DNA of 64,000 bases from NCBI GenBank assembly GCA_016109435.1, contig JAEILR010000007.1, positions 124,001 through 188,000 of the forward strand, in the 5' to 3' direction. The DNA comes from Methanomassiliicoccus sp. Lineage in GTDB: Archaea; Thermoplasmatota; Thermoplasmata; Methanomassiliicoccales; Methanomassiliicoccaceae. The notes below the pieces were generated by a model. That model saw only the letters and a list, made by a program, of their open reading frames with translations, made no database searches and was not told the origin of the DNA. This document shows positions 1-64,000 of this stretch, piece after piece. The position numbers and the translations under genes were made by a program. Numbering within the stretch: the first letter of the stretch is position 1; each line of letters begins with the position of its first letter.

Positions 1-69
1 GAGGAAGCAAGGGAACGGCCCGCGCGCGTCCAGGAGGAGGACGCCGGGCAGAGCAAGGAGGCAAGACCG

Positions 70-858
70 ATGTTCAGGAGGAAGAAGAAGGAGGAAGAGA
101 GGCCCCCGCGGCCTGTGGACCGCAGCAATGCCGCGACCGTCAGCTTCGATCCCGCGGCCGACCGGTTCCATGGCCGCAAGTGCTTGTTCCACGGGGAGCT
201 CGCGGTATCGGTGTGTCCGAACTGCGGAACCCTGTTCTGCATGGAATGCGTCGATCATATGGATGCCTGCCCGCGGTGCAACCTGGTCATCAATTTCGTG
301 GACCAGAGTAAGATACCCGCGCCGATGGACGACCGCGAACTGATCGAGACCGATGAGCAGCGGAAGGCCATCCAGCAGAGATGGGCGATGAAGCGCCTGG
401 CCGAGGCCGACGCTTCCAAGGTGAGGGAGAAGGACCCCAAGATGGGGACCACCAACCGGCAGCTGGCGGTGGAGAAGCTGGTCCGGGAGACGAACCAGAG
501 GTACAACGCCCCGCTGACCCAGGACGCCCCCCGGCAGGCCTACCGCGCCGCGGTGAAGCAGGCCGAAGAGCCTCCTTCGCTCCAGGACCAGATCGAGGCC
601 CTGCAGCAGGACGCCCCTGAGCCCCAGATCTATCAGCCCGCGGCCCCGGCGCAGCCCGCCCCCGCCCGCGTGCACCGGGAGCGCCCTGAGCCGGTAGAGG
701 AGCCGACGATGGATGAGGAACCGGCCCCCGAGGAACTGCTCCCCGAGGACCGCCCCCCCGCCGGGAAGAAGGCCGATGAGAAGAAGGAAAAGCTCCTCGA
801 GCTGCTGTCCCAGGAGGACGCTCCTTCCGAGGAGTCCCGAGACCTCACCCGGCTATAA
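70..858 (+). CDS. Zinc-finger (B-box-like) protein with acidic proline-rich tail
   Basis: 262 residues. The N-terminus is very basic (MFRRKKKEEE). Residues about 35-75 carry a cysteine/histidine-rich double-knuckle domain: CLFH, CPNCG, CMEC and CPRC pairs, consistent with two bound zinc ions and a B-box/RING-like fold. The remaining 180 residues are charged and rich in Pro, Glu and Ala, probably disordered or partly coiled. There is no membrane segment or signal peptide. The start is supported by AAGGAGG eight bases upstream, although the frame stays open to the left window edge, so a longer protein cannot be excluded. The family suggests a protein- or nucleic-acid-binding adaptor; the function is not known. 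Confidence 0.75.
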   Translation: MFRRKKKEEERPPRPVDRSNAATVSFDPAADRFHGRKCLFHGELAVSVCPNCGTLFCMECVDHMDACPRCNLVINFVDQSKIPAPMDDRELIETDEQRKAIQQRWAMKRLAEADASKVREKDPKMGTTNRQLAVEKLVRETNQRYNAPLTQDAPRQAYRAAVKQAEEPPSLQDQIEALQQDAPEPQIYQPAAPAQPAPARVHRERPEPVEEPTMDEEPAPEELLPEDRPPAGKKADEKKEKLLELLSQEDAPSEESRDLTRL

Positions 859-1082
859 TCCCTCCCGAAATGGGCCGCGGCCAACAGGGCGGCCGCGGCC
901 GCCTCTTCCTCCATTTTTTCCTTCTCTACGATCCTCTCTGCGCTTACCGCCCTGTCCGGGAGCAGGTCGATCAGGACCCAACGAAGAAGGTCTCCTGGGG
1001 TCTGCCCGGGTTCCCATTCGCCACTCCGGCGGCAGATGGTGCGGAGCATCTCCGCCTCAACGGACATGTCGTCCTCGGGCAC
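633..1082 (-). CDS. Possible small acidic protein, convergent with the zinc-finger gene
   Basis: A GTG at 1082 is preceded by GGAGATGATC, close to a full archaeal Shine-Dalgarno match, at suitable spacing. The first 70 or so residues (VPEDDMSVEAEMLRTICRRS onward, then GDLLRWVLIDLLPDRAVSAE) have normal composition and a helical, amphipathic pattern unlike the shadow frames nearby. From about 858 the frame runs antisense to the zinc-finger gene and becomes serine-rich, so the C-terminal half may be fortuitous read-on in GC-rich DNA or the result of a lost stop. No family is recognised. It may be a small gene or the remnant of one. Confidence 0.3.
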   Translation of the reverse strand: MPEDDMSVEAEMLRTICRRSGEWEPGQTPGDLLRWVLIDLLPDRAVSAERIVEKEKMEEEAAAAALLAAAHFGRDYSRVRSRDSSEGASSWDSSSRSFSFFSSAFFPAGGRSSGSSSSGAGSSSIVGSSTGSGRSRCTRAGAGCAGAAG

Positions 1083-1271
1083 GAGATCATCTCCCCCCAT
1101 CGGGCCGCCGAGGGAGATCGTTAACCTCCCTCGAGGAGCCGGACCAGGTGCAGAGTGGGTCGGAGTCCGGGAGATCGGTGAAGGGGAAGAAGAACAGGGG
1201 TTGACAGCCGTACGATTCCGCCAGTAGGCAGAGGCGTTATTCTGGTTTGCTGGGTCAGGCGCCGAGCATCC
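859..1271. other. Intergenic stretch with an 8-bp inverted repeat
   Basis: Apart from the possible minus-strand frame at 633-1082, this 413-base stretch between two convergent genes holds no recognised gene. A perfect inverted repeat, CGAGGGAG (1109-1116) and CTCCCTCG (1126-1133) with a nine-base loop, lies about 140 bases past the end of truD. It could be a 3' processing or terminator hairpin, or a leader hairpin of the small frame. No tRNA-like pattern was seen. Confidence 0.5.
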
Positions 1272-2573
1272 TCAGTAATCCATCAGTTCGCCCTTCTTCA
1301 TGAACTCCCTCAGGAGGGAGGTGGCATAGCAGCCCTTGTTCAGGGAGAAGGAGAACCTCACGTCCTCGTCCGCCACGGCGTATTCGAGGTCGGTGATGCG
1401 CCCCAGGACCTCCCGGCGGTTGCCCTTGGACGAGCACTGATGCAGCTGGGGGACCATGAAATCCTGCCTCTCCAGCTTCTCCTCGTCGATGATCGTCCGC
1501 TCGATCTCGCCCATCTCCCCCTCGCACAGCACCGATTCCGAGCCGAACAGGACAGCGCTCACGCACGCGCGGCCGTTGCGGACCTGGCGCTCCACCAGGT
1601 CGAGGTTCTGTGCCGTCACCGGCACGCCGTGGTCATGGTCCGGAAGCCCTAACCGATCTACGGGCAGGACGATGTCCCCGACCAGCGGCCGGTCCAGAGG
1701 CAACCCCCGGCGGATACGCTCGCTGACCATGCGGTTGAACAGGAACGACTGGTAGGCGTGGACGAACATCATCTGGAGGTTCGGCGGAAGCACCTGGATC
1801 GCTCCGGCGTGATCGCCGGGGTTGCGGGCCAGGAAACCGATGATCGTCCGCTCGAAGGTGAGGGTGCGGGGGAAGTAGTCGAGCGCCCGTTGGAAATCCC
1901 GCTCCTCGTCCAGTGTCCGCCTCGCCGCCTGGGTCTCCTCGTTCTCCTGGGGCACGGGGTTCCCAGCGTAGGTCATGACCGCCCGCTCGAAGTCCCCCTT
2001 GACGATCCACTTGCCAACCTCATGGGTGACCGGTCGCACCGCGCCGAAGCGCTGCACCCCGAAGAAGTTGGGGAAGCCGCCCAGGTCCCTCAGCGTCCCC
2101 GCGGTGCGGTCCAGGGAGGAGGTAAGCTCCTCGCCGCGGAGCGAGGTCCCGGAGACCAGGACGTGGAACCGGTTGCCGACCAGGTCGCCGATGGTCAGCG
2201 GCTTCTTTGCCGGATAGGCGTCCTCGACCGTGACCTGGTGCAGCCGGAGGTTCATCACCCGGTCGGCCGGAGCGCGAAAGGTCATCAGCTGGGAGGTGAT
2301 GGCCCGCTTGTCCTTGGTCCCGGCGAAGCCGACCGCGTCGCGGGATATGCCCAGCGTCCTGGACAGCTCCCGGACCAGCCGGTTCATTTCCCAGTTCTGG
2401 GCGGTGACCTTGACAACGGTGTACGGACCGCCCTCCACCCGCTCGGGGTAGGACGGTATCTCCTCCACCCGGAAGTCCTCGGGGGAACGCTTGAGGCGGC
2501 CGCCGATCCCCGGAGTATCAGAATAAAAGACCTCGAGGCCGATCACGGCCTCTCTGCTAGTGCACTCCAGCAT
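1272..2573 (-). CDS. truD: tRNA pseudouridine(13) synthase TruD
   Basis: 433 residues, normal for archaeal TruD. It isomerises U13 (and related sites) in tRNA to pseudouridine. The N-terminal part shows VEEIPSYPE and the family signature GFAGTKDKRA near residue 105, whose Asp is the catalytic nucleophile. The central FPNFFGVQRFG segment is also characteristic, followed by the TRUD insertion and the C-terminal catalytic half. The ATG lies one base after the rpoL stop codon, so the two genes are translationally coupled and read from the rpoL promoter. Stop codon TGA. Confidence 0.95.
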   Translation of the reverse strand: MLECTSREAVIGLEVFYSDTPGIGGRLKRSPEDFRVEEIPSYPERVEGGPYTVVKVTAQNWEMNRLVRELSRTLGISRDAVGFAGTKDKRAITSQLMTFRAPADRVMNLRLHQVTVEDAYPAKKPLTIGDLVGNRFHVLVSGTSLRGEELTSSLDRTAGTLRDLGGFPNFFGVQRFGAVRPVTHEVGKWIVKGDFERAVMTYAGNPVPQENEETQAARRTLDEERDFQRALDYFPRTLTFERTIIGFLARNPGDHAGAIQVLPPNLQMMFVHAYQSFLFNRMVSERIRRGLPLDRPLVGDIVLPVDRLGLPDHDHGVPVTAQNLDLVERQVRNGRACVSAVLFGSESVLCEGEMGEIERTIIDEEKLERQDFMVPQLHQCSSKGNRREVLGRITDLEYAVADEDVRFSFSLNKGCYATSLLREFMKKGELMDY

Positions 2574-2574
2574 G

Positions 2575-2847
2575 TCACTTGCTCTTTTCCAGCTTCTCCC
2601 GCGCTTCCTTGAACTCGTTGGACAGGGTCTTGGTGGCCCTCTTAAGCGCGGTCTGGGGCTTCCCGCTCTTGACCTTGACGTACAGCACCGGGATGTCCAG
2701 ATCGGGATGGCCAGTGGTGTACTTTACCTCCTCCACCCCCTCGTCCGCCAGGAGCTCGTTGATGAGCGGCTGGAGAAGGGTCATGTTCGCGTCGCGGACC
2801 TGAACGTGGATGGAGTCCTTGTCCTTGTCAAGGAGCTGGAGTTGCAT
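2575..2847 (-). CDS. rpoL: DNA-directed RNA polymerase subunit L (Rpo11)
   Basis: 90 residues, the usual length for Rpo11/Rpb11-type subunit L, which pairs with subunit D during RNA polymerase assembly. The diagnostic segment near residues 20-35 (NMTLLQPLINELLADEGVEE) corresponds to the HTLLNPL motif of the family, followed by the HP(D/L) strand and the C-terminal alpha-helix rich in Lys and Glu. A TATA box lies 26 bases before the ATG, so the messenger is probably leaderless. It is followed at once by truD. Confidence 0.92.
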   Translation of the reverse strand: MQLQLLDKDKDSIHVQVRDANMTLLQPLINELLADEGVEEVKYTTGHPDLDIPVLYVKVKSGKPQTALKRATKTLSNEFKEAREKLEKSK

Positions 2848-2868
2848 ATGGCGCTCAATACTCCAACT

Positions 2869-2877
2869 TATTATAAA
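2869..2877 (-). promoter_or_regulatory. TATA box of rpoL-truD
   Basis: On the minus strand the sequence reads TTTATAATAA, centred 26 bases before the rpoL ATG. That spacing places the transcription start at or next to the start codon. Confidence 0.7.
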
Positions 2878-2999
2878 GGTTTTCTTTCCCTTCCCGCCCC
2901 CGCTGGCATATCGGGCGCGGGAACTGGCCAGGCCCTCTCCGAACGCACATCGCTACAGATATCGAAGAAAAAAGGTCCCAGGACCGGGACGATGAACTC

Positions 3000-3392
3000 T
3001 TATTTCCAGGCCCAGCCCTTGGACATGAAGTTACCGTCCTTGTCGATGCTCACCTCGTACGCCACGGCGATCTTGTTCAGCTCGGCGAACTTGCCCGGTG
3101 GGTTGTCGTAGCATAACGCTCCGAGATGGACCTGGCCGCCATCGGGCAGCATGTGCCCGTTCCCTATGCCGGTGTACTTCCCCATCACCCCGCTTTGGGT
3201 ATTGAAAAGGCCGCGTATCTCCCCGTACCCCGATCCGTCGGGCCGGAAACGGGCATCTCACGAGAACGTGCTGGAGAACTGCTCTCCCAGGAACAAGCCC
3301 CCCACCATGGCCGTGTACTCTGCGTTCCCGTCCCCGAGCACCCTCATGCTCACCACCTTACCCTTGCACTCATACACCATGTCCCCTAACAT
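3000..3392 (-). pseudogene. Small conserved hypothetical gene interrupted by one in-frame TGA
   Basis: Two pieces in the same frame, 3258-3392 and 3000-3257, are separated only by a TGA at 3258-3260. Joined, they encode about 130 residues: MLGDMVYECKGKVVSMRVLG, then FSSTFS-stop-DARFRPDGSGYGE, then GKYTGIGNGHMLPDGGQVHL and a C-terminus SIDKDGNFMSKGWAWK. The pattern resembles a family of uncharacterised single-domain beta-rich archaeal proteins that end in a similar GNxxxKGWEWK motif (from memory). Related proteins tend to have a Trp about here, so TGG to TGA is the simplest explanation. The ATG at 3392 follows GGGAGAG. There is no frameshift and no other decay. A TATA-like TTTATC lies near 3452-3458. 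Confidence 0.7.
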
Positions 3393-3482
3393 CCTCATCT
3401 CTCCCGCATGGAACATTCTCCATGCGTAGAAATGTTTGTACATACAGGAGATAAATGCCTTTTGTTCAGGTGTGCCGCGGCC

Positions 3483-5243
3483 TCAGCCTTCGACCCGCTT
3501 GAGCTGTTTGTTGTACATGTCCAGCACCTCCTGGCTGGTGGTGGCGTCGCGCGGCCTCTTGTCGTCCCTGAAGGTACCGGTGAACCTCGGGAACCTGATG
3601 GCCAGTCCGGCCCCGTCCCTGATGCGGTCGTGGGCGCAGGTATGTATCGGCGAAACGCTCAGCTCCGCTCCCAGCACCTCGAGCACCAGCGACGGCTCGA
3701 ACCACACGTCGGCCTCCATCTTCGACTCCACCATGGAGTGCCGGGTCGGCGTCCTGAACTTATTGAGCTTCTCCGGCAGCAGGGCCAGGGTAGCGTCGTC
3801 GAACCCGCTGCCCAGCTTGCTGACCGTCTCGAAGCGGTCCTCGTCCGGGTTGTAGGTGGCCATGAGCAGCGCGCCGTACACTCCTCCTCTCCTCCCCCGC
3901 CCGTGGAACGCGCCGACCACCACCAGGTCGACGGTGTCGTTCATCTCCGAGCGGTATTCCTTCTTGTACTTGATCCACAGGTAACCACGCGAGCCGGCGC
4001 GGTACACCGAGTCATCGTTGATGGACTTGGCCATGAGGCCCTCGCAGCCGGCGTTCAGGGCCTCGGTGAAGAACTCCTGCACCTTGGCCGGGTCGTCCAG
4101 CACCCTGGCCTCCGACAGCCGGACGTTCTCGGTGATAACGATGCACCGGGTCAGGGCGGTCCGGCGGTCGGGGAGGGGCAGCATGGTGAGGTCCTCGCCC
4201 TCCAGATACAGGCAGTCGAACAGTTGCAGCCGGACCGGATACTCCTCGATCGCGGCGGTCAGCCCGTGCTTCCGTCCCCGGCGGTGGGACACCTCCTGGA
4301 AGGGCAGCATCTCCCCGGTGTTGATGTCCACTGGAACGCACTCTCCCTCCACGATGGCCGTCCGTCCGGTGAACGCCTCCCCCAGCGATTTGACCACGTC
4401 GGGGAACTGGGAGGTAAGGTCCTCCAGCCGACGGGAGTACAGCGTGATCTTCCCGTTGTCGATGTGGGCCTGGACCCTGAGCCCGTCGTACTTGTACTCG
4501 AACATGGCCCGGCCGCCCATCTTCTCCAGGATCTCCTCCGGCGAGGGGAGGCGCTCGGCAAGCATCGCGCGGATGGGATTGCCTACCATGACGTGGATAT
4601 CGTTGAGGCCGTCGATGCCCTTCAGGCACAGCACTTCGGCCACCAGGCCGAGGTCGGAGGTGACGTTGAACGCCCTCTCCACCGCGCCCTTCTCCGCCTT
4701 GGTGGCGAAGGCGAGGGCCAAAGAGTCGATGACCGTCTGCGACGCCACTCCCAGCCTCATGCGGCCGGTGACGATGCGGGCGATGTAACGGGCCTCCACC
4801 GGCTTGGCGTCGTGCAGTATGTCCGCCAGGCATCTGACCTTGGACTCCTGGGACCCGCTGCCCTCGAGACGCGCGACCCTCAGCAGCGCGTCGTAGACTC
4901 GGTCCAGGGTGAGAGGCTCGGAGAACAGCGTGGTCTGCCGCTTGGTCTCGAACACCTTCTCGGTAACCGTGCCCGGATCGCCCTCCCGGTCCCACAGCTC
5001 GCGGACCATGGTCTCCTTCGCCCCGGTGGCGGCCAGGAGGGTTCGCAGGTAGAGCTTGTCGGCCATGCCCAGCTTCTCAGGGTAGAAGTCGGGGACGATC
5101 CCTCCCTGGGTCATGTATACTATGGGCTTGATGTGAGCGCAATCGGTGGAGCGGAAGAACCGGGCCAGGATGTCCGTCATCTCCAGCCGGGAGGAGGTCG
5201 ACTCCAGCGCCTGGTAGACCTTTACCAGGTCCTGATACAGCAT
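3483..5243 (-). CDS. lig: ATP-dependent DNA ligase
   Basis: 586 residues, typical of archaeal replicative DNA ligase I. It has an N-terminal DNA-binding domain (residues 1-210), an adenylation domain with motif I EYKYDGLRVQ near residue 250 (the Lys forms the AMP adduct), and motif IV/V-like segments GLMAKSINDDSVY and YLWIKYKKEY, then an OB-fold C-terminal domain. It seals nicks after Okazaki fragment synthesis and repair. It is the third gene of a minus-strand operon after the SRAP and Hef-like genes, with a 42-base gap after the helicase. Stop TGA. Confidence 0.96.
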   Translation of the reverse strand: MLYQDLVKVYQALESTSSRLEMTDILARFFRSTDCAHIKPIVYMTQGGIVPDFYPEKLGMADKLYLRTLLAATGAKETMVRELWDREGDPGTVTEKVFETKRQTTLFSEPLTLDRVYDALLRVARLEGSGSQESKVRCLADILHDAKPVEARYIARIVTGRMRLGVASQTVIDSLALAFATKAEKGAVERAFNVTSDLGLVAEVLCLKGIDGLNDIHVMVGNPIRAMLAERLPSPEEILEKMGGRAMFEYKYDGLRVQAHIDNGKITLYSRRLEDLTSQFPDVVKSLGEAFTGRTAIVEGECVPVDINTGEMLPFQEVSHRRGRKHGLTAAIEEYPVRLQLFDCLYLEGEDLTMLPLPDRRTALTRCIVITENVRLSEARVLDDPAKVQEFFTEALNAGCEGLMAKSINDDSVYRAGSRGYLWIKYKKEYRSEMNDTVDLVVVGAFHGRGRRGGVYGALLMATYNPDEDRFETVSKLGSGFDDATLALLPEKLNKFRTPTRHSMVESKMEADVWFEPSLVLEVLGAELSVSPIHTCAHDRIRDGAGLAIRFPRFTGTFRDDKRPRDATTSQEVLDMYNKQLKRVEG

Positions 5244-5285
5244 GGGAATCGCAACGGCATGGGCCTATTTATTGGCTGTCCGGAA

Positions 5286-6884
5286 CTAGCCGGTGAAGTC
5301 CGACAGCTCGCTCTGCCCTTTCTTCACCGTCTTCTTCGCGCTCTTCGCCTTCTCACCCTTGGTCTCGCGGTCCCACTGCTGCTTCAGTGTGTACAGCCGC
5401 TTGCGCATCTCCTTCTCCTTCTTCTCCGCGGAGTACAGCGACGCCTCGTCCCTGGTGCCGGCGGTGACCAGCACCACCACCCGGCCGGCCCGGCTGCGGC
5501 CGGTGCGCCCCCTCCGCTGGATCGAGCGGATCTCCGACGGCACTGGCTCGTAGAAGATGACCAGGTCGGTGTTGGCGACGTCCAGGCCCTCCTCGCCCAC
5601 CGAGGTGGCCACGACCACGTTGAACTCCCCCTCGCGGAAGCGCTTCAGTACCCCCACCTGCTCCTTTTGCCTCAGTCCCTTCTCCCCGCCCCGGCCGGCC
5701 TGGCCGATGAGCTTGGTGACCCTGGCCCCCTCGATCCGGGACACGTAGTTGGCCACCATGTCGCAGGTGTCGCGGTACTGGGTGAACACCAGTACGCGCG
5801 AGCTGGGCTCGGCCTGGATCTGGTGGCTGATGATCCCCATGACCCGGGATATCTTGGGATGCTCCATGTGGATGCCGACCAGTGCCTGCTCCACCTCCCG
5901 GAACTCGTCCGAGCCCACCACCGCCCGGGAGGCCTTGGAGCCGTCCTCGGAGGCTGCCTCGGTCCGCAGCTTCTCCATGTAGGTGGTCAGCGAGGTCACT
6001 CCCTGGGTCTCCGCCAGCTCCAGGGCGTGGCCGACCTTGATGGCGCAGGCCTGCACCGACAGCGCGTTGTACAGGGTGCGGCTCTTCTCCCCCTTGTTCA
6101 GCCTCATCTGGATGATCTGCTGGACCTCCAGCAGGTACTTGACCGAGGGCGGCCGGGCGGCGTTCATCACTCCCATCCCGATCAGTTCCTTGATGAAGCG
6201 GCCGTAGAGCCTCCGCAGGATGTCGGCGATCTTGCGCATCCCTGCCGGCACCTCGACCTCCACCCAGTCCATGTGGATGTCGTGGACGTACCTCGCCACG
6301 TCCGGATCGGACTCTGCCCGCACCTCGATGTTCTCGATCCCCAGGTTGCCGCACACCTCCTTGATCTTGGCCATGCTGGAGCCGGGGGAGGCGGTCATTC
6401 CCAGCACCAGCCCGTTGAGGCCCATGTACTCCTGGGCGATGGGGACGTAGGCGTAGTTACCCACTCCCCGGTGAGCTTCGTCGAAGATGATCAGCCGGAC
6501 GTCCTTGAGGGAGATCCTCTCCGTCCTCAGGTCGTTGGCTATCACCTGGGGAGTGGACGCTATCACGTCGCTCTGTACCCATTCCGCCTCCCTCTCCCCG
6601 GGGTCCACCTCTCCGGTCAGCACGGTGACCTTCCTCCCCACCAGCTTGTCCTTGAAGAACATGGCGTGCTGCTCCACCAGAGGTTTGGTCGGAGCGAGCA
6701 GCAGGACCTTGCCCTTCCTCTTCTCCAGAACGTCGGCGATGACCAGCAGGGCGACCACTGTCTTGCCCATCCCCGTCGGGAGGACGACCAGGGTCGAGCC
6801 CTTCTGGCAGGCGTCGGCCAGGGCCCGCTGGTACTCCCTCTCCTCGATGCTGTCCTTCAGGATGAGCGGGTGCTCGACGAACAC
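5286..6884 (-). CDS. Hef/FANCM-type superfamily 2 helicase (helicase-only form)
   Basis: 532 residues. Walker A is LPTGMGKTV near residue 37, the DEAH box is IFDEAHRGVG, motif III is GMTASPG, and motif VI is QRRGRTGRSRAG. The insertion between the two RecA domains is the Hef/FANCM type that recognises branched DNA. The XPF-like nuclease half of full-length Hef is missing, as in lineages that split the two activities. The C-terminus ends QSELSDFTG, which fits a PCNA-interacting (PIP) motif. The start is called at GTG 6884; the frame stays open upstream to an ATA-AGG at 6920 that resembles the AUH starts found elsewhere in this window. Ends in TAG. Confidence 0.9.
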   Translation of the reverse strand: MFVEHPLILKDSIEEREYQRALADACQKGSTLVVLPTGMGKTVVALLVIADVLEKRKGKVLLLAPTKPLVEQHAMFFKDKLVGRKVTVLTGEVDPGEREAEWVQSDVIASTPQVIANDLRTERISLKDVRLIIFDEAHRGVGNYAYVPIAQEYMGLNGLVLGMTASPGSSMAKIKEVCGNLGIENIEVRAESDPDVARYVHDIHMDWVEVEVPAGMRKIADILRRLYGRFIKELIGMGVMNAARPPSVKYLLEVQQIIQMRLNKGEKSRTLYNALSVQACAIKVGHALELAETQGVTSLTTYMEKLRTEAASEDGSKASRAVVGSDEFREVEQALVGIHMEHPKISRVMGIISHQIQAEPSSRVLVFTQYRDTCDMVANYVSRIEGARVTKLIGQAGRGGEKGLRQKEQVGVLKRFREGEFNVVVATSVGEEGLDVANTDLVIFYEPVPSEIRSIQRRGRTGRSRAGRVVVLVTAGTRDEASLYSAEKKEKEMRKRLYTLKQQWDRETKGEKAKSAKKTVKKGQSELSDFTG

Positions 6885-6951
6885 GCCCTGTGGATATTGG
6901 GTGGCGTTGAAGAACCTTATGGTCGGCCTACCGTAAGTGGCGAAAGCGGCA

Positions 6952-7641
6952 TCAGAACCACGTCCCGGCCTTCTCCCCGGCGATCGGCCTCACCAGCGCC
7001 GGCGAGTCGTTGCTGATGTCGTTGACCTGCCTGGATACCGGGAACGCCTCCATCCGTTCGGGGGGGTAGGGAGCGAACATCCTCTCCCTCTCCGCCTCCC
7101 CGATCGGCCCGGGGGTCAGCCAGCGGTCCTCGTCCTCCTTTGAGAGGATGACCGGCATGCGGTCGTGCACCTTGGCCATCAGCTCGTTGGCGGCGGTGGT
7201 GATGATGGTGAAGCTGAGAACCTCGGAGCCGGAGGGGTCCTTCCACCGGTCGTACAGCCCGGCCATGGCGAACAGCTTGTCATCGATGACCCTGGCGAGG
7301 TAGGGTGCCTTGCCTCCATCGGTCCTCTTCCACTCGTAGAAGCCGGTGGTGGGGACCAGGCACCGCCGCTCCTTGAGGGAGACCCGGAACGCCGGCTTAT
7401 CTGACAGCCCCTCGGCCCGGGCGTTGATCATCTTAGACCCGATCTTGGCGTCCTTGGCCCAGAACGGGATGAGCCCCCATCGCATCATGACCAGGCGGTT
7501 GGGGCTCGCCCTGACCACGATCGGCGCGTCCTGGGTGGGCGCCAGGTTGTAACGGGGGCGGGGCATGTCCGCGATCGGCTGGTCGATGGAGAAACGGGTC
7601 ACCAGGTCCTTGATCTCCCCGATGGTGAAACGGCCGCACAT
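6952..7641 (-). CDS. SRAP-domain abasic-site processing protein (HMCES/YedK family)
   Basis: 229 residues, the full SRAP domain. It begins MCGRF, so Cys2 is exposed after Met removal and can form the thiazolidine link to abasic sites in single-stranded DNA. Other family residues are visible: the Asn/Arg of INARAEGL, the Glu of GFYEW, and the His of HDRMPVIL. It heads the operon SRAP - Hef-like helicase - DNA ligase. A TATA-like GATTATCC (7666-7672) lies 28 bases before the ATG, so the messenger is nearly leaderless. Its position suggests a role in protecting or restarting damaged forks together with the helicase. Confidence 0.95.
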   Translation of the reverse strand: MCGRFTIGEIKDLVTRFSIDQPIADMPRPRYNLAPTQDAPIVVRASPNRLVMMRWGLIPFWAKDAKIGSKMINARAEGLSDKPAFRVSLKERRCLVPTTGFYEWKRTDGGKAPYLARVIDDKLFAMAGLYDRWKDPSGSEVLSFTIITTAANELMAKVHDRMPVILSKEDEDRWLTPGPIGEAERERMFAPYPPERMEAFPVSRQVNDISNDSPALVRPIAGEKAGTWF

Positions 7642-7717
7642 GAACGAGATACGTACCCGGTAGGGGATAATCGTTCTGTCCGGAAAAAAAGAGAATTGAG
7701 GGGTTTGATCCTGACGG

Positions 7718-7888
7718 CTACTTCTTGAACATGCCGGTGACCTTGCTCATCGCCTCGTCCAGCATGCCCTTGGAGGTACTTTCGTCCATGCCGTGGGCGG
7801 TCTTGGCGTGCTCCTGCATCTTCGCTCTTACCTCTTCCTCGGTATTGCCGGTGGCGGTGAAATCGCCCTTAGGACACTTCAGTTCCAT
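7718..7888 (-). CDS. DUF1059 family small protein
   Basis: 56 residues from the ATG at 7888, which follows GAGGA at good spacing; an upstream ATG at 7921 would add eleven poorly conserved residues. MELKCPKGDFTATGNTEEEV followed by MQEHAKTAHGMD matches the DUF1059 pattern (a Cys-containing strand, GNTEEEV, then a helix with an HAKxxHGM motif). The function is unknown. It is monocistronic with a TAG stop. Confidence 0.85.
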   Translation of the reverse strand: MELKCPKGDFTATGNTEEEVRAKMQEHAKTAHGMDESTSKGMLDEAMSKVTGMFKK

Positions 7889-8004
7889 GTGTATTCCTCG
7901 GTACTGGAGGTGCCAGCCCATCGGTTAAAAACGTTGGTCTGGCCTGGCCCTGGTGCGGACCGTGTGAAGTGGATGTGGATAAAAATTGGAAAGGGGAAAG
8001 CCGT

Positions 8005-8328
8005 TTAGTGGCAGCTGGAACAGGAGCCGCCGCAGGAAGACCGGAGATTGGGGTTGTTGACGATGAGCCCGGCGCCGCTGGGCGTCTCGATGTAATCTAC
8101 GGTGGATCCCTCGAGCATCTCCTTGGTCTCGTCGTCATAGTAGAACGAGAACCCGTTGGCCTTCTGCTCGAGGTCCTCGTCGTTCTTCTTCTCCTGGAAA
8201 GCCATCCCGAACTGGGGGCCGGAGCAGCCCATTCCGGCGAGGTAGATCCTGATGCCGAAACCCTTCTTCTCGTTCTTCTCCAGCAGATCGTTGATGAACT
8301 TTACCGCTTCAGAGCTGACCTCAACCAT
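8005..8328 (-). CDS. HesB/IscA-like iron-sulfur protein
   Basis: 107 residues. The family signature is MGCSGPQFGM near residue 33, and the C-terminus has the Cys pair in CGGSCSSCH, a divergent version of the IscA CGC motif. A-type proteins of this family carry or transfer Fe-S clusters; this HesB-like branch (YneR/adhesin-like) has an extra C-terminal Cys, so its exact role is uncertain. A TATA box (CTTAAATATC, 8361-8370) lies about 37 bases before the ATG. It is transcribed alone, divergently from the acetyltransferase gene. Stop TAA. Confidence 0.85.
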   Translation of the reverse strand: MVEVSSEAVKFINDLLEKNEKKGFGIRIYLAGMGCSGPQFGMAFQEKKNDEDLEQKANGFSFYYDDETKEMLEGSTVDYIETPSGAGLIVNNPNLRSSCGGSCSSCH

Positions 8329-8448
8329 ATATGATCACCGCTCTGACTGAGATTTGTCATGATATTTAAGATAATTGCCTTACTAGTTCAATCTGACAGG
8401 CTCGGGGGTCGACGATAATTTGATGCTGGAGACGATATACGGGGGAGC

Positions 8449-8919
8449 ATGACGGCCATTACGTCCCGGGAGCTGGTCCGCAGAGACCTCCCCCAGGTGA
8501 TCAGCATCAGCAGGGAGAACATGGCCACCATAATCTTCACGTCGTGGGGGGTCGAATATCGCGACGAGGACCTCCTGCAGTTCCTGCTGGACCCGTCCGC
8601 CTTCACCGAGGTGCTGGAGGAGGACGGCAGGATCGTGGCCTATTACTCGGTGGAGGAGAGGAACGAGAACCTGTACATCAACTCCATCCAGGTGCAGAAA
8701 GGTCATCAGGGCCAGGGACTGGGGAGGGAGATGATGGAACGAATCGAGGCCCGGGCCCGGAGCGGAGGATTGAGGGGGATCGAGCTGTGGGTGCAGGTCA
8801 CCAACCGCTCGGCCATGGAGTTCTACCGCCACCTCGGCTACCACATGGTGTCCCGACAGGGCAACAACTACCTGATGCGGCTCCGTCTGGATCCCCGGGA
8901 GGGATGGAGGCTGGTGTGA
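8449..8919 (+). CDS. GNAT family N-acetyltransferase
   Basis: 156 residues with a single GNAT domain. The acetyl-CoA-binding loop is HQGQGLGREM near residue 88, preceded by the LYINSIQVQKG strand, with the C-terminal ATNRSAMEFYRHLGY-type signature (here VTNRSAMEFYRHLGYHMV). It is close to RimI-type protein N-terminal acetylases, but the substrate cannot be assigned. Its stop codon abuts the GTG of the next gene, so they form an operon. Confidence 0.88.
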   Translation: MTAITSRELVRRDLPQVISISRENMATIIFTSWGVEYRDEDLLQFLLDPSAFTEVLEEDGRIVAYYSVEERNENLYINSIQVQKGHQGQGLGREMMERIEARARSGGLRGIELWVQVTNRSAMEFYRHLGYHMVSRQGNNYLMRLRLDPREGWRLV

Positions 8920-9573
8920 GTGGGAGAGCTCATCGAGGACCCTTCGCTACGAGGCCGCAGGAGAGCGTTCAGGGACCGTGCCGAGGCCGGTGAGAGGATG
9001 GCGGGGCTCCTCGCTGGCGAGTCCCCCGAGATCGTCCTTGCCGACCCTCCCGGGGGCGTCCCCGTCGCCCTGGCGGTGTGCCGCACGCTCCGTCTGGTCT
9101 CGGGCGTGTTCCCCTCGGTGAGGATCATGGCCACGAACGGGGAGACGATCGGCGGCGCGGCCCCGGGAGGGACGCACATCGACCGGCGGGCGTCGGCCGG
9201 CCTTCCTCCCCGGGAGGTCCGCCGCCTCCGCCGGGAAGCACTGGCCGTTGTCCGGGCGACCATGTCGAGGTACGCCGCCAAGATTCCCGACGTGGGAGGG
9301 TCGTCGGTCCTCCTGGTGGTCGAGGAGGCTGATCCAAGCGCAGTGCTGGCGGCGGTGCGCGGCCTGCGGCTGGCGGGCGCGGCAAGGGTGATTTGCGGGA
9401 CCCCCTCCGCCACCCGCTCTGCCGTGCTGGACATCGTGAACAAGGTCGACGTCCTGTTATGCCCTAACGTGCGAGGCGACGCCGGCTATTCCGCCGGGGA
9501 CGCGTACTCGGAAGAAGAAGAGATCTCCCGGGAAGAGGCACTGAAGCTCTGGCAAGGGTTTGGCAGAGCGTAG
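8920..9573 (+). CDS. Phosphoribosyltransferase-like protein
   Basis: 217 residues from a GTG directly after the preceding TGA. The N-terminus FRDRAEAGERMAGLL matches the start of the ComF/PRTase-like family, in which a predicted type I phosphoribosyltransferase fold carries a short FxDRxxAG motif. ADPPGGVPVA and the central VLLVVEEADPSAVLAA strand correspond to the PRPP loop region, but a clean PRPP motif (four acidic/hydrophobic residues then TG) is degenerate. It may therefore bind nucleotides without the classic transferase chemistry. Ends in TAG, overlapping the unused early frame of the permease. Confidence 0.65.
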   Translation: MGELIEDPSLRGRRRAFRDRAEAGERMAGLLAGESPEIVLADPPGGVPVALAVCRTLRLVSGVFPSVRIMATNGETIGGAAPGGTHIDRRASAGLPPREVRRLRREALAVVRATMSRYAAKIPDVGGSSVLLVVEEADPSAVLAAVRGLRLAGAARVICGTPSATRSAVLDIVNKVDVLLCPNVRGDAGYSAGDAYSEEEEISREEALKLWQGFGRA

Positions 9574-9622
9574 AATATTACAAATCCTTATCAGGCTGTA
9601 TCCATTTCCAGCGAAGCACCCT

Positions 9623-11881
9623 ATGACCGATGAGCAGACCGTTCGGACCAGCGAGGTTGAGGTCACCCTCAGTCGGGACCTCGGTCTGGCCGAGGTCCTC
9701 ATGATCGGCCTGGGGCCCAACATCGGTTCCACCATCTTCCTCCTGATCGGAGCGGCCACGGGGATCGCCGGTCCGGCAATAATACTGGCGCTCATCCTGA
9801 ACTTCTTCGTCACCCTGACCACCGCGGCCTCCTATGCCGAGCTGTCCAGCGCCTTTCCCGAGACCGGCGGGGGTTACCTCTGGATCAAGGAAGGACTGTT
9901 TCCCCCGTTCGGCTTCTTGGGGGGATGGATGTCCTGGGTGGGCCACTGCGTGGCCTGCGCCGTCTACGCCCTGGGCTTCGGCCTGGGCGTCGAGCTCCTG
10001 ATGACCCAGTACGGACTGGGCTTCTTCGGCCTGGACCCGGCCACGGTGCAGAAGCTGTTCGCGGTCATCATCGCCGTGGCGTTCTGCTACATGAACTACC
10101 GGGGGGTCAAGGGGGCCGGCCGCTCCGAACTCTTGGTGTCCACCTTCCTCATCGGCATCATCGTGCTGTATTGCGCGTTCGCGGTCGCATGGCTGCTGGG
10201 CGACCCCGCCCCGGTAAGCGACAGCTTCACCCCCTTCCTGCCCAACGGCTACCTCTCCATCGCAGTGTCCATGGCCTTCACCTTCATGATCTTCGAAGGC
10301 TACGAGGTGGTGGCCCAGACCGGGGAGGAGGCTAAGGACCCCCACCGCACCGTGCCCCGGGCGATGTATCTGTGCATCATCATCAGCACCTGCCTGTTCC
10401 TGGCGGTCACCGTGTTCACCATCGCGGTGATGGGATGGGAGGTCGTGGCGGCGGGGAACGAGCACGCCATCGCCCAGACCGCGGACCGTATCGTCCCCGT
10501 CCTCGGCGCGGCCCTGATCTCCCTGGGGATGGTGGTCGGCTCGGTGGCGGCGGTGAACTCCATCATCTTCTCCACCTCCCGGGTGTCGTTCTCCATGGGC
10601 CGGGACGGCAATCTGCCGCCGGCGTTCGGAAAACTGCATCCGAAGAACCACACGCCGGTCATGGCCATCGTGGTGAGCGGCATCATCATCATAATGATGC
10701 TGCTGTTCCTGGACATCACCAGGGTGGCCACCTTCGCTGACGTGCTGATCCTCATGCTTTTCATCCTGGTCAACGTGGCGGCGCTGAGGTTGCGGAGGAA
10801 GAAGCCGGAAGCGTTCAAAGACTACCTCACTCCCTTCTTCCCCGTCCTCCCGCTTGTCGCCATCGCCGCCAAGATGTTCCTGGCGATATCGATCTTCAGC
10901 TACGACGTCGTGGCCTGGTACCTTGCGCTGGCGGTCATCTTCGCCGGCCTGCTGGTCCACTACTTCGTCAAGGGCAAGGAGGAGATCGAGCGGTACCTGC
11001 CCCCCGCCCCCTCGGTCCTCAGCGAGGAGGCCAAGGCCCGCTACCGGGTGCTGATCCCGGTGGACGATCCCCGGAACGAGGGTCTCATCGACCTGGCGGT
11101 CACCCTGACCGCCAAGTACGACGGCGAGATCCTGCTGACCAACGTGGTGGAGGTGCCCAACAGCGTCCCCCTGAGCGCGGTGGAGAAGAAGCGGGTGGAC
11201 GAGCGCAAGAAGGTGCTGCAGAAGCTGCAGGAGTACGCCGAGCTGAGAGGGATAAAGACCAGGGCCATCGTGCTGGTGTCCCACGACGTGGTGGCCAGCA
11301 TCATCGACGCGGCCAAGGAGCACCACGTCAACGCCATCATCGTGGGGTGGAAGGGATATACCAATACTCAGAAGCGGGTCCTCGGCCGCAAGCTCGACGA
11401 CATCGTGAGGCAGACGCCCTGCGATATCATGGTCCTGAAGGCCGAGGGGAAGCTGCGTCTGGACAAGATCATGGTCCTCTCCGGCGGGCTGTGGCACGTG
11501 AGCAAGGCCACCGAGGTGGCGGCGGACATCGCCCAGATGAACGATTCCCGGGTCACCATCCTCAACGTGATCGTCAACGAGCGCTACCTGGTGCGCGCCG
11601 CGGAGTACTCCAGGCGGCTGAAGATGATCGTGGAGTCGAGGAACGTGCCGGTGATCGTGAAGGAGATTCACCCCGAGAACCTGGTCGGCGGGGTAGTGGC
11701 CGAGTCCCTGGAGACCAACCTCCTGGTCATCGGCTCTTCGGCGGTCAAGCGCTGGGACCAATTCGCCTTCGGGGCCATCCAGGACGTCATCGCCAAGAAC
11801 GCCAAGTGCCCGGTGCTGGTGTACCGCAGGGTAGCCCCGGGAACGCCTGATGCTCCCGGCGCCATACTGGAAGAGGAGTGA
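9623..11881 (+). CDS. APC-family permease with two C-terminal universal stress (Usp) domains
   Basis: 752 residues from the ATG at 9623. The first 440 residues are an amino acid/polyamine/organocation permease with about twelve hydrophobic segments, including the first-helix motif GLGPNIGSTIFLLIG and FTFMIFEGYEVVAQTGEEAK. Residues 472-605 and 611-740 are two UspA-like domains, the second with the nucleotide-loop pattern VIGSSAVKRWDQFAFGAIQD. Such fusions are known in archaea and suggest nucleotide- or stress-controlled amino acid uptake; the substrate is unknown. An in-frame ATG at 9560 was rejected because it lies inside the previous gene. Confidence 0.9.
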   Translation: MTDEQTVRTSEVEVTLSRDLGLAEVLMIGLGPNIGSTIFLLIGAATGIAGPAIILALILNFFVTLTTAASYAELSSAFPETGGGYLWIKEGLFPPFGFLGGWMSWVGHCVACAVYALGFGLGVELLMTQYGLGFFGLDPATVQKLFAVIIAVAFCYMNYRGVKGAGRSELLVSTFLIGIIVLYCAFAVAWLLGDPAPVSDSFTPFLPNGYLSIAVSMAFTFMIFEGYEVVAQTGEEAKDPHRTVPRAMYLCIIISTCLFLAVTVFTIAVMGWEVVAAGNEHAIAQTADRIVPVLGAALISLGMVVGSVAAVNSIIFSTSRVSFSMGRDGNLPPAFGKLHPKNHTPVMAIVVSGIIIIMMLLFLDITRVATFADVLILMLFILVNVAALRLRRKKPEAFKDYLTPFFPVLPLVAIAAKMFLAISIFSYDVVAWYLALAVIFAGLLVHYFVKGKEEIERYLPPAPSVLSEEAKARYRVLIPVDDPRNEGLIDLAVTLTAKYDGEILLTNVVEVPNSVPLSAVEKKRVDERKKVLQKLQEYAELRGIKTRAIVLVSHDVVASIIDAAKEHHVNAIIVGWKGYTNTQKRVLGRKLDDIVRQTPCDIMVLKAEGKLRLDKIMVLSGGLWHVSKATEVAADIAQMNDSRVTILNVIVNERYLVRAAEYSRRLKMIVESRNVPVIVKEIHPENLVGGVVAESLETNLLVIGSSAVKRWDQFAFGAIQDVIAKNAKCPVLVYRRVAPGTPDAPGAILEEE

Positions 11882-12823
11882 TCAGCCCACCGCGGTGGCC
11901 AGCTCGTCGATGAGCAGGTCCGCGGCATCCGTCGGTATCCTCGCGCCGGCGCTCGAGCGGTGGCCTCCGCCCTCCACGCCGTGCTCGCCAGTGAACCTGG
12001 AGATGAACCGCCCCAGGTCCAGGTCCCCGCCTCCGCAGGAGCGGAGGGAGACGATGGAGCATCCCCGGGCGTCGTACATGAACATCGCGTACCCGCATCC
12101 CCGCTCCCGAGCCGCCTCGGTGAGGGCCATGGAACCGAAGCCGTGCAGCGACGACCGCCCGAAGCGCATGTCCAGGACCGCGAGGCCGCCGTGCACGGAG
12201 AGCCCTTCGCGGGCCCGCTGGACCGCCCGTTCCCATCTGCCGCCGGCCACCATCGCCTCGTAGCGCCGCCGTATCTCCGGGACCTCGGACGGCCAGGAGC
12301 CGTCGGACATCGACCGCGCGGCGAGAATTCGGAAGCGATCATCCTCGATGTTGTGGCGCCAGGCGAAATCCAGGACCCTGGCCTCGGCCCTCAGCGTTTC
12401 CGCCCCGTAGGCGGTTATGGTCTCCGCTAGCGGGCCGCTCTCCCCCCGCTCGTAGAGGTCGGCCAATGCCACCGCCGGGGCCGGCCGGGGGCTCGATCCT
12501 AGATAGTAGTGGAGAACGCCCGCGGCGCTCCTTCCGGTGTCGATGGTGCACCGGGGAGCAGCGATGTCGGTGGGATGGTGGTCCACCAGCTCCGTCCTGG
12601 AATCCGCTTCCATCTCCACCGCCAGGCGGGGGGTGAGGGGGATATCGGCCAGGAGTATCCTGGCGGAAGCGCGATCGGACCTCAGCTCCCGTAAGGCGTG
12701 GTGCGGGGAACTGACGAAGGTGACCTCCCCTGAGGGAAAACGATCTAGGAAGACAGCGGCGCAGGCGATCCCGTCCAGGTTGCCCCGGGTGACCATCTTG
12801 GTGGCCGCGACGGCTCGTTCCAT
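11882..12823 (-). CDS. DHH/DHHA1 family phosphoesterase
   Basis: 313 residues. The N-terminal DHH domain shows GNLDGIACAAVF and the hallmark LVDHHPTD near residue 80; the C-terminal DHHA1 domain shows GVEGGGHRSSAGARIP. The family hydrolyses cyclic dinucleotides, short oligonucleotides (nanoRNase) or pAp, with manganese. The first Asp motif is reduced (NLDG instead of DxDG), as in several archaeal members. It converges tail to tail with the permease, the two stop codons abutting at 11879-11884. Confidence 0.85.
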   Translation of the reverse strand: MERAVAATKMVTRGNLDGIACAAVFLDRFPSGEVTFVSSPHHALRELRSDRASARILLADIPLTPRLAVEMEADSRTELVDHHPTDIAAPRCTIDTGRSAAGVLHYYLGSSPRPAPAVALADLYERGESGPLAETITAYGAETLRAEARVLDFAWRHNIEDDRFRILAARSMSDGSWPSEVPEIRRRYEAMVAGGRWERAVQRAREGLSVHGGLAVLDMRFGRSSLHGFGSMALTEAARERGCGYAMFMYDARGCSIVSLRSCGGGDLDLGRFISRFTGEHGVEGGGHRSSAGARIPTDAADLLIDELATAVG

Positions 12824-13078
12824 TATCCATGGCCAGAACGAAGGAGGTTATGAACGTCAGGACCCCATTATCAAATCAGATATCTGTATGGTGGCCGCCC
12901 TGTCCCCTAGGCCATCTGGACGTTGTGCTGGCGGTGGTTCATCCTGGATAATCGGAGCCCAGCTTTCAATTACCCCCCGCCCCATCGCCCGCCGTGGACG
13001 GGAGGGCAGCGACCGCAGCCTCACTGTACCGCCATCGGCTATGCGGCGGCGAACGCTCGGTGATGACCGGAGACGATG

Positions 13079-13813
13079 ATGACTGATACGATCTATCACC
13101 AAGCGGGGGCAGCGACGCCCATCGCCGGGAACGACCTGGAGACCGCCTTCAAGGCCGTGGGGACAAGGTTCGGTTACGACGAGGTGCGGGTGGACTACGC
13201 CTCCTACAAGGAGTTCAAGAGCACCTGGAGGAGATGCGGGACGAAGATATCGTTCGAAGTGTCCGATTACCTTCGCAACGCCCCGCTGGAGGTCCTGGTG
13301 GACTTCGCCCATGCGCTGTACGAGAGGATCGAGCGGCGCAGCTCGGTGTGCCATTACTCCGACCGCCTGAAGGCCTACCTGGAGTCGGACGTGTTCGTCG
13401 GAAGGAACCAGGCGACCTACGTCAAGAGGAGCAGGAACCTGACCCGGAGCCCCCGGGGCCGGCACCTGGACCTGAGGGAGACCTACGAGGCCCTGGTGGC
13501 CAGGGGAATGGTGCCGCCGTCGGAGGGCGCATCGCTCAACTGGACCAGGAGCGAGAATCGCATGAGGGTCGGCTACTGCAGCGTGCTCATGCGGGTGGTG
13601 GCCATATCCTCCCTGCTGGACAACGAGAAGGTGCCGGACTTCGTCCCCGAGTACGTCCTGTACCACGAGCTGCTGCACCTCGACGACGGCCTGTCGGAGG
13701 GCAGGAGGCACCATACCCCGGAGTTCCGGCTCCGGGAGCGGCAGCACCCCCAATGGCGGGAGTCGGAGGATTGGCTCAAGCGGCTGGCGGCCCGCCGGGT
13801 CGACCTCGCGTGA
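13079..13813 (+). CDS. SprT-like zinc metalloprotease domain protein
   Basis: 244 residues. The C-terminal part contains the zinc motif VLYHELLHLDDG (HExxH) and a downstream HHTPEFRLRERQHP supplying the third ligand, as in the SprT-like family related to Spartan/Wss1 proteases that digest DNA-protein crosslinks. The N-terminal 120 residues are charged and not recognised. The second of two tandem ATGs (13076, 13079) is preferred because of GGAG spacing. Direct evidence for a role in crosslink repair is lacking. Confidence 0.8.
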   Translation: MTDTIYHQAGAATPIAGNDLETAFKAVGTRFGYDEVRVDYASYKEFKSTWRRCGTKISFEVSDYLRNAPLEVLVDFAHALYERIERRSSVCHYSDRLKAYLESDVFVGRNQATYVKRSRNLTRSPRGRHLDLRETYEALVARGMVPPSEGASLNWTRSENRMRVGYCSVLMRVVAISSLLDNEKVPDFVPEYVLYHELLHLDDGLSEGRRHHTPEFRLRERQHPQWRESEDWLKRLAARRVDLA

Positions 13814-13840
13814 TCGGCGGCCGGCCCGGGGACCTCATCC

Positions 13841-13850
13841 TATTTTTATT
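13841..13850 (+). promoter_or_regulatory. TATA box of the YhaM-like gene
   Basis: TATTTTTATT is centred 26 bases before the GTG at 13873. It decides that start and indicates a leaderless messenger. Confidence 0.65.
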
Positions 13851-13872
13851 CCCTGCCCCATCTCCCTCCGAG

Positions 13873-14862
13873 GTGCGAGAGTTGGGGCAGGATCGTTTAT
13901 GGGTCAGCGATATCGGGACCAAGGGGATGGGGGTCGATGAGGTTTATGCCGTACGGAGGAAGGACCCGCCCCGCAAGGGGAAGAGGGCAAACTTCTTCTT
14001 CGGGGTCACCGTCGGCGATGCCAGCGGGGACATCAAGGTCAACTACTGGGGCAACGGGGACGAGGGCATGGTGCGCCGGACCTTCGATTCCATCCGCGAG
14101 GGCTCCATGGTGCGGGTCAAGGGCACCAGCGACTCGTTCAACGATACCATGGTGGTCCAGGTGAACCTGGGGAACGGCGACCTGCTGGTGGAGGCCAAGG
14201 AGGGCGACTACGACCTCGCCGACTTCGTGCCCTGCTCCGAGCGCGACCCCGAGGAGATGTTCGCCGAGCTGCAGGATATCATCACCCGCGTCACCGACCC
14301 CAACATCCAGTCGATGTTCGCCAGGATGTTCGGCGATCCCGCCTTCGTCCGCAAGTTCAAGTCCGCCCCCGCCTCGGTGTCCTACCACTGCTCCTGGGTC
14401 GGCGGCCTGTTGGAGCATACCCTCAACGTCACCCGCTCCTGCGACCTCATCTCCCGCCTGTATCCGGAGCTGGACAGGGACCTCCTGCTGGCGTCGGCCG
14501 TGCTTCACGACATCGGCAAGGTCAACTGCTACTCGGTCACCACCACCATCGCCGAGTCGGTGGAGGGGCGGCTCAAGGGGCACATCGTCATCGGGGCCCA
14601 GATGGTCGAGGAGGCCTGCCGGGAGTGCGGCTCCTTCCCCGACACCCTCAGGAACAAGCTGGTCCACATGGTCCTGGCCAGTCACGGGAGCCTGGACAAG
14701 GGCTCGCCCGCCGTGCCGGCCATACCGGAGGCGCTGGCGCTGAACTTCGCCGACGAGATGGACGCTAAGCTGGAGCGTTTCATCCGGGCCCGGGACAACG
14801 GAGGTCCGGAGGACCACTTCTTCCTGGACCGCCAGCTGGGGATCAAGGTTTATCTGGGCTAG
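13873..14862 (+). CDS. YhaM-like 3'-5' exoribonuclease (OB-fold plus HD domain)
   Basis: 329 residues from GTG 13873. Residues 1-100 form an OB/tRNA anticodon-type nucleic-acid-binding fold (FFFGVTVGDASGDIKVNYWG). Residues 150-330 form an HD hydrolase domain, with HCSWVGGLLEHTLNV, the metal-binding LHDIGKV and a later LASHGSLDKGSP. This architecture is that of YhaM/CBF1, which trims RNA and DNA 3' ends with manganese. The longer frame starting at 13234 is a shadow of the protease gene and was trimmed. Its TAG stop overlaps the TAG stop of the converging methyltransferase gene in a shared CTAG. Confidence 0.87.
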   Translation: MRELGQDRLWVSDIGTKGMGVDEVYAVRRKDPPRKGKRANFFFGVTVGDASGDIKVNYWGNGDEGMVRRTFDSIREGSMVRVKGTSDSFNDTMVVQVNLGNGDLLVEAKEGDYDLADFVPCSERDPEEMFAELQDIITRVTDPNIQSMFARMFGDPAFVRKFKSAPASVSYHCSWVGGLLEHTLNVTRSCDLISRLYPELDRDLLLASAVLHDIGKVNCYSVTTTIAESVEGRLKGHIVIGAQMVEEACRECGSFPDTLRNKLVHMVLASHGSLDKGSPAVPAIPEALALNFADEMDAKLERFIRARDNGGPEDHFFLDRQLGIKVYLG

Positions 14863-15434
14863 GGCCGTCTCATCATGATCGAGTAGTACGATCTGGTCGC
14901 CCCGTTCTCCCACCCAGAGGTCTCCTCCACCCTCATGACCGTGAACGGCGGTTCGAAGGCCGCCCGGGCGTTCTGCTTGGTGAAGCATCCCCTGACGCTG
15001 TCCTTGAACGAGGGGACCACGGCCACGAAGATCCCCTCGGGACGGAGCACCCTCATGATCTCCGCCAGGAACAGGTCCCGCTCCTCGCCCTTCAGCGAAG
15101 TGTAGGTCCGCGGATCAAAGACCATGTCGAACTCCCCGGGATGGAACGGCATCTTGGTCGGTTCGGTGGAGTACAGCTGTACCTTCGCCTGCATCTCGTC
15201 CACCCGTCGGCGGGCGATCTCCAGCTCTCCGGGATAGAACCCCACCAGGGCCACGGCGTATCCGGACTGGGCCAGGAACAGGGCGTCGATGCCGTTGTCG
15301 TTGCTCAGGTCCAGCGCCCGTCCTGACGGCAGCATCCTGGACGCCACCGCCTCGATGAGGGCCTCGTTCGGCCGGTACTCTCCTACCTCGTTGTCCTGCA
15401 ACCGACGGTCCAAATACATCCTTTCCTGGGTCAT
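14859..15434 (-). CDS. SAM-dependent class I methyltransferase
   Basis: 191 residues from ATG 15434. The Rossmann core is visible: ALDLSNDNGIDALFLAQSG (motif I, with the usual GxGxG reduced to SNDNG), LVGFYPGELEIARRRV (motif II), FDMVFDPRTYTSL (motif IV) and IMRVLRPEGIFVAVVPS (motif VI). This is a stand-alone methyltransferase of the type that methylates small molecules, and the substrate is unknown. A TATA box at 15468-15473 places the transcription start about ten bases before this ATG, so the TTG eight codons upstream is less likely. Stop TAG. Confidence 0.82.
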   Translation of the reverse strand: MTQERMYLDRRLQDNEVGEYRPNEALIEAVASRMLPSGRALDLSNDNGIDALFLAQSGYAVALVGFYPGELEIARRRVDEMQAKVQLYSTEPTKMPFHPGEFDMVFDPRTYTSLKGEERDLFLAEIMRVLRPEGIFVAVVPSFKDSVRGCFTKQNARAAFEPPFTVMRVEETSGWENGATRSYYSIMMRRP

Positions 15435-15905
15435 GGGTGATCGGTATTCAGTTGTCAACGGGAGGGGTATAAACCTTGCCGGACATGCGGCGTTAGGAGC
15501 GCTCGCGGCGGTACCGCGGTGGTGAAAATGATCAGAGAGAACGGATGAATTGTCCCCCGAGCCCTAACAGATTGGTTCATGGACGGCGTATGCCTATTCT
15601 CCCCACACTGACCCAGGCCGGGGGTTTGTTGTCGCGCGTCGGGGTTGTTTCCCATTCATGACCCGATGTCACATCGTTGTTCATGGAAAGACCCATAGTA
15701 ACGACGCTCTGTGCGCCCCCAGCATGCAAGGGGATTCACGGATCGTCCCCGGTCTCTGAGAGCATACGAACCATGGTTAGCTTGCACTTAAGCATTTCCC
15801 CCGTGCCGTCTCGTCACCACCGCACCAGCGCTCGCTTCGCCCTGAGGGGACCGATTATGCAAAAACTGGGAAGATATATGTACGCTGCGATGGCATCCTC
15901 AATAG
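15435..15905. other. 471-base gap between divergent genes, no gene recognised
   Basis: The gap contains the TATA box of the methyltransferase at the left and that of the DUF72 gene at the right (AAGATATATG, 15871-15880). Between them, 15490-15860 has only short shadow frames without ribosome binding sites. Some small inverted repeats are present, for example GGGGA/TCCCC around 15732-15752. No tRNA, C/D-box or SRP-like pattern was seen. It may hold an unannotated RNA. Confidence 0.5.
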
Positions 15906-16805
15906 GTGCCCGTGCTGATTGGTCTTAGCGGATGGTCTTACGAGGATTGGGTGGGGAGGTTCTATCCAGTCAACCTTGCCAGGAAGAAGGAGGAGTGGCT
16001 ACGTTACTATTCCTCATATTTCAGCACGGTGGAGATCAACAGCACCTTCTATCGCCCGCCCAACGAGTTCCTGGTCAACGGCTGGATCAAGAAGGGTTCC
16101 GGACTGAAGGGCTTCGAGTACTCGGTCAAGATGCCCTCCCAGGTGACCCATGAGGCGCTGGTGAGGAAGGAGGGGACCAAGGCCGGGGTGATGGCCACGG
16201 CGTTCGAGGAGACCTGCGTAGCCCCCCTGGCCCGGAACAAGCTGCTGGGGGCAGCATTGCTGCAGCTGTCTCCGGGGTTCCACAACGATGAGGGGTCGAG
16301 GAGGGCCCTGGAGGAAACGCTGTCGATGCTGGATACCGAAAAATACCACTACGCGGTGGAGTTCCGCCACCGTTCCTGGCTTGACGACCCCGGAGGCCTG
16401 GACCACCGCACGTTCGAGATTCTGTCCTCCCGCAACGTCGCCAACGTCATGGTCGACGGCCCCGGTTTCCCGTTGGTGATGGAGTCCACCGCCGACCATG
16501 GGTACGTGCGCCTCCACGGCCGCAACGCGGACATCTGGTCCGGGGAGGACCGGGAGGAGGACCTCCGCCAGAGCCGGTACGACTACCTTTACACCCATGA
16601 GGAGATCGAGGAGTGGGAGGAACGCATAAACCAGCTGAAGGACCGCCTCTCCCCGCTCAGGGTGTACTTCAACAACAACGAGAAGGCCAAGGGCGTGAAG
16701 AACGCGCTCCAGCTGATGGACATGCTGGGCATCCATCACAAGGAGAAGGACATCCCGGTGCAGGAGCAGGCCAGTCTAAAAGGCTTTCTCATGGCCGGGC
16801 GATGA
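15906..16805 (+). CDS. DUF72 (YecE-like) TIM-barrel protein
   Basis: 299 residues. The N-terminal IGLSGWSYEDWVGRFYP and WLRYYSSYFSTVEINSTFYR are the DUF72 signature, with YHYAVEFRHRSWLDD and HGYVRLHGRN later. The fold is a TIM barrel and the biochemical role is unknown. The start is GTG 15906; a TATA box centred at 15876 makes a nearly leaderless messenger. The ORF overlaps the next gene by four bases (ATGA), so it is the first gene of an operon with the acyl-CoA synthetase. Confidence 0.9.
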   Translation: MPVLIGLSGWSYEDWVGRFYPVNLARKKEEWLRYYSSYFSTVEINSTFYRPPNEFLVNGWIKKGSGLKGFEYSVKMPSQVTHEALVRKEGTKAGVMATAFEETCVAPLARNKLLGAALLQLSPGFHNDEGSRRALEETLSMLDTEKYHYAVEFRHRSWLDDPGGLDHRTFEILSSRNVANVMVDGPGFPLVMESTADHGYVRLHGRNADIWSGEDREEDLRQSRYDYLYTHEEIEEWEERINQLKDRLSPLRVYFNNNEKAKGVKNALQLMDMLGIHHKEKDIPVQEQASLKGFLMAGR

Positions 16806-18988
16806 ACGACCTGTCGTTCTCCGATGGATGGACCCGGGAAACGACTAAGAGCGGGAACTCCATACCCGTGGCCACAGGACCGGTCGGCAGAATGAGAGAA
16901 CTGTTCGAGGCAACGTCCATCGCCGTGGTCGGGGCGTCCCAGAAGGAGGGCAAGGTCGGCCACATCATCGTGAAGAACCTCCAGGGGTCCGGCTACCGCG
17001 GTGCGCTGTATCCTGTGAACCCCAAGGCCAGCGAGATCCTGGGGCTCAGGTGCTATCCTGACCTGGGGTCCATCCCCGGAGAGGTGGAGATGGTCGTGGT
17101 GGCGGTGCCCAGCGCAGCCGTTCCCCAGGTGATGGAGGAGGCAGGGGCCAAGGGCGTCAAGGTGGCGGTGGTGATCTCCGCCGGCTTCCGGGAGACCGGC
17201 CGGGAGGGGGCGGAGCTGGAGCGGCGGGTGGGGGACATCGCCCGCAGCCATGGCATACGGGTCCTGGGGCCGAACTGCCTGGGAGTGATCAGCACCTCCA
17301 ACGCCATGAACGCCACGTTCACCAACGACTATCCGCGGGAGGGTTCGATCGCCATAACCTCGCAGTCCGGGGCGATCTGCTCGGTGGTGCTGGACTGGGC
17401 GCGGGCGACCCGCATCGGGTTCTCCAAGTTCGTTTCCGTGGGCAACAAGGTGGACATCGACGAGGCCGACCTGCTGACCTATCTCAAGGACGACGAGCGG
17501 ACCAAGGTCATCGGGATGTACATCGAGGGCATGGAGCGCGGGCGGGAGTTCATGGCGGTGGCCAGGGAGGCGTCGAGATGCAAGCCTATCATCGCCCTGA
17601 AGGCCGGGCGGACCAGTTCGGGGGCCAAGGCGGCGTCATCGCACACCGGGGCCCTGTCCGGCAGCGACAAGGTGTACGACGCCGCCCTCGTCCAGTCTGG
17701 GGTGGTGAGGGCCAGGACCATCGACGAGCTGTTCGACCTGCTGCAGGTCTTCGGCACCATGCCCCTGCCCCGGGGGGACGGTCTGGGCATTGTCACCAAC
17801 GCTGGAGGGTTGGGGGTCATGGCCGCGGACGCGGTGTCCGATAACGGCCTCACCCTGGCATCCCTGACCGCGGAGACCATCGAGAAGCTGAAAGCCGGCC
17901 TTCCGGAGGAGGCCAGCCTGTACAATCCGGTGGATGTGGTGGGGGACGCCGATGAGGCCCGGTACGAGTTCGCCATCAGAGCGGTCATGGACGACCCCAA
18001 CGTCCACATGGTCCTCGCGCTTCTGGCGCCGACGGACATACTCGACATAACCGCGGTGGCCAGGACCATCGCCTCCTTCGCCAGCACCTCCCGGGTCCCG
18101 GTGGCCACCGCCTTCGTCGGAGGGGAGGATGTCGCCGAGGGGTCCCGCCTGCTCATGGAGGCCGGGGTGCCCAGCTACCAGTCCCCTGACCGGGCGGTGC
18201 ACGCGCTGGCGGCCATGGACCGCTACCGGCAGCTGCGCGAGGGTGGCGGGGAGCATGAGCCGGCCAGGGTGGCCGGGGACCTCGCGTCGGTAAGGAAGCT
18301 TCTGGACCGGGTGAGGTCGGAGGGCCGGACCGCGCTGAGCGAGAGCGAGGGGAAGGAGATCCTCATGGCCTACGGCCTCCCGGTGCCCCCGGAAGGGGAG
18401 GCCGACTCGGCTGACGAGGCGGTGAAACTGGCCCACGTGATCGGCTATCCGGTGGTGATGAAGGTGTCCTCCCCGGACATCGCCCATAAGACCGACGTGG
18501 GGGGAGTGGCGGTCAACCTGGGAAGCGATGACGAGGTCCGCCGGACCTACGGCCTGATGATGTCCCAGGTCCGGGCCAAGGTGCCCGGGGCGAGGGTGGA
18601 CGGGGTCACTATCGAGAAGATGTTCTCCGGCCGCGAGGTCATCGTGGGGATGGTGAGGGACGATACCTTCGGCCCGGTGCTCACCTTCGGGCTCGGCGGG
18701 ATCTTCGTTGAGATCATGAAGGACGTGAGCCAGAGGATCGCTCCGGTGACCGAGGAGGGGGTGGAGGACATGATCCGCTCCATCCGCGCCTACCCCATCC
18801 TGACCGGGGCAAGGGGGCGGCGCCCGGCGGACATCAAGGCGCTCAAGGACGTGATCTTCGGGGTCGCCCAGATCGCGATGGACTTCCCGGAGATCACGGA
18901 ACTGGAGATCAACCCGGTCATGGTGGGCGACGAGGGCAAGGGCTGCGGCGCGGTCGACGCGCTGGTAACGATAAAGAGAGTGGTATGA
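16802..18988 (+). CDS. ADP-forming acetyl/acyl-CoA synthetase, alpha-beta fusion
   Basis: 728 residues. Order of domains: CoA-binding Rossmann (SIAVVGASQKEGKVG), succinyl-CoA-ligase-like flavodoxin domains with the phosphohistidine loop SSHTGALSGSD near residue 280, and a C-terminal ATP-grasp domain from about residue 498 (ILMAYGLPVPPEG, YPVVMKVSSPDIAHKTDVGG). The enzyme converts acyl-CoA, ADP and phosphate into acid, ATP and CoA, the archaeal route to ATP from acetyl-CoA; it can also run in reverse. No GNAT domain is present, so it is not a Pat-type acetylase. It is coupled to DUF72 upstream and overlaps the next gene by four bases. Confidence 0.9.
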   Translation: MNDLSFSDGWTRETTKSGNSIPVATGPVGRMRELFEATSIAVVGASQKEGKVGHIIVKNLQGSGYRGALYPVNPKASEILGLRCYPDLGSIPGEVEMVVVAVPSAAVPQVMEEAGAKGVKVAVVISAGFRETGREGAELERRVGDIARSHGIRVLGPNCLGVISTSNAMNATFTNDYPREGSIAITSQSGAICSVVLDWARATRIGFSKFVSVGNKVDIDEADLLTYLKDDERTKVIGMYIEGMERGREFMAVAREASRCKPIIALKAGRTSSGAKAASSHTGALSGSDKVYDAALVQSGVVRARTIDELFDLLQVFGTMPLPRGDGLGIVTNAGGLGVMAADAVSDNGLTLASLTAETIEKLKAGLPEEASLYNPVDVVGDADEARYEFAIRAVMDDPNVHMVLALLAPTDILDITAVARTIASFASTSRVPVATAFVGGEDVAEGSRLLMEAGVPSYQSPDRAVHALAAMDRYRQLREGGGEHEPARVAGDLASVRKLLDRVRSEGRTALSESEGKEILMAYGLPVPPEGEADSADEAVKLAHVIGYPVVMKVSSPDIAHKTDVGGVAVNLGSDDEVRRTYGLMMSQVRAKVPGARVDGVTIEKMFSGREVIVGMVRDDTFGPVLTFGLGGIFVEIMKDVSQRIAPVTEEGVEDMIRSIRAYPILTGARGRRPADIKALKDVIFGVAQIAMDFPEITELEINPVMVGDEGKGCGAVDALVTIKRVV

Positions 18989-19989
18989 TGAAGACCCTGT
19001 TTCTGGGATCAGTGGTGGAGAGGTCGGGCAAGAGCATGGTGGCCCTGGGGCTGGCAAAGAACTGCCCCGTCAGGGTCGGCTACTTCAAGCCGTTCAAGGA
19101 GGTGGTCATGAACCACGACGGCCGGAACATCGACCAGGACGCCTACCTGATGAAGAGGGCGCTTAACCTGCCGCTGGACGAGGAGGAGCTGTGCCCCCTG
19201 GTCTACGACATATATCAGCCGGTGGGGATGGAGGAGATCGTCCGCCACTACGACCGGGCGAAGGAGGGCGCTGAAGCGATGCTGGTCGAGGGCACCAGGG
19301 ACATAACCACCGGGTGCATGGGCTCGGTCTCGGGGATGGCCATCGCCCAGGCCATCGACGCCCAGGTGATCCTGGTGTCGTCGGCCCAGCTGCCGGCCCT
19401 GGATAAGATATGCATGCTGCGCCGGCTGATGGACCAATATCCCCTGCACTTCCGCGGAGTGATCCTGAACCAGGCCGAGGACCTGAGGATGGCCAAGCTC
19501 ATCGAGAAGCGGGGGATCCGCGTGCTGGGGACCATACCTCCGATGAAGGAGCTCAAGACCTTCCGGGTGAGTGAGGTCGCCGAGGCCATGGGAGCCGAGG
19601 TCCTAAATCCCGAGCGGGGGATGGACGGGGTGGTGGAGAGGGTGCTAATCGGCGCCATGACCCTGGACACGGCCATGGTGCACATGCGTCGGATGTCCCG
19701 CAAGGCCATCATCACCGGAGGGGACCGTACCGACATCCAGATGGCCGCGCTGTCCACGGACACTTCCTGCCTGGTGCTCACCGGCGGGATGTACCCTCCC
19801 CGGCCGGTGCTGGCCAAGGCCTACGAGGTCGGCATCCCGATCCTGGTGACCAGACATAACACCATGGAAGCGGCAGAGATGATGGACCGCCTGATCGCCC
19901 GCATAGATCCCGATGACCGGGAGAAGATCGCCCGCATCGCCGATCTGGTGAGGACGCACGTGGACCTGGACACCGTCTGGAAGGATTGA
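18985..19989 (+). CDS. BioD-like P-loop / DRTGG domain protein (Pta N-terminal-like)
   Basis: 334 residues. The N-terminal half is a dethiobiotin-synthetase-like P-loop domain with a GSVVERSGKSM Walker A; the C-terminal half contains ITGGDRTDIQ, the DRTGG motif. This two-domain unit equals the regulatory N-terminus of long bacterial phosphotransacetylases, but the catalytic phosphotransacetylase domain is absent. Its ATG overlaps the stop of the acyl-CoA synthetase (ATGATGA), which suggests that it regulates or assists acyl-CoA metabolism, perhaps as a nucleotide sensor. Stop TGA. Confidence 0.85.
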   Translation: MMKTLFLGSVVERSGKSMVALGLAKNCPVRVGYFKPFKEVVMNHDGRNIDQDAYLMKRALNLPLDEEELCPLVYDIYQPVGMEEIVRHYDRAKEGAEAMLVEGTRDITTGCMGSVSGMAIAQAIDAQVILVSSAQLPALDKICMLRRLMDQYPLHFRGVILNQAEDLRMAKLIEKRGIRVLGTIPPMKELKTFRVSEVAEAMGAEVLNPERGMDGVVERVLIGAMTLDTAMVHMRRMSRKAIITGGDRTDIQMAALSTDTSCLVLTGGMYPPRPVLAKAYEVGIPILVTRHNTMEAAEMMDRLIARIDPDDREKIARIADLVRTHVDLDTVWKD

Positions 19990-19990
19990 A

Positions 19991-20000
19991 TAAATATAAA
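19991..20000 (+). promoter_or_regulatory. TATA box of the PH-domain gene
   Basis: TAAATATAAA is about 42 bases before the ATG at 20038. That ATG also carries an AGGAAGGA ribosome binding site. Confidence 0.6.
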
Positions 20001-20037
20001 TCGATAGATACGCCTCTCTTACGGCAGGAAGGACATA

Positions 20038-20904
20038 ATGAACAGCACCAATCAGCCGACCAGGGTGAATCGGAGCAAGTTCTCGACCAAGAGGCTGGTA
20101 TCGGGGGAGTCGATACTATGGGAAGGGAGGCCGTCGGTGATCGTGTACTTCCTGCGCTCCCTGCTGCTGTTCATCTTCGGCGCGGTGTTCACCGCGGCGG
20201 CGCTCATCCAGAAAGGATTGGAAGTCGACTTCGGGGATCTGTCCTCCTACATCCTGGTCCTCCTGATGGTCGTCCTCATCATCCTCATGTTCGTCGTCCA
20301 CCGCAAGTGGGGCACCTTCCAGGCCCTGGCCGGCATCGCCGTCCTCATACTGTCCCTGGTCGACGTGAGTAGGACGGAGGCCTTCTTCTTCGCCCCGCTG
20401 CTCATCGGCCTGGTGGCCCTCCTGGTGGAGTACCTCATATGGTCCCACACCTACTTCGCCATCTCCGACCGCCGTATCATGACCCAGACCGGCATCTTCA
20501 GCCTCCTGTTCGTTGACACCCAGATCGACCGCATCCAGAACGTGTCGGTATCTCAGCCGTTCGTGGAGCGCGTCCTGGGGTACGGCGACCTGATGTTCGC
20601 CACCGCCGGGGAGATGGGAGGGATCAAGAGCGATTCCGGCCCCTCGGGCATGAAGGCCGGAGGAGCGATCGTCTGGGAGAACGTCCCCAAGCCGTTCGAG
20701 GTCCGCAAGATCGCCGAGGACATCATCTTCCGGGCCAACCGGGGGACCACCTACGCTCCGGCCTACCCGCAGTACGTGCCTGCCCCGGCCGTCTCGATAG
20801 AGGCGGAGGAGAGGCTCACCAAGCTCAAGGAGCTCCGGGACAAGCAGCTCATCTCCCAGGAGGAGTACGATATCAAGCGCAAGGAGATCCTTGGACGGAT
20901 GTGA
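20038..20904 (+). CDS. Membrane PH-domain (bPH2/DUF304) protein with C-terminal SHOCT motif
   Basis: 288 residues. After a short N-terminus (ESILWEGRPSVIVYFLRSLL) there are four to five membrane segments to residue 140. A YdbT/bPH2-like PH domain follows (YFAISDRRIMTQTGIFSLLF, IDRIQNVSVSQPFVERVLGY), with the conserved end AIVWENVPKPFEVRK. The final 35 residues, LTKLKELRDKQLISQEEYDI and then KRKEILGRM, are a SHOCT domain, typically an oligomerisation motif. A paralogue without SHOCT lies at 55350-56048. It converges with rad50. Confidence 0.85.
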   Translation: MNSTNQPTRVNRSKFSTKRLVSGESILWEGRPSVIVYFLRSLLLFIFGAVFTAAALIQKGLEVDFGDLSSYILVLLMVVLIILMFVVHRKWGTFQALAGIAVLILSLVDVSRTEAFFFAPLLIGLVALLVEYLIWSHTYFAISDRRIMTQTGIFSLLFVDTQIDRIQNVSVSQPFVERVLGYGDLMFATAGEMGGIKSDSGPSGMKAGGAIVWENVPKPFEVRKIAEDIIFRANRGTTYAPAYPQYVPAPAVSIEAEERLTKLKELRDKQLISQEEYDIKRKEILGRM

Positions 20905-20907
20905 GCT

Positions 20908-23322
20908 TCATTCTACCACGATGGCGCTGGTACCATCCTCCAGCTCCTTGATCATCACCACGTGCCCCATCATGTCCTTGGTGTCGTCGATGTGGGTGAT
21001 AAGCACGATCTGGTGGAACTGCCGCTCCAGCCGATTGAGCGTGGACATGATGCTCCGCTTGCGGTTCTGGTCCTGGGAACCGAAGATCTCGTCCAGGATG
21101 AGGAAGTTAATGTCGTTGCCGGAGCGGTCGGCCAACACCCTGGAGATGGCCAGACGGAGGCTCAGATTGGCGAGGTCGCCCTCTCCGCCGGAGAACCTGC
21201 TGAGAGGGTACTTCTCCTGGCCGTCGTACACCTGCATCTCGTAGTCCTCGTCCAGCTCGATGCCGCCGTACCGGGCGTCGGTCATGTCGGTGAAGAACTG
21301 CGATGATACCTCGGACAGGGTCGGCACCACCCTGTCCATCACGTTCTGCTTGAAGTCGGCCATGACCTTCTCCAGGGTGGCAAGCCTCTCCACCCCCTTG
21401 GCCCGCTCCGCCACCGTCCGCTCCATCTCCGCCACCTCGTCCCGGGCGGTCCGCTTGTCGGCCAGCCTGGCCTCGGACAGCTCCAGGGCGGTGGCCCGGC
21501 GGGAGACCTCCCCGTAGGCCGATTCCCGCGCCCGGTACGCGTCGTCGTAGGCCTGATGGGCGATACGGAGATCGCCCTCCTTGTAACCCACCGCGGAGAG
21601 GTCCTCCTGGGCCTTCCTGAGCTCCGATTCCCTCGCCACGACCGTCCGCGCCGCTTCAACGGCCCGGGCTTCCAGCTCGGGCGATCGCGCACCCTCCCCG
21701 CGCAGGGACTTGCACTTCTCGGCCAGGGGGCGTAGGGCGTTGATAAGGTCCCTCAGCTCCCGGTGGGCCTTCTGATCGAAGGCGACCTCCCCGATGGCGT
21801 TGAGCGCCTCCTCAGCCGCTGCCTGCTCCGCCTCCAGCGTGGCCGCGCGCTTCTCCGCCATCTCCTGCCTGGCACCCAGCCTCGAAAACTTCTCCACCTC
21901 CCCCTGGAGCTTGCGCTTGCGTTCCTCCAGGATCGTCCTGCGCTTGACCGTCTGATCGATCTCCTCCCTCAGCCTGCCCAGCTCGGCGGCGAGGATCCGG
22001 ACCCGCTCGTTCCGTTGGCCGCCGTCCTCGTCCAACCTGGTGAGGAGATGGTGGTGATGGTCCCCCAGCCTGCGCTCGCAGGTGGGGCACAGGCTGTCCG
22101 GCCCCAGCCGGGAGATCTCCGAGGTCTTGGCCTTAAGGTCATCCACCTCTCTGCGCAGGCGGGCGATCTCCGCGTCCATCACTCCTGCCCTCTCCCGCTG
22201 GGGGGTGATCTCCCTCTCCAGGGCCTCGAGGTTGGCGATGACGGTGGCCAGGCTGTCCGGGGCTTTCATCAGTTTGCTCGTTTCCAGCTTCAGGGCGGCA
22301 AGCTCCTCGCCGTTGCGGCCGATCTCGTCCCTTATCCGGTTGAGGTTCTGGGCAGCGCCCTTACGCTGCTCGAAGCGCGCGAGGTTCGCGTCCATGGCCT
22401 CCTTGGCCTCCACCGCCTCATCCAGCTCCCGCTCCTTGGCCTCCAGGTCAGGAAGGGAGGCCATCCGTTCCCTGAGGGCCTTCAGGTCCCTGTCGATCAA
22501 CCCGGCCGCGCGCTGAGCCTCCTCCAGCTCCTTGCGCCTCTCCAGGACCCTCTTCTCGACCTTCCGATAATCCTCCTCCTTGAGGACGGTCCAGTCCCTC
22601 CTCCCCTTGGCCGCCTCCAGCTCCGATACCCTCTTACGGGCGTCCTCGTTTCCGGCCTCCAGGTCCTCCTTCGACCGTACGCAGGCGGCCTCCAGCTGCT
22701 CGATCTCCTCGGAGAGCACATCCTTCCGGCTCCTCCGGTCAGGGGTCAGCAGCTGCTCGTTGATCGACTGCAGGACCAGCTTCCCGTCCCTGCCGTCCTT
22801 TCGGACGTCGTCCAGCACCTCCTGGAGGACATCCAGCTGAAGCATCCGCATGACCAGCTTCTTCCTCTCACCGGGGGTGAGCACGGTGAGCGCGGACAGG
22901 TCCTTCTGCCGGGCGAAGACGGAGACGAAGAAGGCCTGGTAGTCCATCCCCAGGATCTCCTCGATCTTCTGGGTCACCGCCCGGTCGCTCTTGGCGATCA
23001 TGCCTCCCCCGGCCGACAGCTCGGCCTCCGGCTTGAGGTCCTTGCCCCGGAGAGAGCGCCTCAACCGGTACTGCACTCGTCCCAGCTCGAATTCCAGGAC
23101 CACCGCGCAGTCCTCATGGGGGCCGGCCCCGCTCCTCTTGATGCCGTCCTTACCGTTCCGGGACTCGCTCTTGCTGCCGTACAGGGCCCAGGATATGGCC
23201 TCGATGAGCGTGCTCTTCCCCGCGCCGTTCTGCCCCAGGATGCCGATGACCCCGTCGGGGAACTCGATGCGGGCGTCCCTGAACCTACGGTAGTTCTGGA
23301 GCTCGAGGTAGCTCAGCCTGAT
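20908..23322 (-). CDS. rad50: DNA double-strand break repair ATPase Rad50 (AUC start)
   Basis: 804 residues. Walker A is GQNGAGKSTLIE near residue 30; the zinc hook is LCPTCERRLG in the middle of a long coiled coil; the signature is SRFSGGEGDLANLS and the D-loop side LILDEIFGSQD. It forms the ATPase half of Mre11-Rad50. No ATG, GTG or TTG exists in frame before Walker A. The only start that fits is ATC at 23322: it aligns with the Met of Rad50 orthologues (I-R-L-S-Y-L-E-L) and lies eight bases after GAGGAGG. An ORF from GTG 23103 would lack the ATPase motif. It overlaps mre11 by ten bases. Confidence 0.88.
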   Translation of the reverse strand: MRLSYLELQNYRRFRDARIEFPDGVIGILGQNGAGKSTLIEAISWALYGSKSESRNGKDGIKRSGAGPHEDCAVVLEFELGRVQYRLRRSLRGKDLKPEAELSAGGGMIAKSDRAVTQKIEEILGMDYQAFFVSVFARQKDLSALTVLTPGERKKLVMRMLQLDVLQEVLDDVRKDGRDGKLVLQSINEQLLTPDRRSRKDVLSEEIEQLEAACVRSKEDLEAGNEDARKRVSELEAAKGRRDWTVLKEEDYRKVEKRVLERRKELEEAQRAAGLIDRDLKALRERMASLPDLEAKERELDEAVEAKEAMDANLARFEQRKGAAQNLNRIRDEIGRNGEELAALKLETSKLMKAPDSLATVIANLEALEREITPQRERAGVMDAEIARLRREVDDLKAKTSEISRLGPDSLCPTCERRLGDHHHHLLTRLDEDGGQRNERVRILAAELGRLREEIDQTVKRRTILEERKRKLQGEVEKFSRLGARQEMAEKRAATLEAEQAAAEEALNAIGEVAFDQKAHRELRDLINALRPLAEKCKSLRGEGARSPELEARAVEAARTVVARESELRKAQEDLSAVGYKEGDLRIAHQAYDDAYRARESAYGEVSRRATALELSEARLADKRTARDEVAEMERTVAERAKGVERLATLEKVMADFKQNVMDRVVPTLSEVSSQFFTDMTDARYGGIELDEDYEMQVYDGQEKYPLSRFSGGEGDLANLSLRLAISRVLADRSGNDINFLILDEIFGSQDQNRKRSIMSTLNRLERQFHQIVLITHIDDTKDMMGHVVMIKELEDGTSAIVVE

Positions 23323-24443
23323 CCTTCCAGCCTCCTCTTCAGGTAATCCAGCCCCTGCACTTTCAGGGCGTCCTTGTCCACGTTCCCCACCGGATAGCGG
23401 TCCAGGAAGGTGACGAACTCCTCTTCCAGCGAGGAGAGCGTGGCCGAGCCGGGCTGCACCGACACGCTGTCCTGGACCACATCGAATTTCGGCTCGAAGT
23501 GCGCCGCCGCCGACGCCAGCTCCCTCAGCCGCTTGAAATCGACCGTCACGTACAGCGTTCGGGGGACGTTCTTCACCACCAGGCGAACGATCTTGCCGTC
23601 GAGGTCCTGGGACAGGAGGTCCTCCAGCTCGGAACGCAAAGATGCGGGGTCCAGGCCCCGGGCGTCCACCGGGCCGAGGTCCAGCATCGGCCGGGTGGGC
23701 AGCTCGATGAACTCCTGCTTCCCGCTGCTGAGGTCCAGGTCATAGAACCCCTTGGGCTGGCCGGCCTCGGCGAAGGAGAAGCGTTCGGTGGAACCGGAGT
23801 AGTAGGCGTTGGATGAGACCTTGTACCGGTTGTGGAAGTGGCCCATGGCGATGTAATCCATGTCCTCCTTCAGGTAGCAGGTCTCCACCAACTGCTCGTT
23901 GAACTCGTTCATACGGAATTCGCTGAAGCCGACCACCCCGGCGTGCAGCATGGCGGCGTTGTACCTCGTTTCCGGGCACTTCTCGATGAACGGCAGCTGC
24001 TCCTTGAACCCGTCACCCTCGGAATGGGGCACCGCGTGGACGGTGAGATCGCCGATAACGATACGCTCGTACGCGCCCTGGTACACTGGATGGACGTTTC
24101 GGAGATGCTCGAACAGGCGGAAGGCGCTCCCCGTCTCCCTCAGCCTGGGCGTGGAGTGGTTCCCGGCGATGATGATGGTCGGTATCCCCGCGTCGGACAG
24201 GCGTACGAGCTGTTCCAGAGCGAAGCTCAGCGCGCGGTTGGACGGACGAACGGTATCGAACAGGTCCCCGCTGTGAAGGACCACGTCCGGGCGGATGTCC
24301 AGAACCCGGTCGACGAACCGTTCGAAGGCCTGGTAGGTGTCCACCTCCCGCTGGTTCAGCCCCTTGAACGGCCCATCCTCATCGCATACCCGGCGATAGG
24401 CGGAGAAGCCGATATGGGTGTCCGCCACGTGCACGATCCTTAT
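23313..24443 (-). CDS. mre11: DNA repair nuclease Mre11
   Basis: 376 residues from ATA 24443, or 373 from GTG 24434. Metallophosphoesterase motifs are present: VADTHIGF, HSGDLFD, IIAGNHSTPR, MLHAGV and AMGHFHNRY, all expected for the two-manganese nuclease that works with Rad50. The ATA aligns with the Met of orthologues (I-R-I-V-H-V-A-D) and GGAGG stands seven bases before it; a GTG three codons downstream would lose part of the first beta strand. The gene lies 80 bases after herA and overlaps rad50. Confidence 0.92.
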   Translation of the reverse strand: MRIVHVADTHIGFSAYRRVCDEDGPFKGLNQREVDTYQAFERFVDRVLDIRPDVVLHSGDLFDTVRPSNRALSFALEQLVRLSDAGIPTIIIAGNHSTPRLRETGSAFRLFEHLRNVHPVYQGAYERIVIGDLTVHAVPHSEGDGFKEQLPFIEKCPETRYNAAMLHAGVVGFSEFRMNEFNEQLVETCYLKEDMDYIAMGHFHNRYKVSSNAYYSGSTERFSFAEAGQPKGFYDLDLSSGKQEFIELPTRPMLDLGPVDARGLDPASLRSELEDLLSQDLDGKIVRLVVKNVPRTLYVTVDFKRLRELASAAAHFEPKFDVVQDSVSVQPGSATLSSLEEEFVTFLDRYPVGNVDKDALKVQGLDYLKRRLEGSG

Positions 24444-24523
24444 TCCCTCGCCTCCAACCGGAGCACCGATTGCCGGACCCAGACTTTAGACTTTTTGTTA
24501 ACATGCCCGCTTTCTAGGACGCT

Positions 24524-26062
24524 TCAGTAGAAGCCGCGGTCCGGAGCGGGGCGCGGGGCCGGCCTGCCCGCCCCCTTCCCCGCCTCCTTGGCCAGGTACT
24601 CCTCGTACAGGTGTATCTTCACCGGCACGGCGAACGGGGTGAACGGCGAGGCGATGAGGGCCTCTCCGGGCATTAGCATCTGGATCTCGTTCTCCAGCTG
24701 GGAGATGTCCTGCTTGGCGGAGTTCTGGAGGATATCGCGGTCCCTGCGGTCCGCCAGTCCGAGGATGAACAAGGTGTTGAACTGGGAGATGATCTCGCTG
24801 TCGATCAGCTTCGGCTGCTGGGAGACGGCGCACAGCCCGGTCTTGAACTTGCGGCCCTCCCTGGCGATCTGGGCGAAGATGCTGCCCTTGGCCTCGGTCA
24901 GCACCCTCTGCGCCTCCTCCATGGCGATGAGCACCGGAGGCAGTTTATCGAACTTCTCCTTGTCCCCGTACAGTTCCTTGTTCCGCTCGAAAATGGCCCT
25001 GGAGAGCACGGTGGAGATGAGCAGTTCCTCGGTCTCATACATGTTGGAGGTGTCGACGAGCACGACCTGCCCGCTGTGCAGCGAGTCAATGATGTTCGAC
25101 GTCACCGACAGCTTGGGGTCCCGGGTGATGAGGTTGAGCCGGAACAGGTTCTCCAGCCGGCGCTTGATGACGTTGATGGTGCCCTCGTGGTACTTGTTCT
25201 CCCCCAGGTCCTTGCCTATGGTCCCGACCGAGCGGTCGTTCAGCTCGACCAGCCAGTTGTCGCCGTAACGGTACTGGGCGGACTGCATGCACTCCTTCTG
25301 GGGCTCGGAGAACTCGTAAAGGTTCTGCAGGTCCGAGATCTCGATCTCCGATGCTGCCAGGTACAGGGAGTTGTACGGGCCGTCGAGCTTGCGGGAGGAG
25401 AACACTACCAGGGCGTCCGGCCGGCCGGCATGCCTGAGCCCCCGCTTCTTGGCCTCCCCGCCGTCGTAGTACTCTCCGTGGGGGTCGAGGATGAGGAAAC
25501 CGTATTTGCGGAGCTGCATGCATGACAGGGCCAGATTCTTCATCAGGTTGCTCTTCCCCATGCCAGTGGTGGCGAAGATGCCGATGTGGTGCGGTATGGC
25601 CTGACCGGTGATGCCCACGGGGAAGTCCAGCACCTGGTCGCCGGAGCGCAGGTTCCCCACCTGGATGTCCCCCAGGCTCTCCTTCAGGAACTCGTAGTCG
25701 GTGATGTCGGTCCGCCGGACCCGGGAGAAGTGGTTCGGGATGGTCTTGGTCTTCCGGAAGTTGGCGCCGATGCATCCCAGGGGGATGGCCAGACCGGCGC
25801 AGAACAGCTGCTGACGGACCCGCTCGAGGTCGTGCTCCAGCGCCACGGCGTCGCCCCTCAGCACCTGGCCGGCGTAGGTTACCATCCAGTCCTTCTGCTC
25901 GGAATCGGCCCCATGCTGGATGTCCATCACCCGGATGAGGTAGCGTTCCGTAGAGGTCTCGTTCTCCACCACCAACATCTCCCCGACCTGCAGGGGCTCT
26001 CCGAAGTTCATCCTGAAGCGCGTCTCCATGACGCTGTTGCCGACGACCCTCCCGATGTGCAA
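24524..26062 (-). CDS. herA: HerA-type DNA translocase/helicase
   Basis: 512 residues. A HAS-barrel N-terminus (IGRVVGNSV) precedes the FtsK/HerA ATPase with Walker A ATTGMGKSNLMKN near residue 165, Walker B ILDPHGEYYDG, and a C-terminal sensor region AQIAREGRKFKTGLCAVSQQ. The hexameric translocase works with NurA, Mre11 and Rad50 in end resection. The start is TTG 26062, with GGAGG spaced seven bases away. NurA is not encoded beside it. An early TTG, an ATA and an ATC therefore start all three genes of this cassette. Confidence 0.92.
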   Translation of the reverse strand: MHIGRVVGNSVMETRFRMNFGEPLQVGEMLVVENETSTERYLIRVMDIQHGADSEQKDWMVTYAGQVLRGDAVALEHDLERVRQQLFCAGLAIPLGCIGANFRKTKTIPNHFSRVRRTDITDYEFLKESLGDIQVGNLRSGDQVLDFPVGITGQAIPHHIGIFATTGMGKSNLMKNLALSCMQLRKYGFLILDPHGEYYDGGEAKKRGLRHAGRPDALVVFSSRKLDGPYNSLYLAASEIEISDLQNLYEFSEPQKECMQSAQYRYGDNWLVELNDRSVGTIGKDLGENKYHEGTINVIKRRLENLFRLNLITRDPKLSVTSNIIDSLHSGQVVLVDTSNMYETEELLISTVLSRAIFERNKELYGDKEKFDKLPPVLIAMEEAQRVLTEAKGSIFAQIAREGRKFKTGLCAVSQQPKLIDSEIISQFNTLFILGLADRRDRDILQNSAKQDISQLENEIQMLMPGEALIASPFTPFAVPVKIHLYEEYLAKEAGKGAGRPAPRPAPDRGFY

Positions 26063-26176
26063 GTAACAACCTCCGCGACGACGCGGTACCGGAGGGTCAA
26101 TGACCGGACGGCTAGAAACAATTTCCGACCTTATGGTATCTGGCCGTTCTCCGCGCTAATAAAGCCGCGAAGAATC

Positions 26177-26404
26177 TCAGAGAACGAAGACCACTGCTAG
26201 GTTGATCAAGAACAAGGCCAGCAGAGGTATGATGGCGATGGTCAGCGCGCGAGAGGCCCTTTCGCTTCCCAGGTCCGACGTGGCCACGATCTCCTTGGCC
26301 AGCAGGAGCCCGGCCAGGACGATGGTCACCAGCGCGAACTCGATCCTGGTCTCGATGCCCCAATTGAACCACTCCGATAGGGCCTGGGTTATGCTGAGGC
26401 TCAT
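26177..26404 (-). CDS. Small two-helix membrane protein
   Basis: 75 residues from ATG 26404; GTG 26419 is an alternative that would be leaderless. Two hydrophobic helices (about residues 20-38 and 53-72: EFALVTIVLAGLLLA and ALTIAIIPLLALFLINLAVVF) are separated by a charged loop EIVATSDLGSERASRA. No family is recognised. The TATA box lies over the stop codon of the preceding toroid gene, so it is a separate unit. It may be co-transcribed with herA, about 110 bases downstream. Confidence 0.6.
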   Translation of the reverse strand: MSLSITQALSEWFNWGIETRIEFALVTIVLAGLLLAKEIVATSDLGSERASRALTIAIIPLLALFLINLAVVFVL

Positions 26405-26440
26405 GTCCGGCAACGCCACGTCCAAGGGAGCGGTGGGCAA

Positions 26441-26453
26441 CGTATATATAAAT
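26441..26453 (-). promoter_or_regulatory. TATA box overlapping the stop of the toroid gene
   Basis: On the minus strand the sequence reads TTTATATATACG. It overlaps the TAA stop at 26453-26455 and sits 29 bases before GTG 26419 and 44 before ATG 26404. Confidence 0.6.
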
Positions 26454-27718
26454 TATGTAATGGAAATATATGCCTTCCCGCAGGGGACGTCGCCTGCCGT
26501 GGCGCCCCTGGCCGCGAGGAGCTTGCCCAGAGCGTACATCATCCATGCCTGGCCCCATCGCATGTACGCGATACGGTTCTCGAACCGCTCGTGTATTTGA
26601 TGGTGGAAGTACCCCCTGGGGTCCTGCATGTTCTCCACCGTCCACAACGCGATCCTCGAGGCGAACTCCAGAAGTTGGGGATCGAACCGGGCCAGCTTGG
26701 AGAAGGTCACCACCCCCTGGGCCTGGTGGTGGATGTCCACCGGCCACCGGCGGGGGAGGCGCCACAGGGAACGGCCGTCCGGTTCGAACTGCTCCTCCCG
26801 GTAGAAACGTGCTCCCGCCAGGAGGGCGTCGACGTACCTTGGGTCCTTACGCCCTGAGTAGCGCATGAAATCTGACAGCGCGTCGAGGACGAAGCCCTGG
26901 TGGAAGTCCAGCTGGCGCCTCTTGTCCCCGGTTCGGGGGTCGATGCTGTAGGCCCACGAACCGTCCGGTTCCTGTCGCTGGACGGTGAAGTCCACCGCCC
27001 CGATGGCCCGGTCCAGGAGGTCCTCCCGCCCGGTGTGGTGGTACAGGCGGGACAGCAGCGACGCTGCCAGCATGTTGGCGTTGTGCACCACGTGATGATC
27101 GATGGGAGTGTAGCTGAAGCAGACGCCCCCGTCCTCCTCCCGGACGTTGAGGTCCTGGAGGATGAAGTCGCTGATCCCCATGGCCTCATCGAGCATCTCC
27201 CTCCGGCCGTTGAGGTCGTACAGGTCCAGGAGGGCGTTGCCCACGTACGATGATATGACCACGGTCGGCAGTCCCGCCCGGGAGAACCGGGTGATGTCCT
27301 GCCAGTCGAAGTTGAACCCCCAGCAGTTGCCGTGATACCCGGGGGAGCGGGCATCGAGCAGGTACCGTACCAGCCGATCGGCGACGGCGGTGAAGCTCCT
27401 CTCGTCGATCATCCCCCCTCGCCTCAGGTCGCAGTAGGCGCTGAGGAACAAGGCCACGGCCTTAGGGTTCCTTCCCTCCCTGACCCCGAACGCCCTCCTC
27501 ATGTCGATCGGAGAGTAGACGAACAACTGGGTCATCGCCACCTTGGGCATCTTCCCGGGGAGCGAGCGGATGGCCGGTGAGTTCAGGGCATCATAGGGAT
27601 CGGTGCCCTGGTAATCCCTCACCCGCACGTACTCCTCGAGCCTCAGGAGCGAGCTTTCCAGGGTGGCATGGTGGTCATGATCAGTCGGTGCATGCTTCCC
27701 TGATGAGCCTGATGACAT
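26453..27718 (-). CDS. Alpha/alpha-toroid polysaccharide protein (glucuronyl C5-epimerase-like)
   Basis: 421 residues. Repeated paired helices of the six-hairpin glycosidase or epimerase type are visible, with GNCWGFNFDWQDITRFSRAG, VISSYVGNALLDLYDLNGRR, DGGVCFSYTPIDHHVVHNAN and DGSWAYSID. This pattern occurs in archaeal polysaccharide gene clusters and has been linked to D-glucuronyl C5-epimerase-like proteins, but the reaction is not proven. ATG 27718 was chosen; an upstream GTG at 27754 lies within the DUF354 gene. It overlaps DUF354 by 38 bases. Stop TAA. Confidence 0.65.
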   Translation of the reverse strand: MSSGSSGKHAPTDHDHHATLESSLLRLEEYVRVRDYQGTDPYDALNSPAIRSLPGKMPKVAMTQLFVYSPIDMRRAFGVREGRNPKAVALFLSAYCDLRRGGMIDERSFTAVADRLVRYLLDARSPGYHGNCWGFNFDWQDITRFSRAGLPTVVISSYVGNALLDLYDLNGRREMLDEAMGISDFILQDLNVREEDGGVCFSYTPIDHHVVHNANMLAASLLSRLYHHTGREDLLDRAIGAVDFTVQRQEPDGSWAYSIDPRTGDKRRQLDFHQGFVLDALSDFMRYSGRKDPRYVDALLAGARFYREEQFEPDGRSLWRLPRRWPVDIHHQAQGVVTFSKLARFDPQLLEFASRIALWTVENMQDPRGYFHHQIHERFENRIAYMRWGQAWMMYALGKLLAARGATAGDVPCGKAYISIT

Positions 27719-28697
27719 CTGCCTTGACCTTCCTGCTCCTGCTGAGGTCGACACCGCCGTTCTCCTTCATATTTGATAGCACATGCTCGAGGATGGCGCC
27801 CGGCTCCCGGGAGTGGAACATCCTGCCGCCGTCGATCATCTCCCGGTCGACCGAAAGGAGGCCGTCCCCGGGGAAGAAGGACACCGAGGTCTTGCCCATG
27901 CACGCGGCCTCCCGGGCCATGGTGCCTGAGCCGGTGAGCACGGCGTCGGAGTGGTAGCACAGGTCCAGGCCGTTGAGGGCGCGGTCCGGCACGTAGGCGT
28001 CCAGGCCGGCGGCGTAATCGGCGTCACCCTTGTCCCGGGGCAGGTACACCACGTTGATGCCGTTCTCCCGGAACATCCGCACCAGGTCCGGAACTAACGT
28101 TCGGTTCTCTAGCACGTAGAAGGAGGCGAGGGCCTCCGGCCGGATTACCACGTAGCGATCGAACGGCAGGCTGTCCATGAAGTGTGGGTCGGGAGTGTAG
28201 TCGGCGATGTAGACGTCCTCCTTGTACCCATCATAGGCGTACAGGCCCTGGCCGTTCATGTTTGACTCGAACGCCCCCCGGCAGGCCTGGGGGATGATGA
28301 TGCGGTCGGCGAGGTCCTTGACCCCGGTCTCCATGTACTGCAGCATGGACTTCTTCTGGAAGAACTTCAGGTCGTTATCGCATAGGAGGATCGACCTGCC
28401 GCCCTTCACCTTGGACACCCATACGCTCATCCCGTTCTCGAACGACAGCGCGCAATCGAAATCGTCCACTGCCGTCCACAGGGCGAGGGTGCGGCTGACC
28501 ATCCCCAGGGACTTCTTCACCCCGTTCCGGTGGTCCGCACCGATCACCCTCCCCTCAATGCCCAGTAGTTTGGTCAGCTGCACGGTCTCGGCCCGTTCCC
28601 GGATGGTGACCTGGAACCTCTCCCCCGTCATCTCCCTCAGGACGACGTTGAAGAAGAGGGCATGGGATGGATTGATTATATCGACCCAAATCCTCAT
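27681..28697 (-). CDS. DUF354 family glycosyltransferase-like protein
   Basis: 338 residues. The start MRIWVDIINPSHALFFNVVL and later NGMSVWVSKVKGGRSILLCD and DAVLTGSGTMAREAACMGKTSV match DUF354, a GT-B fold family related to UDP-GlcNAc 2-epimerase and MurG-type transferases. The C-terminal loop GSGTMAREAA resembles the nucleotide-sugar site. It sits between the UDP-sugar dehydrogenase and the toroid protein in a polysaccharide or glycan operon; the donor and acceptor are unknown. Stop TGA. Confidence 0.8.
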   Translation of the reverse strand: MRIWVDIINPSHALFFNVVLREMTGERFQVTIRERAETVQLTKLLGIEGRVIGADHRNGVKKSLGMVSRTLALWTAVDDFDCALSFENGMSVWVSKVKGGRSILLCDNDLKFFQKKSMLQYMETGVKDLADRIIIPQACRGAFESNMNGQGLYAYDGYKEDVYIADYTPDPHFMDSLPFDRYVVIRPEALASFYVLENRTLVPDLVRMFRENGINVVYLPRDKGDADYAAGLDAYVPDRALNGLDLCYHSDAVLTGSGTMAREAACMGKTSVSFFPGDGLLSVDREMIDGGRMFHSREPGAILEHVLSNMKENGGVDLSRSRKVKADVIRLIREACTD

Positions 28698-28709
28698 GTG
28701 GCGCCCTCT

Positions 28710-30023
28710 TCAGCTGGAGATGTTGATTGTCTGGAACACCTTCTCCTTGTGCCTCTGGGCGGAGATGTCCGTCGTCGGCCTCATTATCTCCGGGCATCCC
28801 AGGATCTTGACCGAATAGCCCGCGTCGACCCATCGGGAGTGGTCGAGGCTGTTCCTGGTGTCCAACAGGTTCCTGGTCCGCATCGACAGCTGGCGGGGGT
28901 CGATGGTCCTGAAGATGTCATGGTCGGTGATCAGAACGACACAGTCGCTGTTGTAGGTGGCGTCGCCCAGGGGTTCCAGGTCGTGCTCGAACCGCTTGAC
29001 CAGTGGATCGTAGCACTTGACCGTGATGCCCTCGTTCTCCGCCAGCTTGATGAGCCGGAGGGCGGGGGTCTCCCGGGAGTCCGAAACGTTGGCCTTGTAC
29101 GCGACCCCCAGTATGGTGACGGTGGGGTTCTCTATGTCCTTGACCATCTCCTTGATCGCCTTGATGACATAGTTCGGCATGCTGTCGTTGACGTCCCGGG
29201 CCGTCTTGATCAGAGGGCTGTACGACGCCTTGTCCACGATGAACCAGGGGTCCACCGCTATGCAGTGCCCGCCGACCCCCGGACCGGGCTTGGCCAGGTT
29301 GACCCGGGGGTGCTTGTTGGCCAGGGTCCTGGCCTCCCAGATGTTGATGTTGTTCTCCTCGGCGATGCGCGCGAACTCATTGATGAGGGCGATATTGACA
29401 TCGCGGTACGTGTTCTCCATGAGCTTGATGAACTCCGCGGTGTTGAGATCGGTGAGGTGGATGCTGCCCTTGACGAACGAGCTGTATAGCTCCTTGGTCA
29501 TCGCCGCGGACTGGACGTCCTTGCCGCCCACGATGCGGTCGTTGTTGACCATCTCGTGTAAGACATTCCCGGGGATGGCTCTCTCCGAGCAGTATCCAGC
29601 GTGGAACTGGTCAGGCTTCAGCCCGCTGCTCTGGAGGATGGGGACCACCAGTTTCTCGGTCGTTCCCGGCGGGACCGTCGATTCCAGCACTACCAGGTTC
29701 CCCTCCCTCAGGCGAGCGGCGACCATGGTCGTCGCGCTCCGTACGTAGGTGAGATCGGCCAGGCGCATCTCGTTGTCTATCGGGGTCGGTACGCAGATAA
29801 CGAAGGCATCGGCATAGGGCACTTCGGTCTGCGCATGGAACCTCTCCGAGGCCCTGCGGTGCAGGTTCAGCATCATCGGCTCCTCGTCCGAAACGATCCC
29901 CTTGTTCAGCCTTTCCACTATTGATTCGTTGACATCCACGCCGACCACCTCGTGGCCGGCATCGGCCAGCAGCAAGGCCGTCGGGAACCCAATGTACCCT
30001 AGACCTAGTACGCAGATCTTCAT
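28710..30023 (-). CDS. wecC: UDP-N-acetylmannosaminuronate/UDP-sugar dehydrogenase (WecC type)
   Basis: 437 residues. It begins with the NAD-binding loop MKICVLGLGYIGFPTALLLA, and shows the family motifs ESTVPPGTTEKLV, YCSERAIPGN, the catalytic Cys in GGHCIAVDPWF and the end AYKANVSDSRETPA. These features are closest to the UDP-ManNAc dehydrogenase branch, so it likely oxidises a UDP-N-acetylhexosamine to its uronate. The partner 2-epimerase is absent from the window. It begins the polysaccharide operon with DUF354 twelve bases on. A 90-base leader carries a hairpin. Confidence 0.88.
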   Translation of the reverse strand: MKICVLGLGYIGFPTALLLADAGHEVVGVDVNESIVERLNKGIVSDEEPMMLNLHRRASERFHAQTEVPYADAFVICVPTPIDNEMRLADLTYVRSATTMVAARLREGNLVVLESTVPPGTTEKLVVPILQSSGLKPDQFHAGYCSERAIPGNVLHEMVNNDRIVGGKDVQSAAMTKELYSSFVKGSIHLTDLNTAEFIKLMENTYRDVNIALINEFARIAEENNINIWEARTLANKHPRVNLAKPGPGVGGHCIAVDPWFIVDKASYSPLIKTARDVNDSMPNYVIKAIKEMVKDIENPTVTILGVAYKANVSDSRETPALRLIKLAENEGITVKCYDPLVKRFEHDLEPLGDATYNSDCVVLITDHDIFRTIDPRQLSMRTRNLLDTRNSLDHSRWVDAGYSVKILGCPEIMRPTTDISAQRHKEKVFQTINISS

Positions 30024-30048
30024 TTGCTTAATCCCCCCGAGTTCGTTC

Positions 30049-30084
30049 TTCGCGGACGATCATTAGCCCCTTGTTGTCCGCGAA
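30049..30084. repeat. 9-bp inverted repeat in the wecC leader
   Basis: TTCGCGGAC (30049-30057) and GTCCGCGAA (30076-30084) are perfect complements with an 18-base loop. They lie between the wecC start codon and its TATA box (30125-30140), so the hairpin is in the 5' untranslated RNA or forms an operator. Confidence 0.6.
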
Positions 30085-30124
30085 TCCGTATCGTCTTTTC
30101 GAAATACTCCTTTGTATTAATCCG

Positions 30125-30140
30125 TATTTATATTTTATTA
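30125..30140 (-). promoter_or_regulatory. TATA box of the wecC operon
   Basis: On the minus strand the sequence reads TAAAATATAAATACGG. It is in a very AT-rich 175-base intergenic region and predicts a leader of about 90 bases. Confidence 0.6.
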
Positions 30141-30198
30141 TCATTTCATCCTCAACCTGGCAAAGTCTCGGTCCATAAGTCCGGTTGGAAAACGTACA

Positions 30199-31185
30199 TC
30201 ATCTCCTGATCGTCTCAACCTGCACCAGTTCCATTTTGGCATCTAGCTCCTTGACCTTGACAGGCTCTACCACCGCCTGCCCGCGTATGATATGGGAGAC
30301 CGAGCTCAGCCCGAGGCCGGCGATCGTCATCATCGCGCCCAGAACCACCAGCGTCTGGACCATCGACATCTGGAAGGCCCAGGACCACCCGAAGGGGTAA
30401 GCACCGACCAAGGATGCCGTGCCCAGCACGATGCCCATCGTCCCCAGAACAGCCCCCGGCAGGCCGAAGAGCATCAGCGGTCTCCGGTGCCCGGCCTCTA
30501 TGATGAGGTGATTGACTATCTCCACCCCCATGGATATGGGGTTCTTCTTGTGCTTGTTCGGAACGTCGTAGCTAACCCGGATGGGGACCTCCTCGATCCT
30601 CAGCCCCCGGGAGACGAAGTGCATGATCATCGCCGATTCCAGACTGTATCCGGTGGACCGGAAGTCCATGTTCTGGACCCCCTTGCGACCCATCGCCCGG
30701 AATCCTGACTGGGTATCCCCTATCGTCTTCGCTGCCCCGATGTTGGTGAACCGGTCGAGCAACTTTTGCCCCAGCCGGCGATAGGCGGGCACCATGGACG
30801 AGCCGTCCATGAACCTCGAGCCGATGACCAGGTCCGCCTCGTCGGACAGGATCGGCGCTATCACGTCCGGAAGGTCCTCCGGGTAGTGCTGTCCGTCCGC
30901 GTCCAACATGACCGCGACCGTATATTCCGCCCCTTCCAGCTCAGCGAAGCCGCGCATGATCGCATCAGCCTTACCCCGGTTGACCCCCGACCTGATCACC
31001 TTCGCCCCCGCCAGGGAGGCGACCTCCGAGGTCCGGTCGGTCGATCCGTCGTCCGCCACGATGACGGTATCGGCGAACCTCCTGGCCCTCAGAACGACTG
31101 ACCCGATGGTCAGTTCTTCGTTATAAGCAGGAATGATTATCGCGACCTCGTTGGACAACGAGAACCTTCCGTTCTTATTATGCAT
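30199..31185 (-). CDS. GT2 family glycosyltransferase with C-terminal membrane helices
   Basis: 328 residues. The GT-A domain shows VAIIIPAYNEELTIGSVVL, VADDGSTDRT, MLDADGQHYPEDLP and GSRFMDG, as in dolichyl-phosphate sugar synthases. Two hydrophobic helices follow at about residues 240-290 (PLMLFGLPGAVLGTMGIVLG and LVVLGAMMTIAGLGL). It probably transfers a sugar to a lipid carrier for surface polysaccharide or N-glycan synthesis. It is adjacent to wecC but has its own TATA box (31215-31224). Confidence 0.85.
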   Translation of the reverse strand: MHNKNGRFSLSNEVAIIIPAYNEELTIGSVVLRARRFADTVIVADDGSTDRTSEVASLAGAKVIRSGVNRGKADAIMRGFAELEGAEYTVAVMLDADGQHYPEDLPDVIAPILSDEADLVIGSRFMDGSSMVPAYRRLGQKLLDRFTNIGAAKTIGDTQSGFRAMGRKGVQNMDFRSTGYSLESAMIMHFVSRGLRIEEVPIRVSYDVPNKHKKNPISMGVEIVNHLIIEAGHRRPLMLFGLPGAVLGTMGIVLGTASLVGAYPFGWSWAFQMSMVQTLVVLGAMMTIAGLGLSSVSHIIRGQAVVEPVKVKELDAKMELVQVETIRR

Positions 31186-31333
31186 TAAACCCCGAACCCC
31201 CTTGCAGCATGTGCTCTATTTATCACTGGCTAACTCGCTCTTGCACGCCCTGGGCCGAACCCCCTCATGGCCGCGGGTGATCCGGAATTTCCGAATCCAG
31301 CGAACTTATTATGCCGTTTAGAAGATTAGATAT

Positions 31334-31361
31334 ATATTTTTTACTGCTGTCTAAAAAATAT
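31334..31361. repeat. AT-rich 10-bp inverted repeat
   Basis: ATATTTTTTA and TAAAAAATAT are perfect complements around CTGCTGTC. The position between two divergent promoters suggests an operator or a transcription stop rather than a gene. Confidence 0.6.
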
Positions 31362-31547
31362 CATTACTACATCTGGATATCAATAAAGATAATACTAAAA
31401 ATGAGATGGAACGGAACGACCCGACCGCCTGCTGGAAGCGGGGCAGTCGTCGTGGCGAGAACAGCACCCGTTTTAAAAACTAGCCCCTCCCGGTCGTTCC
31501 AGCCAGAGTTTTATCGTCGTTCTCGATAATGAAAGCGGTGCTGGGAA

Positions 31548-31557
31548 GGTTTATGAC
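31548..31557 (+). promoter_or_regulatory. TATA box of the FtsZ-like gene
   Basis: GGTTTATGAC is centred 27 bases before the ATG at 31580, which makes that start leaderless and favours it over ATG 31529. Confidence 0.5.
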
Positions 31558-31579
31558 CGGCCGGTGGTTAGTGCAGCCG

Positions 31580-32500
31580 ATGGCGCGTGAGGCGATCCCC
31601 CTTGGGCTCGGAAAGGGCAAGTCCCGTCCCAAGCTCAGGGCGGTGGGTATCGGGGGGGCAGGGTGCAATGCGATCGCCAGCTGCGGCTTCGAAGCAGTGG
31701 CGCTGTGCAACGGCACCGACTCCTTCGAAACCCCTCCTTATCATCGGAAGATCGTGCTCAGCGACGACAGCGTGAGGTTCGTCCGCTCGATATCGCCCCG
31801 CCTCCTCAGCGCCATGGACAACGACGCCGCCAGAGGGGTCCGGGACGCGCTGGGAGAGAGCGACATGCTCTTCCTGTTCACCGGGCTGGGAGGAGAGACC
31901 GGCTCCCATCTTACCCCGGGGATGGCCCACCTGGGCCGGCGGTGCAGCGGGCTGGTGGTGGTGTCCGCGGCCCTCCCTTTCTCGGTAGAGGGGGTCGGCC
32001 GCAAGGAGACCGCCCGTAACTCCCTGCCAAGGGTCCTGGAGGCCGCTCACGCCACGATCACCTATCCCAACGACGGGTTGCTCAAGCTGGCCCCCAACCT
32101 TCCTCTGAGGAAGGCGTTCAAGGTCATGGACAGCATCATGATGTTCCCTGCTCTGGAGCTTTCCCAGGTCATAACCCGTGACGACCTGACCGAGCTGCGG
32201 GGCGATCTTGCCCATGTCAGCGAGCTGCGGCTGGGCATCGGAGAGGGAGGGGGCCTGAACAGAGAGGACCAGGCGGTGGCCGACGCGTTCACCTCTCCCT
32301 GGTTCGATCGCCCGATGGACAAGGTCCCCATGGCCATCCTGGTGGTGAGCGGCCGGGACGTCGACCAATATATCCTGAGCAATGTCCTGGAGCGCGTGCA
32401 GCGCCGCATCCCTCACGCCGCGGTAAGATACGCGGGCCGCTCGGACCCGAGTATGGGCGACCGCATCCGGCTGATGCTGCTCCTTGGCTACGCTCCCTGA
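31580..32500 (+). CDS. Divergent FtsZ/tubulin-superfamily GTPase
   Basis: 306 residues, with 323 if ATG 31529 is used. It has the FtsZ P-loop-like T1 segment AVGIGGAGCNAIA, the tubulin signature position LFLFTGLGGETGSHLTPGMA (canonical GGGTGTG is changed to GGETGSH), a T7-like segment VITRDDLTELRGDL and GIGEGGG. The C-terminal half (ILVVSGRDVDQYI and ending RIRLMLLLGY) matches FtsZ. The Gly-to-Glu change in the GTP loop and a degenerate T7 catalytic segment suggest reduced or altered GTPase function. The short length means the variable C-terminal tail for partners is missing. Confidence 0.72.
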   Translation: MAREAIPLGLGKGKSRPKLRAVGIGGAGCNAIASCGFEAVALCNGTDSFETPPYHRKIVLSDDSVRFVRSISPRLLSAMDNDAARGVRDALGESDMLFLFTGLGGETGSHLTPGMAHLGRRCSGLVVVSAALPFSVEGVGRKETARNSLPRVLEAAHATITYPNDGLLKLAPNLPLRKAFKVMDSIMMFPALELSQVITRDDLTELRGDLAHVSELRLGIGEGGGLNREDQAVADAFTSPWFDRPMDKVPMAILVVSGRDVDQYILSNVLERVQRRIPHAAVRYAGRSDPSMGDRIRLMLLLGYAP

Positions 32501-33288
32501 TCCTCGAGAATGTCCCGCGGCGCGTTGGCCAAGGTCACCAGGGCCCGCGCCTCCATGAAGTGCAGGCGGCCGGGCATCACCATGCAGTGCAGCGGCGGAC
32601 CGAGGTCCACGGCCTTTACCTCGTCCGGATAACCGGCGAACAGCGCCTGCCGCGCCGAGCCGACCCGGGCGGCGGCGCAGAACAGGGAGCGCTCCTTGAC
32701 CAGACCCTTTCCCAGGCGCTCCTCCGCGTCGAGCAACCAGCGCATGGCCATGGGCGCGGTCATGTAACGGCCCTCCTCTTCCTTGATGTCCAGCAGTATC
32801 AGCGTGTGCAGCCCCCGGGAGTAGTTCTCCAGGATGTTGTCGTACGGGGACGAAGGAAGGAACCTCGGTTCCGGGAAGGGGATGGTGACCGTCCGCCCGA
32901 ACTTGTAAGGTTGCAGTCCCAGGGCCGAGGAGCAGGATATGAAGATGGAGACCCCATTGATGATGTCGGTGCTCACCCCCTGCTCGATGGCCCGCAGGCG
33001 CAGGTCCACGTGAGTGGTGGCGGACATCGGGTCCCCAGCCGATATGAAGGCGACCTTTCCCTTCCTGGCCGCCTCGACGATGATGCCTTTCTCCTCCACG
33101 TCCGCCCTCTTGAGGACGGTTATCTTCTTCCCGATGAACGCTTCCAGCTCCTTGGGGGAGGCATCGTTCAGCTTGGACGTGTAGAACTCAGCGAAAATCT
33201 CGTCGCAGTTGCGGAGGACGGTGAGAGCCCTCACGCTCATGTCCTCAGGCCTGGACATCCCTAAACCGACAAATATCAATTCACCCAT
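32488..33288 (-). CDS. dphB: Diphthine synthase (DphB)
   Basis: 266 residues. It starts MGELIFVGLG and shows the tetrapyrrole-methylase-type features ISAGDPMSATTHVDLRLRA, NGVSIFISCSSALGLQPYKF and VTIPFPEPRF. It methylates the histidine-derived 3-amino-3-carboxypropyl group of elongation factor 2 in diphthamide synthesis, using SAM. The start ATG 33288 is preferred over ORF starts further upstream, which lie in the trm5 gene. Stop TAG. Confidence 0.95.
   Translation of the reverse strand: MGELIFVGLGMSRPEDMSVRALTVLRNCDEIFAEFYTSKLNDASPKELEAFIGKKITVLKRADVEEKGIIVEAARKGKVAFISAGDPMSATTHVDLRLRAIEQGVSTDIINGVSIFISCSSALGLQPYKFGRTVTIPFPEPRFLPSSPYDNILENYSRGLHTLILLDIKEEEGRYMTAPMAMRWLLDAEERLGKGLVKERSLFCAAARVGSARQALFAGYPDEVKAVDLGPPLHCMVMPGRLHFMEARALVTLANAPRDILEDQGA
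33270..33278 (+). promoter_or_regulatory. TATA box of trm5, inside dphB
   Basis: CAAATATCA is centred 25 bases before the GTG at 33299 and lies in the first codons of dphB on the opposite strand. Confidence 0.6.
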
Positions 33289-33298
33289 TGGCAACACC

Positions 33299-34315
33299 GT
33301 GCGCACCATCTGTCTTAAGGTACCGAGGGGGGAAGCTGAGTATGTCCGTAAAAAGCTTTTATCCGATGACCTGCTGGACATTTCCCTCCGGATCCGGGGG
33401 GAAGGTGATTACATCTACCTCCCGGTGAGAGAGGGAATTCCCGACCTCGGATATGAGACGGTGGAGCAAGATCTCGAGGACAGGGAGCTTGCCACCACCG
33501 ATTACCGGACCCTGGTGGACGCGCCCGGGGAGGTCCGAGATCGCCTCCCGGCCTCCTTCGATGTGATAGGGGACGTGGCCATCATCCGGCTGGAGGACGA
33601 CCTCGTGGACCTGGCGCCCTCGATCGGGGAAGCGCTCAGGAGGACCTTCCCGCGGCTGAGGACGGTGGCCCTGGACCGGGGGGTCAAGGGCGAGCTGAGG
33701 GTCCGTGACCTCGAGGTGGTGGCCGGCGAGGAGGGCACCGAAACGACCCACCTCGAGTACGGCGTTCGCCTCCTGATCGATCCGGCCAAGGTGTACTTCA
33801 ACCCCCGGCTGTCCAACGAGCGGAGGAGGATCGCCTCCCTGGTGCGGGACGGCGAGACGGTGGTGGACATGTTCGCCGGGGTGGGGCCGTTCTCCCTGAT
33901 GATCGCCAAGTACGCCCGGCCGGAGATCGTGTTCGCCATGGACCTCAATCATGACGCGGTGGAGTATATGAAGCGGAACGTCGCGCTGAACAAGGTGACC
34001 AACGTGCTGCCTATCGAGGGGGACGCCCGACAGCTGGTGTTCGACGTTCCCTGCGCGGACAGGATCATCATGAACCTGCCGCACTCGGCCCGGGAGTTCT
34101 TCCACGATGCGCTGACCAGGCTGAAGATCGGGGGCATGATCCACTTCTATACTATCTGCGATCGGGAGGACATAGACCCCATCCTGGACCGCCTAGTCAC
34201 CGAAGCGGCGGGAATGGGGGTCCTGATCGCCATCCTCCGGCGGGAGGAGCTGAAGACCTACTCACCGTCGATGAGCGTTTTCTCCGCGGACATCGGCCTG
34301 GTCGACTGGTGCTAG
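33299..34315 (+). CDS. trm5: tRNA (guanine37-N1)-methyltransferase Trm5
   Basis: 338 residues from GTG 33299. It shows the D1 domain start RTICLKVPRGEAEYVRKKLL, the D2 domain, and a C-terminal Rossmann domain: TVVDMFAGVGPFSLMIAKYA, FAMDLNHDAVEYMKRNVALN, RIIMNLPHSAREFFHDAL (the NLP catalytic-region motif). It makes m1G37 in tRNA, which prevents frameshifting. The transcript starts at or beside the GTG. The start lies only ten bases from the opposite-strand dphB ATG. Stop TAG. Confidence 0.93.
   Translation: MRTICLKVPRGEAEYVRKKLLSDDLLDISLRIRGEGDYIYLPVREGIPDLGYETVEQDLEDRELATTDYRTLVDAPGEVRDRLPASFDVIGDVAIIRLEDDLVDLAPSIGEALRRTFPRLRTVALDRGVKGELRVRDLEVVAGEEGTETTHLEYGVRLLIDPAKVYFNPRLSNERRRIASLVRDGETVVDMFAGVGPFSLMIAKYARPEIVFAMDLNHDAVEYMKRNVALNKVTNVLPIEGDARQLVFDVPCADRIIMNLPHSAREFFHDALTRLKIGGMIHFYTICDREDIDPILDRLVTEAAGMGVLIAILRREELKTYSPSMSVFSADIGLVDWC
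33311..33320 (-). promoter_or_regulatory. TATA-like box of dphB, inside trm5
   Basis: On the minus strand the sequence reads CCTTAAGACA. It is centred 28 bases before the dphB ATG at 33288 and lies in the first codons of trm5. It is weaker than the trm5 box. Confidence 0.45.
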
Positions 34316-34780
34316 GGTCACCCCGTTCTGTCCCTGGTAGTTGCCGCTCCGCTTACCATAGGTGAGCAAGGCGGGCGAGGACAGGGTCTCGAACACGATC
34401 TGGACAAAGCGGGAGCCGACCGGTACCTCCACCGGCGAGGCCGATACGTTGACCGCCATGAACGTCAGGGTCCCCTTGAACCCCGCGTCCACCTTGCCCA
34501 GGCCGGCCAGCAGCCCTTTCCTCATCCACGATGTCCTCAGCCATAGCTGGGCGCACAGCGAGGGCGGGAGCTCCACCCGCTCCACGGTGGAAACGAAGAT
34601 CATGCGTCCCGGGGCCACGACCGCCGTACCCTCGCGGACCATCCCTTCCCCGGGAAGGGAGATCTCGGCGATGCGGAGGTCATACCCATTGGGGGTGAGC
34701 GAGGCTTCAGAGAATCCGGCTATAACGAGATCGCCGCTCTCGAGGCGGCCCATGATCTCGTGATCGGGGAGGACGCACAT
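34262..34780 (-). CDS. dcd: dCTP deaminase / dUTPase family protein
   Basis: 172 residues from ATG 34780. It has MCVLPDHEIMGRLESGDLVI at the start, TPNGYDLRI, then LWLRTSWMRKGLLAGLG (the RxSx(A/x)RxG loop) and KVDAGFKGTLTF (the catalytic-Glu/Asp strand is shifted to Asp-Ala-Gly-Phe). The family deaminates dCTP and, in archaeal bifunctional forms, cleaves to dUMP. Longer frames reach to 35140 but lack any start evidence. A TATA-like box at 34803-34812 gives a leaderless start. It converges with trm5 and overlaps its end by 54 bases. Stop TGA. Confidence 0.85.
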   Translation of the reverse strand: MCVLPDHEIMGRLESGDLVIAGFSEASLTPNGYDLRIAEISLPGEGMVREGTAVVAPGRMIFVSTVERVELPPSLCAQLWLRTSWMRKGLLAGLGKVDAGFKGTLTFMAVNVSASPVEVPVGSRFVQIVFETLSSPALLTYGKRSGNYQGQNGVTLAPVDQADVRGENAHRR

Positions 34781-35090
34781 GCGCCCCCCATCCTTCTGCC
34801 GGATTAAAAAAAGGAGGCCCAGTGCCGGAGAGGGGACGGTGGACGTAGGTCGCCCGTCGATATCATCGGTGGTAACGGCCCCGCTCCGATTATATATTAA
34901 TATAACAACTAAGAGGTATAGCGGGGGAGAATCCTTCAAGCTGCCGCCGTGCCGCTGTTTCCTCCTAATAGCTCCCCCGTTTTTTCGATCACTTACTTGC
35001 TGGATGCGCGACGCCGGCGGGTGCTCGCCCGGCGTTCTGGGTCGGACAGCCTCAAATATCCGGTCCGTGTTACGGTGAGGCACACAGGCG
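34781..35090. other. Promoter region between dcd and ilvE
   Basis: This 310-base stretch carries the dcd TATA-like box (34803-34812), an AT-rich stretch TATATATTAATATAAC at about 34891-34906 that could serve either direction, and the ilvE TATA box (CTCAAATATC, 35051-35060). No gene is seen. Confidence 0.5.
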
Positions 35091-36164
35091 ATGTATGTGA
35101 AGTACAAGACCCGTAAGGTTGAGTCGAGCAGGGTAGGCAAGATAGACTTCGATCATCTGGGGTTCGGTGAGATATTCTCCGACCACATGTTCCGGATGGA
35201 CTACGAGCACGGGGGATGGCTGGAGCCGGAGATCCTCCCGTTCGGTAAGATCGAGGTATTGCCGTCCCTGTCCACTCTCCATTACGGACAGAGCGTGTTC
35301 GAGGGCCTGAAGGCCTTCCGCGCCCGGAAGGGGGGCATCAACGTGTTCCGTCCGGACAAGCACGCTGAGCGGATGTGGCACTCCTCGGACCGTCTGTGCA
35401 TCCCCCGCGTGGACAAGGACATCTTCCTCACCGCGGTGGACGAACTTATCCGGCTGGACCAGACATGGGTCCCCTCCAAGGTGGGCACCGCGCTGTACAT
35501 CCGCCCGTTCACCTTCGCCACCGAGGACTACATCGGGGTCAGGGTGTCCGAGAAGTACTCCTTCTTCATCATCACCGGGCCGGTCGGCGCCTACTACAAG
35601 GAAGGTTTCAACCCGGTCTCCTTGATGACCTCAGGCGACTTCGTCCGCGCGGTGCGCGGTGGACTGGGAGAGGCCAAGACCGCGGCCAACTATGCCGCCT
35701 CCCTTCTCCCGGCCTACGAGGCCAAGAAGAGGGGCTTCGCCCAGGTCCTGTGGCTGGATGCCCTGGAGGAGAAGTACATCGATGAGGTGGGCACCATGAA
35801 CATGTGCTTCGTCAAGGACAACGTCCTGATCACCCCGCCGCTCGAGGGCACCATATTGGCGGGGATCACCAGGGACAGCGTCCTCCATCTCGCCAGGCAC
35901 TGGGGCATCAAGGTCGAGGAGCGCCGCATATCCATCGACGAGGTCCTCTCCTCGATCAAGGACGGCAGCATGACCGAGGCCTTCGGCACCGGTACGGCGG
36001 CGGTCATTTCCCCGGTCGGCAAGATCTACCACCGCGGGGAGACGGTCACCCTGAACGACAACCGGACCGGACCCCTGGCCCAGAGGCTGTTCGACGAGAT
36101 CACCGGCATCCAGTCCGGCGAGAGGGCGGACCCCTTCGGATGGGTCCACCGCGTTGGAATCTAA
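35091..36164 (+). CDS. ilvE: Branched-chain amino acid aminotransferase
   Basis: 357 residues. The fold-type IV PLP lysine is K196 in GEAKTAANYAAS. Other class IV signatures are HYGQSVFEGLKAFR, the second-half DEVGTMNMCFV and the SMTEAFGTGTAAVISPV substrate loop. It interconverts branched-chain amino acids with their 2-oxo acids. The C-terminal end GWVHRVGI is typical of the long IlvE branch. A TATA box is centred 35 bases before the ATG. It is followed after about 140 bases by the corrinoid operon. Stop TAA. Confidence 0.94.
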   Translation: MYVKYKTRKVESSRVGKIDFDHLGFGEIFSDHMFRMDYEHGGWLEPEILPFGKIEVLPSLSTLHYGQSVFEGLKAFRARKGGINVFRPDKHAERMWHSSDRLCIPRVDKDIFLTAVDELIRLDQTWVPSKVGTALYIRPFTFATEDYIGVRVSEKYSFFIITGPVGAYYKEGFNPVSLMTSGDFVRAVRGGLGEAKTAANYAASLLPAYEAKKRGFAQVLWLDALEEKYIDEVGTMNMCFVKDNVLITPPLEGTILAGITRDSVLHLARHWGIKVEERRISIDEVLSSIKDGSMTEAFGTGTAAVISPVGKIYHRGETVTLNDNRTGPLAQRLFDEITGIQSGERADPFGWVHRVGI

Positions 36165-36211
36165 ACCCTTTTCCTCATTTTTCCTTCCTTATCTCTACGA
36201 CCTCGTACCTC

Positions 36212-36218
36212 ATCCAAC
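36212..36218 (+). promoter_or_regulatory. Half-site of the corrinoid operator
   Basis: ATCCAAC, identical to one arm of the palindromes at 36260 and 57468, lies just upstream of the btuF TATA box. GTCCAAC at 36241-36247 is another near match. They may be accessory binding sites. Confidence 0.4.
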
Positions 36219-36229
36219 ACTAGGAACTG

Positions 36230-36239
36230 TTATATTTAT
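36230..36239 (+). promoter_or_regulatory. TATA box of the btuF operon
   Basis: TTATATTTAT is centred at about 36235, so transcription should start near 36260, the left edge of the palindromic operator. Confidence 0.65.
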
Positions 36240-36259
36240 GGTCCAACATTCGGTATCAG

Positions 36260-36276
36260 TTGGATGATTCATCCAA
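36260..36276. promoter_or_regulatory. Palindromic operator shared with cobT
   Basis: TTGGATGATTCATCCAA is a perfect 8-1-8 palindrome located on the predicted transcription start of btuFCD. The outer arms TTGGAT-N5-ATCCAA are identical to those at 57468-57484 in front of cobT. A dimeric repressor that responds to corrinoid or cobalt is the natural inference; no regulator gene is identified in the window. Confidence 0.7.
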
Positions 36277-36308
36277 TTGTGGTTCAGGATAACTGGAGGG
36301 ATTAGAAA

Positions 36309-37415
36309 ATGAGTTCTGGGAACAGGAAAATGATCGCGATCGGGCTGGTCGCCGTCCTCATCGTCGCCGTGGTGGCGGTGGCGTTGGCGATGAGCAATCC
36401 GTGGGGCTCCGGGACGGACGCCGCTACGGTGACCGATGCTACAGGAACGAACGTCACCATGTCCAAGGCACCGGAGAGGATAGTGTCGGGCGCGCCGGAC
36501 ATCAGCGAGATCGTCGCCGCGCTTAACCTGACCGACAAGCTGGTCGCGGTCACCGACTACTGCGACTACCCTCAAGGAGTGGCGGACGTTCGTGACGCCG
36601 GGAACACCATCGGAGGGTTCTTCACCCCCAACTACGAGAAGACCATCTCCTTCGCTCCCGACCTAGTGATCCTGAACGACGGAGTGCAGACCCAGAAGGA
36701 CATGGCCACCCAGCTGAGGGGCGCGGGCTACACCGTGCTGGTGGTCCACGCGGCCACCGACGTCGAGACGGTGTACAAGAACATCGAGATGATCGGCAAG
36801 GTCGTGGGGAAGCAGTCCGCCGCCGAGGACATGGTCGCGGGAATGAAGTCCCAGCTATCGTCCATCGAAACCAAGGTGAGCGGCGAGGACAAGCCCAACG
36901 TCATGTTCGTGACCTATGCCGAGGAGAGCTTCACCAACGTGTACCCTGCCGGCGGGACGACCGCCATCGGCGAGATCATCAACCTGGCCGGGGCCGACAA
37001 CGTGTTCCAGGACATGGACGGCTTTCAGATGGCTTCGGACGAGGTCCTGAAGTCCAAGGCCGCGACCACGGAGGTCATCATAATGACCATCATGTACTCC
37101 ACCGAAACCCCGGAGAACAAGAGCGCCTGGTTCAGCTCCGACCCCATCTGGAAGGAGAGTCCTGCGGTAAAGAATAATAAGGTATACTACCTGACGGGGC
37201 AGGCCGAGAACATCTTCAACCGGGAATCGGTGAGGACGATCAACGCGGTCCAGCTGATGGCGGAGATAGTGCATCCCGATGCCTTCGAGTCCAAGGTGCC
37301 CTACTCTGCCGACAGTATAAACAAGATCGGAGATGAATATCTCCAATACCTTCCCTCGGGGACCGCAGCGCAGTCGTCCACCGTCACCATGGTGGCGGCG
37401 ATGACCCGCGAGTGA
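36309..37415 (+). CDS. btuF: Corrinoid ABC transporter substrate-binding lipoprotein-like protein
   Basis: 368 residues. One N-terminal membrane anchor (residues 8-28, MIAIGLVAVLIVAVVAVALA) leads to an extracellular class III solute-binding protein: the two lobes include VSGAPDISEIVAALNLTDKL, FAPDLVILND and GEIINLAGADNVF. The position before FecCD-type permease and ATPase genes and among cobalamin genes indicates corrinoid uptake, though a related metal-chelate ligand cannot be excluded from the sequence alone. It begins an eight-gene operon; its TGA overlaps a GTG of btuC. It follows the palindromic operator. Confidence 0.85.
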   Translation: MSSGNRKMIAIGLVAVLIVAVVAVALAMSNPWGSGTDAATVTDATGTNVTMSKAPERIVSGAPDISEIVAALNLTDKLVAVTDYCDYPQGVADVRDAGNTIGGFFTPNYEKTISFAPDLVILNDGVQTQKDMATQLRGAGYTVLVVHAATDVETVYKNIEMIGKVVGKQSAAEDMVAGMKSQLSSIETKVSGEDKPNVMFVTYAEESFTNVYPAGGTTAIGEIINLAGADNVFQDMDGFQMASDEVLKSKAATTEVIIMTIMYSTETPENKSAWFSSDPIWKESPAVKNNKVYYLTGQAENIFNRESVRTINAVQLMAEIVHPDAFESKVPYSADSINKIGDEYLQYLPSGTAAQSSTVTMVAAMTRE

Positions 37416-37435
37416 GCGCATCCGGGGAAAACCTC

Positions 37436-38482
37436 ATGGAAAGCACGATGGTCCAGGAAACGAAGGGCAGGCTACTGCTGGTGCTGGCCATCGGCCTTAT
37501 TTCTCTTTTGCTTCTCATGCTGCTGTCCTGGTCGGTAGGGGCGGTGGACGTTTCGTTCACCAGCGTCCTGGACCACCTTATCTACATCCTGTTCAATCTG
37601 GGCCCCCAGCCGGCCAACGCGGAACAGCAGATCGTGTGGTCGAGGGTCGTCCGCTCGGTGGCGGTCATCGGGGTGGGCATCGGCCTGTCCGTCTCCGGCG
37701 TGGTGATGCAGGCGCTCATCCGTAACCCCCTAGTGGACCCGTACATCACCGGGGTTTCTTCCGGAGCAGCGCTCGGAGCGATACTCTCCCTGCTGGCTGG
37801 CATCTCGGTGATAACCCTGGGAGTGTTCACCACTCCCATCGCCGCCCTCATCGGCGCGGTCGCCGCGTTCTTCACCACCATGGCCCTGGCCGAATCGGCC
37901 GGCGGCAAGTCCGTCAACTTCGTCCTCAGCGGCATGATCGTGGGGATCATGATATCGTCGATCACCACCGTGCTCATCGTGTCCACGAATGATAACCGCC
38001 TGCACGGGGCGCTGTTCTGGCTGTACGGCTCCTTTGCCTACATGTCGCCCCTCAAGGCGGTGCTCATCATCGTGCCGGTGCTGTTCATCAGTCTGCTCAT
38101 CCTTCTGTATGCCAGAGAGCTGAACGTGGTGCTCCTGGGGGACGAGCACGCCCGGCACCTTGGTCTCGACGTGAGGAGGTTCAAGAGGGTCTCTATCCTG
38201 GTGGTGTCCGTCCTTACGGCGATCTCGGTGGCCTTCTGCGGGATCATAGGCTTCCTCGGTCTCATCGTCCCCCACACCGCCAGGATGATCGTGGGGGGCG
38301 ACCACCGGTTGCTGATCCCGACATCCATGGTATTGGGCGCCAATGTCCTTCTGGCCGCGGACATCTTCTCCCGCCTGGCCACCAGGCCCAACGAGCTACC
38401 CATCGGCGCGGTCATTTCACTGATCGGCGCCCCGTTCTTCATTTATCTCATGATCAAGAGGGGGAAGGAATATGGCGGATGA
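37436..38482 (+). CDS. btuC: Corrinoid ABC transporter permease (FecCD family)
   Basis: 348 residues from ATG 37436 (356 from GTG 37412, which overlaps the btuF stop). It has about ten membrane helices and FecCD-type motifs: SVSGVVMQALIRNPLVDPYI near residue 85, GVSSGAALGAILSLLAG, and FCGIIGFLGLIVPHTARMIV near residue 265, including the loop that contacts the ATPase. It is the membrane channel of the vitamin B12 importer with BtuF and BtuD. The btuD gene starts eleven bases before its end. Confidence 0.9.
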   Translation: MESTMVQETKGRLLLVLAIGLISLLLLMLLSWSVGAVDVSFTSVLDHLIYILFNLGPQPANAEQQIVWSRVVRSVAVIGVGIGLSVSGVVMQALIRNPLVDPYITGVSSGAALGAILSLLAGISVITLGVFTTPIAALIGAVAAFFTTMALAESAGGKSVNFVLSGMIVGIMISSITTVLIVSTNDNRLHGALFWLYGSFAYMSPLKAVLIIVPVLFISLLILLYARELNVVLLGDEHARHLGLDVRRFKRVSILVVSVLTAISVAFCGIIGFLGLIVPHTARMIVGGDHRLLIPTSMVLGANVLLAADIFSRLATRPNELPIGAVISLIGAPFFIYLMIKRGKEYGG

Positions 38483-39278
38483 TCCGCAGGTGTCCATCAC
38501 CATCGAGGGTGTGAAGTTCGGCTACAACGGCACCGAGGTGCTAAAGGGGGTCGAGTTCGAGGGTAAGAGAGGCGAGTTCATCGGCCTGATAGGACCGAAC
38601 GGCTCGGGCAAGAGCACCCTCATGCGCCTGATGAACGGCATCCTCAAGCCCCAGGTCGGCACCATATGGCTGGAAGGGAAGGACCTCGACAAGATGAAGG
38701 TCGACGAGATCGCCCGGGTGTGCGCCAACGTCCCCACCGAGTTCACCGAGGACTTCAGCATGTCCGTGCAGGACCTGGTGTTCCTGGGGCGGTACCCTTT
38801 CGCCAAGGGCCTGTGGTGGGACAACAAGGAGGACGAGGGAATGGTGGCCGAGGCCATGAAGAAGTTCGGGGTGTACCATCTCCGCGACCGCAGGTTCTCC
38901 GAGCTGTCCTCGGGCGAGGCCCAGAGGGTGCTCCTGGCCAAGGCCGTGGTGCAGTGCCCCCGGGTCATGCTGGTGGACGAGCCGTCCGCCCACCTGGACC
39001 TCAAGTACAAGCTGGAGGTGATGGAGCACCTGCGGGAGCTGCTCAGCGGGAACGTCACCATCGTCATCGCCTCCCATGACCTCAACCTGCTGGCCAAGTA
39101 CTGCGATAGGGTGATGATCCTGTCCAAGGGGAAGATCATCGCCTTCGGGACGCCCCGCGAGGTCATCACCGCGGAGATGGTGGAGAAGGTGTACGGCGTG
39201 GAGGTCGTGGTCCTTGATGATGGGGAGGACATCTTCGCCATCCCCCGGAGGACCAAGCGCAGGGAGGAAGGGCAATGA
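38472..39278 (+). CDS. btuD: Corrinoid ABC transporter ATP-binding protein
   Basis: 268 residues. Walker A is GPNGSGKSTLMRLMNG, the signature is LSSGEAQRVLLAKA, Walker B is VMLVDEPSAHLD, and the H-loop is IASHDLN. It is the ATPase of the B12 importer. It overlaps btuC by 11 bases and cobD by four bases. The end, FAIPRRTKRREEGQ, is basic. Confidence 0.92.
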   Translation: MADDPQVSITIEGVKFGYNGTEVLKGVEFEGKRGEFIGLIGPNGSGKSTLMRLMNGILKPQVGTIWLEGKDLDKMKVDEIARVCANVPTEFTEDFSMSVQDLVFLGRYPFAKGLWWDNKEDEGMVAEAMKKFGVYHLRDRRFSELSSGEAQRVLLAKAVVQCPRVMLVDEPSAHLDLKYKLEVMEHLRELLSGNVTIVIASHDLNLLAKYCDRVMILSKGKIIAFGTPREVITAEMVEKVYGVEVVVLDDGEDIFAIPRRTKRREEGQ

Positions 39279-40402
39279 GCGTCGAGCACCGGGTCCGCCC
39301 GGAGGTCCGGGCGATGGTCCGGCCGCGCCACGGCGGGGACGTGTGGGGCCGGGCGGACGTGCGCGACTACAGCTCCAACGTCAATCCCCTGGGCCCGCCG
39401 GCCCGGCTGTACGAGTACATGGCCGGAGCGGCCAATGACATGGAGAACTATCCGGACGACAGCTGCGCGGAGCTGAAGGAGGCGATCGCCCGGCGGTACG
39501 ATGTCCGGGCTGACAACATCATGATGGGGGCCGGTTCGGCCGAGCTCATACGGCTGTTCCCCGAGGTGTTCGTGCATCCGGGCGACCGGGTGGTCATGCC
39601 CCGCCCCACCTTCTCGGAGTACGGCTTCGCCTGCCGGCTGATGGGGGCGAGGCTGATCGATCTTCCGCTCCCCGAGGATGACGCTTTCCGTCTGGACGTC
39701 GATGACCTGATCGGGGAGATGGTCCCCGGGACCAGGGCGGTGTACGTGTGCAATCCCAACAATCCCACCGCCCGCATGCTATCCCGCGGCGAGGTCCTGG
39801 AACTGGTGGAGGAAGCATCACGCAGGGACATCATGTTCTTCCTCGACGAGACCCTGCTGGAGCTATCGGAGCGGGACCGCGACGTCTCCTGCGTCGGAGA
39901 GGTGGAGGCCCACGACAACCTGTTCATCATCCGGTCGTTCACCAAATCCTTCGCCATGCCCGGGATGCGCATCGGCTACGGCTTCGGCAGCAGGGAGGTC
40001 GTCAGGTACATGGACGCCGCCCGACTGTCCTGGAACCTAGGGACTCTGGAGCAGCGGGTGGCGGCCCGGCTCATGAACGAGGAGCAGGACCACGTCCGCC
40101 GGGCGGTGGCCATGCTGGTGGAGGAGAAGGAACGCATGCGCCACCAGATATCCCTGATACTGGACAGCGAGGTGCGGCTTCCGGACTCCTATTTCTTCTT
40201 CCATCCCCTGAACGGGATGGGCCTCACTTCGCCGCAGTTCCGCGAGGCGATGCTGCGCCAGAATGTCCTGGTGAGGGACTGTTCGTCCTTCGGACCTCCC
40301 TGCGGCGGATACTCAAGATTCTGTGTCAAGACCAGGGACAAGAACGAGGAGTTCCTGAGCGCGCTCCGGTCGGTCGTGGAAGGGATCGGCGGGGGACGGT
40401 GA
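39275..40402 (+). CDS. cobD: L-threonine-O-3-phosphate decarboxylase / HisC-like aminotransferase
   Basis: 375 residues of PLP fold type I. Substrate- and cofactor-binding segments are YSSNVNPLGPP (as in CobD and HisC), GAGSAELIRLFPEVF, CNPNNPTAR and the Schiff-base Lys in SFTKSFAMPGMRIGY. In this operon the enzyme most probably makes (R)-1-amino-2-propanol O-phosphate for the CbiB step; a histidinol-phosphate aminotransferase role is the alternative because the two families are close. It overlaps btuD by four bases. Stop TGA. Confidence 0.82.
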   Translation: MSVEHRVRPEVRAMVRPRHGGDVWGRADVRDYSSNVNPLGPPARLYEYMAGAANDMENYPDDSCAELKEAIARRYDVRADNIMMGAGSAELIRLFPEVFVHPGDRVVMPRPTFSEYGFACRLMGARLIDLPLPEDDAFRLDVDDLIGEMVPGTRAVYVCNPNNPTARMLSRGEVLELVEEASRRDIMFFLDETLLELSERDRDVSCVGEVEAHDNLFIIRSFTKSFAMPGMRIGYGFGSREVVRYMDAARLSWNLGTLEQRVAARLMNEEQDHVRRAVAMLVEEKERMRHQISLILDSEVRLPDSYFFFHPLNGMGLTSPQFREAMLRQNVLVRDCSSFGPPCGGYSRFCVKTRDKNEEFLSALRSVVEGIGGGR

Positions 40403-40439
40403 GCGTACGGACGCCTGGATATACGCTATAACGATACCG

Positions 40440-41402
40440 GTGATGGCCCTGGCCATCGACCTGCTGGTAGGAGAGCCCCCCAACCGCATCCATCCAGTGG
40501 TGTGGATGGGAAAGGTGATCGGCTACCTCGATGGCCTGGTGGAGCGCAAGGAGCCCCGCCGGTCGGCCCGGGAGAGGGCGCTGGGAGTCGCCGTCAGCAT
40601 CATACCCATCCTAATCTTCGTGCTGCTGTTCACCCTTCTCCTGGCCGCGCTCCGCAACTGGCTGGGCATGGTCGTCTGGGCCCTGGCCAGCGCGGTGCTG
40701 TTCAGCACCCTGTTCGCCATCCGTTCGCTGGAGACCCACACCGCCCCCATGATCGAGGATCTGAAGAACGACGATCTGGACGCTGCCAGGGCCAAGGTAG
40801 CGAGGGTGGTGTCCAGGGACGTCAGCAAGCTGGATAAGGCCCACATCACCTCCTGCGCCGTGGAGACCGTCTCCGAGAACCTGGTGGACTCAGTCCTCTC
40901 CCCGATGTTCTACTTCGGCCTGGCCGGCATCCCTGGGGCCACCCTGCTGAGGGTCGCCAACACCGAGGACGGGATGATCGGCTACCTCAGCGAGAAGCAC
41001 CGCTACGTAGGCTGGTTCGCCGCCCGCCTCGATGACTGCCTCCACTATGTCGTCGCTCGCATGTCCGTCCCCTTCATCATGCTCGCCCTGGCCCTCCTGG
41101 GCAAGGACTGGAGGAACGCATGGCGTGCGGCCAGGCGGGATCACGGCCAGACCACCAGCCCCAACAAGGGGTGGCCGATGGCGGCGGTGGCCGGCGGCCT
41201 TGGCGTGAGGTTCGAGAAGATAGGGTATTACTCCATGGGGGACGGCAAGGTGCCGACGGACCCGAACGTCATCGCCGACACCATCAAGGTGATGAAGGTG
41301 ACCGCGGTACTGTTCTTCCTCCTAGTGCTGATTCCCCTGTTCGCGTTCATAGGTATCAATGTCCAGCTGTTCCTAGAGGACCTTTTGCTGGGGTGGTTGT
41401 GA
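40440..41402 (+). CDS. cbiB: Adenosylcobinamide-phosphate synthase CbiB
   Basis: 320 residues from GTG 40440 (ATG 40443 is equivalent). It has LVGEPPNRIHPVVWMG at the start, a membrane segment near residue 60, SCAVETVSENLVDSVLSP and NTEDGMIGYLSEKHRYVGWF, all CbiB family. It joins aminopropanol (phosphate) to adenosylcobyric acid at the membrane. The frame continues upstream without ATG or GTG as a hydrophobic segment (WIYAITIPV) that would complete the first membrane helix; an earlier non-standard start is possible. Confidence 0.9.
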   Translation: MMALAIDLLVGEPPNRIHPVVWMGKVIGYLDGLVERKEPRRSARERALGVAVSIIPILIFVLLFTLLLAALRNWLGMVVWALASAVLFSTLFAIRSLETHTAPMIEDLKNDDLDAARAKVARVVSRDVSKLDKAHITSCAVETVSENLVDSVLSPMFYFGLAGIPGATLLRVANTEDGMIGYLSEKHRYVGWFAARLDDCLHYVVARMSVPFIMLALALLGKDWRNAWRAARRDHGQTTSPNKGWPMAAVAGGLGVRFEKIGYYSMGDGKVPTDPNVIADTIKVMKVTAVLFFLLVLIPLFAFIGINVQLFLEDLLLGWL

Positions 41403-41406
41403 GAAC

Positions 41407-42552
41407 ATGACCGATTTCGATGTCAGGATCGAGATGGGAGAATATCTCGGGAAGCCGGTGGCCATAGTCCGCCTTCCCGGCAGGTACAGGGTGCTGAGCT
41501 CCACCATCATGGGCGGGGGGTTCGCGGAAACGGACACGATCTTCATCCTGGAGGTGAAGATGGGATATGACAACTGCAGGCCGGAGGACGACCTCGAAGA
41601 GGTCCGCCGCCGCTACTCGCTCCCGGAGGACTGCGTCGGGTTCATGACCGCGGCCGATGTGAACCGAGTGCTGACGGTCAAGAGGGACGTCCTCAACGGG
41701 AAGAAGGCCATCGTGGTGGCGACCGCGGGGGTCACCAACGCGGTGTACGCGGGAGAGAGGCTTCCCCAGGAGATCATTGACCTGCTGCCCAAGCACGTCG
41801 CCGGGACCATCAACATCATCGCGGTCCTTGATCGTCCGGTCCAGGACTGCGGGCTGGCCGGCGGCATAATCACCATGACCGAGGCCAAGTCGGCTGCCCT
41901 CATGGACATGAAGGTCAAGGGAACGGGCACAACCAGCGACGCGGTGGCCATCGCCTGCCCCGTCGGCGATGGGGACAAATACTGCGGCCCGGCCACCGAC
42001 GCGGGCATGGTCATGGCCCGCACTGTGCGCGAGGCGGTGGCCGACTCGATACGCAAGTGGAACGGGAACGGCCGGGGCGCGAGAGACTTCGGCTACCGGC
42101 TGGACGAGCTGGGGATCGGCCCGGAGGAGATGTGGGAGGCGGCGCACGCCCTCTACATTCCCGACCCCACTTGGGAAACCGAGCGCATCAAGGCCATGTT
42201 CATGCGCCACCTCACGGTGCTGAGAAAGGACATCAATGTCAATGCCATGATGTACGCGGCCATCAACATGGAGGAGATGGGCAACCGCAACGAAATGTAC
42301 GGCCTGGACGACGGGCGGTTCCTCCAGGACCCCGTGCACCTGGTGGCCGACGAGCTGCTGGGCATCGCCCTGGCGGAGTACGTCGCGGGCACCAAGGGAC
42401 TGTTCGAGTACGTGCGCTACGACAAGAAGAAGCCGGGCATCCTGGGCACCCTGGGGCCGTTCCTGGATGATATCGTGGCTTCGCTCATCGGCTCCATCAT
42501 GTCCCGGATCTACACCGAGCTGCTGGAGGGTGAGGATAAATTAGGTTCGTAG
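41407..42552 (+). CDS. cbiS: Bifunctional adenosylcobinamide amidohydrolase / alpha-ribazole phosphatase (CbiS)
   Basis: 381 residues. Residues 1-230 are the CbiZ amidohydrolase (GRYRVLSSTIMGGGF, KRDVLNGKKAIVVATAGVTN, KVKGTGTTSDAVAIACPVGD), which opens imported adenosylpseudocobalamin or cobinamides for salvage. Residues about 235-381 match CobZ, the phosphatase domain related to phosphatidylglycerophosphatase A (LGIGPEEMWEAAHALY, INVNAMMYAAINMEEMGNR, DPVHLVADELLGIALA). The fusion is the CbiS arrangement described in Methanopyrus kandleri. It therefore supplies two salvage steps. Ends in TAG, overlapping cobS. Confidence 0.88.
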   Translation: MTDFDVRIEMGEYLGKPVAIVRLPGRYRVLSSTIMGGGFAETDTIFILEVKMGYDNCRPEDDLEEVRRRYSLPEDCVGFMTAADVNRVLTVKRDVLNGKKAIVVATAGVTNAVYAGERLPQEIIDLLPKHVAGTINIIAVLDRPVQDCGLAGGIITMTEAKSAALMDMKVKGTGTTSDAVAIACPVGDGDKYCGPATDAGMVMARTVREAVADSIRKWNGNGRGARDFGYRLDELGIGPEEMWEAAHALYIPDPTWETERIKAMFMRHLTVLRKDINVNAMMYAAINMEEMGNRNEMYGLDDGRFLQDPVHLVADELLGIALAEYVAGTKGLFEYVRYDKKKPGILGTLGPFLDDIVASLIGSIMSRIYTELLEGEDKLGS

Positions 42553-43340
42553 GCGCCATCAAGGCGCTGTTCTCCCTGTTCACGGTCATTCCCGTGAACG
42601 TCACCGGCGAGGACGTCGACGAGCTGTCGCGCCATTTCTGGCTTGCTCCCATCATCGGCCTGTTCTACGGCCTGGTGGCCGGGGGACTGTTCCTCATTCT
42701 CACTCAGGTCTTCGACGGCCTGGTGTCAGCGGTGCTGGTCATCTTCGTGGTCCACGGCCTCAACCGGTTCCTGCACTTCGACGGCCTGATCGACCAGGGG
42801 GATGGGCTCATAGCCACCGGGACGCACGAGAAGAAGCTGGCGGCCATGAAGGACACCCGCGTCGGGGCCGGCGGGGTCGGCTTCGGCATCATGTTCACCT
42901 TCCTTACTATCGTCTCACTGGCCTTCGTCGAACAGGTCTCGGTGCGGGTCATGGTGTTCTTCCTCCCCCTGGCCATGGAGGTGCTGGCCAAGAACGCTCT
43001 GGTGACCGTGGCCGCCCTCGGGCAACCAAGGGAGGGGCTGGGCAGTCCGTTCGTCAAGAACACGCCGAAGTGGCACGCGGCCCCTTCCGCGCTGCTCTCC
43101 CTGGCCATCCTGTACGTGGCCCTAATACTCCTTTATCCATGGAACCCCGTCTACCTCCTCGCCCTGGTCGTCCTCATGGTGCTGACAAGCTCGGCCGTCG
43201 GTGCGGTGACGGCAGCCGTCGGCAGGAAGAGCTTCGGCTGCGTGAACGGGGACATCATGGGCGCCACCAATGAGCTGGCCAAGCCGGCGGTGCTGCTCAT
43301 GGGAATGATGGGGGTGGTACTGTTCCTGTTGATGTTCTAG
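42540..43340 (+). CDS. cobS: Cobalamin (5'-phosphate) synthase CobS (AUU start)
   Basis: 266 residues from ATT 42540. The membrane protein with six to seven helices joins adenosyl-GDP-cobinamide to alpha-ribazole. FSLFTVIPVNVTGEDVDELS is the family's FLTRIPV-like start, and HGLNRFLHFDGLIDQGDGLI is the conserved catalytic Asp-rich segment. A GTG start at 42594 would delete the first conserved helix. The ATT lies just downstream of GGAGGGTGAGG and inside the end of cbiS, and no ATG, GTG or TTG is in frame in between. Stop TAG. Confidence 0.88.
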   Translation: MRFVGAIKALFSLFTVIPVNVTGEDVDELSRHFWLAPIIGLFYGLVAGGLFLILTQVFDGLVSAVLVIFVVHGLNRFLHFDGLIDQGDGLIATGTHEKKLAAMKDTRVGAGGVGFGIMFTFLTIVSLAFVEQVSVRVMVFFLPLAMEVLAKNALVTVAALGQPREGLGSPFVKNTPKWHAAPSALLSLAILYVALILLYPWNPVYLLALVVLMVLTSSAVGAVTAAVGRKSFGCVNGDIMGATNELAKPAVLLMGMMGVVLFLLMF

Positions 43341-43939
43341 TGACCGCTGGAGGCCGGGGCAGCCGCATGCGGGACATGCCAGTGGAGAAGCCGCTCGTAC
43401 CGGTGCTCGGCCGGCCGATGATCGATCGGGTGCTGGGCGCCGTCGACGGCGCTGCCGGCGTTGGCCGTGTGTACGTGTCGGTGAGCCCCCACGCTCCGGC
43501 GACCCAATTATACCTGGAGGCGCGGGGAATAGCGTCCATCTCCACTCCCGGGGCGGGGTATAGCGAGGACCTCAACCTGGCGATGTCCCACATCTCTTCG
43601 GACAGGGTGCTGGTGTGCCCGGTGGACCTCCCCCTGCTGACGTCCGAGGGGATCGAAACGGTGATAGCGGCGTCCGCCCGCTCTGGGGCGGGCTCCTTCT
43701 GCGTCACCGTGCCGGTGGATCTGATGACCTCATTGGGCATGGCCCTGACCTACTCCCTGGAGGTCGGCGGCCGGAAGGTGGTCCTGTGCGGCGTGTCGGT
43801 GGTCGACCGCATGCTCATGCTCACCGGCAGGGAGCTGGAGCAGGACTACCTGGTGACCGAGGCCGAGGAGTTCGCCCTGAACGTCAATACCCTGGATGAC
43901 CTGAGGCGGGCAGAAGCGGCCCTGGCGCGGCGGCTCTAG
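43340..43939 (+). CDS. cobY: Adenosylcobinamide-phosphate guanylyltransferase CobY
   Basis: 199 residues from GTG 43340. It has the nucleotidyltransferase loop VTAGGRGSRM, EKPLVPVLGRPMIDRVLGAV and VSVSPHAPATQLYLE, matching archaeal CobY, which makes adenosyl-GDP-cobinamide. The GTG overlaps the cobS stop, but the first beta strand upstream (DVLV, starting with a GTT) is also in frame, so the protein may be four residues longer with a non-standard start. It closes the operon. Stop TAG. Confidence 0.88.
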   Translation: MTAGGRGSRMRDMPVEKPLVPVLGRPMIDRVLGAVDGAAGVGRVYVSVSPHAPATQLYLEARGIASISTPGAGYSEDLNLAMSHISSDRVLVCPVDLPLLTSEGIETVIAASARSGAGSFCVTVPVDLMTSLGMALTYSLEVGGRKVVLCGVSVVDRMLMLTGRELEQDYLVTEAEEFALNVNTLDDLRRAEAALARRL

Positions 43940-45381
43940 AGAACCGATGAGAACAGCCGGGCGACACCTTCCTTGGCCCGGACGATCATGGGCCTCTGAC
44001 CATAGCTCTCCAAGGTCACCTCGGTGCAGACCTTGAGATCGTCCTCGAAGTGCTTCCTCTGCCGCGTAGCGAACTCGGCGTCATAGATCACCGCGTTGGT
44101 CTCGAAGTTGAGGCGGAAGCTGCGGATGTCCCAGTTGGCCGTTCCGATGGATGAAACCAGGTCGTCGACGATGCAGGTCTTGGCGTGGATGAACCCGTTG
44201 TTATAGGTGAATGTCCGGACCCCTGCGTCCAGCAACTCGCCGGTGAAGGAGGTGGTGGCCCAGTACACCAGGGGGTGGTCCGGCTTGTCGGGTATCATGA
44301 TGCGGACGTCGACCCCAGACTGCGCGGCGATGCGCAGCGCGCTCATGATGCTGGGGTCGGGCACGAAGTAGGGGGTCTGAAGATAGACGTACTTCTTGGC
44401 GATGGAAATGAGCTTAAGGTATTCCTCCTTGATGGGGTTCCATCGGTTGTCCGGTCCGCCGCTGACCACCTGCACCGACGATGTGCCCCGTCCCTGCCAG
44501 ACGGGGAAGTGTTTGGGGGTTATGGTGAGCCCCTCCTTGGTGGCATAGTTCCAGTCCAGGAGGAACCTCAGCTGAAGGAGGCTGGCCCCCCGCCCCCGGA
44601 CCTCCACCGCGGTGTCCCGCCAGAACCCCAGGGGCCCCTTGCCCAGGTACTCCTCCCCGATGTTGAACCCGCCGAGGAAGCCGATGGTGCCGTCGATGAC
44701 CGCGATCTTTCTGTGGTCATGATAGTTCACCCTCAGGGTGATGGCCGGCAGGAGCGATCGGTAGAACTCGGTCACCCTCCCCCCGGCCGCCTTGAGGTCC
44801 TGGTAGCCCTCGGCCGGTATCTTGTTGCCCAGGACATCATAGAGCAGGCGGACCTCCACGCCCTGGTGGGCTTTCTCCGTCAGCGCGGCCACGACCCCCC
44901 TCCCCAGCGCATCATCCCGAATGATGTAGTACTCCATGTGGATGTGGCTCTTGGCCCCCCTGATGGCCTGGAGCAACGCATCGAACTTATCCTGTCCGGT
45001 GACGAACGACCGGACCTCGTTCTTCTCGGTGACGAGCGAATCGTTGTTGGCCAGGAGCAGGTTCATGAGCTGCGCCAGCGGTTCCCTCTCGCAGGTCCCG
45101 TCCACCCCGGCCTTGTCGAGGGCTGCCATCTGGTCCTTGACGAACCCGGCCAGCGTCTCCTGGTCGGACCGGGCCTTGAGGGCGAACCTCTTCTCCTTGA
45201 AGTAGTGCCGGCCGAACAGGAGGTAGAGGATGAACCCCAGGAGGGGGAGCATGATCAGCGCCAGGATCCACACCGTGGCATTGCCCGGTTCCCTCCTCTC
45301 TATGAATATGATATAGAATATCGCGGCCAGGTTGAAGATGATGACCGTGAAAAATAGGAGCTGTCCGAGGTCCATCGCCAC
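43936..45381 (-). CDS. cls: Cardiolipin synthase (phospholipase D family)
   Basis: 481 residues. Two N-terminal membrane helices (LLFFTVIIFNLAAIFYIIF and TVWILALIMLPLLGFILYLL) are followed by two PLD domains, each with an HxKxxxxD motif: HRKIAVID near residue 225 and HAKTCIVDD near residue 400. It joins or exchanges phosphatidyl (in archaea, archaetidyl) head groups in membrane lipids. It converges with cobY, overlapping by four bases. Stop TAG. Confidence 0.92.
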   Translation of the reverse strand: MAMDLGQLLFFTVIIFNLAAIFYIIFIERREPGNATVWILALIMLPLLGFILYLLFGRHYFKEKRFALKARSDQETLAGFVKDQMAALDKAGVDGTCEREPLAQLMNLLLANNDSLVTEKNEVRSFVTGQDKFDALLQAIRGAKSHIHMEYYIIRDDALGRGVVAALTEKAHQGVEVRLLYDVLGNKIPAEGYQDLKAAGGRVTEFYRSLLPAITLRVNYHDHRKIAVIDGTIGFLGGFNIGEEYLGKGPLGFWRDTAVEVRGRGASLLQLRFLLDWNYATKEGLTITPKHFPVWQGRGTSSVQVVSGGPDNRWNPIKEEYLKLISIAKKYVYLQTPYFVPDPSIMSALRIAAQSGVDVRIMIPDKPDHPLVYWATTSFTGELLDAGVRTFTYNNGFIHAKTCIVDDLVSSIGTANWDIRSFRLNFETNAVIYDAEFATRQRKHFEDDLKVCTEVTLESYGQRPMIVRAKEGVARLFSSVL

Positions 45382-45481
45382 GTCCGTTACCCTATGCTCC
45401 TTGTCAGGTCATCAGCAATAAATCCGATGGCCGCCCTAAGCGAAGGAAACAAATACTGTTCGACGTCAACCACGTCATAGG

Positions 45482-46306
45482 ATGAAGCGAGCCGTCAGAA
45501 TGATGAGCGCGGTGACCACGGTATGGACCGTCGTCATAATCGTCATTATCGTCCTAATGATGCTTCCTGTCATCCCCGGGGTGGTGACCGTGAAGATGCC
45601 AGCATCGGAGGACTGGACCACCACGGTGACCAACGATACGGTCTCCATGAGCAGCAATATCAGCTTACGCAACGGTGGGCTCTTCCCCTTCAGGGACCTA
45701 TACTTCGTCATCTCCCTCTACGGGGATAATGCCACGCCCTTGTTCGAGTTCAGTTCCGATCATATCGATCTTCAGCCCAACACCTGGGTAGAGATCCCGA
45801 TAAGCGTCACGATCAACAGGAGCGCGATCGGGGAGAGCAGGCTCAGGACCATGGTGTTCGATCGATTGGTCCTTGATGGCCTGATCTATTTCAATACTCG
45901 GTATCTTCTGGACTTCAGGGCCCAATTGGGGCTCAGCGCGAACTTATCCCTGGGACCGCTCATAAACGCGCCGGACCTTCACCTCGATCGTTCCACCGCG
46001 TCCCTGGTCGGGGACAGTGCCTCGTTGAACATCCCCTTCAGCCTGAACTCGTCCCGACTTGAGGGACGCAATATCACCATCTCCGGGACCATCAGCAATT
46101 CCACTCAAGAGATCGGGTCGTTCGATAACGGCCAGGTCACCGGACAGAACGTGGAGGAGAATCTGACCGTGAACCTGACCCGAGAGGCGTACGATCACCT
46201 GATCGCATCCCCTGAACGCCTGAGTTTCAACGTGACCCTGACCGTAGACGATCTCGTCTGGAACTTCCAGACCGAACGAGACTGGCAGCCACCGCCGGGC
46301 GGATGA
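45482..46306 (+). CDS. Membrane-anchored LEA-like/WHy beta-sandwich protein
   Basis: 274 residues. One N-terminal hydrophobic helix (VWTVVIIVIIVLMMLPVIPG, residues 14-33) serves as an anchor. The exported part is rich in Asn, Ser and Thr and beta strands: VTNDTVSMSSNISLRNGGLF, ITISGTISNSTQEIGSFDNG and FNVTLTVDDLVWNF resemble the late-embryogenesis-abundant 2/WHy repeat pattern, probably twice. It overlaps the multi-TM gene by four bases (ATGA) and is likely translationally coupled to it. Confidence 0.6.
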   Translation: MKRAVRMMSAVTTVWTVVIIVIIVLMMLPVIPGVVTVKMPASEDWTTTVTNDTVSMSSNISLRNGGLFPFRDLYFVISLYGDNATPLFEFSSDHIDLQPNTWVEIPISVTINRSAIGESRLRTMVFDRLVLDGLIYFNTRYLLDFRAQLGLSANLSLGPLINAPDLHLDRSTASLVGDSASLNIPFSLNSSRLEGRNITISGTISNSTQEIGSFDNGQVTGQNVEENLTVNLTREAYDHLIASPERLSFNVTLTVDDLVWNFQTERDWQPPPGG

Positions 46307-48603
46307 TGGACATGGAAGGAAATGCCCCCACGGACGTCCCCTCATCTCTGAGAAAGAAGCTCGATGATATCGGATTGGCCCGAGGCACCTTCACCGACGC
46401 GCTGATCACGGCGGCGGTCAAGGCGTTGCTGTTCATCGTCCTACCCATACTGCTGATCGGCCTGCTAACGTTGGCGGGCACTAATGATCAGGTCAGCTCT
46501 GGGGCGCAGGAGATGCGGACCAACGTGCTGGTCTTCGGGTCGATGTTGGTGGCAATATCCTTCGCCTGGGCCTATCACCTTCGTTCCTCCAAGGCCCGTC
46601 TTTTCCTTGGCCTGGTGGGGGCGGTCGTCCTCGTGATATACGGTTATTCAGTATTCATGACCGGCGGCTTCAGTAGGGCGATGTCCGGCCTCGGCTGGAC
46701 CGTCCACGGGGACCTGGCGTTCGGGATAGTGTGCTACCTCGCCCTGCGCAGTGCTCTGAGGTTCGTTCGAGACTACGATTTCTTCCGTAAGGCCCTCATG
46801 AAGTCGGAGAAGGAGGTGGCTCCCTTCACCCCCCGACTGGGCTGGGGAGAGTTCGATCGCCGTCTGGGCAGTTTCAGCTCGGCCGCCTCCACCGCCAATC
46901 GGGTTATCTGGGGCATAGTAGTGCGGTGGTCGGTCCTGATCATGCTGTTCATGTGGATGTTGGCGTTCTTGGGGTTCGCCTCCAAGGACACCGGGGCAGG
47001 GTTCCTGAGCGTCCTATCCACCATCGTGGGGGCAATCCTGCTGATGGGGGTCCCCATGACCGTGCTGGCATGGTTCAAGGGCTTCTATCCCAAGGGGACC
47101 GTTTCCCGGACCGTTTTCGATATCGGTCTGTCCCTCGCCTTCGTGCTCCTCATATTCTTGATCTTCATCCTCAGCGGACTGCCCCAGGCGGCACAAACGG
47201 TCGGAGCGGCCTTCCCGATATGGCCGATCGGGTTGGCCCTGATCATGTGGGAGGTCATCGAAGCGCTCCGTGCGGTGTGGGAGTTCAGGGAGGAACGTCG
47301 CACCTGGAAGGTCCGGGCCGGTCTCAAGGTGGAGCGCAAGAAGCCTCGCTGGCAGGTGCCACCCGAATCACATTTATATGAGCTGAGCCCGGAGATCGGA
47401 AAGGTCAGCAGGGGATTGGTGAGCGCGGAGAAGACGTTCTTCAGGTTCGTCATCCTGCCCGAGGTCCTGGTGATCCTGGGCCTGGGGGCGGCGTTCGGGG
47501 CCGGAGCCGAAAGTGGCCCCCTTTTCCGGGCCATGGCCAACCTTGTCTACCTGATCCCTTTGTTCGGCCTGCTCCTCACGGTCATCTCCTTCGGACGGGG
47601 TTTCTATCCCGCAGGCAGTCTGGGCCGCATGCTGGTAGGCCTGCTTCTGGTCCCAGGCCTTTTCCTTTATGTGTTCAACACCTTCCTGACGATGGAAGTG
47701 CAGGAGGCCGCCGAGAGGGCCGGGCTGATCGTGCCCTATGAGCTCATCGTCACCCTGGTGATCGTGACCATTCTCTTCGTCGGATTCCTCCAGGTTACCG
47801 AACTGATCGACGCCCGAAGAGCCTGGCTGATCTCGGTGGGCAAGCCGGCCAAGCCGTTGAAACCGATCACCAGGATGAATCGTCGGCAGGAGTTCAGGTT
47901 CCGGTTCGGAAGCACCTATGAGGGTACCATCTGGGCCCGCAAGGGCATGGTCCGATACCTGTACTATACGACGATAATCATAATCGTTCTGCTGACCGTC
48001 ATCGAGAGCAGCAGCTTCTCGATCGCCGGGATAGACCTATCTGGCCTGGACGTCAACCTGCGGCAGACCTATGTGACCATCGTCCTCCTGGCCATTCCGC
48101 TGGCGGCGGCCCGGGCGGCCTATGGGTTCTATCCGGCCGGTTCCACCTCCAAGCTGACCTTTGGCATCCTCATGTGCCTGGTTGGAGCTTCATATACCTA
48201 CCTGGCCCTGCAGGGCGGTCAGTTGGTGCGGGGAGGCGACCTGGGATCGGTCAGGGCCGGGCTGTCGGTCGATTTCTCGTTCATCGTATACGGTTTCCTC
48301 ATCGGCTGGGCCCTGTTCACAGCCACCATCCTGGTGGAATATCTGTCCTACCGCAAGGAGTGGGTGGCCAACGATTACCGGCCGGTCGCTTCCGCCGAGG
48401 TCGAGGCCCTGAACCGGCAGCGAAAGATACTGGAAAAGGAGGAGCAGCGGGCCAGGAAGGCGGAGGGGGAGGGAATATCATACTCCGAGGTCCTGGATGC
48501 GGAGGCGGCGGACTCCGAGGGGGAGGTGGAGGAGGAGATCAGGCAGGAGATCGGGGAGACCGCCCTGCAGGCCTCCAAGACCGCGAGCAAGAAAGGTGCG
48601 TGA
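46303..48603 (+). CDS. Multi-pass membrane protein built from repeated helix modules
   Basis: 766 residues, about fifteen hydrophobic segments. Three modules share FKGFYPKGTVSRTVF (residues 264 on), GRGFYPAGSLGRMLV (near 430) and AYGFYPAGSTSKLTF (near 605); a less exact one (FAWAYHLRSSKARLF) lies near residue 85. Cytoplasmic loops are basic and the last 60 residues are charged. No known family is recognised. It lies between two LEA-like genes and could form the membrane core of an envelope complex. Confidence 0.7.
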   Translation: MMDMEGNAPTDVPSSLRKKLDDIGLARGTFTDALITAAVKALLFIVLPILLIGLLTLAGTNDQVSSGAQEMRTNVLVFGSMLVAISFAWAYHLRSSKARLFLGLVGAVVLVIYGYSVFMTGGFSRAMSGLGWTVHGDLAFGIVCYLALRSALRFVRDYDFFRKALMKSEKEVAPFTPRLGWGEFDRRLGSFSSAASTANRVIWGIVVRWSVLIMLFMWMLAFLGFASKDTGAGFLSVLSTIVGAILLMGVPMTVLAWFKGFYPKGTVSRTVFDIGLSLAFVLLIFLIFILSGLPQAAQTVGAAFPIWPIGLALIMWEVIEALRAVWEFREERRTWKVRAGLKVERKKPRWQVPPESHLYELSPEIGKVSRGLVSAEKTFFRFVILPEVLVILGLGAAFGAGAESGPLFRAMANLVYLIPLFGLLLTVISFGRGFYPAGSLGRMLVGLLLVPGLFLYVFNTFLTMEVQEAAERAGLIVPYELIVTLVIVTILFVGFLQVTELIDARRAWLISVGKPAKPLKPITRMNRRQEFRFRFGSTYEGTIWARKGMVRYLYYTTIIIIVLLTVIESSSFSIAGIDLSGLDVNLRQTYVTIVLLAIPLAAARAAYGFYPAGSTSKLTFGILMCLVGASYTYLALQGGQLVRGGDLGSVRAGLSVDFSFIVYGFLIGWALFTATILVEYLSYRKEWVANDYRPVASAEVEALNRQRKILEKEEQRARKAEGEGISYSEVLDAEAADSEGEVEEEIRQEIGETALQASKTASKKGA

Positions 48604-48679
48604 GCCAGCGATCGCTTGTCGGGGGAGGCCAAAAGCATTAGATAGGGGTGGGGTGGAATAGAATTCGTTCACAGACGAC

Positions 48680-49177
48680 ATGAGTTCTGTGCTCGGAAAG
48701 GTGATCATCTTGAGGACGGGTTTGATCATAATCACCATCATCATCGTCATCATCCTCGCCGTCGCGGGGATCTTCGTATATCAGCAGTACCAGCAAAGAA
48801 ATGCCCTGAACGACATCAAGATCACTGTGGATGGCGTCAAGGTGGAAGGCGTTTCCCTGAGCAGCGCTTCCTTGAACTTCACCCTCCGGATCACCAATCC
48901 GAGCACCACCGCGGCCACTCTTGATCGCACGGATTATACCGTTTTCATCAATAACGTCAGCCTGGGCAGCGGACAGAACCTGCAGAAGGTGACCGTTCCG
49001 GCCGGAGGTTCCGTGGTCATCTCCCAGCCCTTCAATGTTTCCTACTCCGGGGCGGCCCAGGGCGTATGGAGCTATATAACCGGGGGCGGAGGGGAGTGGA
49101 GAATGGTGGGAACGGCATACTTCGACTCGTTCCTGGGCACAGTGGGCGTTCCCTATAACATAACCGGGACCCTGTAG
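48680..49177 (+). CDS. Membrane-anchored LEA type 2 family protein
   Basis: 165 residues. A hydrophobic helix at residues 13-32 (TGLIIITIIIVIILAVAGIF) anchors one LEA/WHy-type beta sandwich: LNDIKITVDGVKVEG, LNFTLRITNPSTTAATLDRT and YTVFINNVSLGSGQNLQKVT. It is probably exported and faces outside. A 76-base gap separates it from the multi-TM gene. Its role is unknown, but related proteins protect or structure envelopes. Stop TAG. Confidence 0.75.
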   Translation: MSSVLGKVIILRTGLIIITIIIVIILAVAGIFVYQQYQQRNALNDIKITVDGVKVEGVSLSSASLNFTLRITNPSTTAATLDRTDYTVFINNVSLGSGQNLQKVTVPAGGSVVISQPFNVSYSGAAQGVWSYITGGGGEWRMVGTAYFDSFLGTVGVPYNITGTL

Positions 49178-49332
49178 ATGATGCGGGCCGATCGCGAGGG
49201 CCATCGCTGCCATCGAGGGCGGGACCAGATCGATCTCGTCCCTGTCCAAACAGGTGTGGACGGAGGGTGGCTGCATCGGCCTCCAACGATGGCCCGACCG
49301 AACGCGATAGTAGCAGGAAGGAGAGGGCCCCA

Positions 49333-50691
49333 TTGTCCGCCTACCAGCTGATGATAAAACCCTGTGGCCCGGCCTGCAATCTCAATTGCACCTACTGCTA
49401 TTATCTTCCCAAGCAGAGGATGTTCGACGGAAGCGCCACCAGGATGTCCGACCTCACCCTCGAGGAGATTACTCGTCAGTACATCTCGTCCCACGGCAGC
49501 GGGACCATCACCTTCGCCTGGCAGGGCGGCGAGCCCACCCTAGCGGGTCTGGACTTCTTCCGTAAGGCCCTGGAACTTCAGGAAAAGTATCGGCCACCGG
49601 GCATGATGATCGAGAACACCCTGCAGACCAACGGGACCCTCCTGGACGATCGATGGTGCCGGTTCCTTCACGAGGAACGGTTCCTGGTCGGCCTGAGCGC
49701 GGACGGTCCTCCGTCGCTGCACGACATCTATAGGGTGGATCGAACGGGAGAGCCCACCTCCGGGAAGGTGGTACAGGCGTCCAGGCTCCTGAGGAGGCAC
49801 CGGGTGGAGTTCAATACCCTGACGGTGGTCGATCGGGAGAACGCCCGGCATCCCCTGCAGGTATACCGTTACCTGCGTAATGTCATCGGGTCCCGGCACA
49901 TGCAGTTCATCCCCTGCGTTGAACCTAAGGGGTTCGAGCGCGTTCCTCCCCAGGGCAGGGACGCCAAGGACCTGCCCACCATAGGGGACGACGCGGCCCG
50001 GCCGGGGACCGAGAGGTCCGTGGTCACAGAATGGTCGGTGGACCCCGTGGACTACGGGTCGTTCATGACCATGATCTTCGACGAGTGGCTCCAAAAGGAC
50101 GTGGGAAGGGTCTTCGTGATCAACTTCGAGGTGGCGCTGGCATCATGGATGGGGCTGCCCCCCACGGCATGCTCGTTCGCGGAGCACTGCGGCGACGCCC
50201 TGGTGGCGGAACATGACGGGAGCATCTACTCCTGTGACCACTATGTCTATCCCGAGCACAGGTTGGGAAGGATACAGGAGGTCGAGCTGTCGGAGATGGT
50301 GTCCTCCGACCAACAGGCACGGTTCGGGAGGGAAAAGGCCAGAGGGCTGCCGGCCCAGTGCAGGGAATGCGAGTTCCTGTTCGCCTGCCATGGAGAATGC
50401 CCCCGGAACCGCTTCATCCGAAACCCCGATGGCGGGACAGGCCTCAACTACCTATGCCCTGGCCTCAGGCGGTTCTTCATCCATGTAGGTCCATGGATGA
50501 AACTCATGGCCGACGGGATACGGGCAGGGAGGACCGCTGAAGACATCGCGCGGGCCCAAGCTCCCGGGAGGGAGCGGGAGCGGGCGGATCGCCCGAGCGG
50601 GAACGGTCGCGGCGGTATGGTCTCCGGACATCCTCGGTCCTGCCGTCCGCCTGAGGCCGGCGTGCCGCCTCCAGATCAGGGAAGGAGATGA
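49333..50691 (+). CDS. Anaerobic sulfatase-maturating radical SAM enzyme
   Basis: 452 residues from TTG 49333, supported by AAGGAGAGGG upstream; GTG 49267 would add 22 atypical residues. The radical SAM Cys motif is CNLNCTYCYY near residue 15. The SPASM domain shows CSFAEHCGDALVAEHDGSIY, SCDHYVYPEH and CRECEFLFACHGECPRNRF, with LCPGLRRFF. It oxidises the active-site Cys of a sulfatase to formylglycine without oxygen. A typical AnSME ends near residue 405, but this one runs on for about 45 residues rich in Arg, Gly and Pro (GRERERADRPSGNGRG), possibly a lost stop codon. The arylsulfatase with a Cys motif lies 2 kb away. Confidence 0.92.
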   Translation: MSAYQLMIKPCGPACNLNCTYCYYLPKQRMFDGSATRMSDLTLEEITRQYISSHGSGTITFAWQGGEPTLAGLDFFRKALELQEKYRPPGMMIENTLQTNGTLLDDRWCRFLHEERFLVGLSADGPPSLHDIYRVDRTGEPTSGKVVQASRLLRRHRVEFNTLTVVDRENARHPLQVYRYLRNVIGSRHMQFIPCVEPKGFERVPPQGRDAKDLPTIGDDAARPGTERSVVTEWSVDPVDYGSFMTMIFDEWLQKDVGRVFVINFEVALASWMGLPPTACSFAEHCGDALVAEHDGSIYSCDHYVYPEHRLGRIQEVELSEMVSSDQQARFGREKARGLPAQCRECEFLFACHGECPRNRFIRNPDGGTGLNYLCPGLRRFFIHVGPWMKLMADGIRAGRTAEDIARAQAPGRERERADRPSGNGRGGMVSGHPRSCRPPEAGVPPPDQGRR

Positions 50692-50965
50692 TGGTGTGAA
50701 CCATAGGTAATGCGCCCCAGGACCCGTCGGGCAGGAACGATGTTATCGGTATCGGGTCCGTAATGAAAGGACACGGCTGACGGCCTGGGAACAGAGGCGC
50801 CATCTCCATCCCGGGGCAGGGCGCCTAGCCGTGCCGAGAGGGAAAAACCACCTTTTTGAACCCATCGCTGGCCGTTCAATAATTTATCATCAGGTAACGT
50901 TTAACTATTCCCCTCTCACAACGTTGACCGGCCCAGCCATCAAGCGGGGTTTGGAGGCATGCGTT

Positions 50966-51424
50966 ATGATGGAAACTCAGCAAAAGCAGAGGGTCATGGG
51001 GCCCGTGGATTTCCTGGTGGTCAGGTTCCCCGAGAACCGGTTCACAGGAAAGATCGCCCCGGAGATCCGCAAGTTGGAGGACTCAGGCATTGTGAGGGTG
51101 ATCGATCTGGTCTTCATCCGAAAGGACCAGGAAGGGAACGTCGAATCCTTCGAGATCAGCGACCTGGGAGGGGAGGACGAGAACGCCTTCCAGACCTTCT
51201 CTGGAAAGGTCGGCGAATGGCTCTCCCAGGAGGACATTGAGAGCATAGGTAGCGAACTGCCGGACAACAGCTCGGCGGGGGCCATCCTGTTCGAGAACCT
51301 ATGGGCGGTCAATCTCAAGGAAGCCATGCTGGATTCGGGTGGGGAACTGGTCGCTCAAGGCCGCGTATCGCCTGACCTGATCGAGCAGGTGAGGAAGAAG
51401 AACGAACCTTCCAGATCGGGATAG
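50966..51424 (+). CDS. DUF6325 family protein
   Basis: 152 residues from ATG 50966; GGAGG spaced eight bases upstream supports it, whereas the longer frame from 50831 does not have a supported start. MGPVDFLVVRFPENRFTGKI and VRVIDLVFIRKDQEG are the visible domain features, with a FENLWAVNLKEAM segment near the end. Members of this family often occur next to SHOCT proteins; the function is unknown. A TATA box lies at about 50880-50888. The SHOCT gene follows 15 bases later. Stop TAG. Confidence 0.75.
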   Translation: MMETQQKQRVMGPVDFLVVRFPENRFTGKIAPEIRKLEDSGIVRVIDLVFIRKDQEGNVESFEISDLGGEDENAFQTFSGKVGEWLSQEDIESIGSELPDNSSAGAILFENLWAVNLKEAMLDSGGELVAQGRVSPDLIEQVRKKNEPSRSG

Positions 51425-51439
51425 ACGGAGGTATGGAAA

Positions 51440-51727
51440 ATGCGAGGAAGAGGTATAGCGTTAGTGGCAGGGGCAAGAATGGGTCAGCGGAGCGCCGCGC
51501 AGCAGGCCCAGGTCCAGGAGCAGCAGCATCAGGCCGAGCTGCAGACGCAGAAGGCCCAGATGGAGGCCCAGATGGCTCAGCAGCAGGCCCAGGCTCAGGC
51601 CCAAGCGGCCGGCGCCACAAAGGTGGACATGACCGCCGAGATCCAGAAGCTGGCCCAGCTGCATCAGTCCGGGGCCCTTTCCGACGCGGAGTTCGCCGCG
51701 GCCAAGCAGAAGCTCCTTTCACAGTAG
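51440..51727 (+). CDS. Stand-alone SHOCT domain protein
   Basis: 95 residues. A basic N-terminus is followed by a long Gln/Ala-rich, likely coiled-coil stretch (AQMEAQMAQQQAQAQAQAAG) and a C-terminal SHOCT domain, EIQKLAQLHQSGALSDAEFA then AAKQKLLSQ. SHOCT is a short oligomerisation motif. It pairs with the DUF6325 gene, and the same domain is fused to the PH-domain protein at 20038. Stop TAG. Confidence 0.85.
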   Translation: MRGRGIALVAGARMGQRSAAQQAQVQEQQHQAELQTQKAQMEAQMAQQQAQAQAQAAGATKVDMTAEIQKLAQLHQSGALSDAEFAAAKQKLLSQ

Positions 51728-51852
51728 GGTCCAGTGAACACCCGGCCGCCTGTCAGTACCAGCTTTGGCGCCACGGCGCGGCCCATCTTCTTTCTATCGT
51801 TCCTCGGTCCGGGCCATCGCGCCGATGGCCCTGCCGCTTGTCGCCTCCCTCA

Positions 51853-52554
51853 TCAGCTTTCCTTCCCCTTCCCCGGCTTCCACGTTCCCACCAGCCTGGA
51901 GATGAGGATGGCCATATACAAGACCCCCATCAGGACCTCGAGGATGACCACCCCCCGGGTCGCCTGGGTTGATGGTAGGATGTCACCGTATCCCAAGGTG
52001 GCCAGGGTCACGAAGCTATAGTATACGAGGGTCGAGAAGCTCATGGCCTGGTCAGGGTTGACGCTGTCCTGGAAGGAGCCCGGGGTCACGGCCTCGATAA
52101 AGGCGAAAAAACAGGCCCATGTCAGGCCTAGCAGCAGATACACCGAGATGGCCTGCCATATGGTGTTGGAATCGACCTCCTGGGTTTTGAACAGGGCGAG
52201 GAACAGGAGGAGCGAGACCAGGCCCAGGATCATGGTCCCGAACAGGTATGAGATCGCGTTGAGGACCGTTCCGCCGAGCAGAAAGTAAGACCATCGCGAA
52301 CCTACCGCCAGGGCCATCAGCACGACCGCGACGGTCCTGGTCACCTTGTGGCCACTGACGGTCAGGACACTGGAGATCAGGATGATGGAGAAGAGGATGG
52401 TGAAGATGAACGACCCTATGCTGCCACTGACGAACGGGAATAGGACCATGAGCAGCGTGAAGAAGATCCACACGGTCATGTATCGGAATCCCTGAAAGAT
52501 ACGCTTCAAGGCCCCGATGGCCCATGACCAAGATGCCGGAACGGGGTCGGTCAT
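51853..52554 (-). CDS. Potassium channel protein
   Basis: 233 residues from ATG 52554. The selectivity filter is TLGYGD at residues 186-191 (FVTLATLGYGDILPST), with about six membrane segments before and after it: the pore pair lies in the C-terminal third, preceded by four more helices in a voltage-sensor-like position, but without an obvious Arg-rich S4. The GGGGACG ribosome binding site lies before this ATG. A longer frame reaches 52812 without support. It probably conducts K+ and is transcribed on the opposite strand to its neighbours. Stop TGA. Confidence 0.88.
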   Translation of the reverse strand: MTDPVPASWSWAIGALKRIFQGFRYMTVWIFFTLLMVLFPFVSGSIGSFIFTILFSIILISSVLTVSGHKVTRTVAVVLMALAVGSRWSYFLLGGTVLNAISYLFGTMILGLVSLLLFLALFKTQEVDSNTIWQAISVYLLLGLTWACFFAFIEAVTPGSFQDSVNPDQAMSFSTLVYYSFVTLATLGYGDILPSTQATRGVVILEVLMGVLYMAILISRLVGTWKPGKGKES

Positions 52555-52709
52555 GTCACGTCCCCTGACACTTGGCCGTGGCCACCTCGGGCCGTCCTGG
52601 CAGCCTCCGCCAGGCGATGCGCCGGCATCCAACAGAGAACACGACATGCATGGCCATATCGATGCTCCCTCTCCGGCGGGGGGAATGACCACACCCCCGG
52701 TCCGGAGGA

Positions 52710-55052
52710 CTAGAACCGGGCCAGAATGGCCCTGGCCTCCTTCTCCAGGTCCACGTACTGTCGTCCGCTCAGATCGATGGCCACCCTGTCGATGGTCCCC
52801 GTGAAGGCCCACGGACGCTCTCCTGGCAGGTCCTCGGTGACCCCTTCGCCGTACCCGCGGCCCACGGTGCAGTAGGTCCCCAGCCCGAACCGGCCGGGTT
52901 GGGTACGGATGGTCCCTTCGCCGACCTTATTGTCGTTGACGAACAGGGTCAGGGTGCCGTACGCCACCCCCGAGGGCTTCTCGCCCTCCCGGTCGAAGGT
53001 CGCGGCAAGGATGATCTTCTCGCCGGCAGGGACGGGATCCTCGGACGCTATGATGACGGTCTCGAGACCCACGAAATTGTAAGCGTACTTCAGGAGGCCA
53101 TCCTTCATGTACAGCACATGACCGCCGAAACGGGTGCCCTCCTGGAACAGGATGCCCTCCGCCCCACCCTCCGGGATGTCGACCACCGCGCCGATCTTGA
53201 AGGAGCGGTTCAGGATGTTGGGGGCGACCGCCTCCGGCACCGGATCGGTCCCCGGGAAGTACACGTAGCGGTCCATCGGTCTGGCCAGCTGAGGTCGGGG
53301 GGAGGTTATCAGCGCTAATGCCGTCCGGTCGTCGATGGGAAGCCCGTAGAACCTTCCCGCGGCCTCATACCAAAGCGCCTTCAGCTCCTCCAGCTTCTCG
53401 GGGTTCTCGGCCGCCAGGTCCTTCGATTCCGAGCGGTCCTCATCGACCTTGTACAGCTCCCAGTGGTCTTGGTTGAAGTGACCCCAGTTGCTGAGGGTGG
53501 GGTGGGTGGTGCTGGCCTTCCAGCCCTTATTCCAAATCCCCCTGCTGCCGAGCATGAGGTAGTACTGGAGGTCCTTGTTGGTGTGGACGAAGACGTTGTC
53601 GAAGGTGTAGCTCATGCTCACCCCTTCCAGAGGCCACTGGGTGTACCCCTTTACCGAACCGGGGAGAGACATGTTCAGGCATTCCAGCACTGTGGGCACG
53701 ATGTCCACCGCATGATGGTACTGCTGCCTTATCCCCCGGCCCTTGATGCCCTTGGGCCAGGAGATGATGAGCATATCGCAGGTCCCCCCGCTGTAAGCGG
53801 CATAACGCTTGAACATCTTGAAGGGGGTGCAGAAGGCGGCCGCCCAGCCCGCTGGATAGTGATTATACGTCCTCACACCTCCGAGCTCGTCGATCATCCT
53901 GAGGTTGGCCTCGATGTCGTCGGGGATGCCATTGAAGAACAGGTTCTCATTCACCGATCCGTTCGGACCGCCCTCGCCGCTGGCCCCGTTGTCCGAGACC
54001 GCCACGATGATGGTATTGTCCAGCTGGCCGGATTGCTCCAGGAAGTCGATGAGCCTCCCGATCTGGTGATCGGTGTAGGTGACGAAACCGGCGTAGACCT
54101 CGGCCATGCGGGCGAACAGCTTCTTTTCATCGTCTGACAGGGAGTCCCAAGGGCGAACGGTGTCCAGCTCTGGCCAGCTCTGACCTTCCGGTCCCTTCTC
54201 ATGGATGAGCGGGTTCAGGGGGGTCAGCTCGGTGTCCTCGGGCATCAGCCCCATCTTCTTTTGCCTCTCCAGGGTCTCCTCGCGGTATCTCTCGTAGCCC
54301 TGGTCGAACCTCCCCTTGTACTTGTCCGCCCATTCCTTGAACACATGGTGAGGGGCGTGGGCGCACCCCGGGCAGAAGTACATGAAGAATGGCTTTTCCG
54401 GAGCGATCTGTTTAGCGTCCTGGATCATCTTGATGGCCTGGTCGGTGAGGTCCTTGCTAAGGTGGTATCCCTCCTCCGGCGTGGACGGCGGATCGATCAT
54501 GTGGTTGTCATAGTACAGGTCGGGATACCACTGATTGGTCTCCCCGCCCATGAAGCCGTAGAACCTCTCGAAGCCCCTATCGGTGGGCCAGTTCCTCTTG
54601 GACGAGGCCTGGTTGCTCTCCTCTTCCGGGGTTAGATGCCACTTGCCAACGGCGTATGTGTTGTACCCCCGCTCCACCAGGATCTCGGCAAGAGTGGCCG
54701 TTTCCGGCGGTATGCGGCCGTTGGTGCCGGGGAAGCCCGTCGTCGCCTCCTCGATGCAGGCCATGCCCACGGTGGTGTGGTTGCGCCCCGTCAAGAGGCA
54801 TGCCCTAGTGGGAGAGCACAGGGCGGTGGTATGGAACTGGCTATACCGCAGACCGGCCTCTCCCAGCCGCTTCATCGTCGGGGTCTCGATGCTGCCCCCG
54901 AAGGGCTCCATGGCCCCGAAGCCCACGTCATCCCATACTATATACAGGACATTGGGCGCGCCCTCGGCGGCCCTCGTTTGCTCATAGGGTCCCCAGTCGG
55001 GGACGGAATCTCGAATATCAATGTTCACGACACCTTTGAACGGTTCCCGCAT
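52710..55052 (-). CDS. Arylsulfatase (Cys-type, formylglycine-dependent)
   Basis: 780 residues, a sulfatase of the alkaline phosphatase superfamily. The N-terminal metal site is IVWDDVGFG (D41 and D42), and the modified residue is Cys79 in CSPTRACLLTGRNHTTVGM. The later KWHLTPEEE and VAVSDNGASGEGG supply more active-site residues. No signal peptide is visible, so it acts in the cytoplasm. GAGGTGAT precedes the ATG. Maturation by the radical SAM enzyme at 49333 is predicted. The C-terminal 150 residues form a beta-rich domain. Stop TAG. Confidence 0.9.
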   Translation of the reverse strand: MREPFKGVVNIDIRDSVPDWGPYEQTRAAEGAPNVLYIVWDDVGFGAMEPFGGSIETPTMKRLGEAGLRYSQFHTTALCSPTRACLLTGRNHTTVGMACIEEATTGFPGTNGRIPPETATLAEILVERGYNTYAVGKWHLTPEEESNQASSKRNWPTDRGFERFYGFMGGETNQWYPDLYYDNHMIDPPSTPEEGYHLSKDLTDQAIKMIQDAKQIAPEKPFFMYFCPGCAHAPHHVFKEWADKYKGRFDQGYERYREETLERQKKMGLMPEDTELTPLNPLIHEKGPEGQSWPELDTVRPWDSLSDDEKKLFARMAEVYAGFVTYTDHQIGRLIDFLEQSGQLDNTIIVAVSDNGASGEGGPNGSVNENLFFNGIPDDIEANLRMIDELGGVRTYNHYPAGWAAAFCTPFKMFKRYAAYSGGTCDMLIISWPKGIKGRGIRQQYHHAVDIVPTVLECLNMSLPGSVKGYTQWPLEGVSMSYTFDNVFVHTNKDLQYYLMLGSRGIWNKGWKASTTHPTLSNWGHFNQDHWELYKVDEDRSESKDLAAENPEKLEELKALWYEAAGRFYGLPIDDRTALALITSPRPQLARPMDRYVYFPGTDPVPEAVAPNILNRSFKIGAVVDIPEGGAEGILFQEGTRFGGHVLYMKDGLLKYAYNFVGLETVIIASEDPVPAGEKIILAATFDREGEKPSGVAYGTLTLFVNDNKVGEGTIRTQPGRFGLGTYCTVGRGYGEGVTEDLPGERPWAFTGTIDRVAIDLSGRQYVDLEKEARAILARF

Positions 55053-55349
55053 GTCCTATCACCTCGCCCCCTCGACCGACACCCCCATGGTGCCTGGCCA
55101 GGGGTTCATGACCAACGTGCCCGGTACGGGATGAAAATAGGTTGGACGCAAATATGGCGGAAAAGCGTTCTATAGTTGGAGAATGAGCGCCGTGACCGCG
55201 GCTGGCCTGTCTGAAAGGGGGCCGGGGACCGGGACGGTGAAAACGTGTTGCTGTTCCCTGCGGTCCGCACCCTTCCGATGTGCCCTTCCTTCCGGGATGC
55301 CAGGTTGGCCGGGGGGATGCCCCCGCGGCACCTATTGATGGACCTGACC
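55053..55349. other. Gap between sulfatase and PH-domain genes
   Basis: 297 bases hold the sulfatase ribosome binding site at the left edge. No TATA box, gene, hairpin or tRNA is clearly visible in the rest. Confidence 0.4.
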
Positions 55350-56048
55350 TCACGCCGGCATGGCGGCCACGGGCCTGTACACGTAGCTGGACAGCATCTT
55401 CTCGACCTCGAAGGGCTTGGGAACATTCTCCCACACCACCCCTCCTCCCGAATGCAACCGAATGCCTGGCTGTCTACGTATCGCGCGGCCCAGTCCTCCG
55501 GAGGTGACGATCGAGATGTCGCCGAACCCGAACGCCCGTTCCAGCAGCGGCTGGTTGAGAGATATGTTCTGCACCTTGTCCAGGCCGGTATCGCTGTGCT
55601 GCAGGTTCAGGAACCCATACTGGCTTATGATCCGTCGGTCGGTGAGGGCGAACGCGGTGTGCCTCCACTGCATATAGGTCATGATCATCGGCAGCGCTCC
55701 CAGAACCACCGGGACCAACACCAGTAAGGCCAGCGACCGGTCCAGGGATACCAGGATGGCGACGGCCGCTCCGGCGATCGCCGCAGGAATGCCGAAGCGT
55801 CGGTCGAACGGTATCATCAGCGCTGCCAGGGCCAGGGCGGCCACCAGGTATAGCAGGCTCCCATCATAGGTCAGGATGATCGCGGCGAAAATGAGGGCCA
55901 CGATCATCATCAGCAGGGGTCTCAGCAATACGACGCTTCCCGCCGGCCGGCTCTCCCATATGATCTTCTCGCCCTGCATCAGATGCCTTCTGTCGAGAAC
56001 CATCTGAGCAGGGGGCTGCGTCGTTTCTACGGACGTCTCCGTTGCCAT
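55350..56048 (-). CDS. Membrane PH-domain (bPH2/DUF304) protein
   Basis: 232 residues. Membrane segments occupy residues 40-120, followed by the PH domain: TAFALTDRRIISQYGFLNLQ, LDKVQNISLNQPLLERAFGF and the ending GVVWENVPKPFEVEKM. It shares the order and many motifs of the protein at 20038-20904 but lacks the C-terminal SHOCT domain. A TATA box at 56157-56165 leaves a leader of about 85 bases. Stop TGA. Confidence 0.85.
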   Translation of the reverse strand: MATETSVETTQPPAQMVLDRRHLMQGEKIIWESRPAGSVVLLRPLLMMIVALIFAAIILTYDGSLLYLVAALALAALMIPFDRRFGIPAAIAGAAVAILVSLDRSLALLVLVPVVLGALPMIMTYMQWRHTAFALTDRRIISQYGFLNLQHSDTGLDKVQNISLNQPLLERAFGFGDISIVTSGGLGRAIRRQPGIRLHSGGGVVWENVPKPFEVEKMLSSYVYRPVAAMPA

Positions 56049-56156
56049 ACAATGACCTCCATACGTTATGCTCCGTTATCGCAGCATCAGCGTACGACGG
56101 GCTGGCTGCAGACGCAAGTCCAGAGGTTCTTGCCTTTGGTCGTTGGGCAAGGGTGA

Positions 56157-56165
56157 ATATATAAT
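56157..56165 (-). promoter_or_regulatory. TATA box of the second PH-domain gene
   Basis: On the minus strand GATTATATATTC lies about 110 bases before the ATG. Confidence 0.5.
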
Positions 56166-56249
56166 CCTATCTTATCTGTCCTAACGGCCGTCTGCACGGA
56201 CCATGGCCCTAGCTGAGGGCAGCGATCGCCGGGAGAGGGGCGGCCTCCG

Positions 56250-56290
56250 ACGGCCCCCGACCCCTGATGGGGTCGCGGTCGGGGTCCGGC
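56250..56290. terminator. GC-rich nested hairpin after cobT
   Basis: GACCCC-TGAT-GGGGTC (56259-56274) is a perfect 6-bp hairpin nested in CCCCCGACC...GGTCGGGG. It lies 50-90 bases past the cobT stop. It could act as a 3' processing or stop signal, although archaeal termination usually needs a T-tract, which is not seen. Confidence 0.4.
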
Positions 56291-56337
56291 CCTTCCACTC
56301 CCGGAAATAAAAGGCTGGGGGGCCTGCCCCTTCCGCT

Positions 56338-57444
56338 CTACCGCCTGGAGACCAGGCGGGCGTAGTTCTTCTCGATCTCGTCCAGGATGGTATGGGCGGT
56401 GATCTTGCCCTCGCTCGCGGCCATCGCCGCGATGGACGAGCCGCCGGCGCCCACGCCCTCCTTGACCAGCCCCGTTTCGTAGATCTTCAGGCCGTCGTAG
56501 CGGGACAGGGAGAAGTTGAGGTTCGCCGAGAGCACCGGCACCTTGCCGATCTGAGAGACCAGGGAGCGGATGTCAGAGTTGCCGTCCTTGGTGATCCAGC
56601 GGGTGGTGCCTATGGCGATGTTGTTCAGCGTGGAGTAGTCCATGCCCTTTATGATCGCGAGCACCGCGGCCATCTGGGTGCCCCCGGCCAGGAGCACGGG
56701 GATCGTTTCCGCCGCTCCCACTGCCAGCCCGGCGGCCGCGGCCATCATGGGGTCTCCGACCGCCTCGATGGCGGCCATGGGGTCCTTGCGGAACGCCTCC
56801 CTCTTCATGCCGCTGGCCTTCAGGCCTTCCTCCACCACCTTCAGCTTCAGTTCATGGGGATTGGCCGGGAGGGTGCTGGATACCTTCCCGTAGGCCTCGT
56901 AGCCCAGGGCCGTGAGCACGCCCAGCGCGGTGGTGGTGCCGCCGGGGATGGACTCGGCGATGACCAGGTAGTTGCTGATCTTGGCCAAGTTCTGGCCCGC
57001 CAGGACCGCCCGGTCGTAGACCTTCTCGGGGTCCTTCACCGACCGCCCGGTGCGGATGTCGTCTCCCGGAGCGCCGTCCAGTTCGAAGTAGGGGACGTGC
57101 GGCCGTACCCTCAGTCCGCCGTTGACCACGAAGAATGGCATCCCCGACAGCTTGATGGAGGACATGGTCACGATGCCCGGCGTGGGGATCCCGTCCGGGG
57201 TCACCGGCACGCCGTCGATGCACTTGCACTTCCCGTAGAACAGCAGCTCCATGTCCGCGGCGGGGGTGAAATCCGTAGCTTCTGGATTGGCACCGGCGGC
57301 GGACAGTCCGGGGATCTTCGCCGTTTCGGTGTTGCCGATGACACAGGCGTAGGTGGGCTGCTTCCCCCATATGCGCTCCAGGAACTTCCTGGCCATTTCT
57401 TCCTCCAAGCAGATGGTTATGTCCTCTGGTACCTTGAACGACAT
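56338..57444 (-). CDS. cobT: Nicotinate-nucleotide:base phosphoribosyltransferase CobT (archaeal type)
   Basis: 368 residues from ATG 57444 with a GGAGAGG site. It has NTETAKIPGLSAAGANPEAT, VTMSSIKLSGMPFFVVNGG, AESIPGGTTTALGVLTALGY and LAGGTQMAAVLAI, the archaeal CobT family. It activates a nucleobase or lower ligand with nicotinate mononucleotide to alpha-ribazole phosphate, the substrate for CobS after dephosphorylation by CbiS. The promoter has the corrinoid operator. Stop TAG. Confidence 0.88.
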   Translation of the reverse strand: MSFKVPEDITICLEEEMARKFLERIWGKQPTYACVIGNTETAKIPGLSAAGANPEATDFTPAADMELLFYGKCKCIDGVPVTPDGIPTPGIVTMSSIKLSGMPFFVVNGGLRVRPHVPYFELDGAPGDDIRTGRSVKDPEKVYDRAVLAGQNLAKISNYLVIAESIPGGTTTALGVLTALGYEAYGKVSSTLPANPHELKLKVVEEGLKASGMKREAFRKDPMAAIEAVGDPMMAAAAGLAVGAAETIPVLLAGGTQMAAVLAIIKGMDYSTLNNIAIGTTRWITKDGNSDIRSLVSQIGKVPVLSANLNFSLSRYDGLKIYETGLVKEGVGAGGSSIAAMAASEGKITAHTILDEIEKNYARLVSRR

Positions 57445-57467
57445 CGTGTCCTCTCCCTTATGTGCGG

Positions 57468-57484
57468 TTGGATAATACATCCAA
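57468..57484. promoter_or_regulatory. Palindromic operator shared with btuF
   Basis: TTGGATAATACATCCAA, extended by a G-C pair to 7-bp arms, overlaps the transcription start predicted from the TATA box at 57501-57510 and lies 24-40 bases before the cobT ATG. The outer arms TTGGAT-N5-ATCCAA equal those at 36260-36276. Confidence 0.7.
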
Positions 57485-57500
57485 CTGTATGTCTACGCCC

Positions 57501-57510
57501 TATAAAACGG
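57501..57510 (-). promoter_or_regulatory. TATA box of cobT
   Basis: On the minus strand the sequence reads CCGTTTTATA, centred about 20-25 bases before the operator centre. It gives cobT a promoter separate from the preceding gene. Confidence 0.65.
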
Positions 57511-57521
57511 TGTCGAATGCT

Positions 57522-58568
57522 CTAATGGTCCAGGATAGAGGTCATGAGGTCCCCGAGGGGGCGGTGCTTGACGGCCGTCTCGGAGAAGCGCACGGTCCTC
57601 TGGCATGGCCTGGCCACTTCGCCGACGGCATAGGGGACGGGCATCTTGAGATGCTGCCCGGTCAACGAAGAGGTCCCGTGGTCGACGACGAACGCGACCT
57701 TGTATCCCAACATGCGGTCCATGTTCTCAACCAGGAGGTCGTCCACCTCCTTGAGCAGGGAAACCTTCTGATCGGGGGCCAGGCGGTGGGAGATGTCGTC
57801 CGTTTCCTCCACGTGCATGAACACGTTGGAGGTCTTCAGCAGCCTGAACGCCTCCTGGAAACCGCTCCACATGTTGTCCACGACCCTCCGGCGCAGGTTG
57901 AGCAGACCGGCCACTCCGAGGGCCGAGGGGCTCTTTGATATGACGACCATATCCTTAGCCGGGTCGACCGCACGGGGCCGGTCGACATTGGTGATCGCGC
58001 CACCGCCCCAGGGCATGACGGTCAGGCCGTCCAGCTCCTTGGCGATGCCGGTGATGAACTTTTTAAACTCGCCCAGCGAGGTGCCGTTGCCGCTCACCGG
58101 AGCGGGCGGGTTGGGGAACTGCTGGACATGATCGGTGTCCACGGTCATGACCCCCCGGCCATCCTCGTAGAAGTAGAGCTTGGGGTTGAGGTCCCCCAGA
58201 ACGTCAAGGTTCTTCACCACGCACTGCTGCAGCTCATCGTTCATCTCCCTGGAGACGCGGTAGACCCACTCTATCCCCCCGTCGGTCATCCGCACCGGGG
58301 AGAAACGGTACGCCACGTGATGGGGCTCCACGGGAACACCAAGGCCCAGCGCTTCTACCAGTCCCCGGGGGGTCTGCAGCGGCTGTCCGGTGAAGAACTC
58401 GAGCAGGAAGAGATGGGTGTACGGACGCCCGTCGGTGGTCCCGAAATCGCCCTGGGTGGCGATGCTGTCGATGAACTGCTTATCAATGCTCTCCAGGGGG
58501 GTCCTTCCTCCCAGCTCCGGTATCTTTTCGTCGGCCGCCCCGTCCAAGAGTATGATCAGCGTGTTCAA
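57522..58568 (-). CDS. ApgM-like alkaline phosphatase superfamily phosphomutase
   Basis: 348 residues from TTG 58568, supported by AGAAGGGA and a TATA box at 58596-58606. The first strand, NTLIILLDGAADEKIPELGG, is the metal-binding start of archaeal 2,3-bisphosphoglycerate-independent phosphoglycerate mutase (ApgM); MHVEETDDISHRLAPDQKVS and VAFVVDHGTSSLTGQHLKMP near the C-terminus give the second metal site. The middle domain is divergent, so a phosphatase or mutase for another substrate is possible. It precedes cobT but is separated by a promoter. Stop TAG. Confidence 0.8.
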   Translation of the reverse strand: MNTLIILLDGAADEKIPELGGRTPLESIDKQFIDSIATQGDFGTTDGRPYTHLFLLEFFTGQPLQTPRGLVEALGLGVPVEPHHVAYRFSPVRMTDGGIEWVYRVSREMNDELQQCVVKNLDVLGDLNPKLYFYEDGRGVMTVDTDHVQQFPNPPAPVSGNGTSLGEFKKFITGIAKELDGLTVMPWGGGAITNVDRPRAVDPAKDMVVISKSPSALGVAGLLNLRRRVVDNMWSGFQEAFRLLKTSNVFMHVEETDDISHRLAPDQKVSLLKEVDDLLVENMDRMLGYKVAFVVDHGTSSLTGQHLKMPVPYAVGEVARPCQRTVRFSETAVKHRPLGDLMTSILDH

Positions 58569-58716
58569 GTTCGGTCCCTTCTCACTGTTCGAGACCTGAT
58601 AAAAGGGCCAACTAATATACTTTCCCCACTTGGCGGTGCCAGATGGGCCATCTCTTACCTGTCCAGCGTAGCGGGCCAACGAAATCAACATAACCGCGGG
58701 GATCGCTTTACACACT

Positions 58717-59076
58717 ATGCTCCGGATGCGGAGAGCGTACGAGCCGCCTTCCGAGGAGGACGGCACCAGGGTCCTTGTGGAGAGGCTATGGCCTCGCGGA
58801 GTGAGCAAACAGCGGGCGTCGATCGATATCTGGTGCAAGGAAGCGGCCCCTTCCGCAGAGCTCAGGAAGTGGTACGGACACGAGCCATCCCGCTGGGAGG
58901 CCTTCCGGGAACGCTACCTCCAGGAGCTTCGGGGGAACCCCGCGGTGGACCGCCTCAGAAGGCTCTCCGCTTCCACCACGGTGACCCTGGTGTTCTCCAC
59001 CAGGGACGTCGAGAGGAGCGGCGCCCGGGTGCTCATGGACCTACTGGTCCAGGACGCTGACCAAGCTGTTTTATAG
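58717..59076 (+). CDS. DUF488 family protein
   Basis: 119 residues. RMRRAYEPPSEEDGTRVLVE, RLWPRGVSKQRASIDIWCKE and the WYGHEPSRWEAFRERYLQEL segments are the DUF488 (YeaO) signature. The protein is small and soluble, of unknown function. A TATA-like AACATAACC about 25 bases before the ATG suggests a leaderless messenger. It is divergent from the ApgM-like gene. Stop TAG. Confidence 0.88.
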   Translation: MLRMRRAYEPPSEEDGTRVLVERLWPRGVSKQRASIDIWCKEAAPSAELRKWYGHEPSRWEAFRERYLQELRGNPAVDRLRRLSASTTVTLVFSTRDVERSGARVLMDLLVQDADQAVL

Positions 59077-59113
59077 GCCCCACCCTATAACCAGGTCCGA
59101 CAAGGGATACGGT

Positions 59114-59305
59114 TTGGCGGAAGGAGTAAGGCTCAGGAGGACCGTCGAGATGTTCGACACTTCCGGGCGAGCGGTCTCCGACCCAGCCCAGGCTTCCCGG
59201 GTGGTCACCTCGTACTACGATGACGAGGGCCGACTTGTCCGGAGGGTCCTGGGAAAGGCGGTGATCCTCCGGCCCGATGGCCCGGACGATCAGGACCGCG
59301 AATGA
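59114..59305 (+). CDS. Small hypothetical protein
   Basis: 63 residues from TTG 59114. A TATA box (CCCTATAACC, centred about 59087) lies 27 bases ahead, so the TTG is leaderless. The sequence is charged, without membrane segments: VTSYYDDEGRLVRRVLGKAV near the end has a beta-hairpin look. It is not similar to a known family. It follows DUF488 by 37 bases. Confidence 0.5.
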   Translation: MAEGVRLRRTVEMFDTSGRAVSDPAQASRVVTSYYDDEGRLVRRVLGKAVILRPDGPDDQDRE

Positions 59306-59585
59306 TCCCTTTCGCCACCAAACAAATAACCGGAGGGCAACTGGTAAGGGCCGGCGGGGCGGCGTATCCCCTTGTCACGTTTGTAGAAAATACCGCCCTT
59401 CCAGCCCCCAGAAATGGGGCCCTCCGGGACCGATAATTATTTAGTAGACTTTAAATATAAATTCGGATTCATATCAATTATGGCCTGAGATAATCTCTAG
59501 CTCTCGTTCTTGATAACCAGGAGAGAACGTAGTTAAGTTATGTTGCCGAAATCACCGTTGCGTGACAACGCATAGGGATGGACAG
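59306..59585. other. AT-rich promoter and leader of the 59586 gene
   Basis: A TATA box TTAAATATAA (59451-59460) predicts transcription from about 59482 and a leader of about 100 bases. The leader has GAGATAATCTC (59487-59497) and GTTGCGTGACAACGC near the ribosome binding site, small inverted repeats that could hide or expose it. No gene is seen here. Confidence 0.5.
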
Positions 59586-60029
59586 ATGATGAACATAACC
59601 TTCGACGAGTTCCTTGCCCTGGCCAAGAAGTATCAGGCCATGGGCGGCTCAGCTCAGAACCTCCTCGAGGACATCCGGAGGGGCCCTTACCGGGTTCAGG
59701 ACGGTGTCCGTCTGAGGCAGCTATACGAGTTCCTGCTGGACCTGCAGTACGTGCAGAACGAGGCCAGCGAAGTGCATGAGGTCGTCAACGCCGTGGCCAA
59801 CCTGCTGGCCCAGTACCAGGACGAGGAAGAAGAGAGGATCGTGGCCGAACGATGGGTCCCCGAGAAGGGTTTCCCCGGCGCTACGCTATGGCTGCAGCGC
59901 GAGGACGCCAAGTGGGCTATCGCCCCTTCGCCCAAGGAGGGCGCCTGCCTGGGCAAGTGCGTCAAGGACCTCGGCTCCCACAAGTGGTTCGAGAAGCCTC
60001 TTCCCCTGCTGGTCGACGCCTCCAGGTAA
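59586..60029 (+). CDS. Uncharacterised protein
   Basis: 147 residues from the tandem ATGs at 59586/59589. An acidic helical N-terminal half (LYEFLLDLQYVQNEASEVHE and VVNAVANLLAQYQDEEEERI) is followed by RWVPEKGFPGATLWLQREDA and a C-terminus with two Cys (EGACLGKCVKDLGSHKWFEK) that could bind a metal or form a disulfide. It is not recognised. It is expressed from its own strong TATA box with a long leader. Stop TAA. Confidence 0.65.
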   Translation: MMNITFDEFLALAKKYQAMGGSAQNLLEDIRRGPYRVQDGVRLRQLYEFLLDLQYVQNEASEVHEVVNAVANLLAQYQDEEEERIVAERWVPEKGFPGATLWLQREDAKWAIAPSPKEGACLGKCVKDLGSHKWFEKPLPLLVDASR

Positions 60030-60156
60030 ACCTTTTCCATTATCTATACTTTTGAACTTTAGAGCAGGCCGCCCAGGCGACCTTCACCCATCGAGCCTGC
60101 AGGGAGAGCCCTTCGGGAGGCCAACTAGATAGGACTGCCCGTCGTTCACCACCTCG

Positions 60157-61218
60157 GTGACGTTGGACCGGGACCGTTGCGTGCAGTACCTCAGGGACAA
60201 TGCCGGGCCGGTGATAAGATGCCGGACGGCCGTCGAACTGATGGGCTCCGATCCCCCGACCCTGGAGGAGGAGAGGACCAGGAGTCCCCACGTTCAGCGC
60301 TGGCTCGCCTCTCTGGGCTCCGATCTCGGAAGGAGCGGGCTGCACGGGGCCGGGCCGGACACCTTCGAGAACGTGATGGGCAAGTTGTACGAGGCCGGGC
60401 TGCGGAAGGGGGCGCCCGAGCTGGACGCCAGGACCGCCCCGTTCAGGGAGTGGATGGCCGAGCAGTGCGACCTACCGGTGTCCGGCTACCTTCCGGTCTT
60501 CCACCGCACGCTTGTCACCGCGTTCCTGGCCATGACCGGCTACGGGGACGAGGATGCGGTCAGGCGCTGGGCCGAGAAACGTCTGGACACCGTCCACCGC
60601 TTCGCCCGGGGCGGGGACCTGGACACCATATACGTCCCCCCGGAAAGGATGCCCTTCCTCCCCCGGGCGTTCCGGGGGGTGCCGCTCCTTGATCCCGCGC
60701 TCTACCCCGACGAGGACCTCGAGCTGCCGTGGGTGCATGATCTCAACGCCTTCCTGCACACCCCCTCGATCATGGAGGACGCCGTCCAGAGGTCGCGGGT
60801 GGAGACGGTGGTCCGCTTCATCCTATCCCCGGAATACCAATCCCTCCGCCCCGGTTACGGGGTGGTGAAGCACGGCTCCCACTACTACATGATGGGATGG
60901 AGCGTCCATCTCCCCGGGTTCTCCGGCCCCCCTCCGCAGGGACCAGAGCTTGGCCGGACGCTCATCCTCGCTTCCATGCTCGGGCGGAGCGCGGCGGCGA
61001 GGGAGCACCCCTGGTTCGCCCGCTCCCTCCACGCCATGGAGGGGCATGGTCATGATGGCGGCCTGCTGTGCTTCCCGTCCTCCAGCCTTCCTGAGAAGCG
61101 CAGCGGGGTGTGGATACTGGGCTCGAGGATGGCCCTGGACGAAGGGCGCAGAACGCTCCGGGCCAGGGTCTGCGAGTCGACCTTCAGGTACCTGGAGATC
61201 TCGTCACGGTGCCGCTAG
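60157..61218 (+). CDS. Uncharacterised alpha/alpha-toroid-like protein
   Basis: 353 residues. VQYLRDNAGPVIRCRTAVEL resembles the N-terminal helix pair of alpha/alpha-toroid (prenyltransferase-like) proteins, with HPWFARSLHAMEGHGHDGGL and TFRYLEISSRCR near the end. There is no membrane helix. The family is not assigned. GTG 60157 is chosen by convention; it has no clear ribosome binding site, though a TATA-like TTATCTATAC lies at about 60040. It converges with hypF. Stop TAG. Confidence 0.65.
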   Translation: MTLDRDRCVQYLRDNAGPVIRCRTAVELMGSDPPTLEEERTRSPHVQRWLASLGSDLGRSGLHGAGPDTFENVMGKLYEAGLRKGAPELDARTAPFREWMAEQCDLPVSGYLPVFHRTLVTAFLAMTGYGDEDAVRRWAEKRLDTVHRFARGGDLDTIYVPPERMPFLPRAFRGVPLLDPALYPDEDLELPWVHDLNAFLHTPSIMEDAVQRSRVETVVRFILSPEYQSLRPGYGVVKHGSHYYMMGWSVHLPGFSGPPPQGPELGRTLILASMLGRSAAAREHPWFARSLHAMEGHGHDGGLLCFPSSSLPEKRSGVWILGSRMALDEGRRTLRARVCESTFRYLEISSRCR

Positions 61219-61223
61219 GCGGC

Positions 61224-63404
61224 TCACGCCACCCGCTTCAGGGCGATGGCGCACTGCCCGCTGGATATGCCCCCGTCACCGTTGGGCAGGCGGTCGGGAC
61301 AGATGAACCTGAGGCCCCTCGCCTCCACCATCCGTTCGGTGAGCGAGGATATGACCCCGTTGTAGGACACCCCGCCGGTCAGGCCCACGGCGTCCAGGCC
61401 GCTCTTCTCAGCCTCGTCCGCGGCCGCCTCCACCAGCGACTCCAGGGTCGCCGAAACGTAGGTGAGGGCGAGGTCCTCCCTCGAGCCCCTCATCTCCCTC
61501 AGATCCTGGAACATGGGGATGGTGAGCACCGTCCCGTTCCTCCTCACGGCCTTCAGGCCCGGGAGGACGGTCCCCTTCTCCAGCACCGCCTCCAGCTTCA
61601 TGGCCGGCTCCCCGTCGTAGGTGCGCTTCTGACATACCTCGAAGTGGCAGGAGAGGGCGTCCAGCAGGCGACCGAAGCCGGTAGTGGTCGGGCTGGCGGG
61701 AAGGATCTTGCGCAGGACCGCGGCCTCGGCATCGCCGAAGTAGCCTCCGGGGCGGCCGGCCAGCTCGTCCATGGCGAACACCAGCCGACGGGGGTCGCGG
61801 ACCGCCTTCTCCCCGCCCAGAAGAGGGATGGGCTGTATGTGGGCCACCCGGTCGTAGGAGGATAGGTCGGCCCTCAAGACCTCCCCTCCCCAGGCCTGGC
61901 CGTCGGCACCGTAGCCGGTCCCGTCCAGGGTCAGGGCCACCATCTCCTCCTCCCCGGACTCCAGCATCAGCGCGGCGGCATGGGCCCAGTGGTGCTGGAC
62001 CTCCACCAGCGTCGCTCTCTCCCGGTGCGCGATCCTGACGCCCAGCCGGCGGTTGGAATAGCCGGGGTGGAGGTCCACCGCGACCGCCTGCAGGTGATCG
62101 ACCCCCAACAGGGTCCTGAAGTGGTTGATGGACGCCTCGAGGTAGTCGATGACCCCCAGGGAATCGCCGTCCCCGATGTACTGGGTGGTGAACATCTGGC
62201 CGTCCTTGGTTATGGAGCCGCACAGGTTCTCCTGGGCCCCCAGCCCGATGGCCTGCCCCTTCAGGGAGATGCTCATGGACGAAGGGATGTGCCCCCGGGA
62301 CCGTCGGATGAAGTAGGTATGCTCCTTGTAGGTGCGCAGGACCGAGTCGTCGCACCGGTTGATGATCTCCCGGTCGTGCATCAGGTACGCTTCCGCCCCC
62401 AGTTCCAGGGCGTCCATGTCCCGGAGGACCATCGGTTCGCCGGGAACGTTGGCCGAGGTCATCACCAGGGCATCGTCCTGGAGGTGATGGAACAGCAGGT
62501 GGTGCATGCCGGTGTATGGAAGGAACAGCCCGATGGTGCTCAGCCCCGGGGATATCTGCTCGCCCACCTCCCCCTCGCGCTTGCGGACCAGCACCACCGG
62601 GCGGTGGGAGGAGGTCAGCAGCCTCTCCTCTAACTCGGTGGGCGTCGCGTACCTACGCACCGCCTCCAGGTCCCGCACCATTATCGCGAACGGCTTCTCC
62701 CTGCGATGGTACCACTCCCGAAGCCGGGGAAGGGTGGGGAGGGTGGCGCATATGTGCATGCCCCCCCAGCTCTTGGCCACCCCTATGTAACCCCTATGGA
62801 GCAGCCCGGCGAAGTCCTTGATGGGGTCCTCCGACCCCCTGGGCATGCCCTTCCCGTCCAGGAGATAGAACGAGGGCCCGCAGTGGGGACAGGAGATGGT
62901 CTGGTGATGGAACCGGCGGGCAGCGGGATCGGCGTACTCGTTGCGGCACTCGGGGTCCATGGGGAAGTCCCGCATGGAGGTCTTCTCCCGGTCGTACGGC
63001 AGGTCATCGATCACCGTGAACCTAGCTCCGCAGTTGGTGCAGTTGGTGAAGGGGTAGAGGTACCGGCGGGCGGAGAGATCGAACATCTCCTTCAGGCAAT
63101 CGTCGCACACCGCCACGTCATTGGGGATGCCCACTCCCTTCTGCCCGGCCTTGCTGGCCACGATGCGGAAGTCGGCGCCGATGGTGTCCTCGGACGGTGT
63201 TATCTCGACCGAGTCCAGCCGGGCCAGGGGCGGTAGCTCCGCCTTCAGTCGCTGGACGAACTCCTCGGCCTGGCGGTCGACCACGATGACCACGTTGGAG
63301 CCGTTGTTGAGCACGAACCCCCGGAGCCCCATGGATGTGGCGATGCGGTGGACAGTAGGGCGGAAACCCACTCCCTGGACGATCCCGTGGACGACGATCC
63401 TCAT
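61224..63404 (-). CDS. hypF: Carbamoyltransferase HypF (hydrogenase maturation)
   Basis: 726 residues from ATG 63404. Domains in order: acylphosphatase (VVHGIVQGVGFRPTVHRIA), two zinc fingers (CDDCLKEMFD, NCTNCGARF, CPHCGPSFY), YrdC-like (AKSWGGMHICA), and Kae1-like carbamoyltransferase (VALTLDGTGYGADGQAWGGE). It makes the cyanide ligands of [NiFe]-hydrogenase from carbamoyl phosphate through HypE. No other hyp gene is in the window. A TATA box centred 27 bases before the ATG makes the messenger leaderless. Stop TGA. Confidence 0.94.
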   Translation of the reverse strand: MRIVVHGIVQGVGFRPTVHRIATSMGLRGFVLNNGSNVVIVVDRQAEEFVQRLKAELPPLARLDSVEITPSEDTIGADFRIVASKAGQKGVGIPNDVAVCDDCLKEMFDLSARRYLYPFTNCTNCGARFTVIDDLPYDREKTSMRDFPMDPECRNEYADPAARRFHHQTISCPHCGPSFYLLDGKGMPRGSEDPIKDFAGLLHRGYIGVAKSWGGMHICATLPTLPRLREWYHRREKPFAIMVRDLEAVRRYATPTELEERLLTSSHRPVVLVRKREGEVGEQISPGLSTIGLFLPYTGMHHLLFHHLQDDALVMTSANVPGEPMVLRDMDALELGAEAYLMHDREIINRCDDSVLRTYKEHTYFIRRSRGHIPSSMSISLKGQAIGLGAQENLCGSITKDGQMFTTQYIGDGDSLGVIDYLEASINHFRTLLGVDHLQAVAVDLHPGYSNRRLGVRIAHRERATLVEVQHHWAHAAALMLESGEEEMVALTLDGTGYGADGQAWGGEVLRADLSSYDRVAHIQPIPLLGGEKAVRDPRRLVFAMDELAGRPGGYFGDAEAAVLRKILPASPTTTGFGRLLDALSCHFEVCQKRTYDGEPAMKLEAVLEKGTVLPGLKAVRRNGTVLTIPMFQDLREMRGSREDLALTYVSATLESLVEAAADEAEKSGLDAVGLTGGVSYNGVISSLTERMVEARGLRFICPDRLPNGDGGISSGQCAIALKRVA

Positions 63405-63427
63405 GCGCCGATTCCAACACATAGTGA

Positions 63428-63434
63428 TTATATA
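63428..63434 (-). promoter_or_regulatory. TATA box of hypF
   Basis: On the minus strand TATATAA is centred 27 bases before the ATG at 63404. Confidence 0.65.
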
Positions 63435-63436
63435 GA

Positions 63437-63451
63437 GGTTTTCTGAAAACC
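63437..63451. promoter_or_regulatory. 15-bp palindrome next to the hypF TATA box
   Basis: GGTTTTCTGAAAACC is a perfect 7-1-7 palindrome touching the upstream side of the hypF TATA box, where it would cover the BRE. A repressor or activator site is likely. Confidence 0.6.
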
Positions 63452-63522
63452 AATGTAACATCCTCCTATAACTGGGGCCATGGGCTTCCAGCCTCTATCT
63501 CAAGGGTTCTTTTGGCGACAAC

Positions 63523-63531
63523 GGTTATAAA
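63523..63531 (+). promoter_or_regulatory. TATA box of gcvH
   Basis: GGTTATAAA is centred about 42 bases before the ATG. The region between hypF and gcvH (63405-63568) is a divergent promoter pair. Confidence 0.6.
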
Positions 63532-63568
63532 CGCCGTAAATAATGGACCCGTCCGAGGAAGAGAAGGC

Positions 63569-63958
63569 ATGGCTGACAAGAGCGTCGTCAAGGACGGGCT
63601 GAGATACACGTCCGACCACGAGTGGGTGAGGATCGAGAACGGCAACGCCCGCATGGGCATCACCGATCATGCCCAGGCCGAGCTGACCGAGATCGTGTTC
63701 ATCGAGCTGCCCAAGGTGGGTAAGAAGTACAAGCGGGGGGATGTCATCGGCCAAGTGGAGAGCGTGAAGACCGTGGCCTCGGTGTACGCCCCGGTGGGGG
63801 GCGAGATCGTGGAAGTGAACTCCGCCCTCGAGGACCAGACCCAGCTGATCAACGGGTCGCCTTACGACGACGGCTGGTTCGCGGTGATCAAGATGGACGA
63901 CCCCGCCAGGGCCAACGAACTGATGGACGCCGCGGCGTACCGCAAGATGCTGGAGTAG
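63569..63958 (+). CDS. gcvH: Glycine cleavage system H protein
   Basis: 129 residues from ATG 63569. It has TSDHEWVRIENGNARMGITD and the lipoyl site Lys67 in GQVESVKTVASVYAP. The H protein carries the aminomethyl group between the P, T and L proteins; here no other gcv gene is in the window. GAGGAAGAGAAGG precedes the ATG and a TATA box (GGTTATAAAC) is at about 63523-63531. Stop TAG. Confidence 0.95.
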   Translation: MADKSVVKDGLRYTSDHEWVRIENGNARMGITDHAQAELTEIVFIELPKVGKKYKRGDVIGQVESVKTVASVYAPVGGEIVEVNSALEDQTQLINGSPYDDGWFAVIKMDDPARANELMDAAAYRKMLE

Positions 63959-64000
63959 GACGTCCGGGCGGCCCGGGGGCCTGCCGTTCTCAGATGCCCG

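Follow-up and report, generated by a model that had tools for sequence, protein, structure and literature searches.

The palindrome TTGGAT-N5-ATCCAA (in full, ARTTGGATGWWWCATCCAAYT) is a conserved cis element shared by B12 genes across the Methanomassiliicoccales, where it lies upstream of orthologues, and we propose that it serves as the operator for a B12 (cobamide) regulon spanning the order. In the proposed mechanism a dimeric winged-helix repressor would cover the transcription start, or sit just beside the TATA box, of genes for corrinoid uptake, cobalt uptake, the corrin ring, adenosyltransferase, the lower ligand and tetrapyrrole precursors. The best candidate for this repressor is a short protein of 194 residues which combines a winged helix with a DUF4443 domain. 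By analogy with bacterial B12 regulons controlled by riboswitches, repression would probably prevail when cobamide is plentiful and be released when it is scarce; cobamide or a late intermediate as the signal is an inference without expression data. The explanation as a whole, a B12 regulon with a DUF4443 repressor, is in our view likely.

Two 17-base palindromes with perfect 6-base arms, TTGGATGATTCATCCAA and TTGGATAATACATCCAA, precede the btuF operon and cobT in the window, i.e. the whole 64-kb stretch of DNA analysed (Table 1). A first-pass annotation had described both, with identical arms, at transcription starts predicted past the TATA boxes of two corrinoid loci, had pointed out extra half-sites near btuF and had seen no cobalamin riboswitch. 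All of this held: the operators and both half-sites are present and so placed, the loci are corrinoid loci (an operon running from btuF to cobY, and cobT by TIGR00303), and an Rfam search of the whole window matched zero families, hence no cobalamin riboswitch, which we reject as the controller. With two mismatches allowed, the two palindromes are not significant within the 64-kb window alone, so the significance of the site comes from the whole genome and from relatives. The source genome holds eight exact copies, against none of a control pattern and about 0.05 expected from genome composition, and all eight lie immediately upstream of genes, B12 genes nearly throughout; the random scatter that would have refuted the annotation was looked for, and the motif is not scattered. 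Across the order, 56 of 61 genomes carry the site, with a total of 294 sites and one for the control, and the bases beyond the searched arms, in flank and spacer, are also conserved. Operator and conservation are shown by sequence.

Table 1. Coordinates of the operators, promoter elements and genes discussed (window positions unless a contig locus is given).
Feature	Position	Strand	Remark
B12 operator of btuF operon, TTGGATGATTCATCCAA	36260..36276	.	conserved before btuF-like genes, 14 genomes
TATA-like box TATATTTA, btuF promoter	36231..36238	+	33 bp upstream of operator centre
Extra half-site ATCCAAC, upstream of btuF TATA box	36212..36218	+	function not shown
Extra half-site GTCCAAC, between btuF TATA box and operator	36241..36247	+	function not shown
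btuF-like periplasmic binding protein (PF01497), first gene of operon	36309..37415	+	operator 33 bp before
Remaining operon: btuC, btuD, cobD, cbiB, cbiS, cobS, cobY-like	37448..43939	+	
B12 operator of cobT, TTGGATAATACATCCAA	57468..57484	.	upstream of cobT in 7 genomes, 14-24 bp
TATA-like box GTTTTATA, cobT promoter	about 57501..57508	-	28 bp upstream of operator centre
cobT, nicotinate-mononucleotide-dependent phosphoribosyltransferase	56338..57444	-	TIGR00303, well above cut-off
Short winged-helix and DUF4443 protein, 194 residues	G000:C13:154212-154787; L245:3707-4291	-	PF14544, PH0730-like

The gene set, also shown by sequence, comprises in the source genome uptake and salvage, cobT, adenosyltransferase, corrin ring, cobalt import, tetrapyrrole precursors and a cobopeptide maturase. 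Among orthologous targets the site precedes btuF in 14 of the genomes sampled, an ADH-TrpD pair in nine, cobT in seven, zf-CobB/CobQ in six, and cbiT and the hem operon in five each; the counts for btuF and cobT dispose of the annotation's other refuting outcome, a lack of conservation at these two genes. One site separates the hem operon from the F430 operon cfbA-E. The annotation had linked B12 uptake and salvage with lower-ligand activation through a dimeric repressor, a link that is supported, with the repressor itself still inferred, and that is only part of a regulon which adds cobalt import, corrin-ring synthesis, corrinoid adenosyltransferase, hem/sirohaem precursor genes and the cobopeptide maturase. 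Its expectation that hits would be confined to corrinoid, cobalt or methyltransferase genes mostly held, not strictly: the exceptions are the ADH/TrpD-like pair, an amino-acid permease and some unassigned genes. Of 135 collected sites, 42 are not beside a gene classed as B12/tetrapyrrole or recurrently co-regulated; some of these belong to B12 genes that the clustering missed (an adenosyltransferase, for example), and others may be chance occurrences or mark unknown targets. The regulon also marks as B12-linked several proteins of unknown role, namely the ADH/TrpD-like pair, a small peptide with a CbpB radical SAM enzyme, a beta-propeller/DUF4430 importer and a nitrogenase-like NifHD-K pair.

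The promoter geometry is equally clear by sequence. A TATA box usually stands 24–42 bases upstream of the palindrome centre: of 67 promoters, 39 reach a TATA score of at least 8 at −42 to −24, a score reached by 8 and 7 of 67 when control windows are used. At this distance the palindrome overlaps the predicted start of transcription, where a repressor would be expected to bind. A subset of sites precedes the TATA box, and pairs of sites 70–73 bp apart bracket the promoter. The perfect dyad would suit a dimeric protein and the geometry a repressor; both this and negative control itself are inferred from sequence alone.

Which protein would bind the operator? The short DUF4443 protein, hitherto uncharacterised, is the probable binder, a likely assignment that is nevertheless inferred, in the absence of binding or expression data. 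Its domains are clear: the copy in the source genome scores 113.9 bits against PF14544 (curated cut-off 27), and its N-terminal winged helix matches PF22167 (36.0 against 30.2 bits) and CggR_N (33.1 against 30). The structure model of this copy matches PH0730 (PDB 2P8T; fold search, 6e-12) and also the DNA-bound domain of CggR in a CggR–DNA complex, while the DUF4443 domain resembles part of a bacterial aspartyl-tRNA synthetase; the copy from family f11 matches the PH0730-like family in sequence (4.9e-12). Pfam showed neither a MerR-type helix nor a B12-binding domain, the marks of CarH-type regulators, in the candidate, the only protein of the genome screened for them. Outside the order the exact site occurs in 12 of 13 genomes with DUF4443 and in 9 of 176 without it (Fisher p = 1.2e-12), the other 167 having neither, and four separate families keep both. 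This co-occurrence is shown by sequence, with the qualification that the test counts related genomes. In families f11, f18 and f6, DUF4443 follows SAM synthetase and is itself followed by the site and then a beta-propeller gene, an adjacency that could be a single inherited arrangement. Within the order the short gene always adjoins SAM synthetase, not B12 genes, and in the source genome it directly follows the S-adenosylmethionine synthetase gene. The SAM synthetase promoter of this genome has no site. The short gene's own promoter is without one too, and DUF4443 is therefore not singled out by autoregulation. The scan of genome contigs for DUF4443 covered the best 80 loci, all of Methanomassiliicoccales type; Thermococcales were not covered.

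A possible alternative is that DUF4443 binds the operator and senses not B12 but SAM/methionine, cobalt or a tetrapyrrole intermediate. In its favour are the position beside SAM synthetase throughout the order, the cobalt importer and hem precursor genes among the targets, and the site between the hem and cfbA-E operons. Against it, the commonest targets are corrinoid uptake (btuF, 14 genomes) and cobT, which would be needless under SAM or haem control, and the SAM synthetase promoter of the source genome has no site.

It is unlikely, in our opinion, that the regulon is real and its regulator another, unlinked protein, with DUF4443 co-occurring through shared ancestry only. In support of this view, the co-occurrence counts kin genomes, most genomes of the order show no direct link, the short gene is fixed beside SAM synthetase rather than B12 genes, and one 99%-complete genome (G020) has three sites and no short DUF4443 copy. 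G020 likewise lacks the XRE-CBS gene usually found next to SAM synthetase, and its assembly may therefore be missing this locus. Against an unlinked regulator stand the four families outside the order that keep both site and protein, the 167 of 176 DUF4443-negative genomes without a site, the adjacency in f6, f11 and f18, the sister operator at the promoter of a DUF4443 paralogue (below) and the failure of the alternatives Fur and XRE-CBS. Neither the first downstream genes nor the near-site clusters included a transcription-factor gene with the site recurring in front of it, as would be expected of an autoregulated regulator.

An activator in place of a repressor is very unlikely: some sites do precede the TATA box and the 70–73 bp pairs bracket the promoter, but most of the sites near start codons overlap the predicted start, 24–42 bp downstream of a TATA-like box, a position not usual for archaeal activators. 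As the general regulator, the Fur-family protein encoded next to cbiM (L021:3727-4119) is all but excluded, since, despite adjoining a site in the source genome and in G001, G008, G012 and G013, it has no detectable homologue in site-rich genomes (G003, G004, G014, G037 and G053, with 9–11 sites each); a local co-regulator role is still possible. The XRE-CBS protein fails co-occurrence outside the order (p = 0.93), the MEDS-PAS protein encoded next to btuF in family f3 occurs in only three sampled genomes and has no DNA-binding domain in Pfam, and an Lrp/AsnC protein (308 bp from a site) and a PhoU-AbrB protein, each near a site in one genome, are taken as chance.

The proposed DUF4443 repressor has a long paralogue, DUF4443-DUF2111, whose promoter bears a sister palindrome, ATGGAT-N5-ATCCAT, in 21 genomes; this palindrome is also found at mcrB. 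The recognition helices of the short and long proteins are near-identical (GEGSMRTIL and GEGSTRTIL). The paralogue seems tied to the sister palindrome, an inference not backed by binding data. A bolder reading, which as a whole could as easily be wrong as right, is that DUF4443/PH0730 constitutes an unrecognised archaeal family of cofactor regulators with a TGGAT-N5-ATCCA core and two sister switches: after a duplication in Methanomassiliicoccales the short copy would have taken on cobamide metabolism via TTGGAT-N5-ATCCAA, and the long copy, with DUF2111, itself and methyl-coenzyme M reductase via ATGGAT-N5-ATCCAT, and the Pyrococcus member might prove to be the unknown ‘CblR’. If true, B12 supply and the methane-forming enzyme would be under sister switches whose operators differ by a single outer base pair. 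At mcrB, the sister operator is a candidate element through which transcription of methyl-coenzyme M reductase may be controlled in the order.

Methyl-reducing methanogens depend on corrinoid methyltransferases, and in the literature searched we found no named B12 regulator for archaea. What is new here is a candidate regulator for the palindrome, the short winged-helix and DUF4443 protein; with palindrome, gene set and candidate protein in hand, archaeal B12 control becomes experimentally testable. Bacterial B12 control is mostly by riboswitch. The bacterial cobalamin riboswitch regulons (PMC3766115) have the same content, B12 synthesis, B12 transport and cobalt transport, but are controlled by RNA, in contrast to a DNA palindrome at the promoter and a window without any Rfam match. 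RbkR and ThiR regulate riboflavin and thiamin genes in archaea (PMC10746257) and, like the proposed regulator, represent a DNA-binding protein in charge of a cofactor pathway; RbkR with DNA was matched weakly in the fold search of the DUF4443 copy from the source genome, whereas DUF4443 is neither a riboflavin kinase nor ThiN. The candidate is alike in sequence and fold to PH0730-like proteins (PF22167 and PF14544; PDB 2P8T), a family for which no assigned function was found in the sources searched; that literature names DUF4443 nowhere and PH0730 only in a listing, as the name of a family. Also close to the present system is the predicted cobalamin regulon of Pyrococcus furiosus, listed with the regulator ‘CblrR (unknown)’ (RegPrecise prediction, PMC10746257). 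The Pyrococcus DUF4443 protein PH0730 (2P8T) could be this unknown regulator, for which it is a natural candidate. Both are archaeal B12 regulons thought to be under a DNA-binding protein; there the regulator is listed as unknown, while here a candidate is named.

The palindrome TTGGAT-N5-ATCCAA, which the first-pass annotation had reported at both corrinoid loci of the window, is present there with perfect arms and exactly at the positions it gave. Searching the whole 2.23-Mb assembly returned eight copies, against none for the reversed control and ~0.05 expected from composition; their targets are tabulated below. Tolerating one mismatch added five further sites, mostly beside exact sites or at similar kinds of gene, and at two mismatches the count (35 vs 13 in the control) is near background. 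The sirohaem/hem operon is divergent from an operon starting with cfbA, and the radical SAM enzyme following the 31-residue peptide is CbpB, the cobopeptide maturase, according to NCBIfam. The cbiT site is repeated on a small contig (L022), an apparent strain variant that probably comes from another strain present in the assembly (5.7% contamination).

Operator sites, promoter elements and neighbouring features (G000, genome of the window; L, sequence loci; C, contigs)
Feature	Location	Remarks
Exact site, btuF-btuC-btuD-cobD-cbiB-cbiS-cobS-cobY operon	window 36260-36276	upstream
TATA-like box TATATTTA, btuF promoter	window	33 bp upstream of palindrome centre
Exact site, cobT	window 57468-57484	upstream; TIGR00303
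TATA-like box GTTTTATA, cobT promoter	window	28 bp upstream of palindrome centre
Exact site, corrinoid adenosyltransferase gene	L016	upstream
Exact site, corrin-ring operon	L017	upstream; cbiT first
Exact site, sirohaem/hem operon	L018	upstream; CysG N-terminal-type dehydrogenase, then hemA
Exact site, alcohol dehydrogenase + TrpD-like pair	L019	upstream
Exact site, 31-residue peptide + radical SAM enzyme gene	L020	upstream
Exact site, cobalt-importer operon cbiM	L021	upstream
Two one-mismatch sites near amino-acid permease	L023	methyltransferase-like genes adjoin
Near-duplicate of C13 cbiM-cbiT region	G000:C9 (L022, 6956 bp)	sequence differences
Operator pairs, 70-73 bp	G000:C23:210563/210636, C23:239224/239294, C25:29529/29601	~seven helical turns
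Zinc alcohol dehydrogenase + TrpD-like phosphoribosyltransferase	L019:3795-5949	operator often double; nine genomes
Site-controlled short peptide MSVVMCRMECKVDGNGLSHYIIYDGAGELPF	L020:6002-6018 + downstream	beside CbpB-type radical SAM enzyme
Homologue of L020 peptide	L178:3478-3614	another family
NifH-NifD fusion + NifK-like nitrogenase homologue	L136:147-3562, L138, L152, L129, L120	near operator
Ribonucleotide reductase with TSCPD domain	L154:1148-3376, L144:1045-3291	near operator (90, 235 bp); two genomes
Radical SAM enzyme	window 49333-50691	between both corrinoid loci; may mature sulfatase-domain protein
Sulfatase-domain protein (PF00884)	window 52710-55052	between both corrinoid loci
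Sister palindrome + DUF4443-DUF2111 gene promoter	L246:3041-3057 and 3064-4041	

The exact site is conserved in 56 of the 61 Methanomassiliicoccales genomes (294 sites in total vs one control), and two genomes scored as lacking it, G019 and G022, carry near-identical sites at the expected place (TGGGATATATCATCCCA and TTGGATGTATCATCCCA, respectively). To identify targets, a simple in-house gene caller was applied to the neighbourhoods of 135 sites from 34 genomes. Here btuF-like genes lie 12–77 bp from the site in 14 genomes and cobT 14–24 bp in 7, with the ADH gene (9 genomes), dockerin-bearing binding proteins (7), zf-CobB (6), cbiT (5) and the hem operon (5) also recurring. A B12/tetrapyrrole or recurrently co-regulated gene adjoins 93 of the 135 sites.

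Other genes near operators deserve mention. The alcohol dehydrogenase/TrpD-like pair might perform lower-ligand or ribosyl chemistry, and the L020 peptide could be a B12-regulated cobopeptide, its control being inferred from sequence. The NifH-NifD/NifK-like pair is found in family f2 genomes and in G014.

Conservation extends to bases outside the search pattern: G at -2 (0.69), C at +2 (0.61), A or T at the spacer centre (-1 to +1, ≥0.96), purine at -9 (0.93) and pyrimidine at +9 (0.87), giving the full form ARTTGGATGWWWCATCCAAYT. Of the 67 sites that lie no more than 60 nt from a start codon, 39 have a TATA-like box at -42 to -24; two equally wide control windows gave 8 and 7 (p ~1e-8). Since the TATA-like boxes lie at such a distance upstream, the operator covers the predicted transcription start. 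This is a usual position for an archaeal repressor. Some promoters contain two sites, with recurrent spacings of 70–73 bp (8 pairs) and of 20–34 bp; the former may reflect looping or cooperative binding.

Which protein reads the operator? No transcription-factor gene regularly preceded by the site was found among the genes around it. XRE-CBS, a neighbouring protein taken as control, shows no association with the site (p = 0.93), and Fur, encoded beside cbiM in the own genome, was rejected as it is absent from many site-rich genomes. Sister families that fall outside the order and have a single exact site each gave the lead: f11 and f18 carry it between a secreted beta-propeller gene and a gene for a winged-helix + DUF4443 protein (PF14544), and f13 has it ahead of a DUF4430 gene. 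Within the order, 60 of the 61 genomes encode DUF4443. Its short copy, of 194 residues, follows SAM synthetase at most of the loci read, and f6 preserves the arrangement SAM synthetase, DUF4443, site, beta-propeller/DUF4430/ECF genes. Among 189 sampled genomes from elsewhere in the class, the exact site occurs in 12 of 13 DUF4443-positive vs 9 of 176 DUF4443-negative genomes (Fisher p = 1.2e-12), although these genomes are related, which lowers the effective number. In f11, f13, f14 and f18 every sampled member has both; f23, represented by a single genome of 83% completeness, carries only the gene. AlphaFold2 models the short protein with confidence (mean pLDDT 88.5), with PH0730 of Pyrococcus horikoshii (2P8T) as top PDB match, followed by aspartyl-tRNA synthetases, through what we take to be the GAD insert, and the DNA-bound CggR domain; the fold indicates no ligand. 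DUF4443 is a candidate operator-binding regulator, with binding, ligand and sign of regulation not shown.

A second DUF4443 protein, with an additional DUF2111, sits beside mcrC/atwA-like genes in several genomes. The palindrome ATGGAT-N5-ATCCAT, differing from the B12 operator solely in the outer base pair, is enriched across Methanomassiliicoccales, with copies in 44 of 61 genomes. Its position in 21 genomes is 250–350 nt ahead of the DUF4443 domain of this gene, and therefore at the gene's own promoter, with a further copy 6.4–8.8 kb past its opposite side in 15; where sequence was read (L273, L275, L277, L267) a copy precedes mcrB. In their predicted recognition helices the two proteins hardly differ (GEGSMRTIL, GEGSTRTIL). 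Without binding data, this separately supports TGGAT-N5-ATCCA as the sequence read by DUF4443 proteins, and DUF4443-DUF2111 is a candidate regulator of methyl-coenzyme M reductase.

The operator, regulon, conservation, promoter geometry and DUF4443 co-occurrence shown here support and enlarge the earlier proposal of a dimeric repressor linking B12 uptake and salvage with lower-ligand activation. According to PMC3766115, riboswitches widespread in bacteria were, apart from the TPP riboswitch, not detected in archaea. For P. furiosus, RegPrecise lists a predicted cobalamin regulon whose regulator is given as 'CblrR (unknown)' (PMC10746257), so a protein-controlled archaeal B12 regulon was foreshadowed as a kind of system. 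DUF4443 is not mentioned in the open-licence literature that we searched, and within that literature the candidate protein appears to be new, as do the operator and its order-wide regulon.
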